Shown piece after piece: positions 1 to 44,826 of a DNA stretch of 44,826 nt. Under the pieces are notes generated by a model. That model was given only the letters and a program-made list of their open reading frames with translations, searched no databases and was not told the origin of the DNA. How positions within the stretch are numbered: position 1 is the first letter of the stretch; each line of letters starts with the position of its first letter. The DNA comes from an uncultured Oscillospiraceae bacterium (GTDB lineage: Bacteria > Bacillota > Clostridia > Oscillospirales > Oscillospiraceae), in assembly GCA_944385435.1 (NCBI GenBank), contig CALWXG010000016.1, forward strand, positions 1 to 44,826. Direction: 5' to 3'. A program made the translations under genes and the position numbers.

Positions 1-131
1 TGGTGATATTCTTGACTTCCCCAGGATCCTTTATACTGTCATATCCCGTCGTTTACACAGAATTTTCTGCGGTCTCCAAGGTGAATTTGACAGACAGCTT
101 CCATTGCGGCGTGCTGGGCTCTGGCAGAGGG

Positions 132-2201
132 TCAGATGCCTTCCTGCCGGGCAAGCACAAGGGTCAGTTCTCTGCTGATGGTGTCCGCGTGAGAGCTGAT
201 TTTCTCCAGCTCAGACATCATCTGCTTCAGGGCCTTTCGCTCCTGGGTGTCCATGCTGTCAGCCTGAGCCAGCTCCACCTTGAGCTGTGTGAGCTGGTTA
301 TGCGTGTCGCCCAGGATATTTTCCGTTTCTGTCCTGATTTTGTCCTTGAGCGCGTCAAAAGCAGACTCAATCTGTGCGCGGACCAGGTCGCTAATATCGT
401 TTTCCTCTTTCATGCAATTCAGTTCCTCATGGATCGCTTTCTTGAAGGACTGCTTGAATTTCAGAATTTGATCCTGAGCAAAGATCGTTCCTACAGCCCA
501 TTTCCCGGCAAATGTCCCGATGATTCCAGCGCCAACCGTGGTGACCAGAAGGACAGGCCAGGTGAGCGGGATTGCGAGGGCGCCGATCAGCATACCCAAT
601 CCATACGCGCTTGCCATGCTGCCGGCGAAACTGGTCCCTCCGCCCAGCAGGGCGCCTTTCCAACCAGCTTGCTTGTACCCAAGATAGATGCCGCCCAATA
701 CTCCGTTCCCCCCAATGCTGGAGGCAACCACACCGAGGGCTAATTCGACGCCGGACCCGTCTTGCCCGGATACGGAGACGAACAGTTCCTGAATGAGTTC
801 CGTTGCTTGGTAAAAATTGTTTTCAAAGCTGGATAAACGTTCTGCCTCATTGACCAATGCGTCATTGATCATGACCTGTATGCGCTCCATGATATCCTGA
901 CTGGTTCTGCAGATGGCATCTCTCACGGCTTTGGTTATGGCCTCCTGTGTCTCCTGTCCGGCAGTACCCTTCAGTTCTTTTACAGATGTGATGGGATAGT
1001 TGTCGACCACCTCGTCTGCCGCTTTCAGGATGGATGGCCAATAGTTCTGAATGGTGGGGATCAGGTTTTGATAAGTCTGTTTGGCATTCAGACTGATGCG
1101 GTTGAATTCGTTCTGACGCTCAGTCTGAATTTTCTTGATTTCCTCCATCGCCCGCTCATATTTCGCGTCAAACTCCTCTTTGCGCATGGTAAGCGCACTT
1201 TCCCTCAGCTGTGCCGCTTTGATCAGTTCGACAGAGGACATTTTAATCCGATTGAGGGGGACATTCAGCATGACAGCGCCACGATCCTCCGTTAAGAAAC
1301 GTTCCAGTGCCGATTCAAATTCAGGGAACCGGCTCTTGGCCAGCATATCCGGATCGCCCTTCTGCTTTGCCTTGAGCGCCTTTTTTGCGGACAGACCATA
1401 CACATGGATGCTGCCGAGTTTTCTCTGGTAGGCGGCATATTCTTTGGAATCCTCGCCATAAGTTCGTCTGGCTTTTGCCAGCACTGAGTCTGTAATCCGT
1501 TTTTTGATCAAGTTTAAGATTTTCTGTCCGTCGTCTTCATCATAGAGGTCAATTCCGGTGACGACAAAGAGGACGCGTCCCAAATCGCTGGCAATGATCT
1601 TGTTCTCCAAAAAATCACATTCATATTGGGAGAAGGGAGAGCCGGCCATCATCACCATAATGGCCGCATCCGCCTGAGGCAGAACACTCAGTGTGACCTG
1701 GGTCATGGAATCCTCGTCATTGAGACCTGGGGTGTCAATGATGGTCACGCCATTTTTGCAGTAATTGACTGGGTAGTATACCGTGGCAATTTTGATGCTC
1801 TGGGCGATTTTTGTGCTCTCCGGCGTCAGCTTTGTCACGTACTCACTCAGTTTTTCAATGTCGATGTCTTCAGTCCGGCCATCGTTGTACTCAATGCGGA
1901 CAAATGGAGTGACGCTGTATGTGACCTTGTTGAGGGTGGCGGTAGTGGGGATGACGTCTGTGGGCAGCACATCTTTTTCCAGCAGGGCGTTGATCAGCGT
2001 GCTTTTGCCCCGCTTGAACTCGCCCACAATGGCCACATTGAACGTATCCTCTGCCAAACGCTTGAGGACGCCGTCAATGGATGATACGTTTCCCTCCAGG
2101 TTTAAACGCTGACTGAATTCACGGATTTTTTTCAAATCACCTGTGATTTCCAGCACGGTCTGTTTGTAGTTTGAAAAGCTGCTGAATTGCGTTTCTGACA
2201 T
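132..2201 (-). CDS. Dynamin-like GTPase with a membrane hairpin (DLP-1)
   Basis: A 689-aa large GTPase of the bacterial dynamin-like family. The G1 loop GEFKRGKS lies at about residues 60-67, the switch threonines follow in IPTTATL (84-90), G3 is DTPGLND (156-162), and the G4 position reads TGID (about 215-218) instead of NKxD. Long helical stretches flank a glycine-rich hydrophobic stretch at roughly residues 495-590 (motifs such as GALLGGG and GAGIIGTFAG), which could insert into membrane like the paddle of cyanobacterial BDLP. The ATG is preceded by AGGGGG at good spacing. The gene is last in the left arm, 36 nt after a zinc-ribbon gene, and a second dynamin lies upstream in the same direction. 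Membrane remodelling or protection is inferred from the family; no substrate can be named. The family call is secure. Confidence 0.9.
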   Translation of the reverse strand: MSETQFSSFSNYKQTVLEITGDLKKIREFSQRLNLEGNVSSIDGVLKRLAEDTFNVAIVGEFKRGKSTLINALLEKDVLPTDVIPTTATLNKVTYSVTPFVRIEYNDGRTEDIDIEKLSEYVTKLTPESTKIAQSIKIATVYYPVNYCKNGVTIIDTPGLNDEDSMTQVTLSVLPQADAAIMVMMAGSPFSQYECDFLENKIIASDLGRVLFVVTGIDLYDEDDGQKILNLIKKRITDSVLAKARRTYGEDSKEYAAYQRKLGSIHVYGLSAKKALKAKQKGDPDMLAKSRFPEFESALERFLTEDRGAVMLNVPLNRIKMSSVELIKAAQLRESALTMRKEEFDAKYERAMEEIKKIQTERQNEFNRISLNAKQTYQNLIPTIQNYWPSILKAADEVVDNYPITSVKELKGTAGQETQEAITKAVRDAICRTSQDIMERIQVMINDALVNEAERLSSFENNFYQATELIQELFVSVSGQDGSGVELALGVVASSIGGNGVLGGIYLGYKQAGWKGALLGGGTSFAGSMASAYGLGMLIGALAIPLTWPVLLVTTVGAGIIGTFAGKWAVGTIFAQDQILKFKQSFKKAIHEELNCMKEENDISDLVRAQIESAFDALKDKIRTETENILGDTHNQLTQLKVELAQADSMDTQERKALKQMMSELEKISSHADTISRELTLVLARQEGI

Positions 2202-2237
2202 ATGTAATTCCCCCTACAAGTAGCTAAGCCCAAGACG

Positions 2238-2702
2238 TTACATTCCGCCCAAAAGCCCGATCACAAACAGAGCGCCGATCACACACAGTCCGATGATGCA
2301 GGCCCGGTTTCCATTGTGAATTGCGCGGTTTGCCGCCTCCTGGCTGGTGGCCTTGACCGCTCGGGACCGGCAGACAAACCCGTAGATGGCTACGGGCCAG
2401 CACAGAAAGATACAGATGACAGAAAGAATGGTCAGAGTCTGGACATCCGCGACCGGAGTAGGCCGGGGACGGGGCTGCGGAGGATTTGGCACAGGCTGAG
2501 GCCGCGGAGGATCTGGACGCACAGGTTGTGGAGGATTATACCGGGCTCCGCACTTGCTGCAGAAGATCATACCCGGCTCCATCTCACTGTGGCAGTTCGG
2601 GCAAATTTTCCGTTGGGACTGAGCGTGCAGTTTCGTTCCGCATTTGCTGCAGAAGACCGCTCCGTCCGGCTGCTGTGCTCCGCATTTTGGACAAAATGTC
2701 AT
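2238..2702 (-). CDS. Double zinc-ribbon membrane protein
   Basis: A 154-aa protein. Two zinc ribbons open it: CPKCG...CSKCG (about residues 4-24) and CPNCH...CSKCG (about 33-53). A linker rich in proline and arginine follows (about 55-85), then two hydrophobic segments at the C-terminus, the last ending in LFVIGLLGGM. The ATG at 2702 is chosen because GGGAGAG precedes it and the first ribbon starts there; a longer frame has no ribosome binding site. The layout suggests a cytoplasmic zinc-ribbon head on a two-pass membrane anchor. It lies 36 nt upstream of the membrane-hairpin dynamin and is probably co-transcribed with it. Such proteins often accompany membrane NTPases, but no specific function can be given. 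Confidence 0.8.
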   Translation of the reverse strand: MTFCPKCGAQQPDGAVFCSKCGTKLHAQSQRKICPNCHSEMEPGMIFCSKCGARYNPPQPVRPDPPRPQPVPNPPQPRPRPTPVADVQTLTILSVICIFLCWPVAIYGFVCRSRAVKATSQEAANRAIHNGNRACIIGLCVIGALFVIGLLGGM

Positions 2703-3009
2703 TTCAGTCTCTCCCTTCAGAATGGCAAGTGTTATTTTGTTGGTCCTTTGCAACCAAAAACGAGTGATTTGCGGATAAAATCAAGAGTAACTAACAGGAT
2801 CAATGGGTGCAGGACTGTATCCTGAAAATATGGTGTATGGAACAGCGGAGCCAGCCGCTCGTCAGTGAGGCGAGACAGGAATGGTACACGCAACCCCGTC
2901 CTGAACATGAACAGGTAAGCAGAAGCGCCTGAGAAACGAGGGAAAAGCCTTGCAGGAATTCAGCGGCTGCGCAGCAGCGCATAGCTTTCTGTTCCGCATC
3001 ACGAAGGAG
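2703..3009 (-). other. Intergenic spacer between zinc-ribbon genes
   Basis: About 307 bases with no convincing gene. It has several short inverted repeats (a CTCG/CGAG pair near 2860, a CCTG/CAGG pair near 2905, and a GC-rich palindromic patch near 2970-2990). It may hold the end of the upstream transcript or a structured leader. I see neither a clean terminator with a T tract nor the two-block motif found upstream of the two arms. Confidence 0.4.
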
Positions 3010-3489
3010 TCAATGACATTCCGGACAAGGCTCATAGCCTTCGAATTCAGCTTTGTTTACGTTATACGCGATGATGGACCAATCACCATCCCAATTCCAG
3101 GTGGCACAGGTGTAGGTGTGGTAAAGGTTGTCGCCGCTGTCGTTGTCAATGATGGCAATGTATTGATCCAAGAACTCTGCTTGCTCTGCAAGTACCGTGT
3201 TTTCCTCTTCCAGGTCACTGTATCGGAAGTAAAGTGAGTCATACAGGTTGGAGTAAAATGAGGCGTTGTTGTACTGAATCACAGAAAAGACAATGGAGAA
3301 AACGCAGGCAGCCGCCAGTATCACGGTGAGAAGAATCCGTTTTTTGCTGGAACCCTGCTTTTTTTCCTCTTGAAGCAACTGCCCGTCGGTTGAATTAGTC
3401 TGATGCGATGCTGCCAGCCGGGTGCCGCATTGTTGGCAAAACACCTGATCATCTGCGGACTGCAGTCCGCAGTGCGGACACTGTTTCAA
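3010..3489 (-). CDS. Zinc-ribbon, single-pass membrane protein with Cys/His tail
   Basis: A 159-aa protein. An N-terminal zinc ribbon (CPHCG...CQQCG, about residues 4-23) is followed by a charged linker, one transmembrane helix (about 51-70, ILLTVILAAACVFSIVFSVI), a coiled-coil stretch (about 85-110), and a C-terminal domain ending in YHTYTC...GYEPCPECH. That tail could bind a second metal outside the membrane. The TTG at 3489 is chosen because AAAGGAGAT sits 8 nt upstream and the ribbon begins immediately; the longer frame starting at 3552 would overlap the preceding gene and lacks a site. It starts 22 nt after the previous zinc-ribbon gene. A transmembrane link between cytoplasmic GTPases and an outer sensor is possible but inferred. 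Confidence 0.75.
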   Translation of the reverse strand: MKQCPHCGLQSADDQVFCQQCGTRLAASHQTNSTDGQLLQEEKKQGSSKKRILLTVILAAACVFSIVFSVIQYNNASFYSNLYDSLYFRYSDLEEENTVLAEQAEFLDQYIAIIDNDSGDNLYHTYTCATWNWDGDWSIIAYNVNKAEFEGYEPCPECH

Positions 3490-3511
3490 TGTGCAACATC
3501 TCCTTTCACGT

Positions 3512-4003
3512 TTATTGCCGTTCCAGTATCTGTGCATCATATACCGTTTCAAGAATCATGCCTGGCCACAGAAGCTTGAAGGAAATGCGGGGGTTTTCTC
3601 CAAGCTTCAGAAGAAGGTGCCTGCGTTCTTTGCTCATGATGGTGGTACAGATGATATCGACTGTGGCGGTATCGGCGTTCACCCTGGTCCGGAGCGCACC
3701 TCCGGGTGGGACATTGCCCAGGGTTGTTCCATTTACGATGACCTTGTAGGTATTTGCAATGCACTGGAGCTGAGTATCGCGGGAAATCAGAATCGTGCGT
3801 GCCCTGCAGCTGATGTTTTGGCTGTCTGGTACCGGCGTATTCACCCTCTCACCGCACTGATTGCAGAAAGCGGAGTCCTCTGCCACCTGTGCTCCACAGT
3901 TCGGACAGAGATGCCGGGCGGAGCCTTGAACCGGGCTTCCGCAACTGGTGCAGAAGTTGCTTTCGGGCAGCAGCGGGGCACCGCATTTGTTGCACGTGCT
4001 CAC
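3512..4003 (-). CDS. Double zinc-ribbon protein with C-terminal beta domain
   Basis: A 163-aa protein. Two zinc ribbons (CNKCG...CTSCG and CPNCG...CNQCG) cover about residues 4-55. The C-terminal part has alternating hydrophobic strands with the stretch VIVNGTTLGNVPPGG, reminiscent of PEGA-like or small beta-sandwich domains, and no transmembrane helix. The GTG at 4003 is chosen because GGGGGGAG precedes it by 7 nt and it overlaps the upstream dynamin stop as GTGA, a sign of translational coupling. It is probably a soluble partner of that dynamin. The ribbon call is firm; the role is unknown. Confidence 0.75.
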   Translation of the reverse strand: MSTCNKCGAPLLPESNFCTSCGSPVQGSARHLCPNCGAQVAEDSAFCNQCGERVNTPVPDSQNISCRARTILISRDTQLQCIANTYKVIVNGTTLGNVPPGGALRTRVNADTATVDIICTTIMSKERRHLLLKLGENPRISFKLLWPGMILETVYDAQILERQ

Positions 4004-5781
4004 AGATGTTCTCCCCCCTCGAATTCGCTCCAAAGAGCCTCACTTTGTTTCAGAATCCCTTGGGTGTTCTGATAAAATGTTTGGTAGTTCTGAAGATATG
4101 CTTTATATTGCAGATCCTGCTTTTCCTGTCGTTGATTCAACTCCTTCGTCACACAGGAGATGAGCTCCTTTAAGTGTCCATAGAACTGATCAGACCAATT
4201 TTTGCGGATGGTGTTCACAATCTGATTCAGCTCCATGATGTAATTTGAAACAGAGGTGTCTGCGGCCTGGATGATCATCTCAATGACATCACAATTGGCC
4301 AGATTCTGCCACTGGGAAGAATAAGGGGTCTCCAGTTTGAAGACTGCGTTGCGGAAAATTGTTTCTGCGAATCGGTTCATGGATTGCGCTGTCTCAGGGA
4401 AGCCAATGATCTTTGCCACATCTGGAAAGCCGGAAACAGCCTGCAGTGCCTGACGTTCCGCTTCCTGAAGGGGAGGGAGGGAGTCCGTAAGAATCTGAAT
4501 CATCTCATGCTGCATGGATGTGCGCCGCCTGAGAAGTTCACGGCCGATCTGCTCGGCAGCTTTGTTTAGGGTCGAAAGAATGACCTCATGGCTGTTCACC
4601 CGCACGCTTGACAAGCCCTTGATAAATTCATTGACAATATAATTTTTGTTTCCATTGAATTTACTGATCATGGTTTGCAGAGAACTGAGATTCCTGGACA
4701 GAGCATCCTCCAACGCCCTTTGGGAGTTGGAACAGTAGTCCTTTAGCAGCTGTGTATTTTGCTCCAGCATCACAAAGCCATCCTGGAGTACTGCTTTGCG
4801 CTTCTGATCCTGCTCATCAAACTTTGCAGCCACCGAGTGAAGCACAGCAATTGTTTTTTGAATGGCATGTTCCAGCTGCTTGGAGGTTACTGCATGCAGC
4901 AACGCATTGCGAAACGGTTCAAACCGGCTTTTTTCAAGCATGTCCCGGTTGTTGGAGACGAAGGAATCCAGAGCCAGCGACGAGGAGATTCCATTGATCT
5001 GCAGGTGGTCCAGCAGTTGATGGGCTTTCCGGAGAACAGGCTCAGGACTGTTCCGTTTTTCCAGTTCTGCAAATACCGTGGACTGAATGCGCTGGCGGAC
5101 AAATCCCATGAATCGTTCGTAGTTGTAATCGTCCTCATCCAGTTGGTCCAGGAAGGTGACGACAAACACCAGATTGGTGATATTCTCGCTTTCGATAAGC
5201 TGACAGACAAACTTCATTTCTGTTTCGCTGAAGGGGGCGTGAGCGTGGATCGGCACAATCACCGCATCCACATTTGCCACCATGTCAATTGTGATTTGGG
5301 TCATACGCGCGTCATCGTTCAGACCGGGTGTGTCAATGATATCAATGTGATTCTGGCAGAATACTGTGGGGAAATACACAGTGGCCTCCTTGATCTGCAA
5401 GGCCCTTGCCGCTCCCTCTGCCGTAATTTTTGTGACATAGTCCTTCAGTTCGTGAACGGGAATTTCCTGCTCCCTTCCATCTTGAAAGGTGATGACCGCT
5501 CTTGGCGCTGCGCCGTATGTGATGCGGTTGATGGTCGCGGTGGTAGGTGTTGCGTCGGCGGGCAGGATCCGAGAACCGAGAAGTGCGTTGATCAGGGAAC
5601 TTTTGCCCCGCTTGAATTCGCCCATAACGGCGACTTTATACTGCTTGTTCTTGATGAGATTCTTGCACTCCTGCAAGGCATCAAGCAGGCTCTGGTCAAA
5701 ATTCAAAACTGACAGCATATCCTGCATCTGGACCAAGCACTCATGGAGACGGTATTCCACGCTTTGATATTCCGTTGCCAT
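4000..5781 (-). CDS. Dynamin-like GTPase, soluble form (DLP-2)
   Basis: A 593-aa dynamin-like GTPase: G1 GEFKRGKS at about 54-61, switch threonines in TPTTATI (78-84), G3 DTPGLND (150-156), and a non-canonical G4 position TFLD (209-212). The rest is mainly helical with coiled-coil character. Unlike the other dynamin here it has no glycine-rich hydrophobic hairpin, so it may be the cytosolic member of a heteromeric pair, as known for paired bacterial DLPs. The ATG at 5781 follows AGGAGG by 8 nt; the longer frame to 5883 has no site. It is the first gene of the left arm, downstream of the two-block motif at 5962-6009. The family is secure; pairing is inferred from synteny. Confidence 0.9.
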   Translation of the reverse strand: MATEYQSVEYRLHECLVQMQDMLSVLNFDQSLLDALQECKNLIKNKQYKVAVMGEFKRGKSSLINALLGSRILPADATPTTATINRITYGAAPRAVITFQDGREQEIPVHELKDYVTKITAEGAARALQIKEATVYFPTVFCQNHIDIIDTPGLNDDARMTQITIDMVANVDAVIVPIHAHAPFSETEMKFVCQLIESENITNLVFVVTFLDQLDEDDYNYERFMGFVRQRIQSTVFAELEKRNSPEPVLRKAHQLLDHLQINGISSSLALDSFVSNNRDMLEKSRFEPFRNALLHAVTSKQLEHAIQKTIAVLHSVAAKFDEQDQKRKAVLQDGFVMLEQNTQLLKDYCSNSQRALEDALSRNLSSLQTMISKFNGNKNYIVNEFIKGLSSVRVNSHEVILSTLNKAAEQIGRELLRRRTSMQHEMIQILTDSLPPLQEAERQALQAVSGFPDVAKIIGFPETAQSMNRFAETIFRNAVFKLETPYSSQWQNLANCDVIEMIIQAADTSVSNYIMELNQIVNTIRKNWSDQFYGHLKELISCVTKELNQRQEKQDLQYKAYLQNYQTFYQNTQGILKQSEALWSEFEGGEHL

Positions 5782-5961
5782 TTCACAGCCTCCTGAAGCC
5801 TCTGTTTTGCTCTGGGGTGTTCGGTGCGCACAGGGCAGATTGCTTTGGGAAAGCACCTGCGGCGCACAGGACAAACCCAGCACAGAGACCGGTTGTCTTG
5901 GGGCAAGCTGATATGGATGTTCAGTTCATTGGCTTCCATGGGCGCCCCGCTTCTTTGCTTA

Positions 5962-6009
5962 TCGACAGGATATCACACGGGAGCGTGCGGCCGTCCAACT
6001 GATTTCCGA
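5962..6009 (-). promoter_or_regulatory. Two-block shared promoter/operator motif, copy 1
   Basis: Plus-strand blocks TCGACAGGATATCACAC (5962-5978) and GTCCAACTGATTTCCGA (5993-6009) are separated by 14 nt. The same blocks with the same spacing recur at 16838-16885 before the Hsp70-like gene, while the 14-nt spacers are unrelated. Read on the minus strand, toward the dynamin gene, TTGGAC (-35-like) lies 17 nt from TGATAT or 20 nt from TATCCT. An extra conserved half, TCGGAAA, sits just upstream of the -35. This looks like an activator-dependent promoter. The divergent HTH/LuxR regulator gene starting at 6119 is the obvious candidate to act here. Confidence 0.7.
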
Positions 6010-6055
6010 ACAGAGGCGCGGGTGATGGCGGTGCCCGTTGCGCAGTGCATTTCTC

Positions 6056-6084
6056 TTGCACCGGTGTGCAGTCACGCATATAAT
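6056..6084 (+). promoter_or_regulatory. SigA-type promoter of the HTH/LuxR regulator
   Basis: TTGCAC (6056-6061), a 17-nt spacer and a perfect TATAAT (6079-6084) lie 35 nt upstream of the regulator start codon. A good site, AGGAGGGA, follows at about 6106-6113. The element is divergent from the shared motif at 5962-6009. Confidence 0.75.
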
Positions 6085-6118
6085 AGAGGCCAGAATGATT
6101 GACTCAGGAGGGACAGCT

Positions 6119-7315
6119 ATGGAGTACCTCACTGTACAGGAAACAGCCGGAAGATGGAACGTGTCAAAGCGGATGGTACAGAAGTTCTGCATTGACGGGC
6201 GTATCCCCGGCGCGCAGAAATTCGGGCGGGCATGGGCGATCCCGGCCGATGCGGAAAAGCCAAAGGATCCCCGTTTCGCCCATACGGATGCGAATCGGTC
6301 AGCTGATATGTCCGGCCTGATCAGCCGCGGCTGTCTCATGCCCCTGATGAATACTTCCTTCCAGCCGGGGCACTGTCTGAACACGGCGCAGGCCATGGAA
6401 GAGGGCCCGCAGAGGGATATCGCCCTGGCGGAGTACCATTATTTCAGCGGCCAGCCGGAAGAGGCGGCCAATGAGGCGGAGGCCTATCTCACCAGCCAGG
6501 ACGCTGGGGCCCGGCTGTCTGCCTGCCTGATCTATGCCTATGCAAATCTCTCTCTGGGCCGCATTCAACGGGCCAGATTTGCATTGAACGAGATGAACGC
6601 AGCCTTGGTCAACGGGACGAAGTCTCCGGAGACAGAGGCCGCCTGCGCCTTTACAGCAGCTGCCGGAGCAGTGCTGCTTCACCTGCCTCTGCCTGAAGGA
6701 ATGCCGGATATTCGCGGCTTTTTGCCCCTTCTGCCGCCGGGACTGCGGGCCTTTGCCCTGTACGTCTACGCCCACCACCTTTATTTGCAGGAGAACTATG
6801 GCCCCAGCGCTGGAATTGTGGAAGGTACACTGGCCATGGGGGCATCTCGCTATCCCATCCCCGCCATTTATCTGCACCTGGTGGCGGTGATGGACTACAT
6901 GGGGATGAAGCAGACCGACAAAGCCAAAGAGCATCTCCTGGCAGCCTGGGAGCTGGCCCGTCCGGACGATCTCATCGAGGGTTTGGGTGAGCACCACGGC
7001 CTGTTGGGTGGAATGCTGGAGGCGGTGATCAAACCTGGATGGCCGGAGGATTTCAAGCGGATCATCGACATCACCTACCGGTTTTCTGCCGGCTGGCGCA
7101 AAGTCCACAACCCGGAGACGGGCCATGATGTGGCGGACGATCTGACCACCACCGAGTTTGCTGTGTGTATGCTGGCGGCCAAGGGGTGGAATAATTCCGA
7201 CATCGCAGAGCATCTGCACATTTCTTCCAATACAGTGAAGCGTCACATCTCCGAGGCCATGAAAAAGCTGGAGGTGGCCAACCGGAAAGATCTGAAACGA
7301 TATATGCTGCGATAG
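6119..7315 (+). CDS. Transcriptional regulator: excisionase-type HTH, helical repeat region, LuxR-type HTH
   Basis: A 398-aa protein. Residues 1-50 form a MerR/excisionase-like winged HTH (EYLTVQETAGRWNVSKRMVQ...RAWAIPADAEKP). The middle, about 80-330, is alpha-helical with TPR-like AxxYxxxGxxxxA spacing (ALAEYHYFSGQPEEAANEAE). The C-terminus is a GerE/LuxR HTH (NNSDIAEHLHISSNTVKRHI). The ATG at 6119 follows AGGAGG and agrees with the HTH start. It is the only plus-strand gene in the accessory block, lies between the two minus-strand arms, and is divergent from the motif-bearing dynamin promoter. It therefore probably controls both arms. DNA binding by either HTH is inferred from the fold; the ligand or signal of the helical region is unknown. 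Confidence 0.85.
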   Translation: MEYLTVQETAGRWNVSKRMVQKFCIDGRIPGAQKFGRAWAIPADAEKPKDPRFAHTDANRSADMSGLISRGCLMPLMNTSFQPGHCLNTAQAMEEGPQRDIALAEYHYFSGQPEEAANEAEAYLTSQDAGARLSACLIYAYANLSLGRIQRARFALNEMNAALVNGTKSPETEAACAFTAAAGAVLLHLPLPEGMPDIRGFLPLLPPGLRAFALYVYAHHLYLQENYGPSAGIVEGTLAMGASRYPIPAIYLHLVAVMDYMGMKQTDKAKEHLLAAWELARPDDLIEGLGEHHGLLGGMLEAVIKPGWPEDFKRIIDITYRFSAGWRKVHNPETGHDVADDLTTTEFAVCMLAAKGWNNSDIAEHLHISSNTVKRHISEAMKKLEVANRKDLKRYMLR

Positions 7316-7316
7316 C

Positions 7317-7346
7317 ACAATGCCCGCGGGTTGCCGCGGGCATTGT
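7317..7346 (+). terminator. Hairpin after the regulator gene
   Basis: A perfect 13-bp inverted repeat, ACAATGCCCGCGG with its complement around a GTTG loop, begins 2 nt after the regulator stop codon. The T tract on either strand is poor. It probably ends the regulator transcript and may also stop transcripts from the convergent lipoprotein gene. Confidence 0.7.
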
Positions 7347-7428
7347 AAATCTCACATTTTGAATGGGACGGCAAGGGCGGCTTGCGCTGTGATTCTGCAA
7401 ATGCCTGCTTGATGCACATTCCGCACTG

Positions 7429-8184
7429 TCAGTCAAAAATCCACACGCCTTCCCCGTCGCAAACCGGGCAGACACCGGTTTGATTACAGACGGTACACTC
7501 AAAATCATTGTGTTCTCCATAGTAGATATTATCCGCCCATCCATCGCCGCCGCAGGCGTCACACACGCCCGATCCGCCGCAGGACTCACAGACCATGGCA
7601 GAGCCACCGGAATCAGGAACCGTTTCACCCGGCTGCACCTGAATGCCAAAGGGATCGTTCTGGAACGTACCGCCGCTGCCGTTGCCGCTGGGGGTGTCGT
7701 CCAGCACCACGGCGCTGGGCAGGAACAGATCCCACTGATTGATGTCTTTTACAAAATATCCGAGAAAGTAATTGCCCTGAAGAATGGCGTATTCACTGTA
7801 TGTGCCATCGGCGTAAAGATGCTCCAACTCCATTCCCGCTGCCTGGACTAGCATCTGATACGTCAGAAAAAGAGAGTTGTCCATCAGGTTTGCCGAAGGA
7901 GAAAATAGGTAGGTATACTGTGTGAACACATAGATGCCTCCGTCAATTTCCAGTTCAACGCCGTTGGTCTGGCTGACAGCGGCATCCGGAAGAACCAGCA
8001 CCGGGTCGGGCATGGTGAATTGTTCCTGGTTCTGAGGAGAAGTATCCTCGTAGGGTGCGGCGGCAGAGGGGTCGGTTCCCTGCCTTTGCGGCAAATCACT
8101 TGCCTGATTTCCACATCCGAACAGGGAGATCAAAATGAATGTGGGGATCAAAATCACACAGATCAGATTGCGGATTTTTTTCAT
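7429..8184 (-). CDS. Lipoprotein with a DnaJ-type CxxCxGxG cysteine-rich domain
   Basis: A 251-aa protein. It starts with a basic and hydrophobic signal sequence ending in a lipobox, LFGC (about residues 21-24), so it should be lipid-anchored outside the membrane. A linker rich in Asp, Gln and Pro and a beta-rich middle domain follow. The C-terminus has four cysteine repeats: CESCGGSG, CDACGGDG, CTVCNQTG and CPVCDGEG. This matches the zinc-binding domain of DnaJ, without a J domain. No good ribosome binding site is seen before the ATG, but the signal peptide fixes the start. It lies downstream of the LytTR gene after a 264-nt structured leader. An Hsp70-like ATPase in the same cluster makes the DnaJ-like zinc domain suggestive, although the two should be on opposite sides of the membrane. 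Confidence 0.8.
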   Translation of the reverse strand: MKKIRNLICVILIPTFILISLFGCGNQASDLPQRQGTDPSAAAPYEDTSPQNQEQFTMPDPVLVLPDAAVSQTNGVELEIDGGIYVFTQYTYLFSPSANLMDNSLFLTYQMLVQAAGMELEHLYADGTYSEYAILQGNYFLGYFVKDINQWDLFLPSAVVLDDTPSGNGSGGTFQNDPFGIQVQPGETVPDSGGSAMVCESCGGSGVCDACGGDGWADNIYYGEHNDFECTVCNQTGVCPVCDGEGVWIFD

Positions 8185-8448
8185 TGAAGTTCGGCAAGGA
8201 TACTCCGGCTTCCACAGGCAGGAGTAAAAATTGCCGTTTCCTCCCTTCGCTTGTAATCCGGATCAGGTTGGCTCCAGAGTCCGGGGTTTAGTCGTGTGCG
8301 GAGAGTCGGAAGGAGCCTGCATGGGGTGGAAAACCTTTGCCGTTTTCACGGGATGAGCAGTGGAACCTTCCTAAGTATCGGATTCAGCTATGTTCTGGAG
8401 CTGCCTTACCGGTCTCGCCGGGCCATTTGGACGGGAAGCGCTCCCGTT
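8185..8448 (-). promoter_or_regulatory. Structured leader with THI-box-like segment upstream of the lipoprotein
   Basis: The minus strand of 8242-8269 reads AACCTGATCCGGATTACA followed by AGCGAAGGGA. This closely resembles the 3' half of a TPP riboswitch (CTGATCYGGRTAAT...AGCGnAGGGA), but the P4 complement is lost and no GGGG...CTGAGA 5' half is found. Further 3', GGCAA/TTGCC and ACTCC/GGAGT arms (8193-8235) can form one long interrupted hairpin. GGCTCC and GGAGCC also pair further upstream. A weak 6-bp hairpin (ACGGGA/TCCCGT, 8431-8447) follows the LytTR stop. It is either a degenerate or variant riboswitch or a chance likeness. Confidence 0.35.
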
Positions 8449-9165
8449 CTAAATTTCCAGAGTCTCTTTGTAGTGTGCTTTGCTGATGTAAATATCCTCT
8501 CCATTGCAGAGGCGTACCGATTTCTTTTGTTTATCCACCAATAAGATCGAGGAACGGCTGACCAGATAACTCTGGTGCACGCGGACAAAACAGCAGTTTG
8601 GCACCATCTGCTCCACAGAGGAGAGCTTTCCGAGAAAAGAATACTCGGATCCGTTTTTCAGATGCAGGAAAATGTGATTTCTTTCGCTGCGGAAGTATAG
8701 GATGCTCTCGAAGGGGATGCGATATTTCAGTCCCTTTGTCTCCCATTCAAAAAGCTTTTGACGGGCGGCGTTTCGATGCAATTGTGATACGGTCTGATAG
8801 CATTCCGAGCGGGTTGGCTGCAGGAGGTAGCGTATCGGTCTGGCAGGGATAAGACGGCTGAAATACTGTACCAATGCCTGCGTACCTTCCGGAAGGGAGA
8901 AATCATAGTAGACCAGTGCGCAGTGCGAATTCTGAACACACACCGCATTTCCGATCATCGTGGCCCGAACCGGATCCGAGGCGTTTACAAACGCGATCTG
9001 AGCGTCTGTACAGGCTGACCGGACTTCATCTTCCGTCACCGCTGCCTTCAGCCATTTTATCGTGATTTCTATGTTCTGCCCGATGGAATACGCCGCAAGA
9101 ACGTCATGAAACAGCCTTTTTCCATCCTCGCTTTGCGCATCTACAACCACACAGAGCTGTTCCAT
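8449..9165 (-). CDS. LytTR DNA-binding protein with degenerate receiver-like domain
   Basis: A 238-aa protein. The C-terminal about 100 residues form a LytTR DNA-binding domain (IPFESILYFRSERNHIFLHL, then FVRVHQSYLVSR and ISKAHYKETL). The N-terminal about 115 residues look like a receiver fold (LCVVVDAQSEDGKRLF at the start), but the acidic pocket and phospho-acceptor aspartate are not recognisable, so phosphorylation control is doubtful. The ATG at 9165 is chosen because GGGAGGTGAG sits directly upstream; the longer TTG start would overlap that site. It follows the 148-aa gene by 27 nt. It may add a second level of control to the cluster. No sensor kinase gene is present in the window. Confidence 0.8.
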   Translation of the reverse strand: MEQLCVVVDAQSEDGKRLFHDVLAAYSIGQNIEITIKWLKAAVTEDEVRSACTDAQIAFVNASDPVRATMIGNAVCVQNSHCALVYYDFSLPEGTQALVQYFSRLIPARPIRYLLQPTRSECYQTVSQLHRNAARQKLFEWETKGLKYRIPFESILYFRSERNHIFLHLKNGSEYSFLGKLSSVEQMVPNCCFVRVHQSYLVSRSSILLVDKQKKSVRLCNGEDIYISKAHYKETLEI

Positions 9166-9192
9166 CTGGTGCTCACCTCCCAAGTGCAGATG

Positions 9193-9639
9193 TCAGATGC
9201 GTCTGCCGCGTTCCAGCGCAGCGATCTGCTCCGGTTCCAGAATTTCCATCAACTGTGCGTGGTATTCAGCAATGGCCGCGTCCAGGCAGCCGGACTTTTC
9301 GTCATACAAGCGCAGCACCTCATCGCATAGTACTGACAGGCGTTTGATGTCTTCCGGCTTGCGGGGCGTCATCTGTCCAGAGAGCTCCGGATTCTGGCTG
9401 AAAGGAAGGCGTTCAAAGGATTGTAATGTGCACTGGGGGTATGTGATTTCAAGATAGTATGCGGGCGGTGAGAGTTTCACTGCGTTCCCTTCCGGCTTGA
9501 TCCGGAAGCCGATAAACGCCGCCAGAAGCACCTCGCCGTCAAGGCGGAACAGGGGATAGGTTCTTCTCAATTCCAGGGGCAGGAGCCTTCCCAGTATTTC
9601 GTCCCGCAGAATGCGGAGATTGAAGTCTCGCAATGTCAT
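9193..9639 (-). CDS. Unrecognised 148-aa protein
   Basis: I do not recognise a family. The protein is soluble and mixed alpha/beta. It begins MTLRDFNLRILRDEI, has a beta-rich middle (AAFIGFRIKPEG, YYLEITYP) and a charged helical end (ILEPEQIAALERGRR). There is no signal peptide, transmembrane helix or cysteine cluster. A GAGG-containing site precedes the ATG. It lies 16 nt after the cysteine-peptidase gene and 27 nt before the LytTR gene, so it is almost certainly co-expressed with the right arm and may be an accessory or substrate of the peptidase or ATPase. Confidence 0.75.
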   Translation of the reverse strand: MTLRDFNLRILRDEILGRLLPLELRRTYPLFRLDGEVLLAAFIGFRIKPEGNAVKLSPPAYYLEITYPQCTLQSFERLPFSQNPELSGQMTPRKPEDIKRLSVLCDEVLRLYDEKSGCLDAAIAEYHAQLMEILEPEQIAALERGRRI

Positions 9640-9655
9640 GTTGGCTCATCCTCCC

Positions 9656-10453
9656 TCATGCGTCGTTCGGGTATGCGGACACCATGAAACCGCCGCTGGG
9701 CGCCCAGGCTTCCATGAACTCAAGATAGGGGATTGACTGCCCGCAGCCGCCCTCGATGCCGGAATCGTTGACGATGACCCTGACATCCAGAGGATCAGAG
9801 TCATCAATTCCGATGATTTCGATGGCATGATCCATCCCATATACCGGATAGTTGCCGAAACCGTCCGTCCAGAGAACCATGCTGTCGACGGCGACGATTA
9901 CACGCCCGCCCTGGTCAAGGGCTGCCTTGATATCCTGGATGGTGCCCTCGTAGTTGGTTTGCGTATCAATGCCGTACAGTTCCAAGAGATTGCCAACGTC
10001 GTTGAGAGTTGTCCCGGACTTCGGTTCATACCACCCTTTGGACTCTGCGAGGTCGCACAGCTCCGTCTCAGTCAGCTCAAGATCCAGAAACTCGTTGATA
10101 ATAAACTGCTGGGTACAGACCGCACAGGAATAATTTCCCTCCTGTACGTGCCATTCTTCCGTTGCTTCGGAGATGTTATAGGATTCCATTCCTTCCGTGA
10201 CCTGACCTTCGGTATCAGAAGGAGCAAGACGTTCTGTGTCATAACCGCTTTCCTCCCCATCGAACAGGTCGACCACAGGCTGGACGATTCTGTTGAGGAG
10301 TGTTTCCAGCCAGGACGCATCGCTTTCGCTCAGATCCGCACAATTGCCAACTCCCTTCATGGTTTGCCTTGCGGTTGCCTCCATGAGTTCGCCCGGGTTT
10401 TCAAGTGGCGGCAGAGATTCGTTTATCCCGCCGGTTTCCAGGAATTCATTCAT
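9656..10453 (-). CDS. Papain/C39-like cysteine peptidase, no export signal
   Basis: A 265-aa protein. An acidic N-terminal part (1-100) without a signal peptide precedes a papain-fold domain. Gln104 and Cys110 (QEGNYSCAVC, the oxyanion Gln six residues before the nucleophile) are followed by GRVIVAVDS (183-191), His209 in YGMDHAIEIIGID, and Asn229/Asp230 in VIVNDSG. This order matches peptidase family C39-like proteins. The ATG at 10453 follows GGAGGTG. It lies between the small membrane-anchored gene (22 nt upstream) and the 148-aa gene. C39 domains usually clip leader peptides on ABC exporters, but there is no exporter or precursor in this cluster, so it may process another cluster protein. 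The catalytic triad is assigned by motif position only. Confidence 0.8.
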   Translation of the reverse strand: MNEFLETGGINESLPPLENPGELMEATARQTMKGVGNCADLSESDASWLETLLNRIVQPVVDLFDGEESGYDTERLAPSDTEGQVTEGMESYNISEATEEWHVQEGNYSCAVCTQQFIINEFLDLELTETELCDLAESKGWYEPKSGTTLNDVGNLLELYGIDTQTNYEGTIQDIKAALDQGGRVIVAVDSMVLWTDGFGNYPVYGMDHAIEIIGIDDSDPLDVRVIVNDSGIEGGCGQSIPYLEFMEAWAPSGGFMVSAYPNDA

Positions 10454-10474
10454 GTATCGCACCTCCAAATAGTT

Positions 10475-11050
10475 CTACAGGTCAACAAAACCGGGCATGA
10501 CCATGCCGTATTCCACCACATTTCTGCCGATAAGCCAGGCTGGCTTGATGATGGTGTATTCCATACCGATCTGAGGTTGATTCCCGCCGGCCACAATATA
10601 AGCTTGCTGCATGACAGCATCTGCTTTACAGCAGAGGCCCTGATGACGATCACGGGAAATGCCTGCTTGTGCAAAACAGCGCAGCAGCAGCTGGTACTTT
10701 TCCCGGCACAAAGTTTCGTTCTGGATATCCTCTTTTGAAAACAGACTGGAAAATGAGCTTTGAAAGGAGATATCCCCCAGCTGTCCGACCCGGTCACACC
10801 ACTCGATGTACGCATCGACAATGAGGGAATTCTGAATTTTTGCGGCCTGATACAGCCCTTCAAAAAGCCCATCAAACTCTGCGGCGTGACGACGTATGCC
10901 GGCGGCGACTGCAGCCAGTGCACGCTCATTTAAGGCTGCACGGTTGTCCTGTCTTGCACGCCGGGACCGCAGCAGACAGAAAGAGCCGTAGCCGACAGCG
11001 AGAACCGCCAGGATCAGACCGGAAAGATACATGAGTTTAGGGTTGCTCAT
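10475..11050 (-). CDS. Small membrane-anchored protein of unknown function
   Basis: A 191-aa protein. One N-terminal transmembrane helix (about residues 8-27, YLSGLILAVLAVGYGSFCLL) is followed by a basic patch RSRRARQ, so the remaining about 160 residues should be cytoplasmic. These are helical with several cysteines and end in a short beta segment (EYGMVMPGFVDL). AAAGGGGGAA precedes the ATG. It lies 14 nt after the HerA-like ATPase gene and 22 nt before the peptidase gene. No family is recognised. A membrane tether for the ATPase or peptidase is possible but inferred from order alone. Confidence 0.75.
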   Translation of the reverse strand: MSNPKLMYLSGLILAVLAVGYGSFCLLRSRRARQDNRAALNERALAAVAAGIRRHAAEFDGLFEGLYQAAKIQNSLIVDAYIEWCDRVGQLGDISFQSSFSSLFSKEDIQNETLCREKYQLLLRCFAQAGISRDRHQGLCCKADAVMQQAYIVAGGNQPQIGMEYTIIKPAWLIGRNVVEYGMVMPGFVDL

Positions 11051-11064
11051 TCGGGTTTCCCCCT

Positions 11065-13692
11065 TTAAAATTCAGGCTTCTTCATGTGGATCCACGCCGC
11101 GGCGTCGTCCCGGTCGCCGCACACGATGGCGTTTCCCGGAGTCAGGCAGGCGATCAGAGCCTTCTGTTCCGGCCGGAGCGCCACGCTTGCGGCCATGACG
11201 TCCGAGTCGTCCGGCGAGACCAGCCGGTGAATGATCTTGTAGTTCGTATTTTTGATGGCGTCCGGGATCAGCCGGGTGGGATACTGGTCCACGATCATCA
11301 TTCCCTCTCCGTAACTGCGTATTTCAGAGAGAATATTGGTGAACAGGTCGGCCACTACCTTCTGCGGATTGTTGGCGGATGCCCCTGCATCCGGTTTGGT
11401 GAGAATGTTATGTGCTTCTTCCACCAGAGTCAGATGCAGAAGCCGGTTTTCCTGCGCCTTCGCTCTGTATTCGGCATCGTAGGTGTATTTGGATTTCTTA
11501 TACTCATATAGAGACAGCATCAGTACGGACATGATGAGAGCCTTGTCCCGGGCGGCTGAGATGCCGCTGATGTTGATGACAGTGGGATGCTCAAAAATTT
11601 CGCGGTAGTCTGTGGAGCGCATGACATTGAGCAGCCGGCCACGGGTCCCGCGGGTCAGATACTGAAACCGTGTCTCCAGACAGGTTGCCAGATTGGCTTT
11701 TACTTTCTCCTCGTAGTTTTTCCTCTTCATGACCTGCCTGCTCATCACAGTCAGCGTAGAGAGCAGGGGATAGTGCTCTTGTTGAGGCATCAGAACACCG
11801 GTGCTGAACAGGTTGGGATAAGCCAGGTCGTAGAGGGAGTAGATTGTCTCGTCAATCAGGACGGGAAGGATGTCCTCCGTGGGCAGGCTGGCATTGATGA
11901 GGGCAATCAGATTTTCGCAGCGGGATGTCATATCCACCATGGCGCCGGGAACGGCCGCCGGCTCAAAGGGGCACAGGCGCAAGGTCTGCAGCGGCGTCCC
12001 CTCGAATGTGTCGAAGCCGGGCATATAAATGCGAAACTGTTTCTCTTCCGGCAGATGCTCGTTCATCTTGATCGCCCATCGGACATAGTCATCCTTTGCC
12101 GGTTCGATGATCAGGGAGGGGACATCTTTCTCCAGAAGTTCGGACAGAATGCGCTTGCAGGTGCAGGATTTTCCGGAACCGGTAGATCCGACTACCAGAG
12201 AATGGCGGACCAGGTCATTGTGGTCCACGCGATAGGTTGCATTTTGCTCCACACCCATATTGACTACATTTCCAAGGCAAATGGAGTCCGCGTCCAGCAC
12301 CGGCGGATTATTGGCAAACCGGACGGCGGTCTTCACAAAGCGAAGACCCGGGGCATCACACTGGGGGAGGGAAGTGGCAAGGGCGAATTCCTTTGTGTTC
12401 ATCGGAGTGCTGAGATATTGGTAGTATTTCCCGAAGATGTGCCATTCGGTTTCCTCCTTCATGGAGGGTACCGTGTTGTCAAACAGGGGGATGATGTTGA
12501 AATAGTCCCGCACGATCTCCAGGGCACCGGATTGTTCCCGCAGGACGTGAAGGCGGATGGGCTCCACATAGCTCTCCTTGCCGGCGTAGATGGAGCGGAG
12601 CATGCCGTTGACCGTGGTGATGTCCTTCCTGTCGTTGGCGAGAACGTATATGCCCACATTCCAGTACCCCAGGTTTCGCCCCTGCTTCATCCGTTCAATG
12701 TGAATCTCCGTGAGCTGTTCCGCATACTGGGCAAATTTGTCCAGATAGGAGGTGCTCACGGACAGGTTGACCTGGTTGCTGATGGTCTTGTTCAGGTTGC
12801 CGAGCACAGTTCCGCCCGCGATGCCGATCGCACTGCCGATGAGGTTGCCGATCGGACCGAAGAATCCGCCCACGCCTCCCAACAGTCCTGCGACCTGGGA
12901 CATGGCATAGGGATTCAGACCTTTCTGGCTGGACTCGGACATGCCTTTGCTGTCGTTGATGGTGCGCTCTACAAAAGAGTGGATCTCGCTGCCCAGCGTG
13001 CGCATCCGGTTCATGATGTTCGTGGTTTCTGCATCGTTGATGGGGTCCGCGATGACCAGCAGGCTGTAGTCCCGCTCATCCCCCTGCAGACCGCGGATAC
13101 CGAAAGCCAGGGGATCCAGAGTCTGCAGAACTCCCAGGGATTTGTCACCGAAGAAGGAGGGAAGTCCGGTGACTGCGCCGACAGATTTGTACTTTATCAT
13201 GTTAATGGTAATGTCTTTCAGAATCTCATGGTCGCTCAGATGATGCAGTTCAATGCCAGGCATGCTTCCGGAAGTGGCTTCCAGGATCTGTTCGATCGCA
13301 TCACGGGAGGTAAAGTGAGACAATTCCGAACGGACGCCAATATACAGGCTGGTCTGTCCGGCCTCGCGCTGCAACAGGAAATAGACCCGATACCCCCACT
13401 CGTGGAGGGAGGACAGCACACCCTGCCAGCGGTTGAACAGGTCATAGTTCTGGGCGTTATCCGGTCGGACTGGAAGACGGACGATTTTCAGCCAGGTGAT
13501 AGCAGGAGTCTGCTCATCATTGATGAAGAAGGATGTGCGGCTGCCCACGCTTTCCAGGGCCCCCCGCTCCATCACCTTGTCCAGCAGTTCCCGGAATTCG
13601 TTGTTCGGTACAACAATGGGATTTTGAATATGCAGTCTGTCCAGGCTGATGCCTCGGGCCAGATCAGTCAGTTTCAGATTCCGCTCACTCAT
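11065..13692 (-). CDS. HerA/FtsK-type ATPase with glycine-rich hydrophobic segment
   Basis: An 875-aa protein. Walker A VGSTGSGKS is at about residue 500, Walker B LTLVEEAHNIL at about 755, and GMMIVDQYP at about 800 is a sensor-like strand. This is the HerA/VirB4-type (DUF87) arrangement, a hexameric pumping ATPase family. The N-terminal half is not nuclease-like. It has a glycine-rich hydrophobic segment at about 264-297 (LLGGVGGFFGPIGNLIG) that could enter a membrane. The ATG at 13692 follows GGGAGGG; an upstream TTG would overlap that site. It is the central and largest gene of the right arm. HerA relatives move DNA or protein, but no NurA nuclease or conjugation genes are present, so protein or membrane translocation is as likely as DNA work. 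Confidence 0.85.
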   Translation of the reverse strand: MSERNLKLTDLARGISLDRLHIQNPIVVPNNEFRELLDKVMERGALESVGSRTSFFINDEQTPAITWLKIVRLPVRPDNAQNYDLFNRWQGVLSSLHEWGYRVYFLLQREAGQTSLYIGVRSELSHFTSRDAIEQILEATSGSMPGIELHHLSDHEILKDITINMIKYKSVGAVTGLPSFFGDKSLGVLQTLDPLAFGIRGLQGDERDYSLLVIADPINDAETTNIMNRMRTLGSEIHSFVERTINDSKGMSESSQKGLNPYAMSQVAGLLGGVGGFFGPIGNLIGSAIGIAGGTVLGNLNKTISNQVNLSVSTSYLDKFAQYAEQLTEIHIERMKQGRNLGYWNVGIYVLANDRKDITTVNGMLRSIYAGKESYVEPIRLHVLREQSGALEIVRDYFNIIPLFDNTVPSMKEETEWHIFGKYYQYLSTPMNTKEFALATSLPQCDAPGLRFVKTAVRFANNPPVLDADSICLGNVVNMGVEQNATYRVDHNDLVRHSLVVGSTGSGKSCTCKRILSELLEKDVPSLIIEPAKDDYVRWAIKMNEHLPEEKQFRIYMPGFDTFEGTPLQTLRLCPFEPAAVPGAMVDMTSRCENLIALINASLPTEDILPVLIDETIYSLYDLAYPNLFSTGVLMPQQEHYPLLSTLTVMSRQVMKRKNYEEKVKANLATCLETRFQYLTRGTRGRLLNVMRSTDYREIFEHPTVINISGISAARDKALIMSVLMLSLYEYKKSKYTYDAEYRAKAQENRLLHLTLVEEAHNILTKPDAGASANNPQKVVADLFTNILSEIRSYGEGMMIVDQYPTRLIPDAIKNTNYKIIHRLVSPDDSDVMAASVALRPEQKALIACLTPGNAIVCGDRDDAAAWIHMKKPEF

Positions 13693-13727
13693 TGCTCGAA
13701 TCCCTCCCAAAGGTGAATTTCAACCAA

Positions 13728-14438
13728 TTACTGCTCCATCTTTTTCCGTTCTTCCTTGGCCAACTCCTGGGCCATATACCTCTTTGCCGCATTGATTTCA
13801 GCCTGGCTGCCGTGTTTATATGCTGTTTCCAGCCGCCATTCCGCGTGAGATACACTGCCAAGGGTGGGCTGGTCAGGGGTGGTTTCTGCCGATGCGGCCA
13901 CAGGTGCTTCGGAAGAGCGGGATGCAATGGCCTCTTGATACAGCTTCATGCGGGTATCCAGGATGTTTTGGGCGTTCTCCACATTGCTCATGGCCGACAT
14001 CACGCCGGTGCCCCGCTCAATGGCCTGTTCCAATCGTTCCTGGGCAGACTCGAGATTTTTCATATCTTGCTCCAACTGCAGACTGAGCTTCTCCGGGCTG
14101 GGGCCAACGTAGCTGCCGCCCTCTGAGACGGTTTCCTTTGGAAGAGAACCGACATCCAGGCCAAAGGAGTCGTTTTGAAAGGAGAAATCCTCCAAGCCGG
14201 CGGGGTCTTCCGCAGCGTCTGACTTCGGTTCCACGTAGAAAACAGCATCCGGCAGATCGAAGGGATTGCTTCGGTCCGCCTGGGCGGCCTCCTGTGCTTC
14301 CGCCTGATCGGTGGTAAAGCGGATCTTCGGCATCAGATCCTCTGAGACCATATCGGTCCAGATGGGATTTTGAAACGAGCCCAGATTACCGGTCTCCGGA
14401 GTGGCCTCCGGCGTCATATCATAATTTTCATATCCCAT
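13728..14438 (-). CDS. Acidic coiled-coil protein of unknown function
   Basis: A 236-aa protein. The first about 115 residues are acidic, rich in Pro, Asp and Glu, and probably disordered. Residues about 118-180 are strongly helical and coiled-coil (LEQDMKNLESAQERLEQAIE), and the C-terminus is a basic helix (AKRYMAQELAKEERKKMEQ). There is no signal peptide or membrane segment. AAGGAGGC precedes the ATG. It lies 100 nt after the Hsp70-like gene and 35 nt before the ATPase gene. It could be an adaptor bridging the two, a role often taken by such proteins, but no family is recognised. Confidence 0.75.
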   Translation of the reverse strand: MGYENYDMTPEATPETGNLGSFQNPIWTDMVSEDLMPKIRFTTDQAEAQEAAQADRSNPFDLPDAVFYVEPKSDAAEDPAGLEDFSFQNDSFGLDVGSLPKETVSEGGSYVGPSPEKLSLQLEQDMKNLESAQERLEQAIERGTGVMSAMSNVENAQNILDTRMKLYQEAIASRSSEAPVAASAETTPDQPTLGSVSHAEWRLETAYKHGSQAEINAAKRYMAQELAKEERKKMEQ

Positions 14439-14537
14439 GATACAGGCCTCCTTGTTCTTGTTTGATAAGAGATTAGCATGTCCGCAGATGTGAAGCCGGT
14501 GATTTGGATTTTTGGATGTGGAACCGGGACAATTCGC

Positions 14538-16787
14538 TTATACGGGCCAGTCTGGCTCTGAAGCCACAGACGTTTCCCGCAGGATCTGCTGAAGGCTGCA
14601 AAGGCTTTCTCCCAATTGGAAGGTCTCCCACACGTGCTTGCCAATCGTTCCGCTGCTGTCCTCCAGTACGGTATTCAGAAACTCTGACCATAATATGGTT
14701 GGGCCGCTGTAATCCGACCAAAAGTTCCACAGACGTATCTCAAGTCCATTTGACGTGATGGCGGCAATCGAATCACCTTCGCCCCCGATGCCTCGGATGA
14801 AATAGACGTCCGGGTTCCCGCGCAGACTCCATTTTTTTGTGTTTTCAGTCCAATTGTGATAGTGGGAAAGCTCATTGCTGCGGTTGATGATGGGGTCTTC
14901 CTGGATAAACTGTTCCACCAGCGGCAAAAGACTGTCGTCCCAGCGATACCGCCCGTGACTTGCGCTGCCGGCCAGGGCCGGGGCATGGGTCTCTCCGCGC
15001 AGCGTGTAATAGAGCTTGTCCATGCCCCTCATGATGTGTTCACTGCTGAACCAGGCGGAGGCGAGCCCATTGTGGTAATAGGAATAGATGGATGACGTGC
15101 CGAAGAGACTGGCCCCTTCTCTGTGGCTGTTCTGAAAAAGCGGCCAGGTCATATATTCTTTTGTGAACTTCTGAAAGGAACCCGCACGCCTCATATAGAT
15201 GCCCGTTGCAGTCAGTACGGCACCGGTCTGACCGGCACCGTTGTCATAATCATCCGCATAAAGGATCTCATCGTCCGCTGCGATGCCGAAGCTCTTCCGC
15301 AGGCATTCCGTCAGAGATCGGTTTTCCGCCTGATTGGTTTTCTTCAGATCCGGCGCAGTTGCAATGATGTGCCGCACAATTGCCTGTGTCCGGTCTGCAG
15401 CGTTTGTTTTCCGGTGAGTCTGATGTATCTGGGTCGTGTAAGGGGTGCCCTTCGGGGGTTCATCGGTTGCGGAGTCCTCTGTTTTCGCGGCCTCTATGGT
15501 GAATTCCTCAGCGCCCGTTTTCTGCAGAGAAGGTTTTTCCAGGGGTGTGTTTTGGGGGGCTGGTTTTTCCAGCTTGTAGGGCAGTTTGCTGTAGACAAGC
15601 CCCAGGGAAACCGTGGTCTGGGGATTGGGCAGGCTTATCACCCGGTTGGGGTTCTCCCGCACTCTGGTCAGAGCCGGGTGTTCCAGCCAGCCGGCCATGG
15701 CGCCGGTGAGAATCTCCTTTGCGAAGTACCAGGCACTGTGTCCGCCGGTAAGAATGACCAGATCCAGTCCGACCTCAGAAAACTGCGCATCCTGATGGCG
15801 GCTTTCCTCCAGGCATCCCTCCAGAAGCCGGACATAATCCCGCAGTCCGCTGCCGGCAAAATCCTCAAACTCGGCCCGGCCAAAGGCGGGAAAGTGGGTG
15901 CTGAGCATGGAGCGGATCCCGTCGAGATACCCGCATGTGGTGACTGGATTGTTGGCGGAAAGCTGCTTTGACACAGTGAGTTCCTTCCACTTCTTGGCGC
16001 TTCCTGGGGCGTTCGCCATATCGTGGGCCAGTTGATGGAGGGCTGGCGCCAGCGCCTGGGAGAGGTAGCCTTCGACATACTGACTCAGCATGGCGTCGAT
16101 TTCCCGTCCGCCGAAGGTCGGCTCATCCGAATTTTGCGGCCAACTGGTGACCAGTTCAATGGCGAGCCCGCCATCTGAGATGCGGTATTTGCATACCACC
16201 AGGTCTGTGGTCCCAGCGCCCATGTCAATGAGCAGCAGATATCCCGGCTTGTCCGCATAGATGAGGCCTTTGCCGTTGCTGTTCTGGCACAGGACTGCGG
16301 CCACAGCGGCTTCCGCCTCATCCATACCGCGGACATTCTGAAACCCTGCCTCCTGTGCGGCTTCCAGCATGAACCGGCTGGTGTCAGCCTGCCACTTGAC
16401 CGGGTAGGAGACCACCGTCTCCACTTCATCGTCTTCAGAGCCCAGGTTTGCTGCCTGCTGGAGATAGGTGGCATAGAGAAAACGGAAAAACTCTTTCGTG
16501 ATGCGCATGGCCTCTGCGCGCTCCGTTTCGTTGTCACTCTCCAGGCGCATCTTGATCTCGGAGTAAATTCTGGAGCCCGCCAGCGGCTCCGCGGCCTTTT
16601 CACCGAAATCAAAACTGCCGTCCGCATTCTCCCGGACAATGGTAGCCACATAACCGCTGGATTCACCGTAATTGAACATGACGGGAATGTAGCTGAACCG
16701 ATCGCCGTCTGGCTGATTGCCGTTGTAGCGCTTCACATTCATATAGGTGGTACTGGTGCCGAAATCAATCCCGATGACTCTATACAA
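14538..16787 (-). CDS. Hsp70/actin-fold ATPase with an unrecognised C-terminal half
   Basis: A 749-aa protein. The N-terminal about 400 residues are an Hsp70-like nucleotide-binding domain: phosphate-1 GIDFGTSTT (6-14), phosphate-2 LLIDMGAGTTD (185-195) and the adenosine motif VILTGGHSA (343-351). A Pro/Thr/Glu-rich linker (about 405-465) replaces the usual peptide-binding domain. It leads to a C-terminal region of about 280 residues with aromatic-rich motifs (YADDYDNGAGQTG, SSIYSYYHNG) that I do not recognise. The start is TTG at 16787, with GAGGGGG 7 nt upstream. It is the first gene of the right arm, just downstream of the second copy of the shared motif. It is an Hsp70-fold switch rather than a normal DnaK. 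Its pairing with dynamins recalls SrfB/SrfC of enterobacteria (recalled, unverified). Confidence 0.85.
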   Translation of the reverse strand: MYRVIGIDFGTSTTYMNVKRYNGNQPDGDRFSYIPVMFNYGESSGYVATIVRENADGSFDFGEKAAEPLAGSRIYSEIKMRLESDNETERAEAMRITKEFFRFLYATYLQQAANLGSEDDEVETVVSYPVKWQADTSRFMLEAAQEAGFQNVRGMDEAEAAVAAVLCQNSNGKGLIYADKPGYLLLIDMGAGTTDLVVCKYRISDGGLAIELVTSWPQNSDEPTFGGREIDAMLSQYVEGYLSQALAPALHQLAHDMANAPGSAKKWKELTVSKQLSANNPVTTCGYLDGIRSMLSTHFPAFGRAEFEDFAGSGLRDYVRLLEGCLEESRHQDAQFSEVGLDLVILTGGHSAWYFAKEILTGAMAGWLEHPALTRVRENPNRVISLPNPQTTVSLGLVYSKLPYKLEKPAPQNTPLEKPSLQKTGAEEFTIEAAKTEDSATDEPPKGTPYTTQIHQTHRKTNAADRTQAIVRHIIATAPDLKKTNQAENRSLTECLRKSFGIAADDEILYADDYDNGAGQTGAVLTATGIYMRRAGSFQKFTKEYMTWPLFQNSHREGASLFGTSSIYSYYHNGLASAWFSSEHIMRGMDKLYYTLRGETHAPALAGSASHGRYRWDDSLLPLVEQFIQEDPIINRSNELSHYHNWTENTKKWSLRGNPDVYFIRGIGGEGDSIAAITSNGLEIRLWNFWSDYSGPTILWSEFLNTVLEDSSGTIGKHVWETFQLGESLCSLQQILRETSVASEPDWPV

Positions 16788-16837
16788 GAGACTTCCCCCT
16801 CTGCGTCACACTGACATAGGCCTGGTGTCTTTCTTTG

Positions 16838-16885
16838 TCGACAGAATATCACACATTTGCCGGGCATCGTCCAACTAGTTTCCGA
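16838..16885 (-). promoter_or_regulatory. Two-block shared promoter/operator motif, copy 2
   Basis: Plus-strand TCGACAGAATATCACAC (16838-16854) and GTCCAACTAGTTTCCGA (16869-16885) have the same 14-nt spacing as the copy at 5962-6009. On the minus strand this gives TTGGAC, 17 nt, TGATAT (or 20 nt, TATTCT), with conserved TCGGAAA upstream. It ends 51 nt before the TTG start of the Hsp70-like gene. Confidence 0.7.
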
Positions 16886-17408
16886 CTCCGCTCCTGCTGT
16901 CCTGAATTCTGCCCGGCGGTGGATCGGGCACGGGGTGGACAATAAGGAGACATCCAGTGGATCTGCGGAAAGCTTCGATCTATTCATGTCCGGTTTATGC
17001 GCGATGGCGTACAGTTGGCCTGGCGGCGGAATACCTGGGGAGGAGCCGCCGGGAGGTCTGTGACGGGCAAGAAAAGATTGCGTAAAAGATGATAAAAAGC
17101 GGATCAACAGCACAGAATGTGAGAGAATTGCGGAGATCAGGCCGGACTGACGCAAGACGGCAGGGCGTGGAACAGGCGGCCGATTGGGGACCTTCATATC
17201 GGAAATCAGCCCGGTTATGGCCTGTTTTCAGGTCCGAAACGGAGAATGGTCGGCGCAATGCGGATGTGGTATAGTAACTGCGTAAGCACATAATTGCGCC
17301 GGACGTGCCTGCTGCGCAGTACAGCGGCAACGGGGAAAGGATGAGTGCCCCGGTGCGGACGGGAAAACACCCGGGCGGGTGAGCCGCCCCCCGAAGAAGG
17401 AGGTATTT
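16886..17408. other. Intergenic region between accessory block and SGNH hydrolase
   Basis: About 520 bases without a supported gene. It contains a 9-bp GC-rich inverted repeat (CCTGGCGGC near 17019 with GCCGCCGGG near 17047) lacking a T tract, a possible weak -10 TATAGT near 17271, and a small CACCCG/CGGGTG hairpin near 17370. Base composition shifts to higher GC around here. Confidence 0.5.
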
Positions 17409-18845
17409 ATGAAAAAGCGCATGTTCAGTATCCTGTGTGTTCTTGCCCTGTGCATGGCCTTGCTTCCTGCCACAGCCTTTGCGGAAAGCCGGCAGTATCT
17501 GGCTCTGGGAGACAGTATCACCACCGGATATGCACCGGGAGGCAGTGAGATCGAGAACCCCTTTGCGGATCAGGTGGCGGAGGGGCTGGGATACACTCTG
17601 ACCAATCTGGCCGAAGACGGTGAGACCACGGCATCGCTGCTGGCAAAGATGCAGACGACGGACGTATCCGCAGCCGACCTCATTACCCTCACCATCGGAG
17701 GCAACGACCTGATGGGGGCGCTGTATGGTTATTTGGCCGCGAAGTATAATGAGGGCAGGGAAGAGGATCAGAAGCTCGACGCGGCCGGGGTGCAGGAGGC
17801 CCTGATCAGCGGAGATCCTGGGTTTCTGCATTTTGCCGCAACGCAACTTCCCGGCTTCGCCGCATCTGAACAGGCCAGAGAGGCACTGACCGCATTTACC
17901 GGAAACCTGACCGCCATTGTGGCTGCCGTCAGGGCGGCCAATCCGGATGTGACCCTGCTGGTAGCCACCCAGTATAATCCCTACCGCTATCTGGGGAAAC
18001 AATATGGGGAAGTGGTGCCCCAGGCGCAGACCATCTCCGATGGGTTTGAGGCAGGACTGGCGGTGCTGAATGGAGCCATCGCCGCGGCCGGCCAGACCGG
18101 GGCGTTTGAGATTGTGGATGTGTATGCCGCCTTTGAGACGGCGGTGGAGGCCGGAATCAATCCCTGCAATCCCTCCTTTACGCCGCCTCTCACCATCAAT
18201 CTTGATTTTCATCCGAATCAGACCGGCCACGATCTGATTGCAGCGGCCGTCAAAACCGCGCTGGGCCAGACTGAGCCCCCGGTGACAGAGGAGCCGCAGG
18301 CCTTTGCCGATGTGCCGCAGGGGGCCTGGTATGCCAATGCCGTGAGCTTTGTCGCTGGAAACAACCTGATGTCCGGATATGGCAACGGCAACTTCGGACC
18401 CGGCGATACGCTGTCCCGGGCGCAGCTGTGCCAGATTCTCTACAACGCCGCAGGAAAGCCCGCTGTGACCGGCAGCAGCGGATTCACTGACGTGGCGGAG
18501 GGGGCCTGGTACGCCGACGCCGTGGCGTGGGCCAATGCTCTGGGAGTTGTGGGGGGCTATGGGGATGGCCTGTTCGTCCCCAATGCGCCCATCACCCGGC
18601 AGGAGCTGGCTGCCATGCTCTACCGCTTCGCCCAGCTCCGGGGCTGGGATGTGAGCGTGGGGGAGGACACCAATATCCTCAGTTATACGGACTTTGACCA
18701 GCTCAGCCAGTGGGCCATTCCCGCCATGCAGTGGGCCTGCGGCGCCGGGATCATCCGCGGTGTGCGTGAGGACGCGCTTGAACCGCAGGGCAATGCCACC
18801 AGAGCGCAGGCCGCAGTCATGCTGATGCGGTTCATCCGGGAATAA
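17409..18845 (+). CDS. Secreted SGNH/GDSL hydrolase with three S-layer homology repeats
   Basis: A 478-aa protein with a signal peptide (MKKRMFSILCVLALCMALLP, cleaved near AFA). The SGNH domain (about 28-300) has block I ALGDSIT (nucleophile Ser), block III IGGND (oxyanion Gly and Asn), and block V DFHPNQTGH (Asp/His). Three SLH repeats follow: FADVPQGAWYANAV, FTDVAEGAWYADAV, and a degenerate last one (TDFDQLSQWAIPAM). The SLH repeats anchor the enzyme to the cell wall, so it is an envelope-bound esterase or lipase, perhaps deacylating a wall polymer or acting on external substrate. The ATG at 17409 follows AGGAGGT. It is a single-gene unit with its own terminator. Confidence 0.9.
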   Translation: MKKRMFSILCVLALCMALLPATAFAESRQYLALGDSITTGYAPGGSEIENPFADQVAEGLGYTLTNLAEDGETTASLLAKMQTTDVSAADLITLTIGGNDLMGALYGYLAAKYNEGREEDQKLDAAGVQEALISGDPGFLHFAATQLPGFAASEQAREALTAFTGNLTAIVAAVRAANPDVTLLVATQYNPYRYLGKQYGEVVPQAQTISDGFEAGLAVLNGAIAAAGQTGAFEIVDVYAAFETAVEAGINPCNPSFTPPLTINLDFHPNQTGHDLIAAAVKTALGQTEPPVTEEPQAFADVPQGAWYANAVSFVAGNNLMSGYGNGNFGPGDTLSRAQLCQILYNAAGKPAVTGSSGFTDVAEGAWYADAVAWANALGVVGGYGDGLFVPNAPITRQELAAMLYRFAQLRGWDVSVGEDTNILSYTDFDQLSQWAIPAMQWACGAGIIRGVREDALEPQGNATRAQAAVMLMRFIRE

Positions 18846-18860
18846 GAGCTGAAAGATCTG

Positions 18861-18897
18861 AAATCCCGCCTGGCTTAAATTGCCGGGCGGGATTTTC
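18861..18897 (+). terminator. Terminator of the SGNH hydrolase gene
   Basis: The arms AAATCCCGCC and GGCGGGATTT, extended by an inner GGC/GCC pair, are followed by a short T-rich end. The hairpin begins 16 nt after the stop codon. Confidence 0.85.
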
Positions 18898-19038
18898 GCT
18901 GTGAGACAGCCGGATGGTTCCCTGCGGATCCGGGCTTGGGGGAATGTGAACTCTGACATGGCTCTGGCCTGCTTCCGCATAGGGAGCCCCGCCAGTATCC
19001 GTTTGGGCGCGTGGGGTATTTTCCACACCGGACCGGCT

Positions 19039-19071
19039 TTGACCTTTTTTGAGGAGACGGCGGGCTATAAT
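19039..19071 (+). promoter_or_regulatory. spoIIG-type promoter with long spacer
   Basis: TTGACC (19039-19044) and a perfect TATAAT (19066-19071) are separated by 21 nt, which is too long for an ordinary SigA promoter. The B. subtilis spoIIG promoter is known for a 22-nt spacer that makes it dependent on Spo0A~P. No clear TGTCGAA Spo0A box is seen, so Spo0A control is inferred from the spacing and the gene downstream. Confidence 0.6.
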
Positions 19072-19117
19072 AGAGCTCGCCGGCCGCAGAGAGGTCTGGC
19101 CGGAAGGAGTGAGGCGC

Positions 19118-19972
19118 ATGGGCACTGGATCGGTCACGGTGGTATACATAGATTTGCTGTTCGGGCTGAACTTCACGGCCAATTATCTGCTTCTGCTGGG
19201 GGCGGGAAGAATGGCGGGGACGGTTCTGCACCGGCTTCGCATCGCCGCCGGAGCGGCGCTGGGGGCGGTGTACGCTGCTGCGGCTTTTTTTCCAGGATTT
19301 GAGTGGCTGACGGCCTGGCCCTGCAAGGCGGGGGCCGGCGTGCTGATGGTACTGGCGGCCTTCGGCGGCGGAAGGAAGCTGGTGCGCACCTGTGTCCTGT
19401 TTTTTGGCGCGTCCGCCGCCCTGGCCGGGGGTGTGCTGGCTGTGCAGCTGCTGGGCGGCATTCCGCTCACGGCGCCCAACGGGATATTTTACACGCAGAC
19501 GGATCTGAGGCTTCTTCTGCTGCTGTTTGTGCTGTGCTATTTTGTGTTGTCCCTCTTTTTCCGGAGAGTCGGGGCCCACGGAAGCCGGGAACTCACGCCG
19601 GTCCGGATCCGGCTGCTGGGGCAGGTGTTTTCCCTGACCGCCCTGGTGGACTCCGGCCACTGTGTGACGGACCCTGTGACCAACCGGCCGGTGCTGATTG
19701 CGGACGGAGCCTGTCTGTCCGGCTGCCTGCCCCCGGGGGTGTCGGCCCGGAAGCCCATTGAGTCGGTCCGGCGGTGCCAGGAGCTGGGGCTGAGGGGCGC
19801 GAGACTGATCCCATACCGGGCGGTGGGAGTGGAGTGCGGCTTGCTGCTGGCCCTGCCGGCGGAACAGGTCCGGATCGGAGGGAAGACGCAGGACGGGCTC
19901 CTGGTGGCGCTTTCGCCCACACCGTTGGACGATGGCGGCGGTTATCAGGTGCTGGTGGGGGTGACCGGCTGA
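19118..19972 (+). CDS. spoIIGA: Sporulation sigma-E factor-processing peptidase SpoIIGA
   Basis: A 284-aa membrane aspartic protease that activates pro-SigE in the mother cell. The N-terminal half is a membrane domain of about five hydrophobic helices (from YIDLLFGLNFTANYLLLLGA to the region near 145). The C-terminal half has the catalytic motif LVDSGH...DPVTNRPV, matching LVDTGN...DPxTxxPV of the family, with the active Asp in DSG. The ATG at 19118 follows AAGGAG; a longer frame begins in the promoter. sigE follows after 27 nt, the standard spoIIG order. The protease forms a dimer and responds to SpoIIR in the family. DSGH replaces the more common DTGN, a conservative change. Confidence 0.92.
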   Translation: MGTGSVTVVYIDLLFGLNFTANYLLLLGAGRMAGTVLHRLRIAAGAALGAVYAAAAFFPGFEWLTAWPCKAGAGVLMVLAAFGGGRKLVRTCVLFFGASAALAGGVLAVQLLGGIPLTAPNGIFYTQTDLRLLLLLFVLCYFVLSLFFRRVGAHGSRELTPVRIRLLGQVFSLTALVDSGHCVTDPVTNRPVLIADGACLSGCLPPGVSARKPIESVRRCQELGLRGARLIPYRAVGVECGLLLALPAEQVRIGGKTQDGLLVALSPTPLDDGGGYQVLVGVTG

Positions 19973-19999
19973 CACGGCCGGGGGAGGAGGAGAACCGAT

Positions 20000-20755
20000 G
20001 TGAAGAATTCTGGAATGGACTTGAATTGGGAGAGCGTGGCAGGCGGATGGTATATCCGGCTGTGCAGATGGCTGTCTGTGCTGGGCATCCGGCTGCAGGG
20101 GGCGGTGCACTATATTGGCGGGAATGACACGCTTCCTCCGCCGCTGAGCAGGGAGGAGGAGGCGCAGCTCCTGGACCGCCTGGGAAAGGGGGAGCGGGAG
20201 GGTGAGGTGCGGGAGAAGCTCATCGAGCACAATCTGCGCCTGGTGGTGTACATTGCCCGCCGCTTTGAAAACACTGGCGTCGGTATCGAAGACCTGATTT
20301 CCATCGGGACCATTGGGCTGATCAAGGCGGTGGAGACCTATCAGCCGGAGAAGAAGATCAAGCTGGCCACCTATGCCTCCCGGTGCATTGAAAATGAGAT
20401 CCTGATGTATCTGCGCAAGAATGCCAACCGGAGGGGAGAGGTGTCGCTGGACGAGCCGCTGAATACGGATTGGGATGGAAACGAGCTGCTGCTGTCCGAT
20501 GTGCTGGGGACGGACAGCGATGTGATTGAGCGGCCGCTGGAGGACGACGTGGACCGGAATCTGCTGTTTGACGCAGTGCGCAGGCTGCCGGAGCGGGAGC
20601 GGACCATTATCACCATGCGCTTTGGCCTGAATGGGAGAAAGGAGCGGACGCAAAAGGAGGTGGCCGACCTGCTGGGGATCTCCCAGTCCTACATTTCCCG
20701 GCTGGAAAAGAGGATCATCCACCGGCTGAAACGGGAAATCTTGCAGATGCTGTGA
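20000..20755 (+). CDS. sigE: RNA polymerase sporulation sigma factor SigE
   Basis: A 251-aa sigma-70 family factor for early mother-cell transcription. The N-terminal about 30 residues ([20 protein letters not shown]) form the amphipathic pro-sequence that SpoIIGA removes. Region 2 shows [20 protein letters not shown] and [17 protein letters not shown], then the melting segment [17 protein letters not shown]. Region 4 has [15 protein letters not shown] and the [23 protein letters not shown]. The GTG at 20000 follows GGAGGAGG; ATG at 20015 is possible but would shorten the pro-region. It follows spoIIGA in the same operon. Confidence 0.95.
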
Positions 20756-20810
20756 GGGAAAAGTCCATCGAAAGCGGTCTGACAATAAAAAATAAAGCCT
20801 GTCCTGCCAT

Positions 20811-20840
20811 CGTATGAAAGGACCCCCGCCGGAAATACTG
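20811..20840 (+). promoter_or_regulatory. Candidate SigF-type promoter before sigG
   Basis: CGTATG (20811-20816), a 14-nt gap and GGAAATACTG (20831-20840) match the SigF consensus (about GCATA, 15 nt, GGnnAnAnT) at most positions. It ends 30 nt before the sigG start. In B. subtilis sigG is made in the forespore from a SigF promoter, so position and sequence agree, but the motif is short. Confidence 0.45.
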
Positions 20841-20870
20841 AATCTATCCGGTTCAGAATGAGGTGAGGGC

Positions 20871-21641
20871 GTGCAGGGCAAGGTGGAGATATGCGGCGTC
20901 AATACCGCCAAACTGAAGGTGCTGAAAAGTGAGGAGAGCCTGGAACTGCTCCGGCGGGCCAGACAGGGAGATCAGCAGGCCAGGGAGGAGTTGATCTCCG
21001 GCAATCTGAGGCTGGTGCTGTCTGTCATCCAGCGGTTCTCCGGACGGGGAGAGAATGTGGACGATCTGTTTCAGGTGGGGTGCATCGGCCTGATCAAAGC
21101 CATCGACAATTTTGATGTAACTATGGACGTGCGGTTCTCCACCTATGGAGTGCCGATGATCATCGGGGAGATCCGGCGGTATCTTCGGGATAACAGTGCC
21201 ATTCGGGTGTCCCGGTCCATCCGGGACATGGCATATCGGGTGCTGCAGGCCAAGGAGGCGTACCAGGCGGAGCACCAGCGCGAACCCACCGTGGAACAGA
21301 TTGCCCGGATGTTGGACGTGCGCCGGGAGGATGTGGTGACGGCAATGGAGGCTGTGGTGGAACCGGTGTCTCTGTTCGAGCCGGTGTATTCCGATGGAGG
21401 GGACACCGTATGTGTGATGGATCAGGTGCGGGACAAGAAGAATACCGATGAGGCCTGGCTGGAGCACATCGCCCTGGAAGATGCGATTTCCAAGCTCAGT
21501 CAGCGGGAACAGCGAATTCTCACCCTGCGCTTCTTTCAGGGGAAGACGCAGACGGAGGTGTCGGAAGAGGTGGGAATCTCCCAGGCTCAGGTGTCCCGGC
21601 TGGAGAAGAACGCCCTGAACCAGATCCGGAAGGAACTGTGA
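20871..21641 (+). CDS. sigG: RNA polymerase sporulation sigma factor SigG
   Basis: A 256-aa late forespore sigma factor. The N-terminal KVEICGVNTAKLKVL is the typical SigG start. Region 2 has LISGNLRLVLSVIQRF and DLFQVGCIGLIKAIDNFD, region 3 has RDMAYRVLQAKEAYQAEH, and region 4 has LSQREQRILTLRFF and TEVSEEVGISQAQVSRLEK. There is no pro-sequence, as expected. The GTG at 20871 follows GAGGTGAG. It lies 115 nt after sigE with its own candidate SigF promoter, keeping the spoIIGA-sigE-sigG order of Firmicutes. Confidence 0.95.
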   Translation: MQGKVEICGVNTAKLKVLKSEESLELLRRARQGDQQAREELISGNLRLVLSVIQRFSGRGENVDDLFQVGCIGLIKAIDNFDVTMDVRFSTYGVPMIIGEIRRYLRDNSAIRVSRSIRDMAYRVLQAKEAYQAEHQREPTVEQIARMLDVRREDVVTAMEAVVEPVSLFEPVYSDGGDTVCVMDQVRDKKNTDEAWLEHIALEDAISKLSQREQRILTLRFFQGKTQTEVSEEVGISQAQVSRLEKNALNQIRKEL

Positions 21642-21669
21642 TCGGACATTGGATGGGGTGCAGATGAAA

Positions 21670-21708
21670 CGTGGGCCCGGAGAAGCGATTCGCTCTTCCG
21701 GGCCCACG
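21670..21708. terminator. Bidirectional hairpin between sigG and the MATE gene
   Basis: An inverted repeat with 18-nt arms and two mismatches (CGTGGGCCCGGA at 21670-21681 and TCCGGGCCCACG at 21697-21708) lies between convergent genes. T tracts are weak on both sides (CGTTTC on the minus strand), but position and strength fit a shared terminator. Confidence 0.75.
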
Positions 21709-21808
21709 CGGCTTGGTGAGAAAAGGTCTGTGAGATTGATGGAGAGAAGCACGCAGCGATCGGCGCAAGCGTGCAGGGGCAGAGGTTCCGGACGGCTCCG
21801 GGATGGAA

Positions 21809-23272
21809 TTACAGGGTCCGGGACGACTGTCCCGCGGGGGCTGGGCCGCCGGGGCGCCGGACAGGTGTATCCAACACGTTCTGGGCGGAGGGAAGCGAAT
21901 CTGTATCCGGCGGAACGTCCCGGATGACCGGCAGATCCCGCCGCAGCCGCCGGATACAGGCAATGCTGGCCGGGATCAGAAACAGATCGGCGCAGATCCA
22001 GGCAGCGGGGGAGGCAAAGCAGGCCGCGGTGTAGCCAAAGGCGGGAACGAAGAAGTACCCCACCGCGGTGCGGGCGAGCATCTCCAGCACTCCGGCCAGG
22101 ATGGCAAAGACGCTGTATCCCATACCCTGAATGGAGAAACGGAGAATGTTCACCAGAGCCAGCGGGAAGAAGAACGAGCAGCTGATCAGGATGTACTGGC
22201 TGGCGAGGGAGACAAGCAGCTCCAGTTCCGGCTCGGCGGGATCCAGAAAGAGCATGGCGCACTGGTTGGAGAACAGAATCATGGACAGGAGAATGACGCC
22301 GGCGCACACGGCGCCCAGCAGGGAGCAGGCGCGGATTCCGCGGCCCAGCCGGTCCAGCTTCACCGCGCCTGCGTTCTGCCCGCAGTAGGTGGCCATGGTG
22401 GCGCCCATGGCGTCATACGGACAGGCCAGAAGCTGATACAGCTTGCTTCCGGCCGCAATGGCTGCCACATAGGTACTGCCCAGGGCGTTGACCGCGGACT
22501 GAAGCACAATGGAGCCGATGGCGGTGATGGAATACTGCAGGCCCATGGGAATTCCCATGGCACACAGGGTGCCGCAGGAGGGGCGGTCCAGGCGCCGTTC
22601 CGCCTTGGCCATACGCAGAACAGGATACTTTTTTACCATATAGAGCAGGCAGGTCAGGCCGGAGATGCCCTGGGAGATGACGGTGGCAATGGCGGCTCCC
22701 GCCACCCCTGCGTCAAACTGCAGGATGAAGACAAAGTCCAGAAGGATATTCAGAAGAGAGGACAGCGCCAGAAAATAGACCGGGGTTCGGCTGTCCCCCA
22801 GGGACCGGATGATGCCCGCCAGCAGGTTGTAGAGAAATGTGGTGGGAATACCCATGAAAATAATGAAAATATAGGCATAGGCATCGGAAAAAATATCGGA
22901 AGGCGTGTTTATAACGGTGAGGATCCCATCGCAGAAAATGCCGGTCAGTGCAGTGAGAAGCACGGAGAACAGCAGGGAGAGGTAGGCTGCATTGGCCACG
23001 AACCTGCGCATGCCGGAGTGATCGCCTGCGCCCATTTTCTGGGCGACCGGGATGGCAAAGCCGCTGCACACTCCGCTGCAGAAACCGATGACGAAGAAGC
23101 TGATGGAATTGGTGGAGCCCACAGCAGCTAAAGCCTGGGCGCCCAGCAGTTTGCCCACAATCATGCTGTCCATCAGGTTATAGAACTGCTGGAACAGCAG
23201 GCCCAGCAGGGTGGGCAGAGCAAAACCCAGAATCAGCCGCATGGGGCTGCCGTGGGTGAGATCACGAATCAT
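21809..23272 (-). CDS. MATE family multidrug/metabolite efflux transporter
   Basis: A 487-aa inner-membrane protein with twelve hydrophobic segments in two six-helix halves. The start of each half is typical: GFALPTLLGLLFQQFYNLMDSM in the first and a repeat near residue 240 (MGIPMGLQYSITAIGSIVLQ). The family exchanges Na+ or H+ for cationic drugs or metabolites. A polar Pro/Ser-rich cytoplasmic tail of about 40 residues extends the C-terminus. The ATG at 23272 follows AGGAGG at 9 nt; a longer GTG start would cover the site. It is a single-gene unit facing sigG, with a TATAAT (minus strand, 23374-23379) and a small palindrome in the leader. Substrate unknown. Confidence 0.93.
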   Translation of the reverse strand: MIRDLTHGSPMRLILGFALPTLLGLLFQQFYNLMDSMIVGKLLGAQALAAVGSTNSISFFVIGFCSGVCSGFAIPVAQKMGAGDHSGMRRFVANAAYLSLLFSVLLTALTGIFCDGILTVINTPSDIFSDAYAYIFIIFMGIPTTFLYNLLAGIIRSLGDSRTPVYFLALSSLLNILLDFVFILQFDAGVAGAAIATVISQGISGLTCLLYMVKKYPVLRMAKAERRLDRPSCGTLCAMGIPMGLQYSITAIGSIVLQSAVNALGSTYVAAIAAGSKLYQLLACPYDAMGATMATYCGQNAGAVKLDRLGRGIRACSLLGAVCAGVILLSMILFSNQCAMLFLDPAEPELELLVSLASQYILISCSFFFPLALVNILRFSIQGMGYSVFAILAGVLEMLARTAVGYFFVPAFGYTAACFASPAAWICADLFLIPASIACIRRLRRDLPVIRDVPPDTDSLPSAQNVLDTPVRRPGGPAPAGQSSRTL

Positions 23273-23315
23273 GCAGATCGCCTCCTGCACAGAACTGATT
23301 TTTACCCTGGTGCGA

Positions 23316-23379
23316 GTACTTCGAGTACCATGTTTTCAGACACACAGGGGATCGTGTCATTGGACAGCGACCTATTATA
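23316..23379 (-). promoter_or_regulatory. Promoter and palindrome upstream of the MATE gene
   Basis: On the minus strand TATAAT (23379-23374) has only a weak -35. The leader holds GTACT-TCG-AGTAC (23316-23328), which also forms part of a direct repeat CGAGTACT/CGAGTACC. This could be a repressor site of the MarR or TetR type, common for efflux genes, but no regulator gene is adjacent. The rest of the interval up to the tsf terminator holds nothing recognised. Confidence 0.4.
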
Positions 23380-23579
23380 GACTGGCAGGCGCGGTTTGCA
23401 TAGAGGCTAATTTCACAAGCTTGCCGGTACGCGATCAGCCGCCTTCGGCAGAATGAAAGAAAGGGGCCCGGACAGGACACCGCAAAACAGGGCCCGGGCT
23501 CAGAGGAACCGCACCCGGGTGCAAACAAGATCGTCGGAAGCGATCCCCGGCTTAAAAATACTCCAGATCGAATTCAAAT

Positions 23580-23617
23580 AAAAAAGAGTCCGGGGAAACG
23601 AATTTCCTCGGACTCTT
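23580..23617 (-). terminator. Terminator of the rpsB-tsf operon
   Basis: On the minus strand the arms AAGAGTCCGAGGAAA and TTTCCCCGGACTCTT around a TTCG loop are followed by a run of T. It lies 60 nt after the tsf stop. Confidence 0.92.
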
Positions 23618-23676
23618 CTGACTGTCTAAATTCAGGGACGATGTGCTTGTTTTGCGGGGGACAAGCTCAAAAGAAC

Positions 23677-24588
23677 TTACTTCGCCAGCTTGGCAATCTC
23701 CTCAGCGAAGTTCTCCTGCTTCTTCTCGATGCCCTCGCCCTTCTCAAAGCGGATGGCATTCAGGAAGGTGACCGTGCCGCCCATGGCCTTGGCGGCGGAG
23801 GCGATATACTGCTCCACAGTCTGGTCGCCGTTCTTCACGAAGTCCTGCTGCAGCAGGCAGTTTTCGGCGTAGAACTTGTTGAGCTTGCCCATGACGATCT
23901 TTTCCTTCACCTGTTCGGGCTTGGAGGCCATCTTGGGGTCGTTGGACATCTGGACCAGCATGATCTTCTTCTCTTCGTCCAGGACATCCTGGGTGACCTG
24001 GGACTTGTCCCAGAAACGGGGGTTCAGAGCGGCGATCTGCATGGCAACGTCCTTGCCGATCTCGGTGGCGTCAATGCCGCCCTCCACATTCAGGCTCACC
24101 AGCACGCCGATCTTGCCGCCGGCGTGGACATAGGCCACATTGAAGCCGTCGGCAAAGCGGGCGAAGCGGCGCACCTTGATGTTCTCGCCGATGACCAGCA
24201 CCATCTCCTGCTGCTGCTGCAGCACGGTCAGGTCGGTGCCGCAGTATTTGCACTCCATCAGGGCATCCAGGTCGGCGGGGGCGCACTTGGCCACGGTGTC
24301 GGCCACGCCCTTGACGAAGTCCACGAACTTCTCGTTCTTGCCCACAAAGTCGGTCTCGGCGTTGACTTCCACCACGACGCCGATGCCGTCGATCACGGTG
24401 GCGTAAGCCATGCCCTCGGCGGCGATGCGGCCGGCCTTCTTGGCGGAAGCGGCCAGGCCCTTCTCCCGCAGAAGCTCAACGGCCTTGTCCATATTGCCCT
24501 CGGCCTCGGTGAGGGCCTTCTTGCAGTCCATCATGCCGCAGCCGGTCATCTCGCGCAGCTTCTGTACGTCTTTTGCAGTAACAGCCAT
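23677..24588 (-). CDS. tsf: Translation elongation factor Ts
   Basis: A 303-aa guanine-nucleotide exchange factor for EF-Tu. The N-terminal UBA-like domain has KLREMTGCGMMDCKKALTEA, and the second signature is VVVEVNAETDFVGKNEKFV (about residues 71-89). Two subdomains and a C-terminal helix complete a full-length protein. GGAGGTATTAG precedes the ATG. It follows rpsB by 88 nt, the universal order, with an attenuator-like hairpin between them. Codon use is strongly biased to C/G third positions, as expected of a highly expressed gene. Confidence 0.97.
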   Translation of the reverse strand: MAVTAKDVQKLREMTGCGMMDCKKALTEAEGNMDKAVELLREKGLAASAKKAGRIAAEGMAYATVIDGIGVVVEVNAETDFVGKNEKFVDFVKGVADTVAKCAPADLDALMECKYCGTDLTVLQQQQEMVLVIGENIKVRRFARFADGFNVAYVHAGGKIGVLVSLNVEGGIDATEIGKDVAMQIAALNPRFWDKSQVTQDVLDEEKKIMLVQMSNDPKMASKPEQVKEKIVMGKLNKFYAENCLLQQDFVKNGDQTVEQYIASAAKAMGGTVTFLNAIRFEKGEGIEKKQENFAEEIAKLAK

Positions 24589-24616
24589 TACTCTAATACC
24601 TCCAAAAAGTAGTTGT

Positions 24617-24654
24617 AAAAAGGGAAGCGCCCGCCCGTCCCACAGGCGGGCGCT
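24617..24654 (-). terminator. Intergenic attenuator hairpin between rpsB and tsf
   Basis: On the minus strand AGCGCCCGCC pairs with GGCGGGCGCT around a 9-nt loop, followed by TTCCCTTTTT. It has the form of a terminator inside the operon and probably lowers tsf transcription relative to rpsB. Confidence 0.7.
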
Positions 24655-24676
24655 GAATCACGGAAAACGGTTGCGA

Positions 24677-25417
24677 TTACTCGGCAACCACGGGCTCCTC
24701 GGCAGGGGCGGCCTCCTCAGCGGGGGCGGCATCCTGGCCCTGACGGCCCTCCTGCACGGCGTTGGCCATGACGGAGGAGATCAGCTTGATGGCGCGGATG
24801 GCGTCGTCGTTGCCGGGGATGACGTAGTCGATCTCATCGGGATCGCAGTTGGTGTCCACGATGGCCACGATGGGAATGTTCAGCTTGCGGGCCTCGTTGA
24901 TGGCGTTGCGCTCCTTGCGGGGATCCACCACAAACAGGGCGCCGGGCAGCTTGCGCATCTCAACCACGCCGCCCAGATACTTCTCCAGCTTCTCGATCTC
25001 GCCCAGCAGCTTCATGACTTCCTTCTTGGGGAGCATGTCGAAGGTGCCGTCCTCCTGCATCTTCTTCAGCTGATTGAGACGGTCCACGCGGGTGCGCATG
25101 GTCTTGAAGTTGGTCATCATGCCGCCCAGCCAGCGGGCGTTGACGTAGAACATGCCGCAGCGGGCGGCCTCTTCCTTGATGGACTCCTGAGCCTGCTTCT
25201 TGGTGCCCACGAACAGCACGGACTGGCCGTTGGCGGCCAGGTCACGCACAAAGGCATAGGCCTCTTCCAGCTTCTTCACGGTCTTCTGCAGGTCGATGAT
25301 ATAGATGCCGTTGCGCTCAGTGTAGATATAGGGAGCCATTTTGGGGTTCCAACGACGGGTCTGGTGACCGAAGTGCACACCGGCCTCCAACAGCTGCTTC
25401 ATAGATACGACTGCCAT
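24677..25417 (-). CDS. rpsB: 30S ribosomal protein S2
   Basis: A 246-aa protein of the small subunit. It has the S2 signatures [20 protein letters not shown] at the N-terminus and [19 protein letters not shown] (about 158-176), and the [15 protein letters not shown] end (about 205-219). The C-terminal about 25 residues are an Ala/Glu-rich tail ([16 protein letters not shown]), common in Clostridia. AGGAGGA precedes the ATG. It heads the rpsB-tsf operon; its promoter lies at 25542-25570. Confidence 0.97.
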
Positions 25418-25510
25418 GATAATTGTTCCTCCTAATAGTTGTTTTTACCTCCGGGGGCCTCATCTCCCGCGTCCACTTTCTTCCGCGGTTCCGGAAAAAA
25501 GCACATGACG

Positions 25511-25533
25511 AAAAATCCGCCCCCGTGCGGATT
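25511..25533 (-). terminator. Hairpin with T run near the 5' end of the rpsB transcript
   Basis: The minus strand reads AATCCGC, a 6-nt loop, GCGGATT, then TTT. It lies only a few nt after the predicted start of the rpsB promoter, so it may end the upstream YlmC/YmxH transcript, protect the 5' end of the rpsB mRNA, or both. Confidence 0.6.
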
Positions 25534-25541
25534 GCCTGAAC

Positions 25542-25570
25542 ATTCTACCACGGGGTGGGGAGGAACGCAA
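25542..25570 (-). promoter_or_regulatory. SigA-type promoter of rpsB-tsf
   Basis: On the minus strand TTGCGT (25570-25565), a 17-nt spacer and TAGAAT (25547-25542) precede rpsB by about 125 nt. Spacing is ideal and each hexamer differs from consensus at one or two positions. Confidence 0.65.
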
Positions 25571-25647
25571 GTGTTTTTTTGCTTTTTTACATCTGTTTTA
25601 CGGGATCCCCGTCAGACCGGGGCGTATGACGGGGGAGAGAAGAACAT

Positions 25648-25920
25648 TCACGGCTTTGCGGCACCTTTTGTGTTGACAATCCGCTTCCCGCCGTCCACCA
25701 GAATGATGTCCTGCCCGATGCGCTTGATGGCGGACCAGGGGAATGCCGCGTCAGGCTCCCGCCCCAGCAGGCCCAGCATGCGGCGCTGACCGGCCACCAC
25801 AATGGCGTGGAGAGAGCCCTGCTGGCTGTCAAGTTCAATGTCGCTGAGGTAGCCGTAGCGCGTTCCGTCCGAGATGTCCACGATTTCCTTGTCCTGCAAT
25901 TCTGAAATCCGGCAGATCAT
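25648..25920 (-). CDS. YlmC/YmxH family PRC-barrel sporulation protein
   Basis: A 90-aa single PRC-barrel protein: RISELQDKEIVDISDGTRYGY at the N-terminus, then DIELDSQQGSLHAIVV and FPWSAIKRIGQDIILVDG. These match the YlmC/YmxH family of small proteins in spore-forming Firmicutes. Their exact role is unclear; mutants and expression link them to sporulation. AAGGAGGC precedes the ATG. It is transcribed alone, in the same direction as rpsB and divergent from pyrH. Confidence 0.85.
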   Translation of the reverse strand: MICRISELQDKEIVDISDGTRYGYLSDIELDSQQGSLHAIVVAGQRRMLGLLGREPDAAFPWSAIKRIGQDIILVDGGKRIVNTKGAAKP

Positions 25921-26108
25921 GGTGCATGCCTCCTTTATAATGTGAGTCAGGCCAGACTGTCCTATCCTATGGTGCCGGTACTGGTGGTATGCCCGGCAGA
26001 GGGGCGTCGGGGAAGAAATTGCAAAAAAAATATTTTGCCCCTATGCAAAAAAGGGAATTTGTATTAAAATAGAGTGACAACTCAGGAAACAAGGAGGATC
26101 TACATCTT

Positions 26109-26825
26109 ATGTCCGAATTGAAATATAAGCGTATTCTGCTGAAGGTCAGCGGTGAGGCCCTGGCGGGCGAGGCCGGGCGCGGACTGGACTTCCAGGTCAT
26201 TCAGGACGTGTGCGACGTGGTGGCACGCTGTGTGGAAGAGGGCGTGGAAGTCGGCATTGTGGTGGGCGGCGGCAACTTCTGGCGCGGCCTGAAGGACGGC
26301 AAGGGAATGCGGGAGCGGGTCCGGGCCGACCACATGGGCATGCTGGCCACCGTCATCAACTGTCTGGCGCTGGCAGACACTCTGGAGCGCAAGGGTGTGG
26401 ATGTGCGGGTGCAGACCGCCATTGAGATGCGGGCCATTGCCGAGCCCTACATCCGCTCCCGGGCGATCCGGCACCTGGAAAAGGCCCGGGTGGTGATCTT
26501 CGGCTGCGGCACCGGAAACCCCTTCTTCTCCACCGACACCGCCGCGGTGCTCCGGGCTGCGGAGATCGACGCAGATGTGATCCTGCTGGCCAAAAATGTG
26601 GACGGCGTGTACAGCGCCGATCCCAACCTGGATCCCAAGGCCGTGAAGTACGACACCATCAGCTACGACGACGTGCTGGCCAAGCACCTGCAGGTGATGG
26701 ACTCCACCGCCACGTCCCTGTCCATGGACAACAAGATCCCGGTGATTCTCTTCGGACTGAAGGACCCGGAAAATATTCTCCGTGTGGTACACGGCGAGAA
26801 AATTGGCACCATCGTGAAGGATTAA
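26109..26825 (+). CDS. pyrH: UMP kinase
   Basis: A 238-aa hexameric enzyme that phosphorylates UMP to UDP for nucleic acids and cell-wall sugar nucleotides. It has the amino-acid-kinase fold, with KVSGEAL (about 13-19), [10 protein letters not shown] (about 52-61), [19 protein letters not shown] (about 135-153) and [11 protein letters not shown] (about 162-172). AAGGAGG precedes the ATG. A TAAAAT near 26064 suggests a promoter in the AT-rich stretch just upstream, but no clear -35 is seen. frr follows after 13 nt, the standard order. Confidence 0.96.
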
Positions 26826-26838
26826 GGAGGAAACGACC

Positions 26839-27393
26839 ATGACTGAGTTCTGCAAGCCCTATGACGAAAAAATGAAGAAGACCATCGATGTGGTCAAAGC
26901 TGATTTCGCCAGCGTCCGGGCCGGGCGGGCCAACGCCGGCGTGCTGGACCGGATCCAGGTGGAGTATTATGGGACCCCCACCCCCATTCAGCAGGTGGCC
27001 AGCATCTCCACCCCCGATCCCCGCACCCTGGCCATCCAGCCGTGGGACAGTTCCATTCTGCGGGCCATTGAGAAGGCCATCCAGATGTCCGATCTGGGCA
27101 TCAATCCCCAGAACGACGGCCGGATCATCCGGCTGAGCTTCCCCCAGCTGACGGAGGAGCGGCGCGTGGAACTGACCAAGCAGGTGCGCAAATACGGAGA
27201 GAGCGGGAAGGTGGCCATCCGCAACATCCGCCGGGACGCCATGGAAGAGGTCAAGAAGCAGACCAAGAAGTCTGAACTCACCGAAGATGACCAGAAGAAC
27301 CTGGAGAAGGAACTCCAGGAGATCACCGACAAGCGCTGCAAGGAAATTGACGCGCTGACTGCGGAGAAGGAAAAGGAACTGATGGCAGTCTAA
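26839..27393 (+). CDS. frr: Ribosome recycling factor
   Basis: A 184-aa factor that splits post-termination ribosomes together with EF-G. It has the canonical MKKTIDVVKADFASVRAGRA near the start, VEYYGTPTPIQQVASIS (domain II), and a C-terminal helix KRCKEIDALTAEKEKEL. Length and motifs are normal. AAGGAGG precedes the ATG. It is probably co-transcribed with pyrH and followed by a strong hairpin at 27453-27486. Confidence 0.97.
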   Translation: MTEFCKPYDEKMKKTIDVVKADFASVRAGRANAGVLDRIQVEYYGTPTPIQQVASISTPDPRTLAIQPWDSSILRAIEKAIQMSDLGINPQNDGRIIRLSFPQLTEERRVELTKQVRKYGESGKVAIRNIRRDAMEEVKKQTKKSELTEDDQKNLEKELQEITDKRCKEIDALTAEKEKELMAV

Positions 27394-27452
27394 CGCCGGC
27401 GGAACCGGCCTGGGCTCGGAAAACGGCGTGGCCAGGCCTTCCGCAAGGCAGA

Positions 27453-27486
27453 AACACCTGCGGAGCCGCTGTGCTCCGCAGGTGTT
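27453..27486 (+). terminator. Hairpin after frr
   Basis: A 14-bp perfect stem, AACACCTGCGGAGC with its complement, has a 6-nt loop 59 nt after the frr stop. The T tract is weak (TTCTCG), so it may only partly separate pyrH-frr from uppS and the genes downstream. Confidence 0.7.
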
Positions 27487-27644
27487 CTCGTGTGACGGAG
27501 AGATCCGGGGCGCGGAATCCCCGCCGGCCGCAGGCGAATGACCGGCTGCCGGTATGGGATGCAGGCGGAATGGAAAAAATATCCGCCGGAGCTATGACGG
27601 GGTTCTTTTCCGTCCATACTGAAAATAGATTGGGATGTGTCGTT

Positions 27645-28397
27645 ATGGGGCTGTGGAAACGGCGTGCTGAAAAGGAAAAGCAGATACAGGTGGATCTGGA
27701 GCATCTGCCCAGACATGTTGCCATCATCATGGATGGGAACGGCCGCTGGGCAAAACGCCGGGGCATGCCCCGCAAGGCGGGCCACGCGGTGGGGGCGGAG
27801 ACCTTCCGCACCATCGCTACCTTCGCCAAAGAGCTGGGGCTGGACTACCTGACCGTATACGCATTTTCCACGGAGAACTGGAAGCGGCCGGCGGACGAGG
27901 TCCAGGCCATCATGGGACTGCTGGAAAAATATCTCCACGAGGCCATTGACACCATGGCAAAGGACAAGGTGAAGATGGCGTTCTTCGGCGACCTCTCTCC
28001 ACTGAGCCCCAAACTGCTGGACCTGTGTCATCAGACCCAGGAGATCTCCAAGGGCTATGACGGCTGCCAGGTGAACATCTGCCTGAACTATGGCGGCAGG
28101 GATGAGATTGTCCGTGCCGCCAGGGCGTTTGCCCAGGACTGCCTGGAGGGCAGGGCGGACCCCAACCACCTCACTGCGGAGGGATTCGGGAACTACCTGT
28201 ACTCCGCCGGAGTGCCGGATCCGGACCTGATCATCCGGCCCAGCGGGGAACTGCGGCTGTCCAATTTCCTGCTCTGGCAGTCGGCTTACTCCGAGTTCTA
28301 TTTTACTGACGTGCTCTGGCCTGATTTTACGAAAGAAGAGCTTCTCAGGGCGCTGGCGGCCTATCAGCACCGCTCCCGCCGGTACGGAGGTGTGTAA
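27645..28397 (+). CDS. uppS: Undecaprenyl diphosphate synthase
   Basis: A 250-aa cis-prenyltransferase making the C55 lipid carrier for peptidoglycan and other wall polymers. It has the catalytic IIMDGNGRWAKRRG (Asp near residue 30), VYAFSTENWKRP, and the C-terminal LIIRPSGELRLSNFLLWQ and SEFYFTDVLWPDF. The ATG at 27645 has only a weak GGGATG site, but this gives the family length. The longer frame starting at 27471 overlaps the terminator and is discarded. The next gene begins 1 nt after the stop, so translation is coupled. Confidence 0.95.
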   Translation: MGLWKRRAEKEKQIQVDLEHLPRHVAIIMDGNGRWAKRRGMPRKAGHAVGAETFRTIATFAKELGLDYLTVYAFSTENWKRPADEVQAIMGLLEKYLHEAIDTMAKDKVKMAFFGDLSPLSPKLLDLCHQTQEISKGYDGCQVNICLNYGGRDEIVRAARAFAQDCLEGRADPNHLTAEGFGNYLYSAGVPDPDLIIRPSGELRLSNFLLWQSAYSEFYFTDVLWPDFTKEELLRALAAYQHRSRRYGGV

Positions 28398-28398
28398 C

Positions 28399-29229
28399 GT
28401 GGCCAAACGGATTTTGGTTGCAGTCATTTTTGTTCCGCTGCTGCTGGTGGTGATGCTGCTCCTGCCTTCCATTGTGTGGACGGTGGTGGTGATGTTCATC
28501 TCCGCCATGGCCTGTTTTGAGCTGCTGCGGGCCACGGGCGACCACAAATTGAGCCTTCCCATGGAGACGGTGAGCATCCTCTCCGCCGCCGCGCTGCCCC
28601 TGTGCTGCTGGGCCGGGGTGGGGGAGATGGCCGCAGGCGTGTGCGCCTTTGTGGTGACGGCGGTGTCCTTCTGGTGCGCCATCCGGGCCTACGACGAGGG
28701 AAAGGGCGTAGAAATCGGATTTTTCCAGGTGCTGCTCACCCAGTTCGGCGGCGTGCTCATTCCCCTGGGACTGTCCTCGCTGGTGGTGCTCAAATGCATG
28801 GAGCACGGGAAGTACCTGGTACTGCTGGCAGTGCTGCTGGCCTTCATCACCGACGGCGGGGCCTATTTTGCCGGCGTGTTTCTGGGCAAGCACCGGGGCA
28901 TCACCCGGGTCAGCCCCAACAAGAGCCTGGAGGGCTATCTGGGCGGCTTTGCCACCGGGTTGGTGTTTTCCCTGGTGTACGGCGTGGTGGTGGGCTCGGC
29001 CGCCGGGCTGGAGGCCAACTACCTGTCCCTGGCCCTGTGCGGCATGCTGGGCGCCCTGGCCACTGAGCTGGGGGATCTGGCCTTTTCCTTCATCAAGCGC
29101 CAGTTTGGCGTGAAGGACTACGGCCACCTGCTTCCGGGCCACGGCGGCATGCTGGACCGGTTTGACAGCATGATTTTCTGCGCCCCTGTGGTGCTGTTTC
29201 TCGTGCTGTGCCTGCCCGCCTTTTACTAA
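28399..29229 (+). CDS. cdsA: Phosphatidate cytidylyltransferase
   Basis: A 276-aa membrane enzyme that makes CDP-diacylglycerol from phosphatidate and CTP. It has about eight hydrophobic segments and the family signature near the C-terminus, FIKRQFGVKDYGHLLPGHGG followed by MLDRFDSM. The GTG at 28399 is chosen because GGAGGTG lies 6 nt upstream and spans the uppS end; a GTG at 28390 is in frame but inside that site. It follows uppS in the usual lipid-precursor run. Confidence 0.95.
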   Translation: MAKRILVAVIFVPLLLVVMLLLPSIVWTVVVMFISAMACFELLRATGDHKLSLPMETVSILSAAALPLCCWAGVGEMAAGVCAFVVTAVSFWCAIRAYDEGKGVEIGFFQVLLTQFGGVLIPLGLSSLVVLKCMEHGKYLVLLAVLLAFITDGGAYFAGVFLGKHRGITRVSPNKSLEGYLGGFATGLVFSLVYGVVVGSAAGLEANYLSLALCGMLGALATELGDLAFSFIKRQFGVKDYGHLLPGHGGMLDRFDSMIFCAPVVLFLVLCLPAFY

Positions 29230-29239
29230 GGAGGAGAAC

Positions 29240-30384
<1,145 letters not shown>

Positions 30385-30388
<4 letters not shown>

Positions 30389-31467
30389 ACTGTTTTTTGG
30401 AGCGTTTCCTGTATATCCTGCTGGTGATCCTGCTCTTCGGGATGCTGATCGCCGTACACGAGTTCGGGCATTTTTTCACGGCCAAGCTTCTGAAGGTAAA
30501 GGTGAATGAGTACTCCATCGGCATGGGCCCCCTGCTGTGGAGCAGGACCAGGGGGGAGACCCAGTACTCCCTGCGGGCTCTCCCCATCGGCGGCTACTGT
30601 GCCATGGAAGGGGAGGATGAGGACACCGGGGATCCCAGGGCATTCTGCTGCCAGCCTGTCTGGAAGAAGATCATCATCCTGTGCGCCGGCTCCCTCATGA
30701 ATTTCCTCATGGGACTGGTGATTGTGCTGCTGCTCTACTCCGGCATGACCGCAGTGCGGGAGCCTGTGATCACCCAGTTCGCCCCCGGCTTTTCCTGCCA
30801 GGGCGAGGACGGGCTGATGGAAGGGGACCGGATTCTCAGCGTGGACGGCCACGGCATCTGGGTCTACAGCGATGTGCTGACCTTTCTGAACCGCAACGAC
30901 GGGGAGGGCCTGGATCTGGTGGTGGAGCGGGACGGGCAGCGGGTGGTGCTGAACGACCTGCCCATGGAGCGGTTCGAGTATGAGTACGAGGGCCAGACCA
31001 ACGAGGGATTCGGCCTGATTTTCGGCCAGGTCCGGGAACTGGGGGTGTTTGGAAGACTCCGGGAGGGCTTTCTCATCACCGCGGACTTTGTGCGTACGGT
31101 GTGGATGAGCCTGGGAGATCTGGTCACCGGCCGGATCGGCCTCAACGAGATGTCCGGCGTCATCGGCGTCGTGGACGTGGTGTCCGACGTGGGCGCCCAG
31201 TCCGCCACCTGGACGGACGGTCTGCTCAATGTGTTCTGCTTCATGGCGCTCATTGCGGTGAACCTGGCGGTGATGAACCTGCTGCCCATCCCGGCCCTGG
31301 ACGGGGGACGCATTTTCTTTCTTCTGCTCAACGCGTTGGTGTACCTGATTACCCGGCGCAGGATTCCGGAGCGCTACGAGGGCTATGTCCACGCGGGGGC
31401 CTTCGTGCTGCTGATGGGACTGATGATCTTTATCGCGTTCCAGGATGTGTGGAAAATCTTTGTATAG
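30385..31467 (+). CDS. rseP: Site-2 zinc metalloprotease RseP/RasP
   Basis: A 360-aa intramembrane protease that cleaves anti-sigma factors and signal peptides. The zinc motif HEFGH is in the first transmembrane helix (25-29) and the third ligand is in NLLPIPALDGGR (about 300-311). One PDZ domain (about 115-190) lies between, with about four membrane segments overall. The GTG at 30385 overlaps the dxr stop as GTGA and has only a weak site, so it probably relies on coupling. Order dxr-rseP is standard in Firmicutes; here ispG rather than proS comes next. Confidence 0.94.
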
Positions 31468-31480
31468 GGAGGTCTGGACA

Positions 31481-32518
31481 ATGAGCAGACAAATTCATGT
31501 GGGAACTGTGGCGGTGGGCGGCGGCGCGCCGGTGTCCATCCAGTCCATGACCAATACGCCCACCCACGATGTGGAGGCGACGCTGTCCCAGATCCGGGCG
31601 CTGGCGGCGGCGGGCTGTGACATCGTCCGGGTGGCTGTCCCCGACATGGCGGCGGCCGGGGCCATCGGCGCCCTGAAAGCGGGCAGCCCGGTGCCTCTGG
31701 TGGCGGATATCCACTTTGACTACCGCCTGGCCCTGGAGGCGGCGGAGCAGGGGATTGACAAGATCCGCATCAACCCGGGAAATATCGGCGCCCCGGAGCG
31801 GGTGCGCGCGGTGGCGGACGCCTGCAGGGAGCGGGGCATTCCCATCCGCATCGGCGTCAACGGCGGTTCTCTGGAAAAGGACCTGCTGGCCCGCTACGGA
31901 GGGCCGACTCCGGAGGCACTGGTGGAGAGCGCCCTGGGCCACGCCCGGCTGCTGGAGCAGTTTGACTTTCATGACATCTGCATCTCCATGAAATCCTCCA
32001 ATGTGCCTACCACCATGCGTGCCTACCGGCTCATGGCGGAGCGGTATGACTACCCCCTTCACCTGGGGGTGACCGAAGCCGGGACTCCCGAGCTGGGGAT
32101 CCTGAAGTCGGCGGCAGGCATCGGCGGCCTGCTGGCTCTGGGCATTGGAGACACCTTCCGGGTAACCCTCACCGCCGACCCGGTGGAGGAGATCGCCGCC
32201 GCAAAACAGATTCTCAAAGCGGTGGGCCTGCGGCGGGAGGGCCCCGAGCTCATCGCCTGTCCCACCTGCGGCCGCACCCGGATCGACCTGATCCCCATGG
32301 CCCGCCAGGTGGAGGAGCTGCTCAAAGGGGTGGACAAGCCCATTACGGTGGCGGTGATGGGCTGCGTGGTCAACGGCCCCGGGGAGGCCAGCCATGCCGA
32401 CGTGGGCATTGCCGGCGGCAAAGGGGAAGGCGTGCTGTTCCGGCATGGAGAAATTGTGGGCAAGGTGCCGGAAGACCAGCTGGTGCCGGAGCTGATGAAA
32501 CTCATTGAGACACTGTAG
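31481..32518 (+). CDS. ispG: 4-hydroxy-3-methylbut-2-enyl diphosphate synthase (flavodoxin/ferredoxin)
   Basis: A 345-aa [4Fe-4S] enzyme converting MEcPP to HMBPP in the MEP pathway. It has VSIQSMTNTPTHD near residue 20, a TIM-barrel half with KIRINPGNIG, and cluster ligands in CPTCGRTRIDL (about 258-268) and in the conserved MGCVVNGPGEASHADVGI block. The ATG at 31481 follows GGGAGGT; the longer frame overlaps rseP. It is the short bacterial form. Together with dxr it supplies precursors that uppS uses. Confidence 0.96.
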   Translation: MSRQIHVGTVAVGGGAPVSIQSMTNTPTHDVEATLSQIRALAAAGCDIVRVAVPDMAAAGAIGALKAGSPVPLVADIHFDYRLALEAAEQGIDKIRINPGNIGAPERVRAVADACRERGIPIRIGVNGGSLEKDLLARYGGPTPEALVESALGHARLLEQFDFHDICISMKSSNVPTTMRAYRLMAERYDYPLHLGVTEAGTPELGILKSAAGIGGLLALGIGDTFRVTLTADPVEEIAAAKQILKAVGLRREGPELIACPTCGRTRIDLIPMARQVEELLKGVDKPITVAVMGCVVNGPGEASHADVGIAGGKGEGVLFRHGEIVGKVPEDQLVPELMKLIETL

Positions 32519-32538
32519 CAAGGAGCGGGTTTGGATCC

Positions 32539-35500
32539 ATGCAAAGCATTGGTAAGCTTACATTTCAACAGACGTTCAGCCGGTGCTCCTTCCCAGAAGG
32601 GGTGCTGTCTGTTTTAGGGACCTATCCCGCACAGGTTCTGGTACATAAGGCCCAGAGGGTGATGGAGGTGCGTCTGTTCGGGCCCCAGGCGGATGCCGGG
32701 GCGCTGGAGGCGGCCAGGACGGGACTGATCTCGGCCTTCCGCCTCAGCGACGCCAGGGTGCAGATTGTGGAGCCGGCCCAGGGGCTGCCGGCGGACCAGA
32801 AGTCCGCACATCCCGCCCCGGCGAAGCCGGCGGCCCCCGCCCCGGTGCCGGCACAGGCCCCTGTCCCGGCGGCGGAGAAACCGGCCGCTCCGGTCCAGGC
32901 GCAGGGAGACCCGGCAAAAGAGAGCGGGCAGAAGAGCGCCGGCCAGGCCCCGGCCCAGAAGCAGCCGGACCTGGCTGCCCAGATGGAGGCCATGCGCCGC
33001 CAGCTGATGCGGGACTCCATTCCCGGCAGTCAGGGCGGGAAACGGAAAGTCAAGCAGATTTACGGCAAGATCACCGGCAAGAAAAAACCGGTGCCCATCG
33101 GAGAGCTGAATCTGGACATGGGCAGCGTGCTCATTGAGGGGGACGTATTCAATATCGAGCACCGGGAGCTGCCCCGGCGCAAGGCGTGGATTGTGTGCTT
33201 CGACATCACCGACTACACCGGCTCCATCCGGGTGACCCGGTTTATGGAGGGGGAGGAGGCCAAGCCCATCATCGCGGCCCTCAGCAAGGTGGGGAAAACC
33301 CAGGACGACTGGCACCATCTCCAGGTCCAGGGCAGGCTCAACCTCAGCCGGTTTGAGAGCGACATGATCCTGGAGCCCTACGGCATCAACGAGCTGCCCA
33401 GGCCGGAGGGGCGGAAGGACACCTGTGAGGAGAAGCGCATTGAGCTGCACCTGCACACCAAAATGTCCAATATGGATGCGCTGTGTGACACCAAGGCGGC
33501 GGTAAAGCGGGCCATTCAGTGGGGCCATCCCGCCATCGCCATCACCGATCACGGGGTGGTGCAGTCCTTTCCGGACGCCTACAACGCCTCCGGCCGGGGG
33601 GAGAAGATCAAGATCCTCTACGGCGTGGAGGCCTATTTCCAGAATGATGTGGATGAGCGGGTGTCTGTCCACGGCCCCGGCACGCTGCCCCTGCGCGGGG
33701 AATACATCGCATTTGACCTGGAAACCACCGGGCTGGACCCCAGAAGCGACGCCGTCATCGAGATCGGCGCGGTGCGCATGCGGGATGGGCAGGTGGTGGA
33801 CAAGTTCTCCTCCTTTGCCTGGCCGGGACATCCCCTGAGCCCGAAAACCGTCTCCCTCACCAGCATCACCGACGAGATGCTCAAGGGCGCACCCAGGCCG
33901 GAGCAGGCGGTGGACGCCTTCCTGGACTGGGCAGGCGATACCCCGCTGGTGGCCCACAACGCGGAGTTTGACACCGGCTTTATCCGGGCATACTGCCGCC
34001 GGGCCGGCCGGAATTTCGACCCCATGTACATCGATACCCTGATTCTGGCCCAGTACCTGTGCCCGAAACTGAACAACCACAAGCTGGACACGGTGGCCAA
34101 CCACCTGGAGCTGCCTCCCTTCCACCACCACCGGGCCTGTGACGATGCCCAGGTGTGCGGAGACATTCTCTTCCGCCTGCTGCCCCGCCTGGAGGAACTG
34201 GGAATCCAGGACTTCAGCCAGGTCAACGCCGCCACCGCCGCCATGAAGCGGGGCGGACGGCCCCGGAGAGGCGCTTACCACCTGGTGATTCTGGCCAAGA
34301 ACCAGACCGGACTGCGCAACCTGTACAAACTTATCTCCAAGTCCCATCTGGAGCATTTCAACCGCTTCCCCATCATGCCCAAGTCCCTCATCAATGAAAA
34401 CCGGGAGGGTCTGATCCTGGGCTCAGCTTGCGAGGCGGGCGAACTGTTCAGGGCGGTGGTGGACGGCAAGGACGAAGGGGAGCTGGAGCGCATCGCCTCC
34501 TGGTACGACTATCTGGAGATCCAGCCCCTGTCCAACAACGCCTACATGCTCCGCCCGGACAGGGAGGGCAGGAGAATTGCCCGGGGCATGGAGGACCTGC
34601 GCAATTTCAACCGGGCCGTGGTGGCCCTGGGAGAACGGATGGGCAAGCCGGTGTGTGCCACCGGCGACGTGCACTTCATGGATCCCCAGGACGAGATCTA
34701 CCGCCATGTGCTGCTGGCCGCCAAGGAATTTGAGGATGCGGACCAGGACAATCCCCTCTATTTCCGCACCACCGATGAAATGCTCCGGGAGTTCTCCTAT
34801 CTGGGGGAGGAGAAGGCCCGGGAGGTGGTCATCCACAACCCGAAGCTTGTGGCCGACTGGTGCGACAATGTGCGCCCGCTGCCCGACGGACTGTTCGCCC
34901 CCAAACTGGAGAATTCCGACGGAGAACTGAAGGATCTGGTATGGGGGAAAGCCAAACGCCTTTACGGGGAAAACCCGCCTCAGATCGTGGTGGACCGGAT
35001 CAACGCCGAGCTGAAGGACATCATCGGCTGTCACTACGACGTGATCTACATGTCCGCCCAGAAGCTGGTGCAGAACTCCCTGGAGCACGGCTATCTGGTG
35101 GGCTCCCGGGGGTCGGTGGGCTCCTCCCTGGTGGCGTTCATGTCGGGCATCACCGAGGTCAACTCCCTGCCCGCCCATTACCGCTGCCCCAACTGCAAGC
35201 ACTCCGACTTCGACTACGCCAGGGACCCCGCCCACCCCTACGGCTGCGGCGCGGACATGCCGGACCGGAAGTGCCCGGTGTGCGGCGCGGACTATGAGAA
35301 GGACGGCTTCAACATCCCCTTCGAGACCTTCCTGGGCTTCGGCGGCGACAAGGTGCCCGACATCGACCTGAATTTCTCCGGGGAGTACCAGTCCAGCGCC
35401 CACCGGTACACCTTTGAGCTGTTCGGCAAGGACCACGTATTCCGGGCTGGCACCATCGGCACCGTGGCGGAGAAGACCGCCATCGGCTATGTGAAAAAGT

Positions 35501-36807
35501 ACATGGAGCTGACGGGCCGGCAGAACGTGCCCTTTGCGGAGGTGCTTCGCCTGGCCCGGGGATGCACCGGCGTCAAACGCACCACCGGGCAGCACCCGGG
35601 CGGCATGGTGGTCATCCCCCAGGACAAGGAGATCTACGATTTCTGCCCGGTGCAGCACCCGGCGGACAACAAGGACTCAGACATCATCACCACCCACTTT
35701 GAATATCACTCCATGGAGTCCAACCTGCTGAAGCTGGACATGCTGGGCCACGATGACCCATCCATGATCCGCATGCTCCAGGACCTCACCGGGGTGGATC
35801 CTCAGAAGATTTCCCTGGACGACAAGGACACCATGAGCCTGTTCACCACCTCGGAGAAGCTGGGCTTCACCGACGACCCCCTGCTGGGTCCCACCGGGGC
35901 GGTGGCCATTCCGGAGTTCGGCACCTCCTTCGTCCGGGGCATGCTGGATGACACCCACCCGGACCAGTTTGACATTCTCATCCGGCTGTCCGGCTTCTCC
36001 CACGGCACCGACGTGTGGCTGGGCAACGCCAAGGACCTGATCACCTCCGGCACCGCCAAGGTCAACGAGGCCATCGGCTGCCGGGACGATATCATGCTCT
36101 ACCTGATCTCCATGGGCTTCGAGCCCAAGCGGGCGTTCAAGATCATGGAGGCGGTGCGGAAGGGCCGCGGCCTGCCCGAGGGGGCGGAGGAGGAGATGAA
36201 GTCCCACAACGTCCCGGACTGGTACATCGGTTCCTGCAAGAAGATCGCCTACCTGTTCCCCAAGGCCCACGCCGTGGCCTACGTGATGATGGCCTTCCGC
36301 ATCGCCTGGTTCAAAGTGCACCGGCCCCTGGCGTTTTACGCCGCCTACTTCTCCATCCGGGCCAAAGCCTTTGATGAGAAGTACATGTGCCGGGGCATGG
36401 AGGTGGCCAAGCAGAAGATCCGGGAGATCAACAACAAGAAAAACGCCAAGGACAAGGCGGACCGGCCCACTGCGGTGGAAGAGGACATGCTGGTCACCCT
36501 GGAGGTGGTGTATGAGTTCTATCTCCGGGGCCTGCACTTCACCAGGATGGATATCATGCGCTCCCATGCGGTGAATTTCCTGGTGGACGAGGAACAGGGT
36601 GCCTTGATCCCGCCCTTTACCTCCATTGCCGGCCTGGGTGAAACGGTGGGCTGGGACATCATGGAGAAGCGCAGGGGAAAGGAATTCATGTCCATTGAGG
36701 AATTCTCCCTGGCCTGCACCAAGGTGTCCGGTACCCACCTGGCCCAGCTGAAAGAGGCCGGGGCCTTCGGCGATCTGCCGGAGAGCAGCCAGCTGTCCCT
36801 GTTCTGA
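32539..36807 (+). CDS. polC: DNA polymerase III PolC-type
   Basis: The 1422-aa replicative polymerase of low-GC Gram-positives. After an N-terminal domain and an Ala/Pro/Gln-rich linker (about 75-140) come an OB domain, a PHP domain (ELHLHTKMSNMD near 303), an inserted DEDD proofreading exonuclease (AFDLETTGLD near 391, HNAEFDTGF, HHRACDDAQ), a zinc module (CPNCKHSDF...CGADMPDRKCPVCG near 881-920), and the catalytic palm (PDIDLNFSGEYQ near 940). The C-terminus QLSLF is a sliding-clamp binding motif. GGAG lies 15 nt upstream of the ATG. It follows ispG by 20 nt. Confidence 0.97.
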   Translation: MQSIGKLTFQQTFSRCSFPEGVLSVLGTYPAQVLVHKAQRVMEVRLFGPQADAGALEAARTGLISAFRLSDARVQIVEPAQGLPADQKSAHPAPAKPAAPAPVPAQAPVPAAEKPAAPVQAQGDPAKESGQKSAGQAPAQKQPDLAAQMEAMRRQLMRDSIPGSQGGKRKVKQIYGKITGKKKPVPIGELNLDMGSVLIEGDVFNIEHRELPRRKAWIVCFDITDYTGSIRVTRFMEGEEAKPIIAALSKVGKTQDDWHHLQVQGRLNLSRFESDMILEPYGINELPRPEGRKDTCEEKRIELHLHTKMSNMDALCDTKAAVKRAIQWGHPAIAITDHGVVQSFPDAYNASGRGEKIKILYGVEAYFQNDVDERVSVHGPGTLPLRGEYIAFDLETTGLDPRSDAVIEIGAVRMRDGQVVDKFSSFAWPGHPLSPKTVSLTSITDEMLKGAPRPEQAVDAFLDWAGDTPLVAHNAEFDTGFIRAYCRRAGRNFDPMYIDTLILAQYLCPKLNNHKLDTVANHLELPPFHHHRACDDAQVCGDILFRLLPRLEELGIQDFSQVNAATAAMKRGGRPRRGAYHLVILAKNQTGLRNLYKLISKSHLEHFNRFPIMPKSLINENREGLILGSACEAGELFRAVVDGKDEGELERIASWYDYLEIQPLSNNAYMLRPDREGRRIARGMEDLRNFNRAVVALGERMGKPVCATGDVHFMDPQDEIYRHVLLAAKEFEDADQDNPLYFRTTDEMLREFSYLGEEKAREVVIHNPKLVADWCDNVRPLPDGLFAPKLENSDGELKDLVWGKAKRLYGENPPQIVVDRINAELKDIIGCHYDVIYMSAQKLVQNSLEHGYLVGSRGSVGSSLVAFMSGITEVNSLPAHYRCPNCKHSDFDYARDPAHPYGCGADMPDRKCPVCGADYEKDGFNIPFETFLGFGGDKVPDIDLNFSGEYQSSAHRYTFELFGKDHVFRAGTIGTVAEKTAIGYVKKYMELTGRQNVPFAEVLRLARGCTGVKRTTGQHPGGMVVIPQDKEIYDFCPVQHPADNKDSDIITTHFEYHSMESNLLKLDMLGHDDPSMIRMLQDLTGVDPQKISLDDKDTMSLFTTSEKLGFTDDPLLGPTGAVAIPEFGTSFVRGMLDDTHPDQFDILIRLSGFSHGTDVWLGNAKDLITSGTAKVNEAIGCRDDIMLYLISMGFEPKRAFKIMEAVRKGRGLPEGAEEEMKSHNVPDWYIGSCKKIAYLFPKAHAVAYVMMAFRIAWFKVHRPLAFYAAYFSIRAKAFDEKYMCRGMEVAKQKIREINNKKNAKDKADRPTAVEEDMLVTLEVVYEFYLRGLHFTRMDIMRSHAVNFLVDEEQGALIPPFTSIAGLGETVGWDIMEKRRGKEFMSIEEFSLACTKVSGTHLAQLKEAGAFGDLPESSQLSLF

Positions 36808-36822
36808 TTGTGGTTTTTGTCA

Positions 36823-36852
36823 TTGACAGATTTTGTGGGGATATGGTACTAT
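36823..36852 (+). promoter_or_regulatory. SigA-type promoter of the histidine operon
   Basis: A perfect TTGACA (36823-36828), an 18-nt spacer and TACTAT (36847-36852) lie 43 nt before hisZ. The leader is too short for a T-box or peptide attenuator, so control, if any, is likely by a repressor or at other levels. Confidence 0.8.
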
Positions 36853-36895
36853 TTATTACATTAGCGAACTAAAGAACTGAGAGGTGCCATCGATC

Positions 36896-38062
36896 ATGAA
36901 TCTTCACATCACCACGCCGGAGGGAACCCAGGATCGGTTGTTCTCGGAATGCCTGGAGCGCCGTCAGGTCCAGAATGCCCTGGTGGCGCTGTTCCGCCGG
37001 CGGGGATTTTCCGAAGTGATTACGCCGGAAGTGGAATACTACGATCTGTTTGTCCAGTCTGGAAATCCGCTGCCCCAGGAGTCCATGCTGAAGATCATCG
37101 ACCGCTCGGGTAAGATTATGGTGATGCGGCCGGACTGTACCGCGCCCATTGCCCGGGTGGCGGCCACCAAGCTGAAGGGGCTTGCGCTGCCCCAGCGGCT
37201 CTATTATGATGAGACGGTATTCCGCTCCGGCAATGCCCACGACGGAGGCAGCAGCGAGATCGCCCAGTGCGGAGTGGAGCTCATCGGCGCCTCGGGGAAG
37301 AAGGCGGATGTGGAGATGGTGGCCCTGGCAGTGGACGCCCTGCGTGCCTGCGGTCTGGAGGAATTCCACATCGAGGTGGGGCATGCGGACTTTTTCCGCA
37401 CCCTGGCCTCCCGCCTGGACCTTTCCCCGGAGGAGATGGAGCGGATGCGCAGCTTCATTGAGGGGAAGAATTATGCCGCCCTCAATGACATGCTGGAGAA
37501 CTGCCGGGAGAATCCGGCCTGTGAGGCCCTGGCCCGGCTGCCCTATCTGTTCGGTGGGGTGGAGGTGCTCCGGGAGGCGGAGGCCCTGGCCGGACCCTGC
37601 CGGAGTCTGGATTATCTGGCCCAGCTGTACGGGGAACTGGACAGCGCAGGCTACGGACAGTTTGTCCGGTTTGACCTGGGGCTGGTGCATCAGATTGACT
37701 ACTACACCGGCGTGGTGTTCCGGGGCTATGCCCAGGGGGCCGGCCGGCCGGTGCTCTCCGGCGGCCGGTACGACAAGCTGGTGGAGCAGTTCGGACGAAG
37801 AGCGGAGGCCACCGGGTTCGCGGTCTATGTGGACGAGGTGAGCGGCTGCCTGTCCGTCACCGCCCCCAGGCTGGAGTTGGTGATCCACTACGGCCAGGGG
37901 ATGCTGGCCCAGGCCCTGGAGGTGCTGGACGCCCAGGCGCCGGGCACCTGTGAGCTCTCCCCCTGCCGGACCCTGAGCAGCACCATGAACCTGGCTCAGG
38001 AGAAGGGGGCGGCCCGGGTGCTGGTGCTGGAGAAGACGGGAGAAAGGTGGCTGGAGGTATGA
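36896..38062 (+). CDS. hisZ: ATP phosphoribosyltransferase regulatory subunit HisZ
   Basis: A 388-aa paralogue of the histidyl-tRNA synthetase catalytic core. It has TPEGTQDRLFSE at the start, class II motif 2 region RLYYDETVFRSGN, and YYTGVVFRGYA and LSGGRYDKLVEQFG near the end. It lacks a complete anticodon-binding domain. HisZ forms an octamer with the short HisG and gives it activity and histidine feedback. The ATG at 36896 follows GAGAGGTG. It heads the operon, directly before the short hisG that needs it, so HisZ rather than HisS is well supported. Confidence 0.93.
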   Translation: MNLHITTPEGTQDRLFSECLERRQVQNALVALFRRRGFSEVITPEVEYYDLFVQSGNPLPQESMLKIIDRSGKIMVMRPDCTAPIARVAATKLKGLALPQRLYYDETVFRSGNAHDGGSSEIAQCGVELIGASGKKADVEMVALAVDALRACGLEEFHIEVGHADFFRTLASRLDLSPEEMERMRSFIEGKNYAALNDMLENCRENPACEALARLPYLFGGVEVLREAEALAGPCRSLDYLAQLYGELDSAGYGQFVRFDLGLVHQIDYYTGVVFRGYAQGAGRPVLSGGRYDKLVEQFGRRAEATGFAVYVDEVSGCLSVTAPRLELVIHYGQGMLAQALEVLDAQAPGTCELSPCRTLSSTMNLAQEKGAARVLVLEKTGERWLEV

Positions 38063-38709
38063 GTGAGCGGCTGAAGATTGCCCTGACCAAGGGCCGGCTC
38101 CAGGACAAGTCGGTGGAGCTGTTTGAGGAGATGGGGCTGGACTGTTCCCCGGTGCGCAGCCCGGGCCGGAGGCTGATCCATCCGCTGCCCAACTACCCTC
38201 TGGACGCGGTGCTGGCCAAGGCGCCCGACGTGATCACTTACGTGCAGCACGGCGTGTGCGATTTGGGTGTGGTGGGGAAGGACACCATCCTGGAAAAAGG
38301 CGGCTCCTTTTATGAGGTGCTGGACCTGGGCTTCGGCCGGTGCCGGTTTGCCCTGGCGGTGCCCAAGGGCAGCGATTTCTATGGCACCTACAAGACCCGG
38401 CGGATTGCCTCCAAATACCCCGAGGTGACCCGGGCGTTCTTTGAAAAAAAGGGGATGGATGTGGACATCGTCAAGATTGAGGGCAGTGTGGAGCTGGCCC
38501 CCATCCTGGGCCTGTCCGACGGCATCGTGGATATTGTGGAGACCGGCGCCACCCTGAAGGAGAACGGCCTGGAGCCCATTGAGGACGTGGCCCAGGTGTC
38601 CGCCAGGCTCATTGTCAACACCGCCAGCATGAAGCTGCACAAGCAGCAGATTCTGGAGTTTATCAGCCGCTGTCAGCAGGTGCTGGACAGCCGCAGAAGA
38701 GAGGGATAA
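38059..38709 (+). CDS. hisG: ATP phosphoribosyltransferase, short form
   Basis: A 216-aa enzyme for the first step of histidine synthesis, joining PRPP and ATP. It has IALTKGRLQDKSVELFEEMG, DVITYVQHGVCDLGVVGKD, and the PRPP motif DGIVDIVETGATLKENGL (about 154-171). It lacks the C-terminal ACT-like domain, so it is the HisGs type that works with HisZ. The ATG overlaps the hisZ stop as ATGA, with AAAGGTGG upstream. Confidence 0.96.
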   Translation: MSERLKIALTKGRLQDKSVELFEEMGLDCSPVRSPGRRLIHPLPNYPLDAVLAKAPDVITYVQHGVCDLGVVGKDTILEKGGSFYEVLDLGFGRCRFALAVPKGSDFYGTYKTRRIASKYPEVTRAFFEKKGMDVDIVKIEGSVELAPILGLSDGIVDIVETGATLKENGLEPIEDVAQVSARLIVNTASMKLHKQQILEFISRCQQVLDSRRREG

Positions 38710-38716
38710 GATAACC

Positions 38717-40006
38717 ATGCTGGACATTGTTTTGGCCGGAGAGGGCCGGGAAGAGGCGAAGATCGCCGCCATGCGCTCCCGGGCGGCGCAGACCGGAGCG
38801 GAGATTGACCGGGCTGTGGCGGATATCCTGGAGAACGTGCGCACCCGCGGCCTGGAGGCGGTGGAGGAGTACTCCCTGCGCTTTGACAAGGCCGCCCCCC
38901 GGGAGATCTCCCGGGAGGAGCTGGAGCAGGCGGCGCATCGGGTGCCGGAGCAGCTGCTGTCTGCACTGGAGCGCAGTGCGGCCCAGATCCGCCACTACCA
39001 GGGGAAGCTGAGCGAGGAGATCGCCTTTGGCACCGCCCTGTGGGAGGGACCCAACGGCGGTCTGGTGGGCCGCACCGTGCGGCCCCTCCAGCGGGTGGGC
39101 GTCTATGTACCCGGCGGGCGGGCGGCCTATCCCAGTTCGGTTCTGATGAACGTGCTGCCCGCCAAGGTGGCCGGGGTGGAAGAGGTCGTCATGGTCACCC
39201 CTCCCACCGAGAATATGAACGACGCGGTGCTGGCCGCGGCCTGGGTGGCCGGGGTGGACCGGTGCATTGCCGTGGGCGGAGCCCAGGCGGTGGCTGCCCT
39301 GGCCTACGGCGCCGGCTTTATTCCCAAGGTGGACAAGCTGGTGGGGCCGGGCAACGCCTTCGTGGCGGCGGCCAAACGGATGGTGTACGGCAGTCTGGAC
39401 ATCGACATGGTGGCCGGCCCTTCCGAGGTGCTGATCATTGCCGATGACACGGCCGACCCCGTCTACGTGGCCGCCGATCTCATCAGTCAGGCGGAGCACG
39501 ACCCGCTGGCCTCGGCGGTGCTGCTCACCACCAGTCCGGAGCTGGCCCGGGCGGTGGACGCAGAAGTGGTCCGTCAGACGGCGTATCTCAGCCGCAGAGA
39601 GGTCATCGAGGCGTCCCTGCGGGATTTCGGCTGTGCCATTGTGTGCGGCACCCTGGCCGACTGCGCCCGCCTGGGGGATGAGATTGCCCCGGAGCACATG
39701 GAGATCGTCACCCGTGACCCGGAGGCGGTGATGGAACTGGTCCACAACGCGGGGGCCATCTTCCTGGGCAGCTACACCCCGGAACCCCTGGGCGACTATA
39801 TGGCCGGCCCCGATCACGTGCTGCCCACCAGCGGCACCGCCCGGTTCTTTTCGCCCCTGTCCGTGGACGCTTTTGTGAAAAAGACCAGCGTGCTGAAGTA
39901 CAGCCGGGAGGAGCTCTCCCGGGTGAAAGACGAGATCATCACCCTGGCCCAGGCGGAGCACCTCACCGCCCATGCCAACTCCATCCAGGTGCGGTTTCCG
40001 CAGTGA
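38717..40006 (+). CDS. hisD: Histidinol dehydrogenase
   Basis: A 429-aa zinc enzyme oxidising histidinol to histidine in two NAD-dependent steps. It has [73 protein letters not shown] with the zinc-binding Gln and His, and [16 protein letters not shown] near the end. The length is normal. The site AGAGGG lies upstream of the ATG, 7 nt after hisG. Confidence 0.96.
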
Positions 40007-40025
40007 GAGGAAGGAATCAGCCATT

Positions 40026-40042
40026 GCGGCCAGCCTGGCCGC
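40026..40042 (+). repeat. Intercistronic hairpin between hisD and hisB
   Basis: A perfect 7-bp stem GCGGCCA/TGGCCGC with a 3-nt loop lies between the hisD stop and the hisB site. There is no T tract; it may stabilise or space the mRNA. Confidence 0.5.
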
Positions 40043-40064
40043 CCCAAAAAGGAGGAAAGACTTC

Positions 40065-40676
40065 ATGGACGTTCCTGTGCACCAAGCGGGAGAGGCCCCG
40101 GAACGGGCCTATTTCATAGAGCGGAAAACCAAAGAAACCCGGATCACCGCGGATCTGTGCCTGGACGGGGGAGAGGTTCAGATCTCCACCGGCATCGGCT
40201 TTTTCGACCACATGCTCACCGCCCTGGCCTTTTACGCAGGTTTCGGTCTGAGGCTGGAGGCCGACGGCGATCTGGAGGTGGATGGGCACCACACCGTAGA
40301 AGATGTGGGCATTGTGCTGGGGCAGGCCTTCCGACAGGCCCTGGGGGACAAGAAGGGCATCCGCCGCTTCGCCTCCTCCTATGTACCCATGGACGAAGCC
40401 CTGTGCCGCACGGTTCTGGACTGTTCCAACCGGCCTTTTCTGGTGTTTGATGCCCCCATGCGCCAGGAGCGCATCGGCAGCTATGACAGCTGTCTCACCG
40501 TGGAGTTCATGCGGGCCTTCGCGGTGAACGCCGGGCTGACGCTCCATCAGCACTGTCTGTACGGCGACAATGCCCACCACATCACGGAGGCGCTGTTCAA
40601 ATCCCTGGGCCTCGCCCTGAAGGACGCAGTCCGGATCCAGGGTCAGAGTGTGGTCTCCACCAAGGGCGTCTTGTGA
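40065..40676 (+). CDS. hisB: Imidazoleglycerol-phosphate dehydratase
   Basis: A 203-aa single-domain, manganese-dependent dehydratase (no fused phosphatase). It has FFDHMLTALAFYAGF, DGDLEVDGHHTVEDVGIVLG with its metal-binding histidines, and the repeat half LHQHCLYGDNAHHITEALFK. The ATG at 40065 follows AAAGGAGGA; the longer frame overlaps hisD. About 15 extra N-terminal residues precede the conserved RKTKETRI start. Histidinol-phosphate phosphatase must be encoded elsewhere. Confidence 0.96.
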   Translation: MDVPVHQAGEAPERAYFIERKTKETRITADLCLDGGEVQISTGIGFFDHMLTALAFYAGFGLRLEADGDLEVDGHHTVEDVGIVLGQAFRQALGDKKGIRRFASSYVPMDEALCRTVLDCSNRPFLVFDAPMRQERIGSYDSCLTVEFMRAFAVNAGLTLHQHCLYGDNAHHITEALFKSLGLALKDAVRIQGQSVVSTKGVL

Positions 40677-40694
40677 GAAGGGTGTGAAGGGAAA

Positions 40695-41300
40695 ATGGGT
40701 TACACCGCAATAGTAGACTATGGGGTGGGCAATCTGAAGAGCGTGTCCAACGCCCTGTCCTATCTGGGTCAGACCAGCTGCATCACCAGTGACGCCGGGG
40801 AACTGGAGCGGGCGGACGCGATTATCTTGCCTGGTGTTGGTGCGTTCCCCGACGCGGCGGAAAAGCTGCGGGGGTATGGGCTGGATCAGCTGCTGCGCAG
40901 GCAGGCTGAAAAGAAGCCGATGCTGGGCATCTGCCTGGGGATGCAGCTGCTGTTTGACTGGGGAGAAGAGGTGCAGCACTGCCGCGGTCTCGGCCTGATC
41001 AGCGGTACCGTGAAACGGATTCCCACCAGCCTGAAGCTGCCTCACATCGGATGGAACAGCCTGCATTTCCAGGGAAATTCCCCGCTGTTCCAGGGCCTGG
41101 AGGAGGGGGCCAATGTATATTTTGTCCACTCCTACCACGGAGCCGCCACCAGGCCGGAGCAGGTGATCGCCGTCACGGACTACGGCATGCCGGTGACTGC
41201 CGCAGTGCAGCACGGCCTGGTATTCGGCTGCCAGTTCCACCCGGAGAAGAGCGGGGAAGTGGGACTGCAAATTCTGAAGAATTTTGGAGCGTTGTTGTGA
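40695..41300 (+). CDS. hisH: Imidazole glycerol phosphate synthase glutaminase subunit
   Basis: A 201-aa class I glutaminase that feeds ammonia to HisF. It has VDYGVGNLKSVSNAL at the start, PGVGAFPDA, nucleophile Cys in MLGICLGMQLLF (about 76-87), and the His/Glu pair in GCQFHPEKSGEVG near the end. GAAGGG precedes the ATG. The stop overlaps the hisA start by one base. Confidence 0.96.
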   Translation: MGYTAIVDYGVGNLKSVSNALSYLGQTSCITSDAGELERADAIILPGVGAFPDAAEKLRGYGLDQLLRRQAEKKPMLGICLGMQLLFDWGEEVQHCRGLGLISGTVKRIPTSLKLPHIGWNSLHFQGNSPLFQGLEEGANVYFVHSYHGAATRPEQVIAVTDYGMPVTAAVQHGLVFGCQFHPEKSGEVGLQILKNFGALL

Positions 41301-42022
41301 TGATCATACTTCCTGCCATTGACTTGAAGGACGGAAAAGTTGTCCGTCTGTATAAAGGAGACTTTGATACCGTCCACCAGGTGGCCGACAACCCCCTGGC
41401 CACTGCCCGGGCATTCTGGGACGCCGGCGCCCGTCAGATCCACATGGTGGACCTGGACGGGGCGAAGGACGCAGTACGCCAGAACGGCGCGATTGTGGCC
41501 CAGGTGGCCCGGACCGGATTGAAGGTTGAACTGGGGGGAGGTATCCGCACCCTGGCCGATCTGGAGGCGGTTTTTGACCTGGGGGTCTACCGGGCAGTGA
41601 TCGGCTCGGCCGCCGTGGGGCACCCGGAATTTGTGGCGCAGGCTGTGGAGCGGTTCGGCGCGGACCGCATCGCTGTGGGGATTGACGCCAGAGACGGCAG
41701 AGTGCGCACAGCCGGCTGGGTGGAGGACTCCGGACTGGACTACCTGGAGTTTGCCCGGAACATGGAGCAGATTGGTGTGAAGCATATTATCTTTACGGAT
41801 ATTGACACAGACGGGACCTTGCAGGGCCCCGCCCTTGACAGCCTGAAAAAGCTGATCGGTGCGGTGTCCTGCCGGATTACCGCCTCCGGAGGGGTGTCCT
41901 GCAACCAGGACATCCGGAATCTGAACGCGCTGGGAGCTTGGGGCGCCATCATCGGGAAGGCCTATTATGCCGGAACCATTGACCTGGCCCAGGCGGTGAA
42001 GGACGGTGGAGTACAGTGTTAG
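41300..42022 (+). CDS. hisA: ProFAR isomerase HisA
   Basis: A 240-aa TIM-barrel isomerase acting before HisH/HisF. It has [20 protein letters not shown] with catalytic Asp near residue 8, [20 protein letters not shown], and [12 protein letters not shown] with the second catalytic Asp (near residue 170). The ATG overlaps the hisH stop as TGATG, with GGAG about 10 nt upstream. The long reading frame upstream is a hisH shadow. Confidence 0.95.
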
Positions 42023-42771
42023 CCAAGCGGATTATCCCCTGCCTGGACGTCCGGGACGGCCGGGTGGTGAAGGGGGTCAATTTTGTCAACATCCGGGACG
42101 CCGGCGATCCGGTGGAGCTGGCCACCTACTACTCCCAGCAGGGTGCGGATGAGATTGTGTTCCTGGACATCACCGCCACCAGTGATGCACGGGATACCGT
42201 GGCCGATGTGGTGGAGCGCACAGCCGCCCAAGTGTTTGTCCCCCTCACCGTGGGGGGCGGCATCCGCACATTGGAGGATTTCCGGCGGCTGCTGCGGGCA
42301 GGTGCGGATAAAATCTCCGTCAACTCCGCGGCGGTGAAGGATCCCACGCTGATTTCCCGGGCAGCGGAGCGGTTTGGCTCCCAGTGTGTGGTGCTGGCCA
42401 TTGACGCGCGCAGACGCCCGGAGGGCTGGTATGAGGTGGTGGTGGCCGGCGGACGCACGCCCACCGGCCTTGACGCTTTGGAGTGGGCAAAGCGCGGCCA
42501 GAGCCTGGGGGCGGGGGAGATCCTGCTCACGTCCATGGACGCGGACGGCACAAAGGCCGGTTTTGATCTGGAGATGACCCGGGCTGTGACGCAGGTTGTA
42601 TCCATTCCGGTCATCGCCTCCGGCGGCTGCGGATCGCTGGAACACTTTGCCCAGGTGTTCCGGGAGACCGACTGTGACGCGGCCCTGGCCGCCAGCCTGT
42701 TTCATTTCGGCGAGCTGACCATCCCGCAGGTGAAGAAATACCTGGCTGACCGGAATATCCCTGTGAGGTGA
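42016..42771 (+). CDS. hisF: Imidazole glycerol phosphate synthase cyclase subunit
   Basis: A 251-aa TIM-barrel cyclase. It has [20 protein letters not shown] (Asp near 11), [32 protein letters not shown], and [17 protein letters not shown] (Asp near 130 region and 176 in the TIM order). The GTG start at 42016 overlaps hisA by 7 nt, with GGTGGAG upstream. It pairs with HisH. Confidence 0.96.
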
Positions 42772-42777
42772 GCAAAT

Positions 42778-43098
42778 ATGTTTGATCTGGATCTTTTATT
42801 TCAAAAATCAGAGTTGATTCCGGTGATCATCCAGGACGCCGGTACCCTTCAGGTGCTCATGCTGGGCTTCACCAACCGGGAGGCGTTGGAGCTGACCTTG
42901 CAGACCAAAACCGCCTGGTTCTGGTCCCGCAGCCGCCAGAAGCTGTGGAACAAGGGAGAGAGCAGCGGGAACTTCCTCCACGTGCTGGAGGTGAAAACCG
43001 ACTGCGACACAGATACGCTGCTCTATCTGTGCCGTCCGGACGGGCCAACCTGCCACACCGGTGCGGTGAGTTGTTTTTTCCGGGAAATTGAGATATAA
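42778..43098 (+). CDS. hisI: Phosphoribosyl-AMP cyclohydrolase
   Basis: A 106-aa zinc enzyme for the third step of histidine synthesis. It has VIIQDAGTLQVLMLGF, TAWFWSRSRQKLWNKGESSG, and the metal-binding DCDTDTLLYLCRPDGPTCHT. It is separate from HisE here rather than fused. GAGGTGAG precedes the ATG, 6 nt after hisF. Confidence 0.96.
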   Translation: MFDLDLLFQKSELIPVIIQDAGTLQVLMLGFTNREALELTLQTKTAWFWSRSRQKLWNKGESSGNFLHVLEVKTDCDTDTLLYLCRPDGPTCHTGAVSCFFREIEI

Positions 43099-43137
43099 TA
43101 GAGAGCGTGAATCAACGAGTAAATGAGGTGCATCAAG

Positions 43138-43464
43138 ATGGACAATATTTTGCAGTCTCTCTACCAGGTGGTTCAGGACCGGCAGAAGCACCCTCAGGAG
43201 GGATCTTATACCTGCTATCTGTTTGACAAGGGGCTGGACAAGATTCTGAAAAAGGTGGGGGAGGAGTGTGCGGAGACCATTATCGCCGCGAAAAATGATG
43301 TGCCCTCCGACACAGTGGGGGAGATCTCCGATCTGATCTATCACCTGATGGTGATGATGGTGGAGAAGGACATCCCGCTGGAGGATGTGATGGAAGAGCT
43401 TCAGCGCAGAAGCCTGAAGATCGGCAACCTGAAGCAGATGAAGCAGGTGGACCGGGAAACCTGA
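43138..43464 (+). CDS. hisE: Phosphoribosyl-ATP pyrophosphatase
   Basis: A 108-aa MazG-like pyrophosphatase for the second step. It has SLYQVVQDRQKHPQEGSYTC, KKVGEECAETIIAAKN and EISDLIYHLMVMM, the metal-binding helices of the family. The ATG at 43138 follows GAGGTG. It is last in the his run. hisC and a histidinol phosphatase gene are not present. Confidence 0.96.
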   Translation: MDNILQSLYQVVQDRQKHPQEGSYTCYLFDKGLDKILKKVGEECAETIIAAKNDVPSDTVGEISDLIYHLMVMMVEKDIPLEDVMEELQRRSLKIGNLKQMKQVDRET

Positions 43465-43494
43465 TGGTGCGCCGACGGCGCAAAGGAGGTTTGT

Positions 43495-44214
43495 ATGGAC
43501 AACAATTTCAACATGAACCAGTACAGTTTTGACAGCAGCTACGCCAAATCACAGCTGACCCTGAACCGGTATATCGCCCGTACCTATGCCTGGATGTTCC
43601 TGGGGCTGATGGTCACCTTCCTGACGGCCTGGGCGTTGGCGGCCACAGGAGTGGTGTTCTATTTGTTCGCAATCCCCTCTATCACTATTATTTTGCTGGT
43701 GATTGAGGTGGCTGTGGTGCTTATTTTCTCCAGCCGTATTCACAAGCAGTCTGTGGGAGTGAGCCGGGTTTTGTTTGTGGTGTACTCCCTGCTGAACGGT
43801 GTGGTGTTCTCCGTCTACTTTGTACTCTTCGATGTGGCCAATCTCATTGCGATTTTCGGCCTCACCGCGCTGTTTTTCGGCGCCTTTGCCCTGTACGGCC
43901 GGTTCACCAAAACCGATCTGTCCCGGCTGCGCCCACTGCTCTTCGGCGGGTTGATCTTCCTGGTGGTGGCGGCTGTACTCAGCCTGTTCATCAACATGAC
44001 CGCCATGGAGCGGCTGATCTGCATGGTGGGGATCGTGGTGTTTCTGTGCTTCACCGCCTATGACAACCAGAAGATCAAGGCAAACTACCAGTATTTCTAT
44101 CACGATGCGGCCATGCTCCAGAAGGCATCCATCTATTCGGCGCTCCAGCTGTACCTGGACTTTATCAATCTGTTTTTGTATCTGCTGCGCTTTATGGGTC
44201 GGTCCAGAAACTGA
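43495..44214 (+). CDS. Bax inhibitor-1/YccA family membrane protein
   Basis: A 239-aa protein with seven hydrophobic segments after an Asn-rich N-terminus. It has YIARTYAWMFLGLMVTFLTA, a central hydrophobic block and the C-terminal YDNQKIKANYQYF and ALQLYLDFINLFLYLLRF typical of the family. Relatives such as BsYetJ are pH-sensitive calcium leak channels. AAAGGAGG precedes the ATG. It begins 30 nt after hisE and may be read from the his promoter; a terminator follows. Confidence 0.93.
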   Translation: MDNNFNMNQYSFDSSYAKSQLTLNRYIARTYAWMFLGLMVTFLTAWALAATGVVFYLFAIPSITIILLVIEVAVVLIFSSRIHKQSVGVSRVLFVVYSLLNGVVFSVYFVLFDVANLIAIFGLTALFFGAFALYGRFTKTDLSRLRPLLFGGLIFLVVAAVLSLFINMTAMERLICMVGIVVFLCFTAYDNQKIKANYQYFYHDAAMLQKASIYSALQLYLDFINLFLYLLRFMGRSRN

Positions 44215-44241
44215 CGGGACCGGCCAGACAGAGCGCCAAAA

Positions 44242-44271
44242 AAGCCCGTCGGTCTTCAAACCGACGGGCTT
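44242..44271. terminator. Bidirectional terminator after the BI-1 gene
   Basis: The arms AAGCCCGTCGGT and ACCGACGGGCTT have a 6-nt loop. The T run is strongest on the minus strand (TTTTTT), so it can also back up the small-peptide terminator. Confidence 0.88.
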
Positions 44272-44338
44272 GTAATGTTTCTATAAGGCCGACAGGGGAG
44301 ACTGCGTTGTCTGCTGTTCATGCTCCGGTCAGCAATAT

Positions 44339-44361
44339 AAAAAAACGTCCCGGATGGGACG
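44339..44361 (-). terminator. Terminator of the small-peptide gene
   Basis: On the minus strand CGTCCC-ATCC-GGGACG is followed by seven T. It lies 40 nt after the small-peptide stop. Confidence 0.85.
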
Positions 44362-44400
44362 AGGTCTTATCTTCCGATCCAGTGGGGGACCCCGTTAAAA

Positions 44401-44481
44401 TCAGCGGTCGCTGGGAACGGTGCTCTCGCCGGAGAAGATCAGCTCGTCAATATCTGCAGGATTGGTACGAATGACCTTCAT
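44401..44481 (-). CDS. 26-residue peptide with its own promoter and terminator
   Basis: A small reading frame that begins MKVIRTNPADIDE and ends TVPSDR, with a charged, acidic middle. It has no cysteines, signal peptide or membrane helix. The evidence that it is a gene is the setting: AAGGAGG 7 nt before the ATG, a TGGACA-17-TATAAT promoter ending 33 nt upstream of the start codon, and a strong terminator 40 nt after the stop. The transcript would be about 150-170 nt. It could be a signalling or toxin-type peptide, a leader or modified-peptide precursor without a nearby maturation gene, or a small RNA that also codes. No homologue is recognised. Confidence 0.6.
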   Translation of the reverse strand: MKVIRTNPADIDELIFSGESTVPSDR

Positions 44482-44513
44482 TTTATCGCCTCCTTCTTGT
44501 GTTTCTGTTGGTT

Positions 44514-44542
44514 ATTATAACAGGGAAAATTGTAAATGTCCA
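44514..44542 (-). promoter_or_regulatory. Strong promoter of the small-peptide gene
   Basis: On the minus strand TGGACA (44542-44537), a 17-nt spacer and a perfect TATAAT (44519-44514) form one of the best promoter matches in the window. Confidence 0.8.
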
Positions 44543-44633
44543 GAGGAGTATTGTAAAGAATCGATAACGTTCCAATGAGATATCTGTCAACGGTGAACTT
44601 TGAAATTCGAACTTGCAAAATTGTATTTTCCCC

Positions 44634-44662
44634 TTGCTTTTTGCGTAAAGTTCAGTTATAAT
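44634..44662 (+). promoter_or_regulatory. Promoter of tRNA-Gly
   Basis: TTGCTT (44634-44639), a 17-nt spacer and TATAAT (44657-44662) lie 12 nt before the tRNA. It is divergent from the small-peptide promoter. Confidence 0.8.
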
Positions 44663-44674
44663 AAGCAGGCACTT

Positions 44675-44748
44675 GCAGGTGTAGTTCAATGGTAGAATGT
44701 CAGCTTCCCAAGCTGAACACGGGGGTTCGATTCCCCTCACCTGCTCCA
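44675..44748 (+). tRNA. tRNA-Gly (anticodon CCC)
   Basis: The acceptor arm GCAGGTG pairs with CACCTGC and the D arm is GTTC/GAAT. The anticodon stem TCAGC/GCTGA carries loop TTCCCAA with anticodon CCC at 44707-44709, and the T arm holds TTCGATT. The encoded 3' CCA follows. It reads GGG glycine codons, and is a single tRNA unit with its own promoter and terminator. Confidence 0.95.
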
Positions 44749-44785
44749 CGTCGGAGCAAAGTCCGCTTTGCTCCGACGTCTTTTT
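44749..44785 (+). terminator. Terminator of tRNA-Gly
   Basis: A 13-bp stem CGTCGGAGCAAAG with its complement around a TCCG loop, then CTTTTT. It begins directly after the CCA end. Confidence 0.93.
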
Positions 44786-44826
44786 ATGCCTATGGCAAAA
44801 AAGACGTCATCCGCCCGCTCCCTTGC

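Follow-up and report, generated by a model that had tools for sequence, protein, structure and literature searches.

Organization of the gene cluster

The stretch of DNA analysed here, referred to as the window, is an entire contig (G000:C16) of 44,826 nucleotides from a bacterium of the spore-forming kind, in which two operons, or arms, code for NTP-hydrolysing proteins (Table 1). All the genes named in the original prediction are present and supported by Pfam, with the second of the two dynamins, DynA, lying just beyond the range noted at the time, which begins at 2238. Given that the stop end of DynA is only 131 bp from the end of the contig, arm 2 may be truncated. The likely true starts were inferred from the positions of Shine-Dalgarno sequences, as ATG codons for DynE (5781, in an ORF extending to 5883), ZrB (2702, ORF to 2753), the HerA-type ATPase (13692), the C39-type peptidase (10453), the LytTR protein (9165) and the LuxR-like regulator F (6119), and as a TTG for the Hsp70-like N (16787). 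The lipoprotein-like G has four CxxC pairs and lacks a J-domain match in Pfam.

Table 1. Genes and upstream elements of the two arms, with the evidence for each.
Feature	Coordinates	Strand	Evidence
Promoter/operator-like element, arm 1	16828..16885	-	TTGGAC, 17 nt, TGATAT core, conserved flanks
N: Hsp70/actin-fold ATPase, 749 aa	14538..16787	-	Pfam HSP70 4.3e-6, residues 120-351
M: acidic protein, 236 aa	13728..14438	-	Family unassigned; no Pfam above cut-off
L: HerA/FtsK-type ATPase, long N-terminal region	11065..13692	-	DUF87/HerA 1.2e-10
K: 191 aa, single N-terminal membrane segment	10475..11050	-	Hydropathy, aa 9-27
J: papain-like C39-type cysteine peptidase, proposed effector	9656..10453	-	Peptidase_C39_2 1.2e-5
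I: 148 aa, proposed partner or inhibitor of J	9193..9639	-	Position only
H: LytTR-domain DNA-binding protein	8449..9165	-	LytTR 6.7e-16
G: lipoprotein-like, DnaJ-like CxxC repeats	7429..8184	-	Hydrophobic N-terminal segment ending LFGCG
F: divergent regulator	6119..7315	+	HTH_17 2.5e-9 plus LuxR-type GerE 2.3e-13
Promoter/operator-like element, arm 2	5952..6009	-	Match to arm 1 element
DynE: dynamin-like GTPase, no strong hydrophobic segment	4000..5781	-	Dynamin_N 8.4e-26
ZrD: double zinc-ribbon protein, no membrane segment	3512..4033	-	DZR 9.8e-14
ZrC: zinc ribbon, one membrane segment	3010..3552	-	2e-5, slightly below curated cut-off
ZrB: double zinc ribbon, two membrane segments	2238..2702	-	Zn_Ribbon_1 1.3e-17
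DynA: dynamin-like GTPase, hydrophobic segment (paddle)	132..2201	-	Dynamin_N 1e-29

Probable co-regulation of the two arms

The upstream motif that the arms had been said to share is borne out, as the two 58-bp elements are identical at 42 of the 58 positions, with a best ungapped score of 26 against a maximum of 14 among 300 dinucleotide shuffles. The core of the element has two matches in the window, where 0.00 were expected, and exactly two in the whole 2.87-Mb genome with up to 3 mismatches allowed, both of them before the arms. The genome has no Dynamin_N genes other than the two in the cluster. The two arms look like one regulon, and their separate regulation appears unlikely, given the upstream element common to both.

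It would be hard to credit that the arms are two unrelated operons brought side by side by chance, as the shared element occurs nowhere else in the genome and the C39 peptidase of arm 1 adjoins dynamin pairs in other genomes, even though dynamin and Hsp70 are alternatives in the other HerA loci, where none of the 21 with either partner has both. The gene families of both arms do stand together in relatives, which contradicts the notion that their homologues never co-occur.

Dynamin-like, Hsp70-like and HerA-type NTPases

In PADLOC, DynA matches LeoA (1.1e-26) and LeoBC (1.3e-20) and DynE matches LeoA (3.3e-25) and, weakly, LeoBC (1.5e-9), each over part of the length. The hydrophobic stretch of DynA spans aa 535-564, the G1 motif of DynE is GEFKRGKS, and the two genes have the three zinc-ribbon genes between them. 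The anti-phage system Eleos is not known to include more than the LeoA/LeoBC dynamin pair. The window may resemble it in its paired dynamin-like GTPases with partial LeoA/LeoBC matches, but adds HerA, the Hsp70-like ATPase, the C39 peptidase, zinc ribbons and regulators.

The N protein carries the motifs IDFGT, IDMGAGTTD and LTGGHS, its Pfam match is limited to the ATPase part, and it shares 40% identity with its counterpart in locus L002, with strong relatives distributed patchily, in 2 other genomes among 391. The parallel drawn earlier with SrfB/SrfC, in which an actin-fold ATPase is paired with a GTPase, proved weak, since the SrfB match of N reaches 17.8 bits, below the curated cut-off of 27.1 bits.

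On the basis of its PF01935 domain and its Walker A (GSTGSGKS) and Walker B (EEAH) motifs, L is assigned to the HerA/FtsK ATPase superfamily. Its NCBIfam matches, NF033849 (2.8e-25) and CedD (4.3e-21), are both far below their own cut-offs, and L is 64% identical to its closest HerA (L002) and 52% identical to the nearest complete relative (G383). In the PDB, the L profile matches HerA/DUF87 helicases best, and a VirB4-like secretion ATPase ranks much lower.

These helicase matches, together with the sub-threshold match to CedD, a DNA-translocating ATPase, may be read as a sign that HerA pumps DNA in plasmid or phage exclusion, under regulation by the peptidase, in the manner of a capture related to DndH or to BREX, and HerA capture modules do occur in BREX-related systems according to the available part of PMC12839542. 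This is very unlikely, given that nuclease and DNA-modification genes were not found among the scanned cluster proteins, with no Pfam match to NurA-type nuclease, Dnd or PglZ partners in the 15 proteins between 132 and 18845, and that the terms dynamin, GTPase and Hsp70 are absent from the available parts of PMC10853773 and PMC12839542.

Among 40 HerA-family loci, a dynamin is nearby in 11, an Hsp70-like gene in 12, and either one in 22, with the window alone having both. Of the HerA proteins shorter than 930 aa, which is the kind found in the window (n=13), only that of the window has a dynamin nearby, and the remaining 10 dynamin-linked HerAs form a longer subtype of 951-1199 aa. Seen from the dynamin side, in the 17 HerA-bearing genomes, 11 of the 14 strong Dynamin_N places (E < 1e-12) are within 10 kb of HerA, as are 13 of the 24 places when all those at E <= 1e-5 are counted.

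A variable effector slot behind HerA

The genes directly after HerA are, in the relatives, a variable effector slot, which the original prediction had overlooked. A toxin-type or protease-type enzyme lies within the first three genes after HerA in 22 of the 40 loci, 4 others having been scanned without finding such an enzyme and 14 lying outside the scan, and the domains found behind HerA relatives include WHH, GH-E, LHH, NS_2 and the papain fold, in addition to colicin-type DNases. The neighbours in these loci include SUKH/SMI1 or YezG-like proteins (7/40) and DUF6985 (2/40), and all nine cases sit beside HerAs of 1028-1156 aa; several of the cases with colicin-type DNases, NS_2, SUKH, YezG or DUF6985 are dynamin-HerA operons. 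A partner family of 94-114 aa follows an HExRH zincin in six loci. For example, the order HerA-K-C39-I of the window is matched in G383 by HerA-K-zincin-114 aa, with a K-like protein in the same position (pairwise BLAST 4.9e-6); the M protein is not similar to the 235-aa protein of G383. By these domain assignments, a variable toxin domain with an adjacent predicted immunity protein is found at a fixed place in the HerA family, mainly in the longer subtype.

Most of the enzymes behind HerA have fewer than 300 aa, and no long N-terminal trafficking domain was found in their Pfam scans. An N-terminal motif common to effectors with differing domains is present in 7 of 903 ORFs, all of them behind HerA, a count in which two of the seven are duplicates and for which the expression was written after some had been seen. 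The motif lies at aa 20-24 in three distinct loci and is not present in J.

The slot invites a comparison with polymorphic toxin systems, given the toxin domains and the SUKH/YezG-type partners of the HerA relatives, and an FtsK/HerA-family ATPase drives the type VII secretion system (T7SS), according to the accessible portion of Zhang et al. 2012 (PMC3482391). On the other hand, most effectors encoded behind HerA are short, and dynamin and Hsp70 partners belong to the HerA loci, two terms that are absent from that portion of the paper. No Pfam match to WXG100/LXG substrates or to EssB/EsaA-type membrane parts of the T7SS was found in 17 window proteins. A match of DynE to an NCBIfam type VII effector, covering 29 residues (E 0.0037, 17.8 of 26 bits), was taken as chance.

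It is conceivable, if doubtful, that these loci make up a protein-delivery system in which HerA loads short effectors (nucleases, zincins and papain-fold proteases) with the aid of Hsp70-type chaperones and the dynamin pair. Some effectors would carry the common N-terminal motif as a tag, the chaperones would keep them soluble, and release would take place through dynamin-remodelled membranes, for instance as vesicles, to attack rival cells while adjacent immunity proteins protect kin. If true, such a system would be spread over Clostridia, Bacilli, spirochaetes, cyanobacteria and proteobacteria, and plasmids and viral contigs would carry it in addition to genome contigs.

The C39 peptidase and its neighbour

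The residues Gln109, Cys115, His214, Asn234 and Asp235 of J (numbered from an ORF beginning at 10468) are invariant in 9/9 aligned catalytic domains, by which J is a papain-like C39 peptidase whose catalytic triad is intact and which is predicted to be active. Neither a signal peptide nor a secretion channel was found for it. Several of its relatives have long DxDGDG-type repeats, which are usual in calcium-rich settings outside the cell. Small proteins come after C39 in most relatives, and I is proposed as an immunity partner on the same positional grounds; as none of the other small proteins behind C39 resembles it significantly, the term "immunity" is here positional only.

Besides the window, eight loci were found through C39, six of which encode a pair of dynamins or GTPases (in Clostridia, Anabaena and Rhodococcus). 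LytTR genes are also present in three of the C39 loci (L063, L070 and L073). In the closest HerA locus, L002, C39 comes before HerA and not after it, its downstream side being cut off, and a strong C39 relative in G852 (L119) lies apart from any dynamin or Hsp70. In the dynamin-C39 loci that lack HerA (L063, L070, L072, L074 and L089), C39 is a constant gene, as would also be expected of a protease with a role in regulation or processing.

A protease of this sort would have its place in a toxin-free machine for envelope stress or membrane repair, in which membrane sealing or remodelling would fall to the dynamins, the handling of polypeptides to Hsp70 and HerA, and quality control or regulation to C39. 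The block of C39, small protein, dynamin and dynamin, unchanged in Clostridia and one cyanobacterium, speaks for it, as do the LytTR regulator and the lipoprotein of the window, and the available part of PMC6104087 describes membrane tethering and tubulation by a paired bacterial dynamin and discusses repair for B. subtilis DynA. We nevertheless regard this explanation as unlikely, as it leaves unexplained both the patchiness of the strong N relatives and the colicin-type DNases, NS_2 nuclease and SUKH/YezG/DUF6985 partners behind HerA.

Proposed mechanism

The evidence points to an undescribed machine that arms or delivers toxin-like enzymes against phages or rival bacteria. We think it somewhat probable that the cluster is a conflict system powered by NTPases and of the polymorphic-effector type, whose output is the deployment of J, whether inside the cell or outward. 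The dynamin pair would sense or remodel the membrane and, together with the Hsp70-like ATPase, would switch on HerA, which would be docked by K and would move or unfold the peptidase J, with I restraining J in the producer cell. The vesicle release that the mycobacterial dynamin pair IniA/IniC is described as promoting, in the consulted part of PMC11077946, is in favour of this reading. Weighing against it are the link of dynamins mostly to the longer HerA subtype, the lack of a significant relative of I, the place of C39 before HerA in L002, the absence of the shared N-terminal motif from J, the constancy of C39 in dynamin loci without HerA, and the failure to find a secretion channel or signal peptide for J. 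The original prediction of an envelope-stress, phage-defence or secretion-like machine holds in part, and envelope stress alone is insufficient, because toxin-type and immunity-type genes come after HerA in the relatives.

Between the two directions, delivery of J at or across the membrane is slightly preferred, albeit tentatively. It is also possible that the system is an intracellular, abortive anti-phage one, in which the dynamin pair would sense the membrane damage induced by phages, the Hsp70-like ATPase and HerA would transduce the signal, and C39 would cleave host or phage proteins. The PADLOC matches of the dynamins and the lack of a signal peptide in J are consistent with this, and so are the defence-type genes near some HerA relatives (Abi, McrC, Csm6, a DUF2357 protein and NACHT), the WYL-type regulators annotated ahead of HerA operons in L093, L095 and L097, and the 11 viral-contig loci with HerA relatives, two of which are duplicates of each other. 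However, immunity-type partners are typical of delivered toxins, and an outward direction is suggested by the DxDGDG repeats, the lipoprotein and the zinc-ribbon proteins with membrane segments.

If this conflict-system reading is true, a single HerA family, which in several bacterial phyla stands ahead of toxin-type cassettes that vary, would have dynamins and Hsp70-type ATPases as alternatives for its NTPase partner. The role of most paired bacterial dynamins would then be linked with the cargo of HerA (NF033849-like) ATPases and with the deployment of short toxin-type enzymes that have no trafficking domains.

Relation to described systems

In agreement with the original prediction, literature term searches found no published system matching the whole gene set, among the matches listed. 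The window, as the sole HerA locus of the 40 to join the three NTPases, is a good place to test their order of action. The likeness to IniA/IniC, a dynamin pair at the membrane, is at the level of the dynamin family, with neither HerA nor an effector cassette named in the part of PMC11077946 consulted.

Another likeness is that to the DO-GTPase/GAP1 conflict systems, in which the GTPases are paired in 38% of systems, and which, in the available part of Kaur et al. 2020 (PMC7159879), share with the window paired GTPases, variable effectors and membrane proximity. A subset of them has Hsp70, GrpE and zinc ribbons; the window has the Hsp70-like N and zinc ribbons, with no GrpE match among the scanned window proteins. 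They differ in that the window has dynamins in place of DO-GTPases, plus HerA: the window GTPases match Dynamin_N and not DO-GTPase (DO-GTPase1/2) in Pfam, and the term dynamin is absent from that part of the paper. No Pfam match named GAP1, GASH or FNIII was among those listed for the window proteins (the best 25 for two zinc-ribbon proteins). Among the HerA relatives, a DO-GTPase was found in one locus, L053, and in G403 a GrpE sits between the dynamins.

Organization and genomic setting of the cluster

Both arms of the cluster lie on the minus strand. Arm 1 is transcribed in the order N (Hsp70-like ATPase), M (acidic protein), L (HerA-type ATPase), K (membrane protein), J (C39 peptidase), I (148-aa protein) and H (LytTR protein), followed after a 264-bp gap by G (lipoprotein-like), and arm 2 in the order DynE, ZrD, ZrC, ZrB, DynA, that is, two dynamin-like GTPases flanking three zinc-ribbon proteins. 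The window is the complete contig G000:C16 (44,826 bp), and as this contig stops 131 bp beyond DynA, arm 2 may be truncated.

The elements found before DynE and before Hsp70 N agree in 42 of 58 positions. Their best ungapped score is 26, whereas none of 300 dinucleotide shuffles exceeded 14, and their core pattern has two matches in the window, where 0.00 are expected. With up to three mismatches, the pattern occurs in the 2.87-Mb genome at exactly those two sites, and the reversed control at none. Its layout (TTGGAC, 17 nt, TGATAT) resembles a promoter, as a candidate only; a generic scan for sigma-70 promoters and terminators did not have the element among its predictions and gave no excess over shuffles. 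Dynamin_N is matched at E <= 1e-5 by two genes of the assembly (94% complete), both of them in the cluster.

A SpoIIGA match (3e-52) with an adjoining sigma factor points to a source genome of the Bacillota, of the spore-forming kind. The G+C content, in 2-kb steps, is 0.499-0.569 across positions 1-16000 against 0.575-0.657 across 18001-44000, and the Hsp70 gene is absent from the two other same-genus genomes searched, both of which would fit an acquired island. In G145, a genome of the same genus, no BLAST match to the cluster was found within 20 kb on one side of spoIIGA (locus L121), and the contig of genome G066 stops at the spoIIGA-side region (L122). Rfam returned 0 matches across 1-22000.

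Coordinates of the features in the window and in loci from relatives (L)
Locus	Position	Feature
Window	132-16787	Cluster: thirteen genes on the minus strand plus a divergent regulator (F)
Window	5952-6009	Shared element before DynE
Window	16828-16885	Shared element before Hsp70 N
Window	17379-18845	GDSL lipase carrying three SLH (S-layer) repeats; separates the cluster from spoIIGA
L052	1-9845	After HerA, 106-aa and zincin genes, a radical-SAM protein, then a 2714-aa ORF with a hydrophobic start
L053	2677-4638 and 15781-17841	DO-GTPase (weak zinc-ribbon match) and 653-aa protein with SH3_3 and NADase_transloc domains
L053	17848-18450	200-aa protein
L054	14597-17714	HerA operon with a true DnaK, a DnaJ/TPR protein and a protein weakly resembling YbjN
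L072	4056-8182	Two beta-lactamase-fold proteins, of which one has a Big_2 domain and a weak kinase match, 5' of C39 and three dynamins
L093	12061-12979	Small Gly/Ser/Ala-rich hydrophobic protein directly after HerA
L099	11157-11798	Small Gly/Ser/Ala-rich hydrophobic protein directly after HerA
L101	3202-7912	Viral contig: full EF-Tu-like GTPase and Hsp70-like ATPase before HerA

Neighborhoods of the C39 peptidase

Relatives of Hsp70 N were matched in 4 of 150 family genomes, the source genome included (the other three at E 9e-7 to 5e-4), and in 13 of 391 genomes, again with the source genome, where G383 (two genes) and G151 (on a 3.2-kb contig) alone gave strong matches. Given the rarity of these strong relatives, C39, the rarer gene, and HerA served as starting points for testing co-occurrence. 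Pairwise, M showed no similarity to a 235-aa protein of G383, nor Hsp70 N to the 200-aa protein of L053.

The C39 gene is rare, being present in 6 of 382 class genomes with the window's own, and in the phylum-level search 5 of 329 genomes matched, own included, with a sole strong match in G852 and weak ones in G266 and G679. Neither dynamin nor Hsp70 lies beside the G852 gene (L119), and by BLAST the C39-match region of genome G603 showed nothing in common with the cluster. Two plasmid searches matched C39 in 20 and 22 records, from which one Anabaena and one Rhodococcus locus were taken, and scans of viral contigs gave no C39 match. Eleven loci were compared, namely eight found via C39, two via Hsp70, and the window.

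Gene content of the C39 loci from relatives
Locus	Genes	Found via
L063	LytTR, Hsp70-like, C39, small protein, dynamin, GrpE, dynamin	C39
L070/L071	LytTR, two weakly Hsp70-like genes, C39, small protein, dynamin, 245-aa protein, dynamin	C39
L072	C39, small protein, three dynamins	C39
L073	LytTR, C39, then contig end	C39
L074	C39, small protein, two dynamins	C39
L089	Anabaena sp. 90 plasmid: Hsp70, four genes, C39, small protein, two dynamins	C39
L111	Rhodococcus qingshengii plasmid: C39, ~3.5 kb further dynamin, GTPase, Hsp70	C39
L119	C39 without dynamin or Hsp70 nearby	C39
L002	Hsp70, C39, small protein, HerA (64% identical), contig end	Hsp70
L061	C39, small protein, Hsp70-like	Hsp70

A dynamin or GTPase pair is present in six of the eight loci found via C39. 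Dynamins and/or Hsp70 accompany C39 in 9/11 loci including the window, although L002 and L061 were found via Hsp70 and so are not independent for it, and LytTR is present in 4/11. From this makeup, therefore, the core is present in Clostridia and a cyanobacterium, and in a looser form in an actinomycete. The catalytic residues of the J family are invariant in all nine aligned domains, and several C39 relatives carry long N-terminal DxDGDG-type repeats, the source of weak calmodulin matches. Protein I of the window has no significant similarity, by profile or pairwise, to the other small proteins that follow C39.

Association of HerA relatives with NTPase partners

Of 391 class genomes, 33 gave a HerA match, that of the window among them, with further relatives in 42 plasmid records, 2 phage records and 11 viral-contig loci. 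Forty loci were compared: the window, L002, all 19 non-own class places at E < 1e-30 (16 genomes), 10 of the 42 plasmid records and 10 of the 11 viral loci, with G383 counted once. The set excludes L104 (a duplicate of L103), the two phage records and those class genomes that matched more weakly, and it retains the near-duplicates L079/L081 (97%) and L090/L091 (88%). A control on generic HerA loci, run with L047 left aside, yielded usable frames for 6 of 12 and was excluded from the counts.

On the same strand and within 9 kb (midpoint to midpoint), a dynamin accompanies HerA in 11 of these loci, an Hsp70-like gene in 12 and either in 22, many of the loci being interrupted by contig ends. The dynamin profile was built from the window's two dynamins among others, and the Hsp70 profile included the window, L002, G383 and L054, so that 8 of the 12 Hsp70-like loci are independent. 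Among these eight, the 755-aa protein of L100 had no Pfam match at E 0.01, and that of L090 is annotated as a TPR protein. In L105, L106 and L108, grouped with the true-DnaK operon type of L054, an Hsp70 is located after HerA.

In 17 of the HerA-bearing genomes there are 14 strong dynamin places, of which 11 are no more than 10 kb from HerA and three, all in G397, are not; when weak places are included, 13 of 24 fall within that distance. Dynamin and Hsp70-like gene occur together in the window only, among the 40 loci. The ten other dynamin-linked HerAs have 951-1199 aa, and among the 13 HerAs shorter than 930 aa a dynamin is found at the window only, with an Hsp70-like gene in 8. This subtype split counts against a simple reading, and in the window a C39-dynamin module may have been joined to a HerA-Hsp70 core of the short subtype. 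Other GTPases at HerA loci include a DO-GTPase in L053 and an EF-Tu-like protein in L101.

The variable slot downstream of HerA

In 22 of the 40 loci, the three genes next after HerA include one for a toxin-type or protease-type enzyme, with none in four of those scanned (L053, L054, L057, L096) and 14 standing outside the slot scan (L002, L076, L081, L082, L090, L093, L094, L099, L102, L105-L108, L110). These enzymes are Colicin-DNase/WHH (L075, L077, L078, L097, L103), GH-E (L079), LHH (L080), NS_2 (L059) and, by deposited annotation, HNH nucleases (L092, L095, L098), a transglutaminase (L056), a glutamine-deamidase fold (L083), an ART (L084; weak, E 0.002), zincins (G383, L052, L058, L091, L100, L101, L109; several zincin matches below the cut-off) and the C39 of the window. 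HExxH is kept in all nine zincin sequences checked.

Nine loci, all of the long subtype, have a SUKH/SMI1 (L075, L077, L080, L092, L095, L098), YezG-like (L059) or DUF6985 (L078, L097) neighbor; the last is a domain of unknown function in Pfam and may have an immunity role. A separate partner family of 94-114 aa follows an HExRH zincin in G383, L058, L100, L101, L103 and L109. In G383, the HerA is 52% identical to that of the window. Behind it come a K homologue (pairwise E 4.9e-6) and then the zincin with its partner in place of C39 and I of the window, an arrangement that can be read as an exchange of cassettes at a single site. In L002, unlike the window, the C39 pair precedes HerA.

Proteins of differing catalytic domains (WHH nuclease, zincin) have a motif around residue 20 in common, with 7 hits in 903 ORFs, all behind HerA and two of them duplicates; as the expression was written after some examples had been seen, a common N-terminal motif is suggestive only. 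The Gly/Ser/Ala-rich proteins of L093 and L099 might be membrane-active effectors.

Comparison with known systems

Eleos presumably has the dynamin pair alone in common with the window cluster. The nearest systems in logic are DO-GTPase/GAP1, which, as described in PMC7159879, combine zinc ribbons, variable effectors and, in a subset, Hsp70 with GrpE with GTPases that are paired in 38% of the systems. The DO-GTPase is absent from the window, and the cluster is therefore not a member; L053 is a possible bridge between those systems and the window's HerA family. Polymorphic toxin systems, as described in PMC3482391, share toxin and immunity families with the HerA-slot loci, but their machinery is different.

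Searches of the published literature, mostly without subscription papers and bioRxiv, gave no paper joining dynamin, HerA, polymorphic toxin, secretion and ATPase, nor, in the same scope, one on dynamin, Hsp70 and GrpE in a bacterial gene neighborhood, and among the matches listed in broader topic searches nothing fitted the whole set. By term search, dynamin was absent from two HerA papers (PMC10853773 and the BREX-related PMC12839542). A description published elsewhere is possible.

Possible mechanism and direction of action

The NTPase motifs are intact in HerA and both dynamins, as is the protease triad in the sequence of J, and membrane or envelope segments are present in K, ZrB, ZrC, DynA and G. 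In the proposed mechanism, the dynamins and the Hsp70-like ATPase N would act as switches and HerA L as the motor, for which K would be the membrane dock, with J as the putative effector and I as its restraint. We consider such a deployment of J, in either direction, moderately probable.

The first rival, in which J acts inside the cell, is rather unlikely when taken separately, its probability being contained within that of the general deployment of J. Internal defence would agree with the dynamin matches to LeoA/LeoBC, the defence-gene neighbors of some HerA relatives and the WYL regulators. Outward delivery of J is slightly favoured, given the immunity-type partners, the common N-terminal motif, the DxDGDG repeats and the lipoprotein, to which may be added the vesicle role described for the IniA/IniC dynamin pair in PMC11077946.
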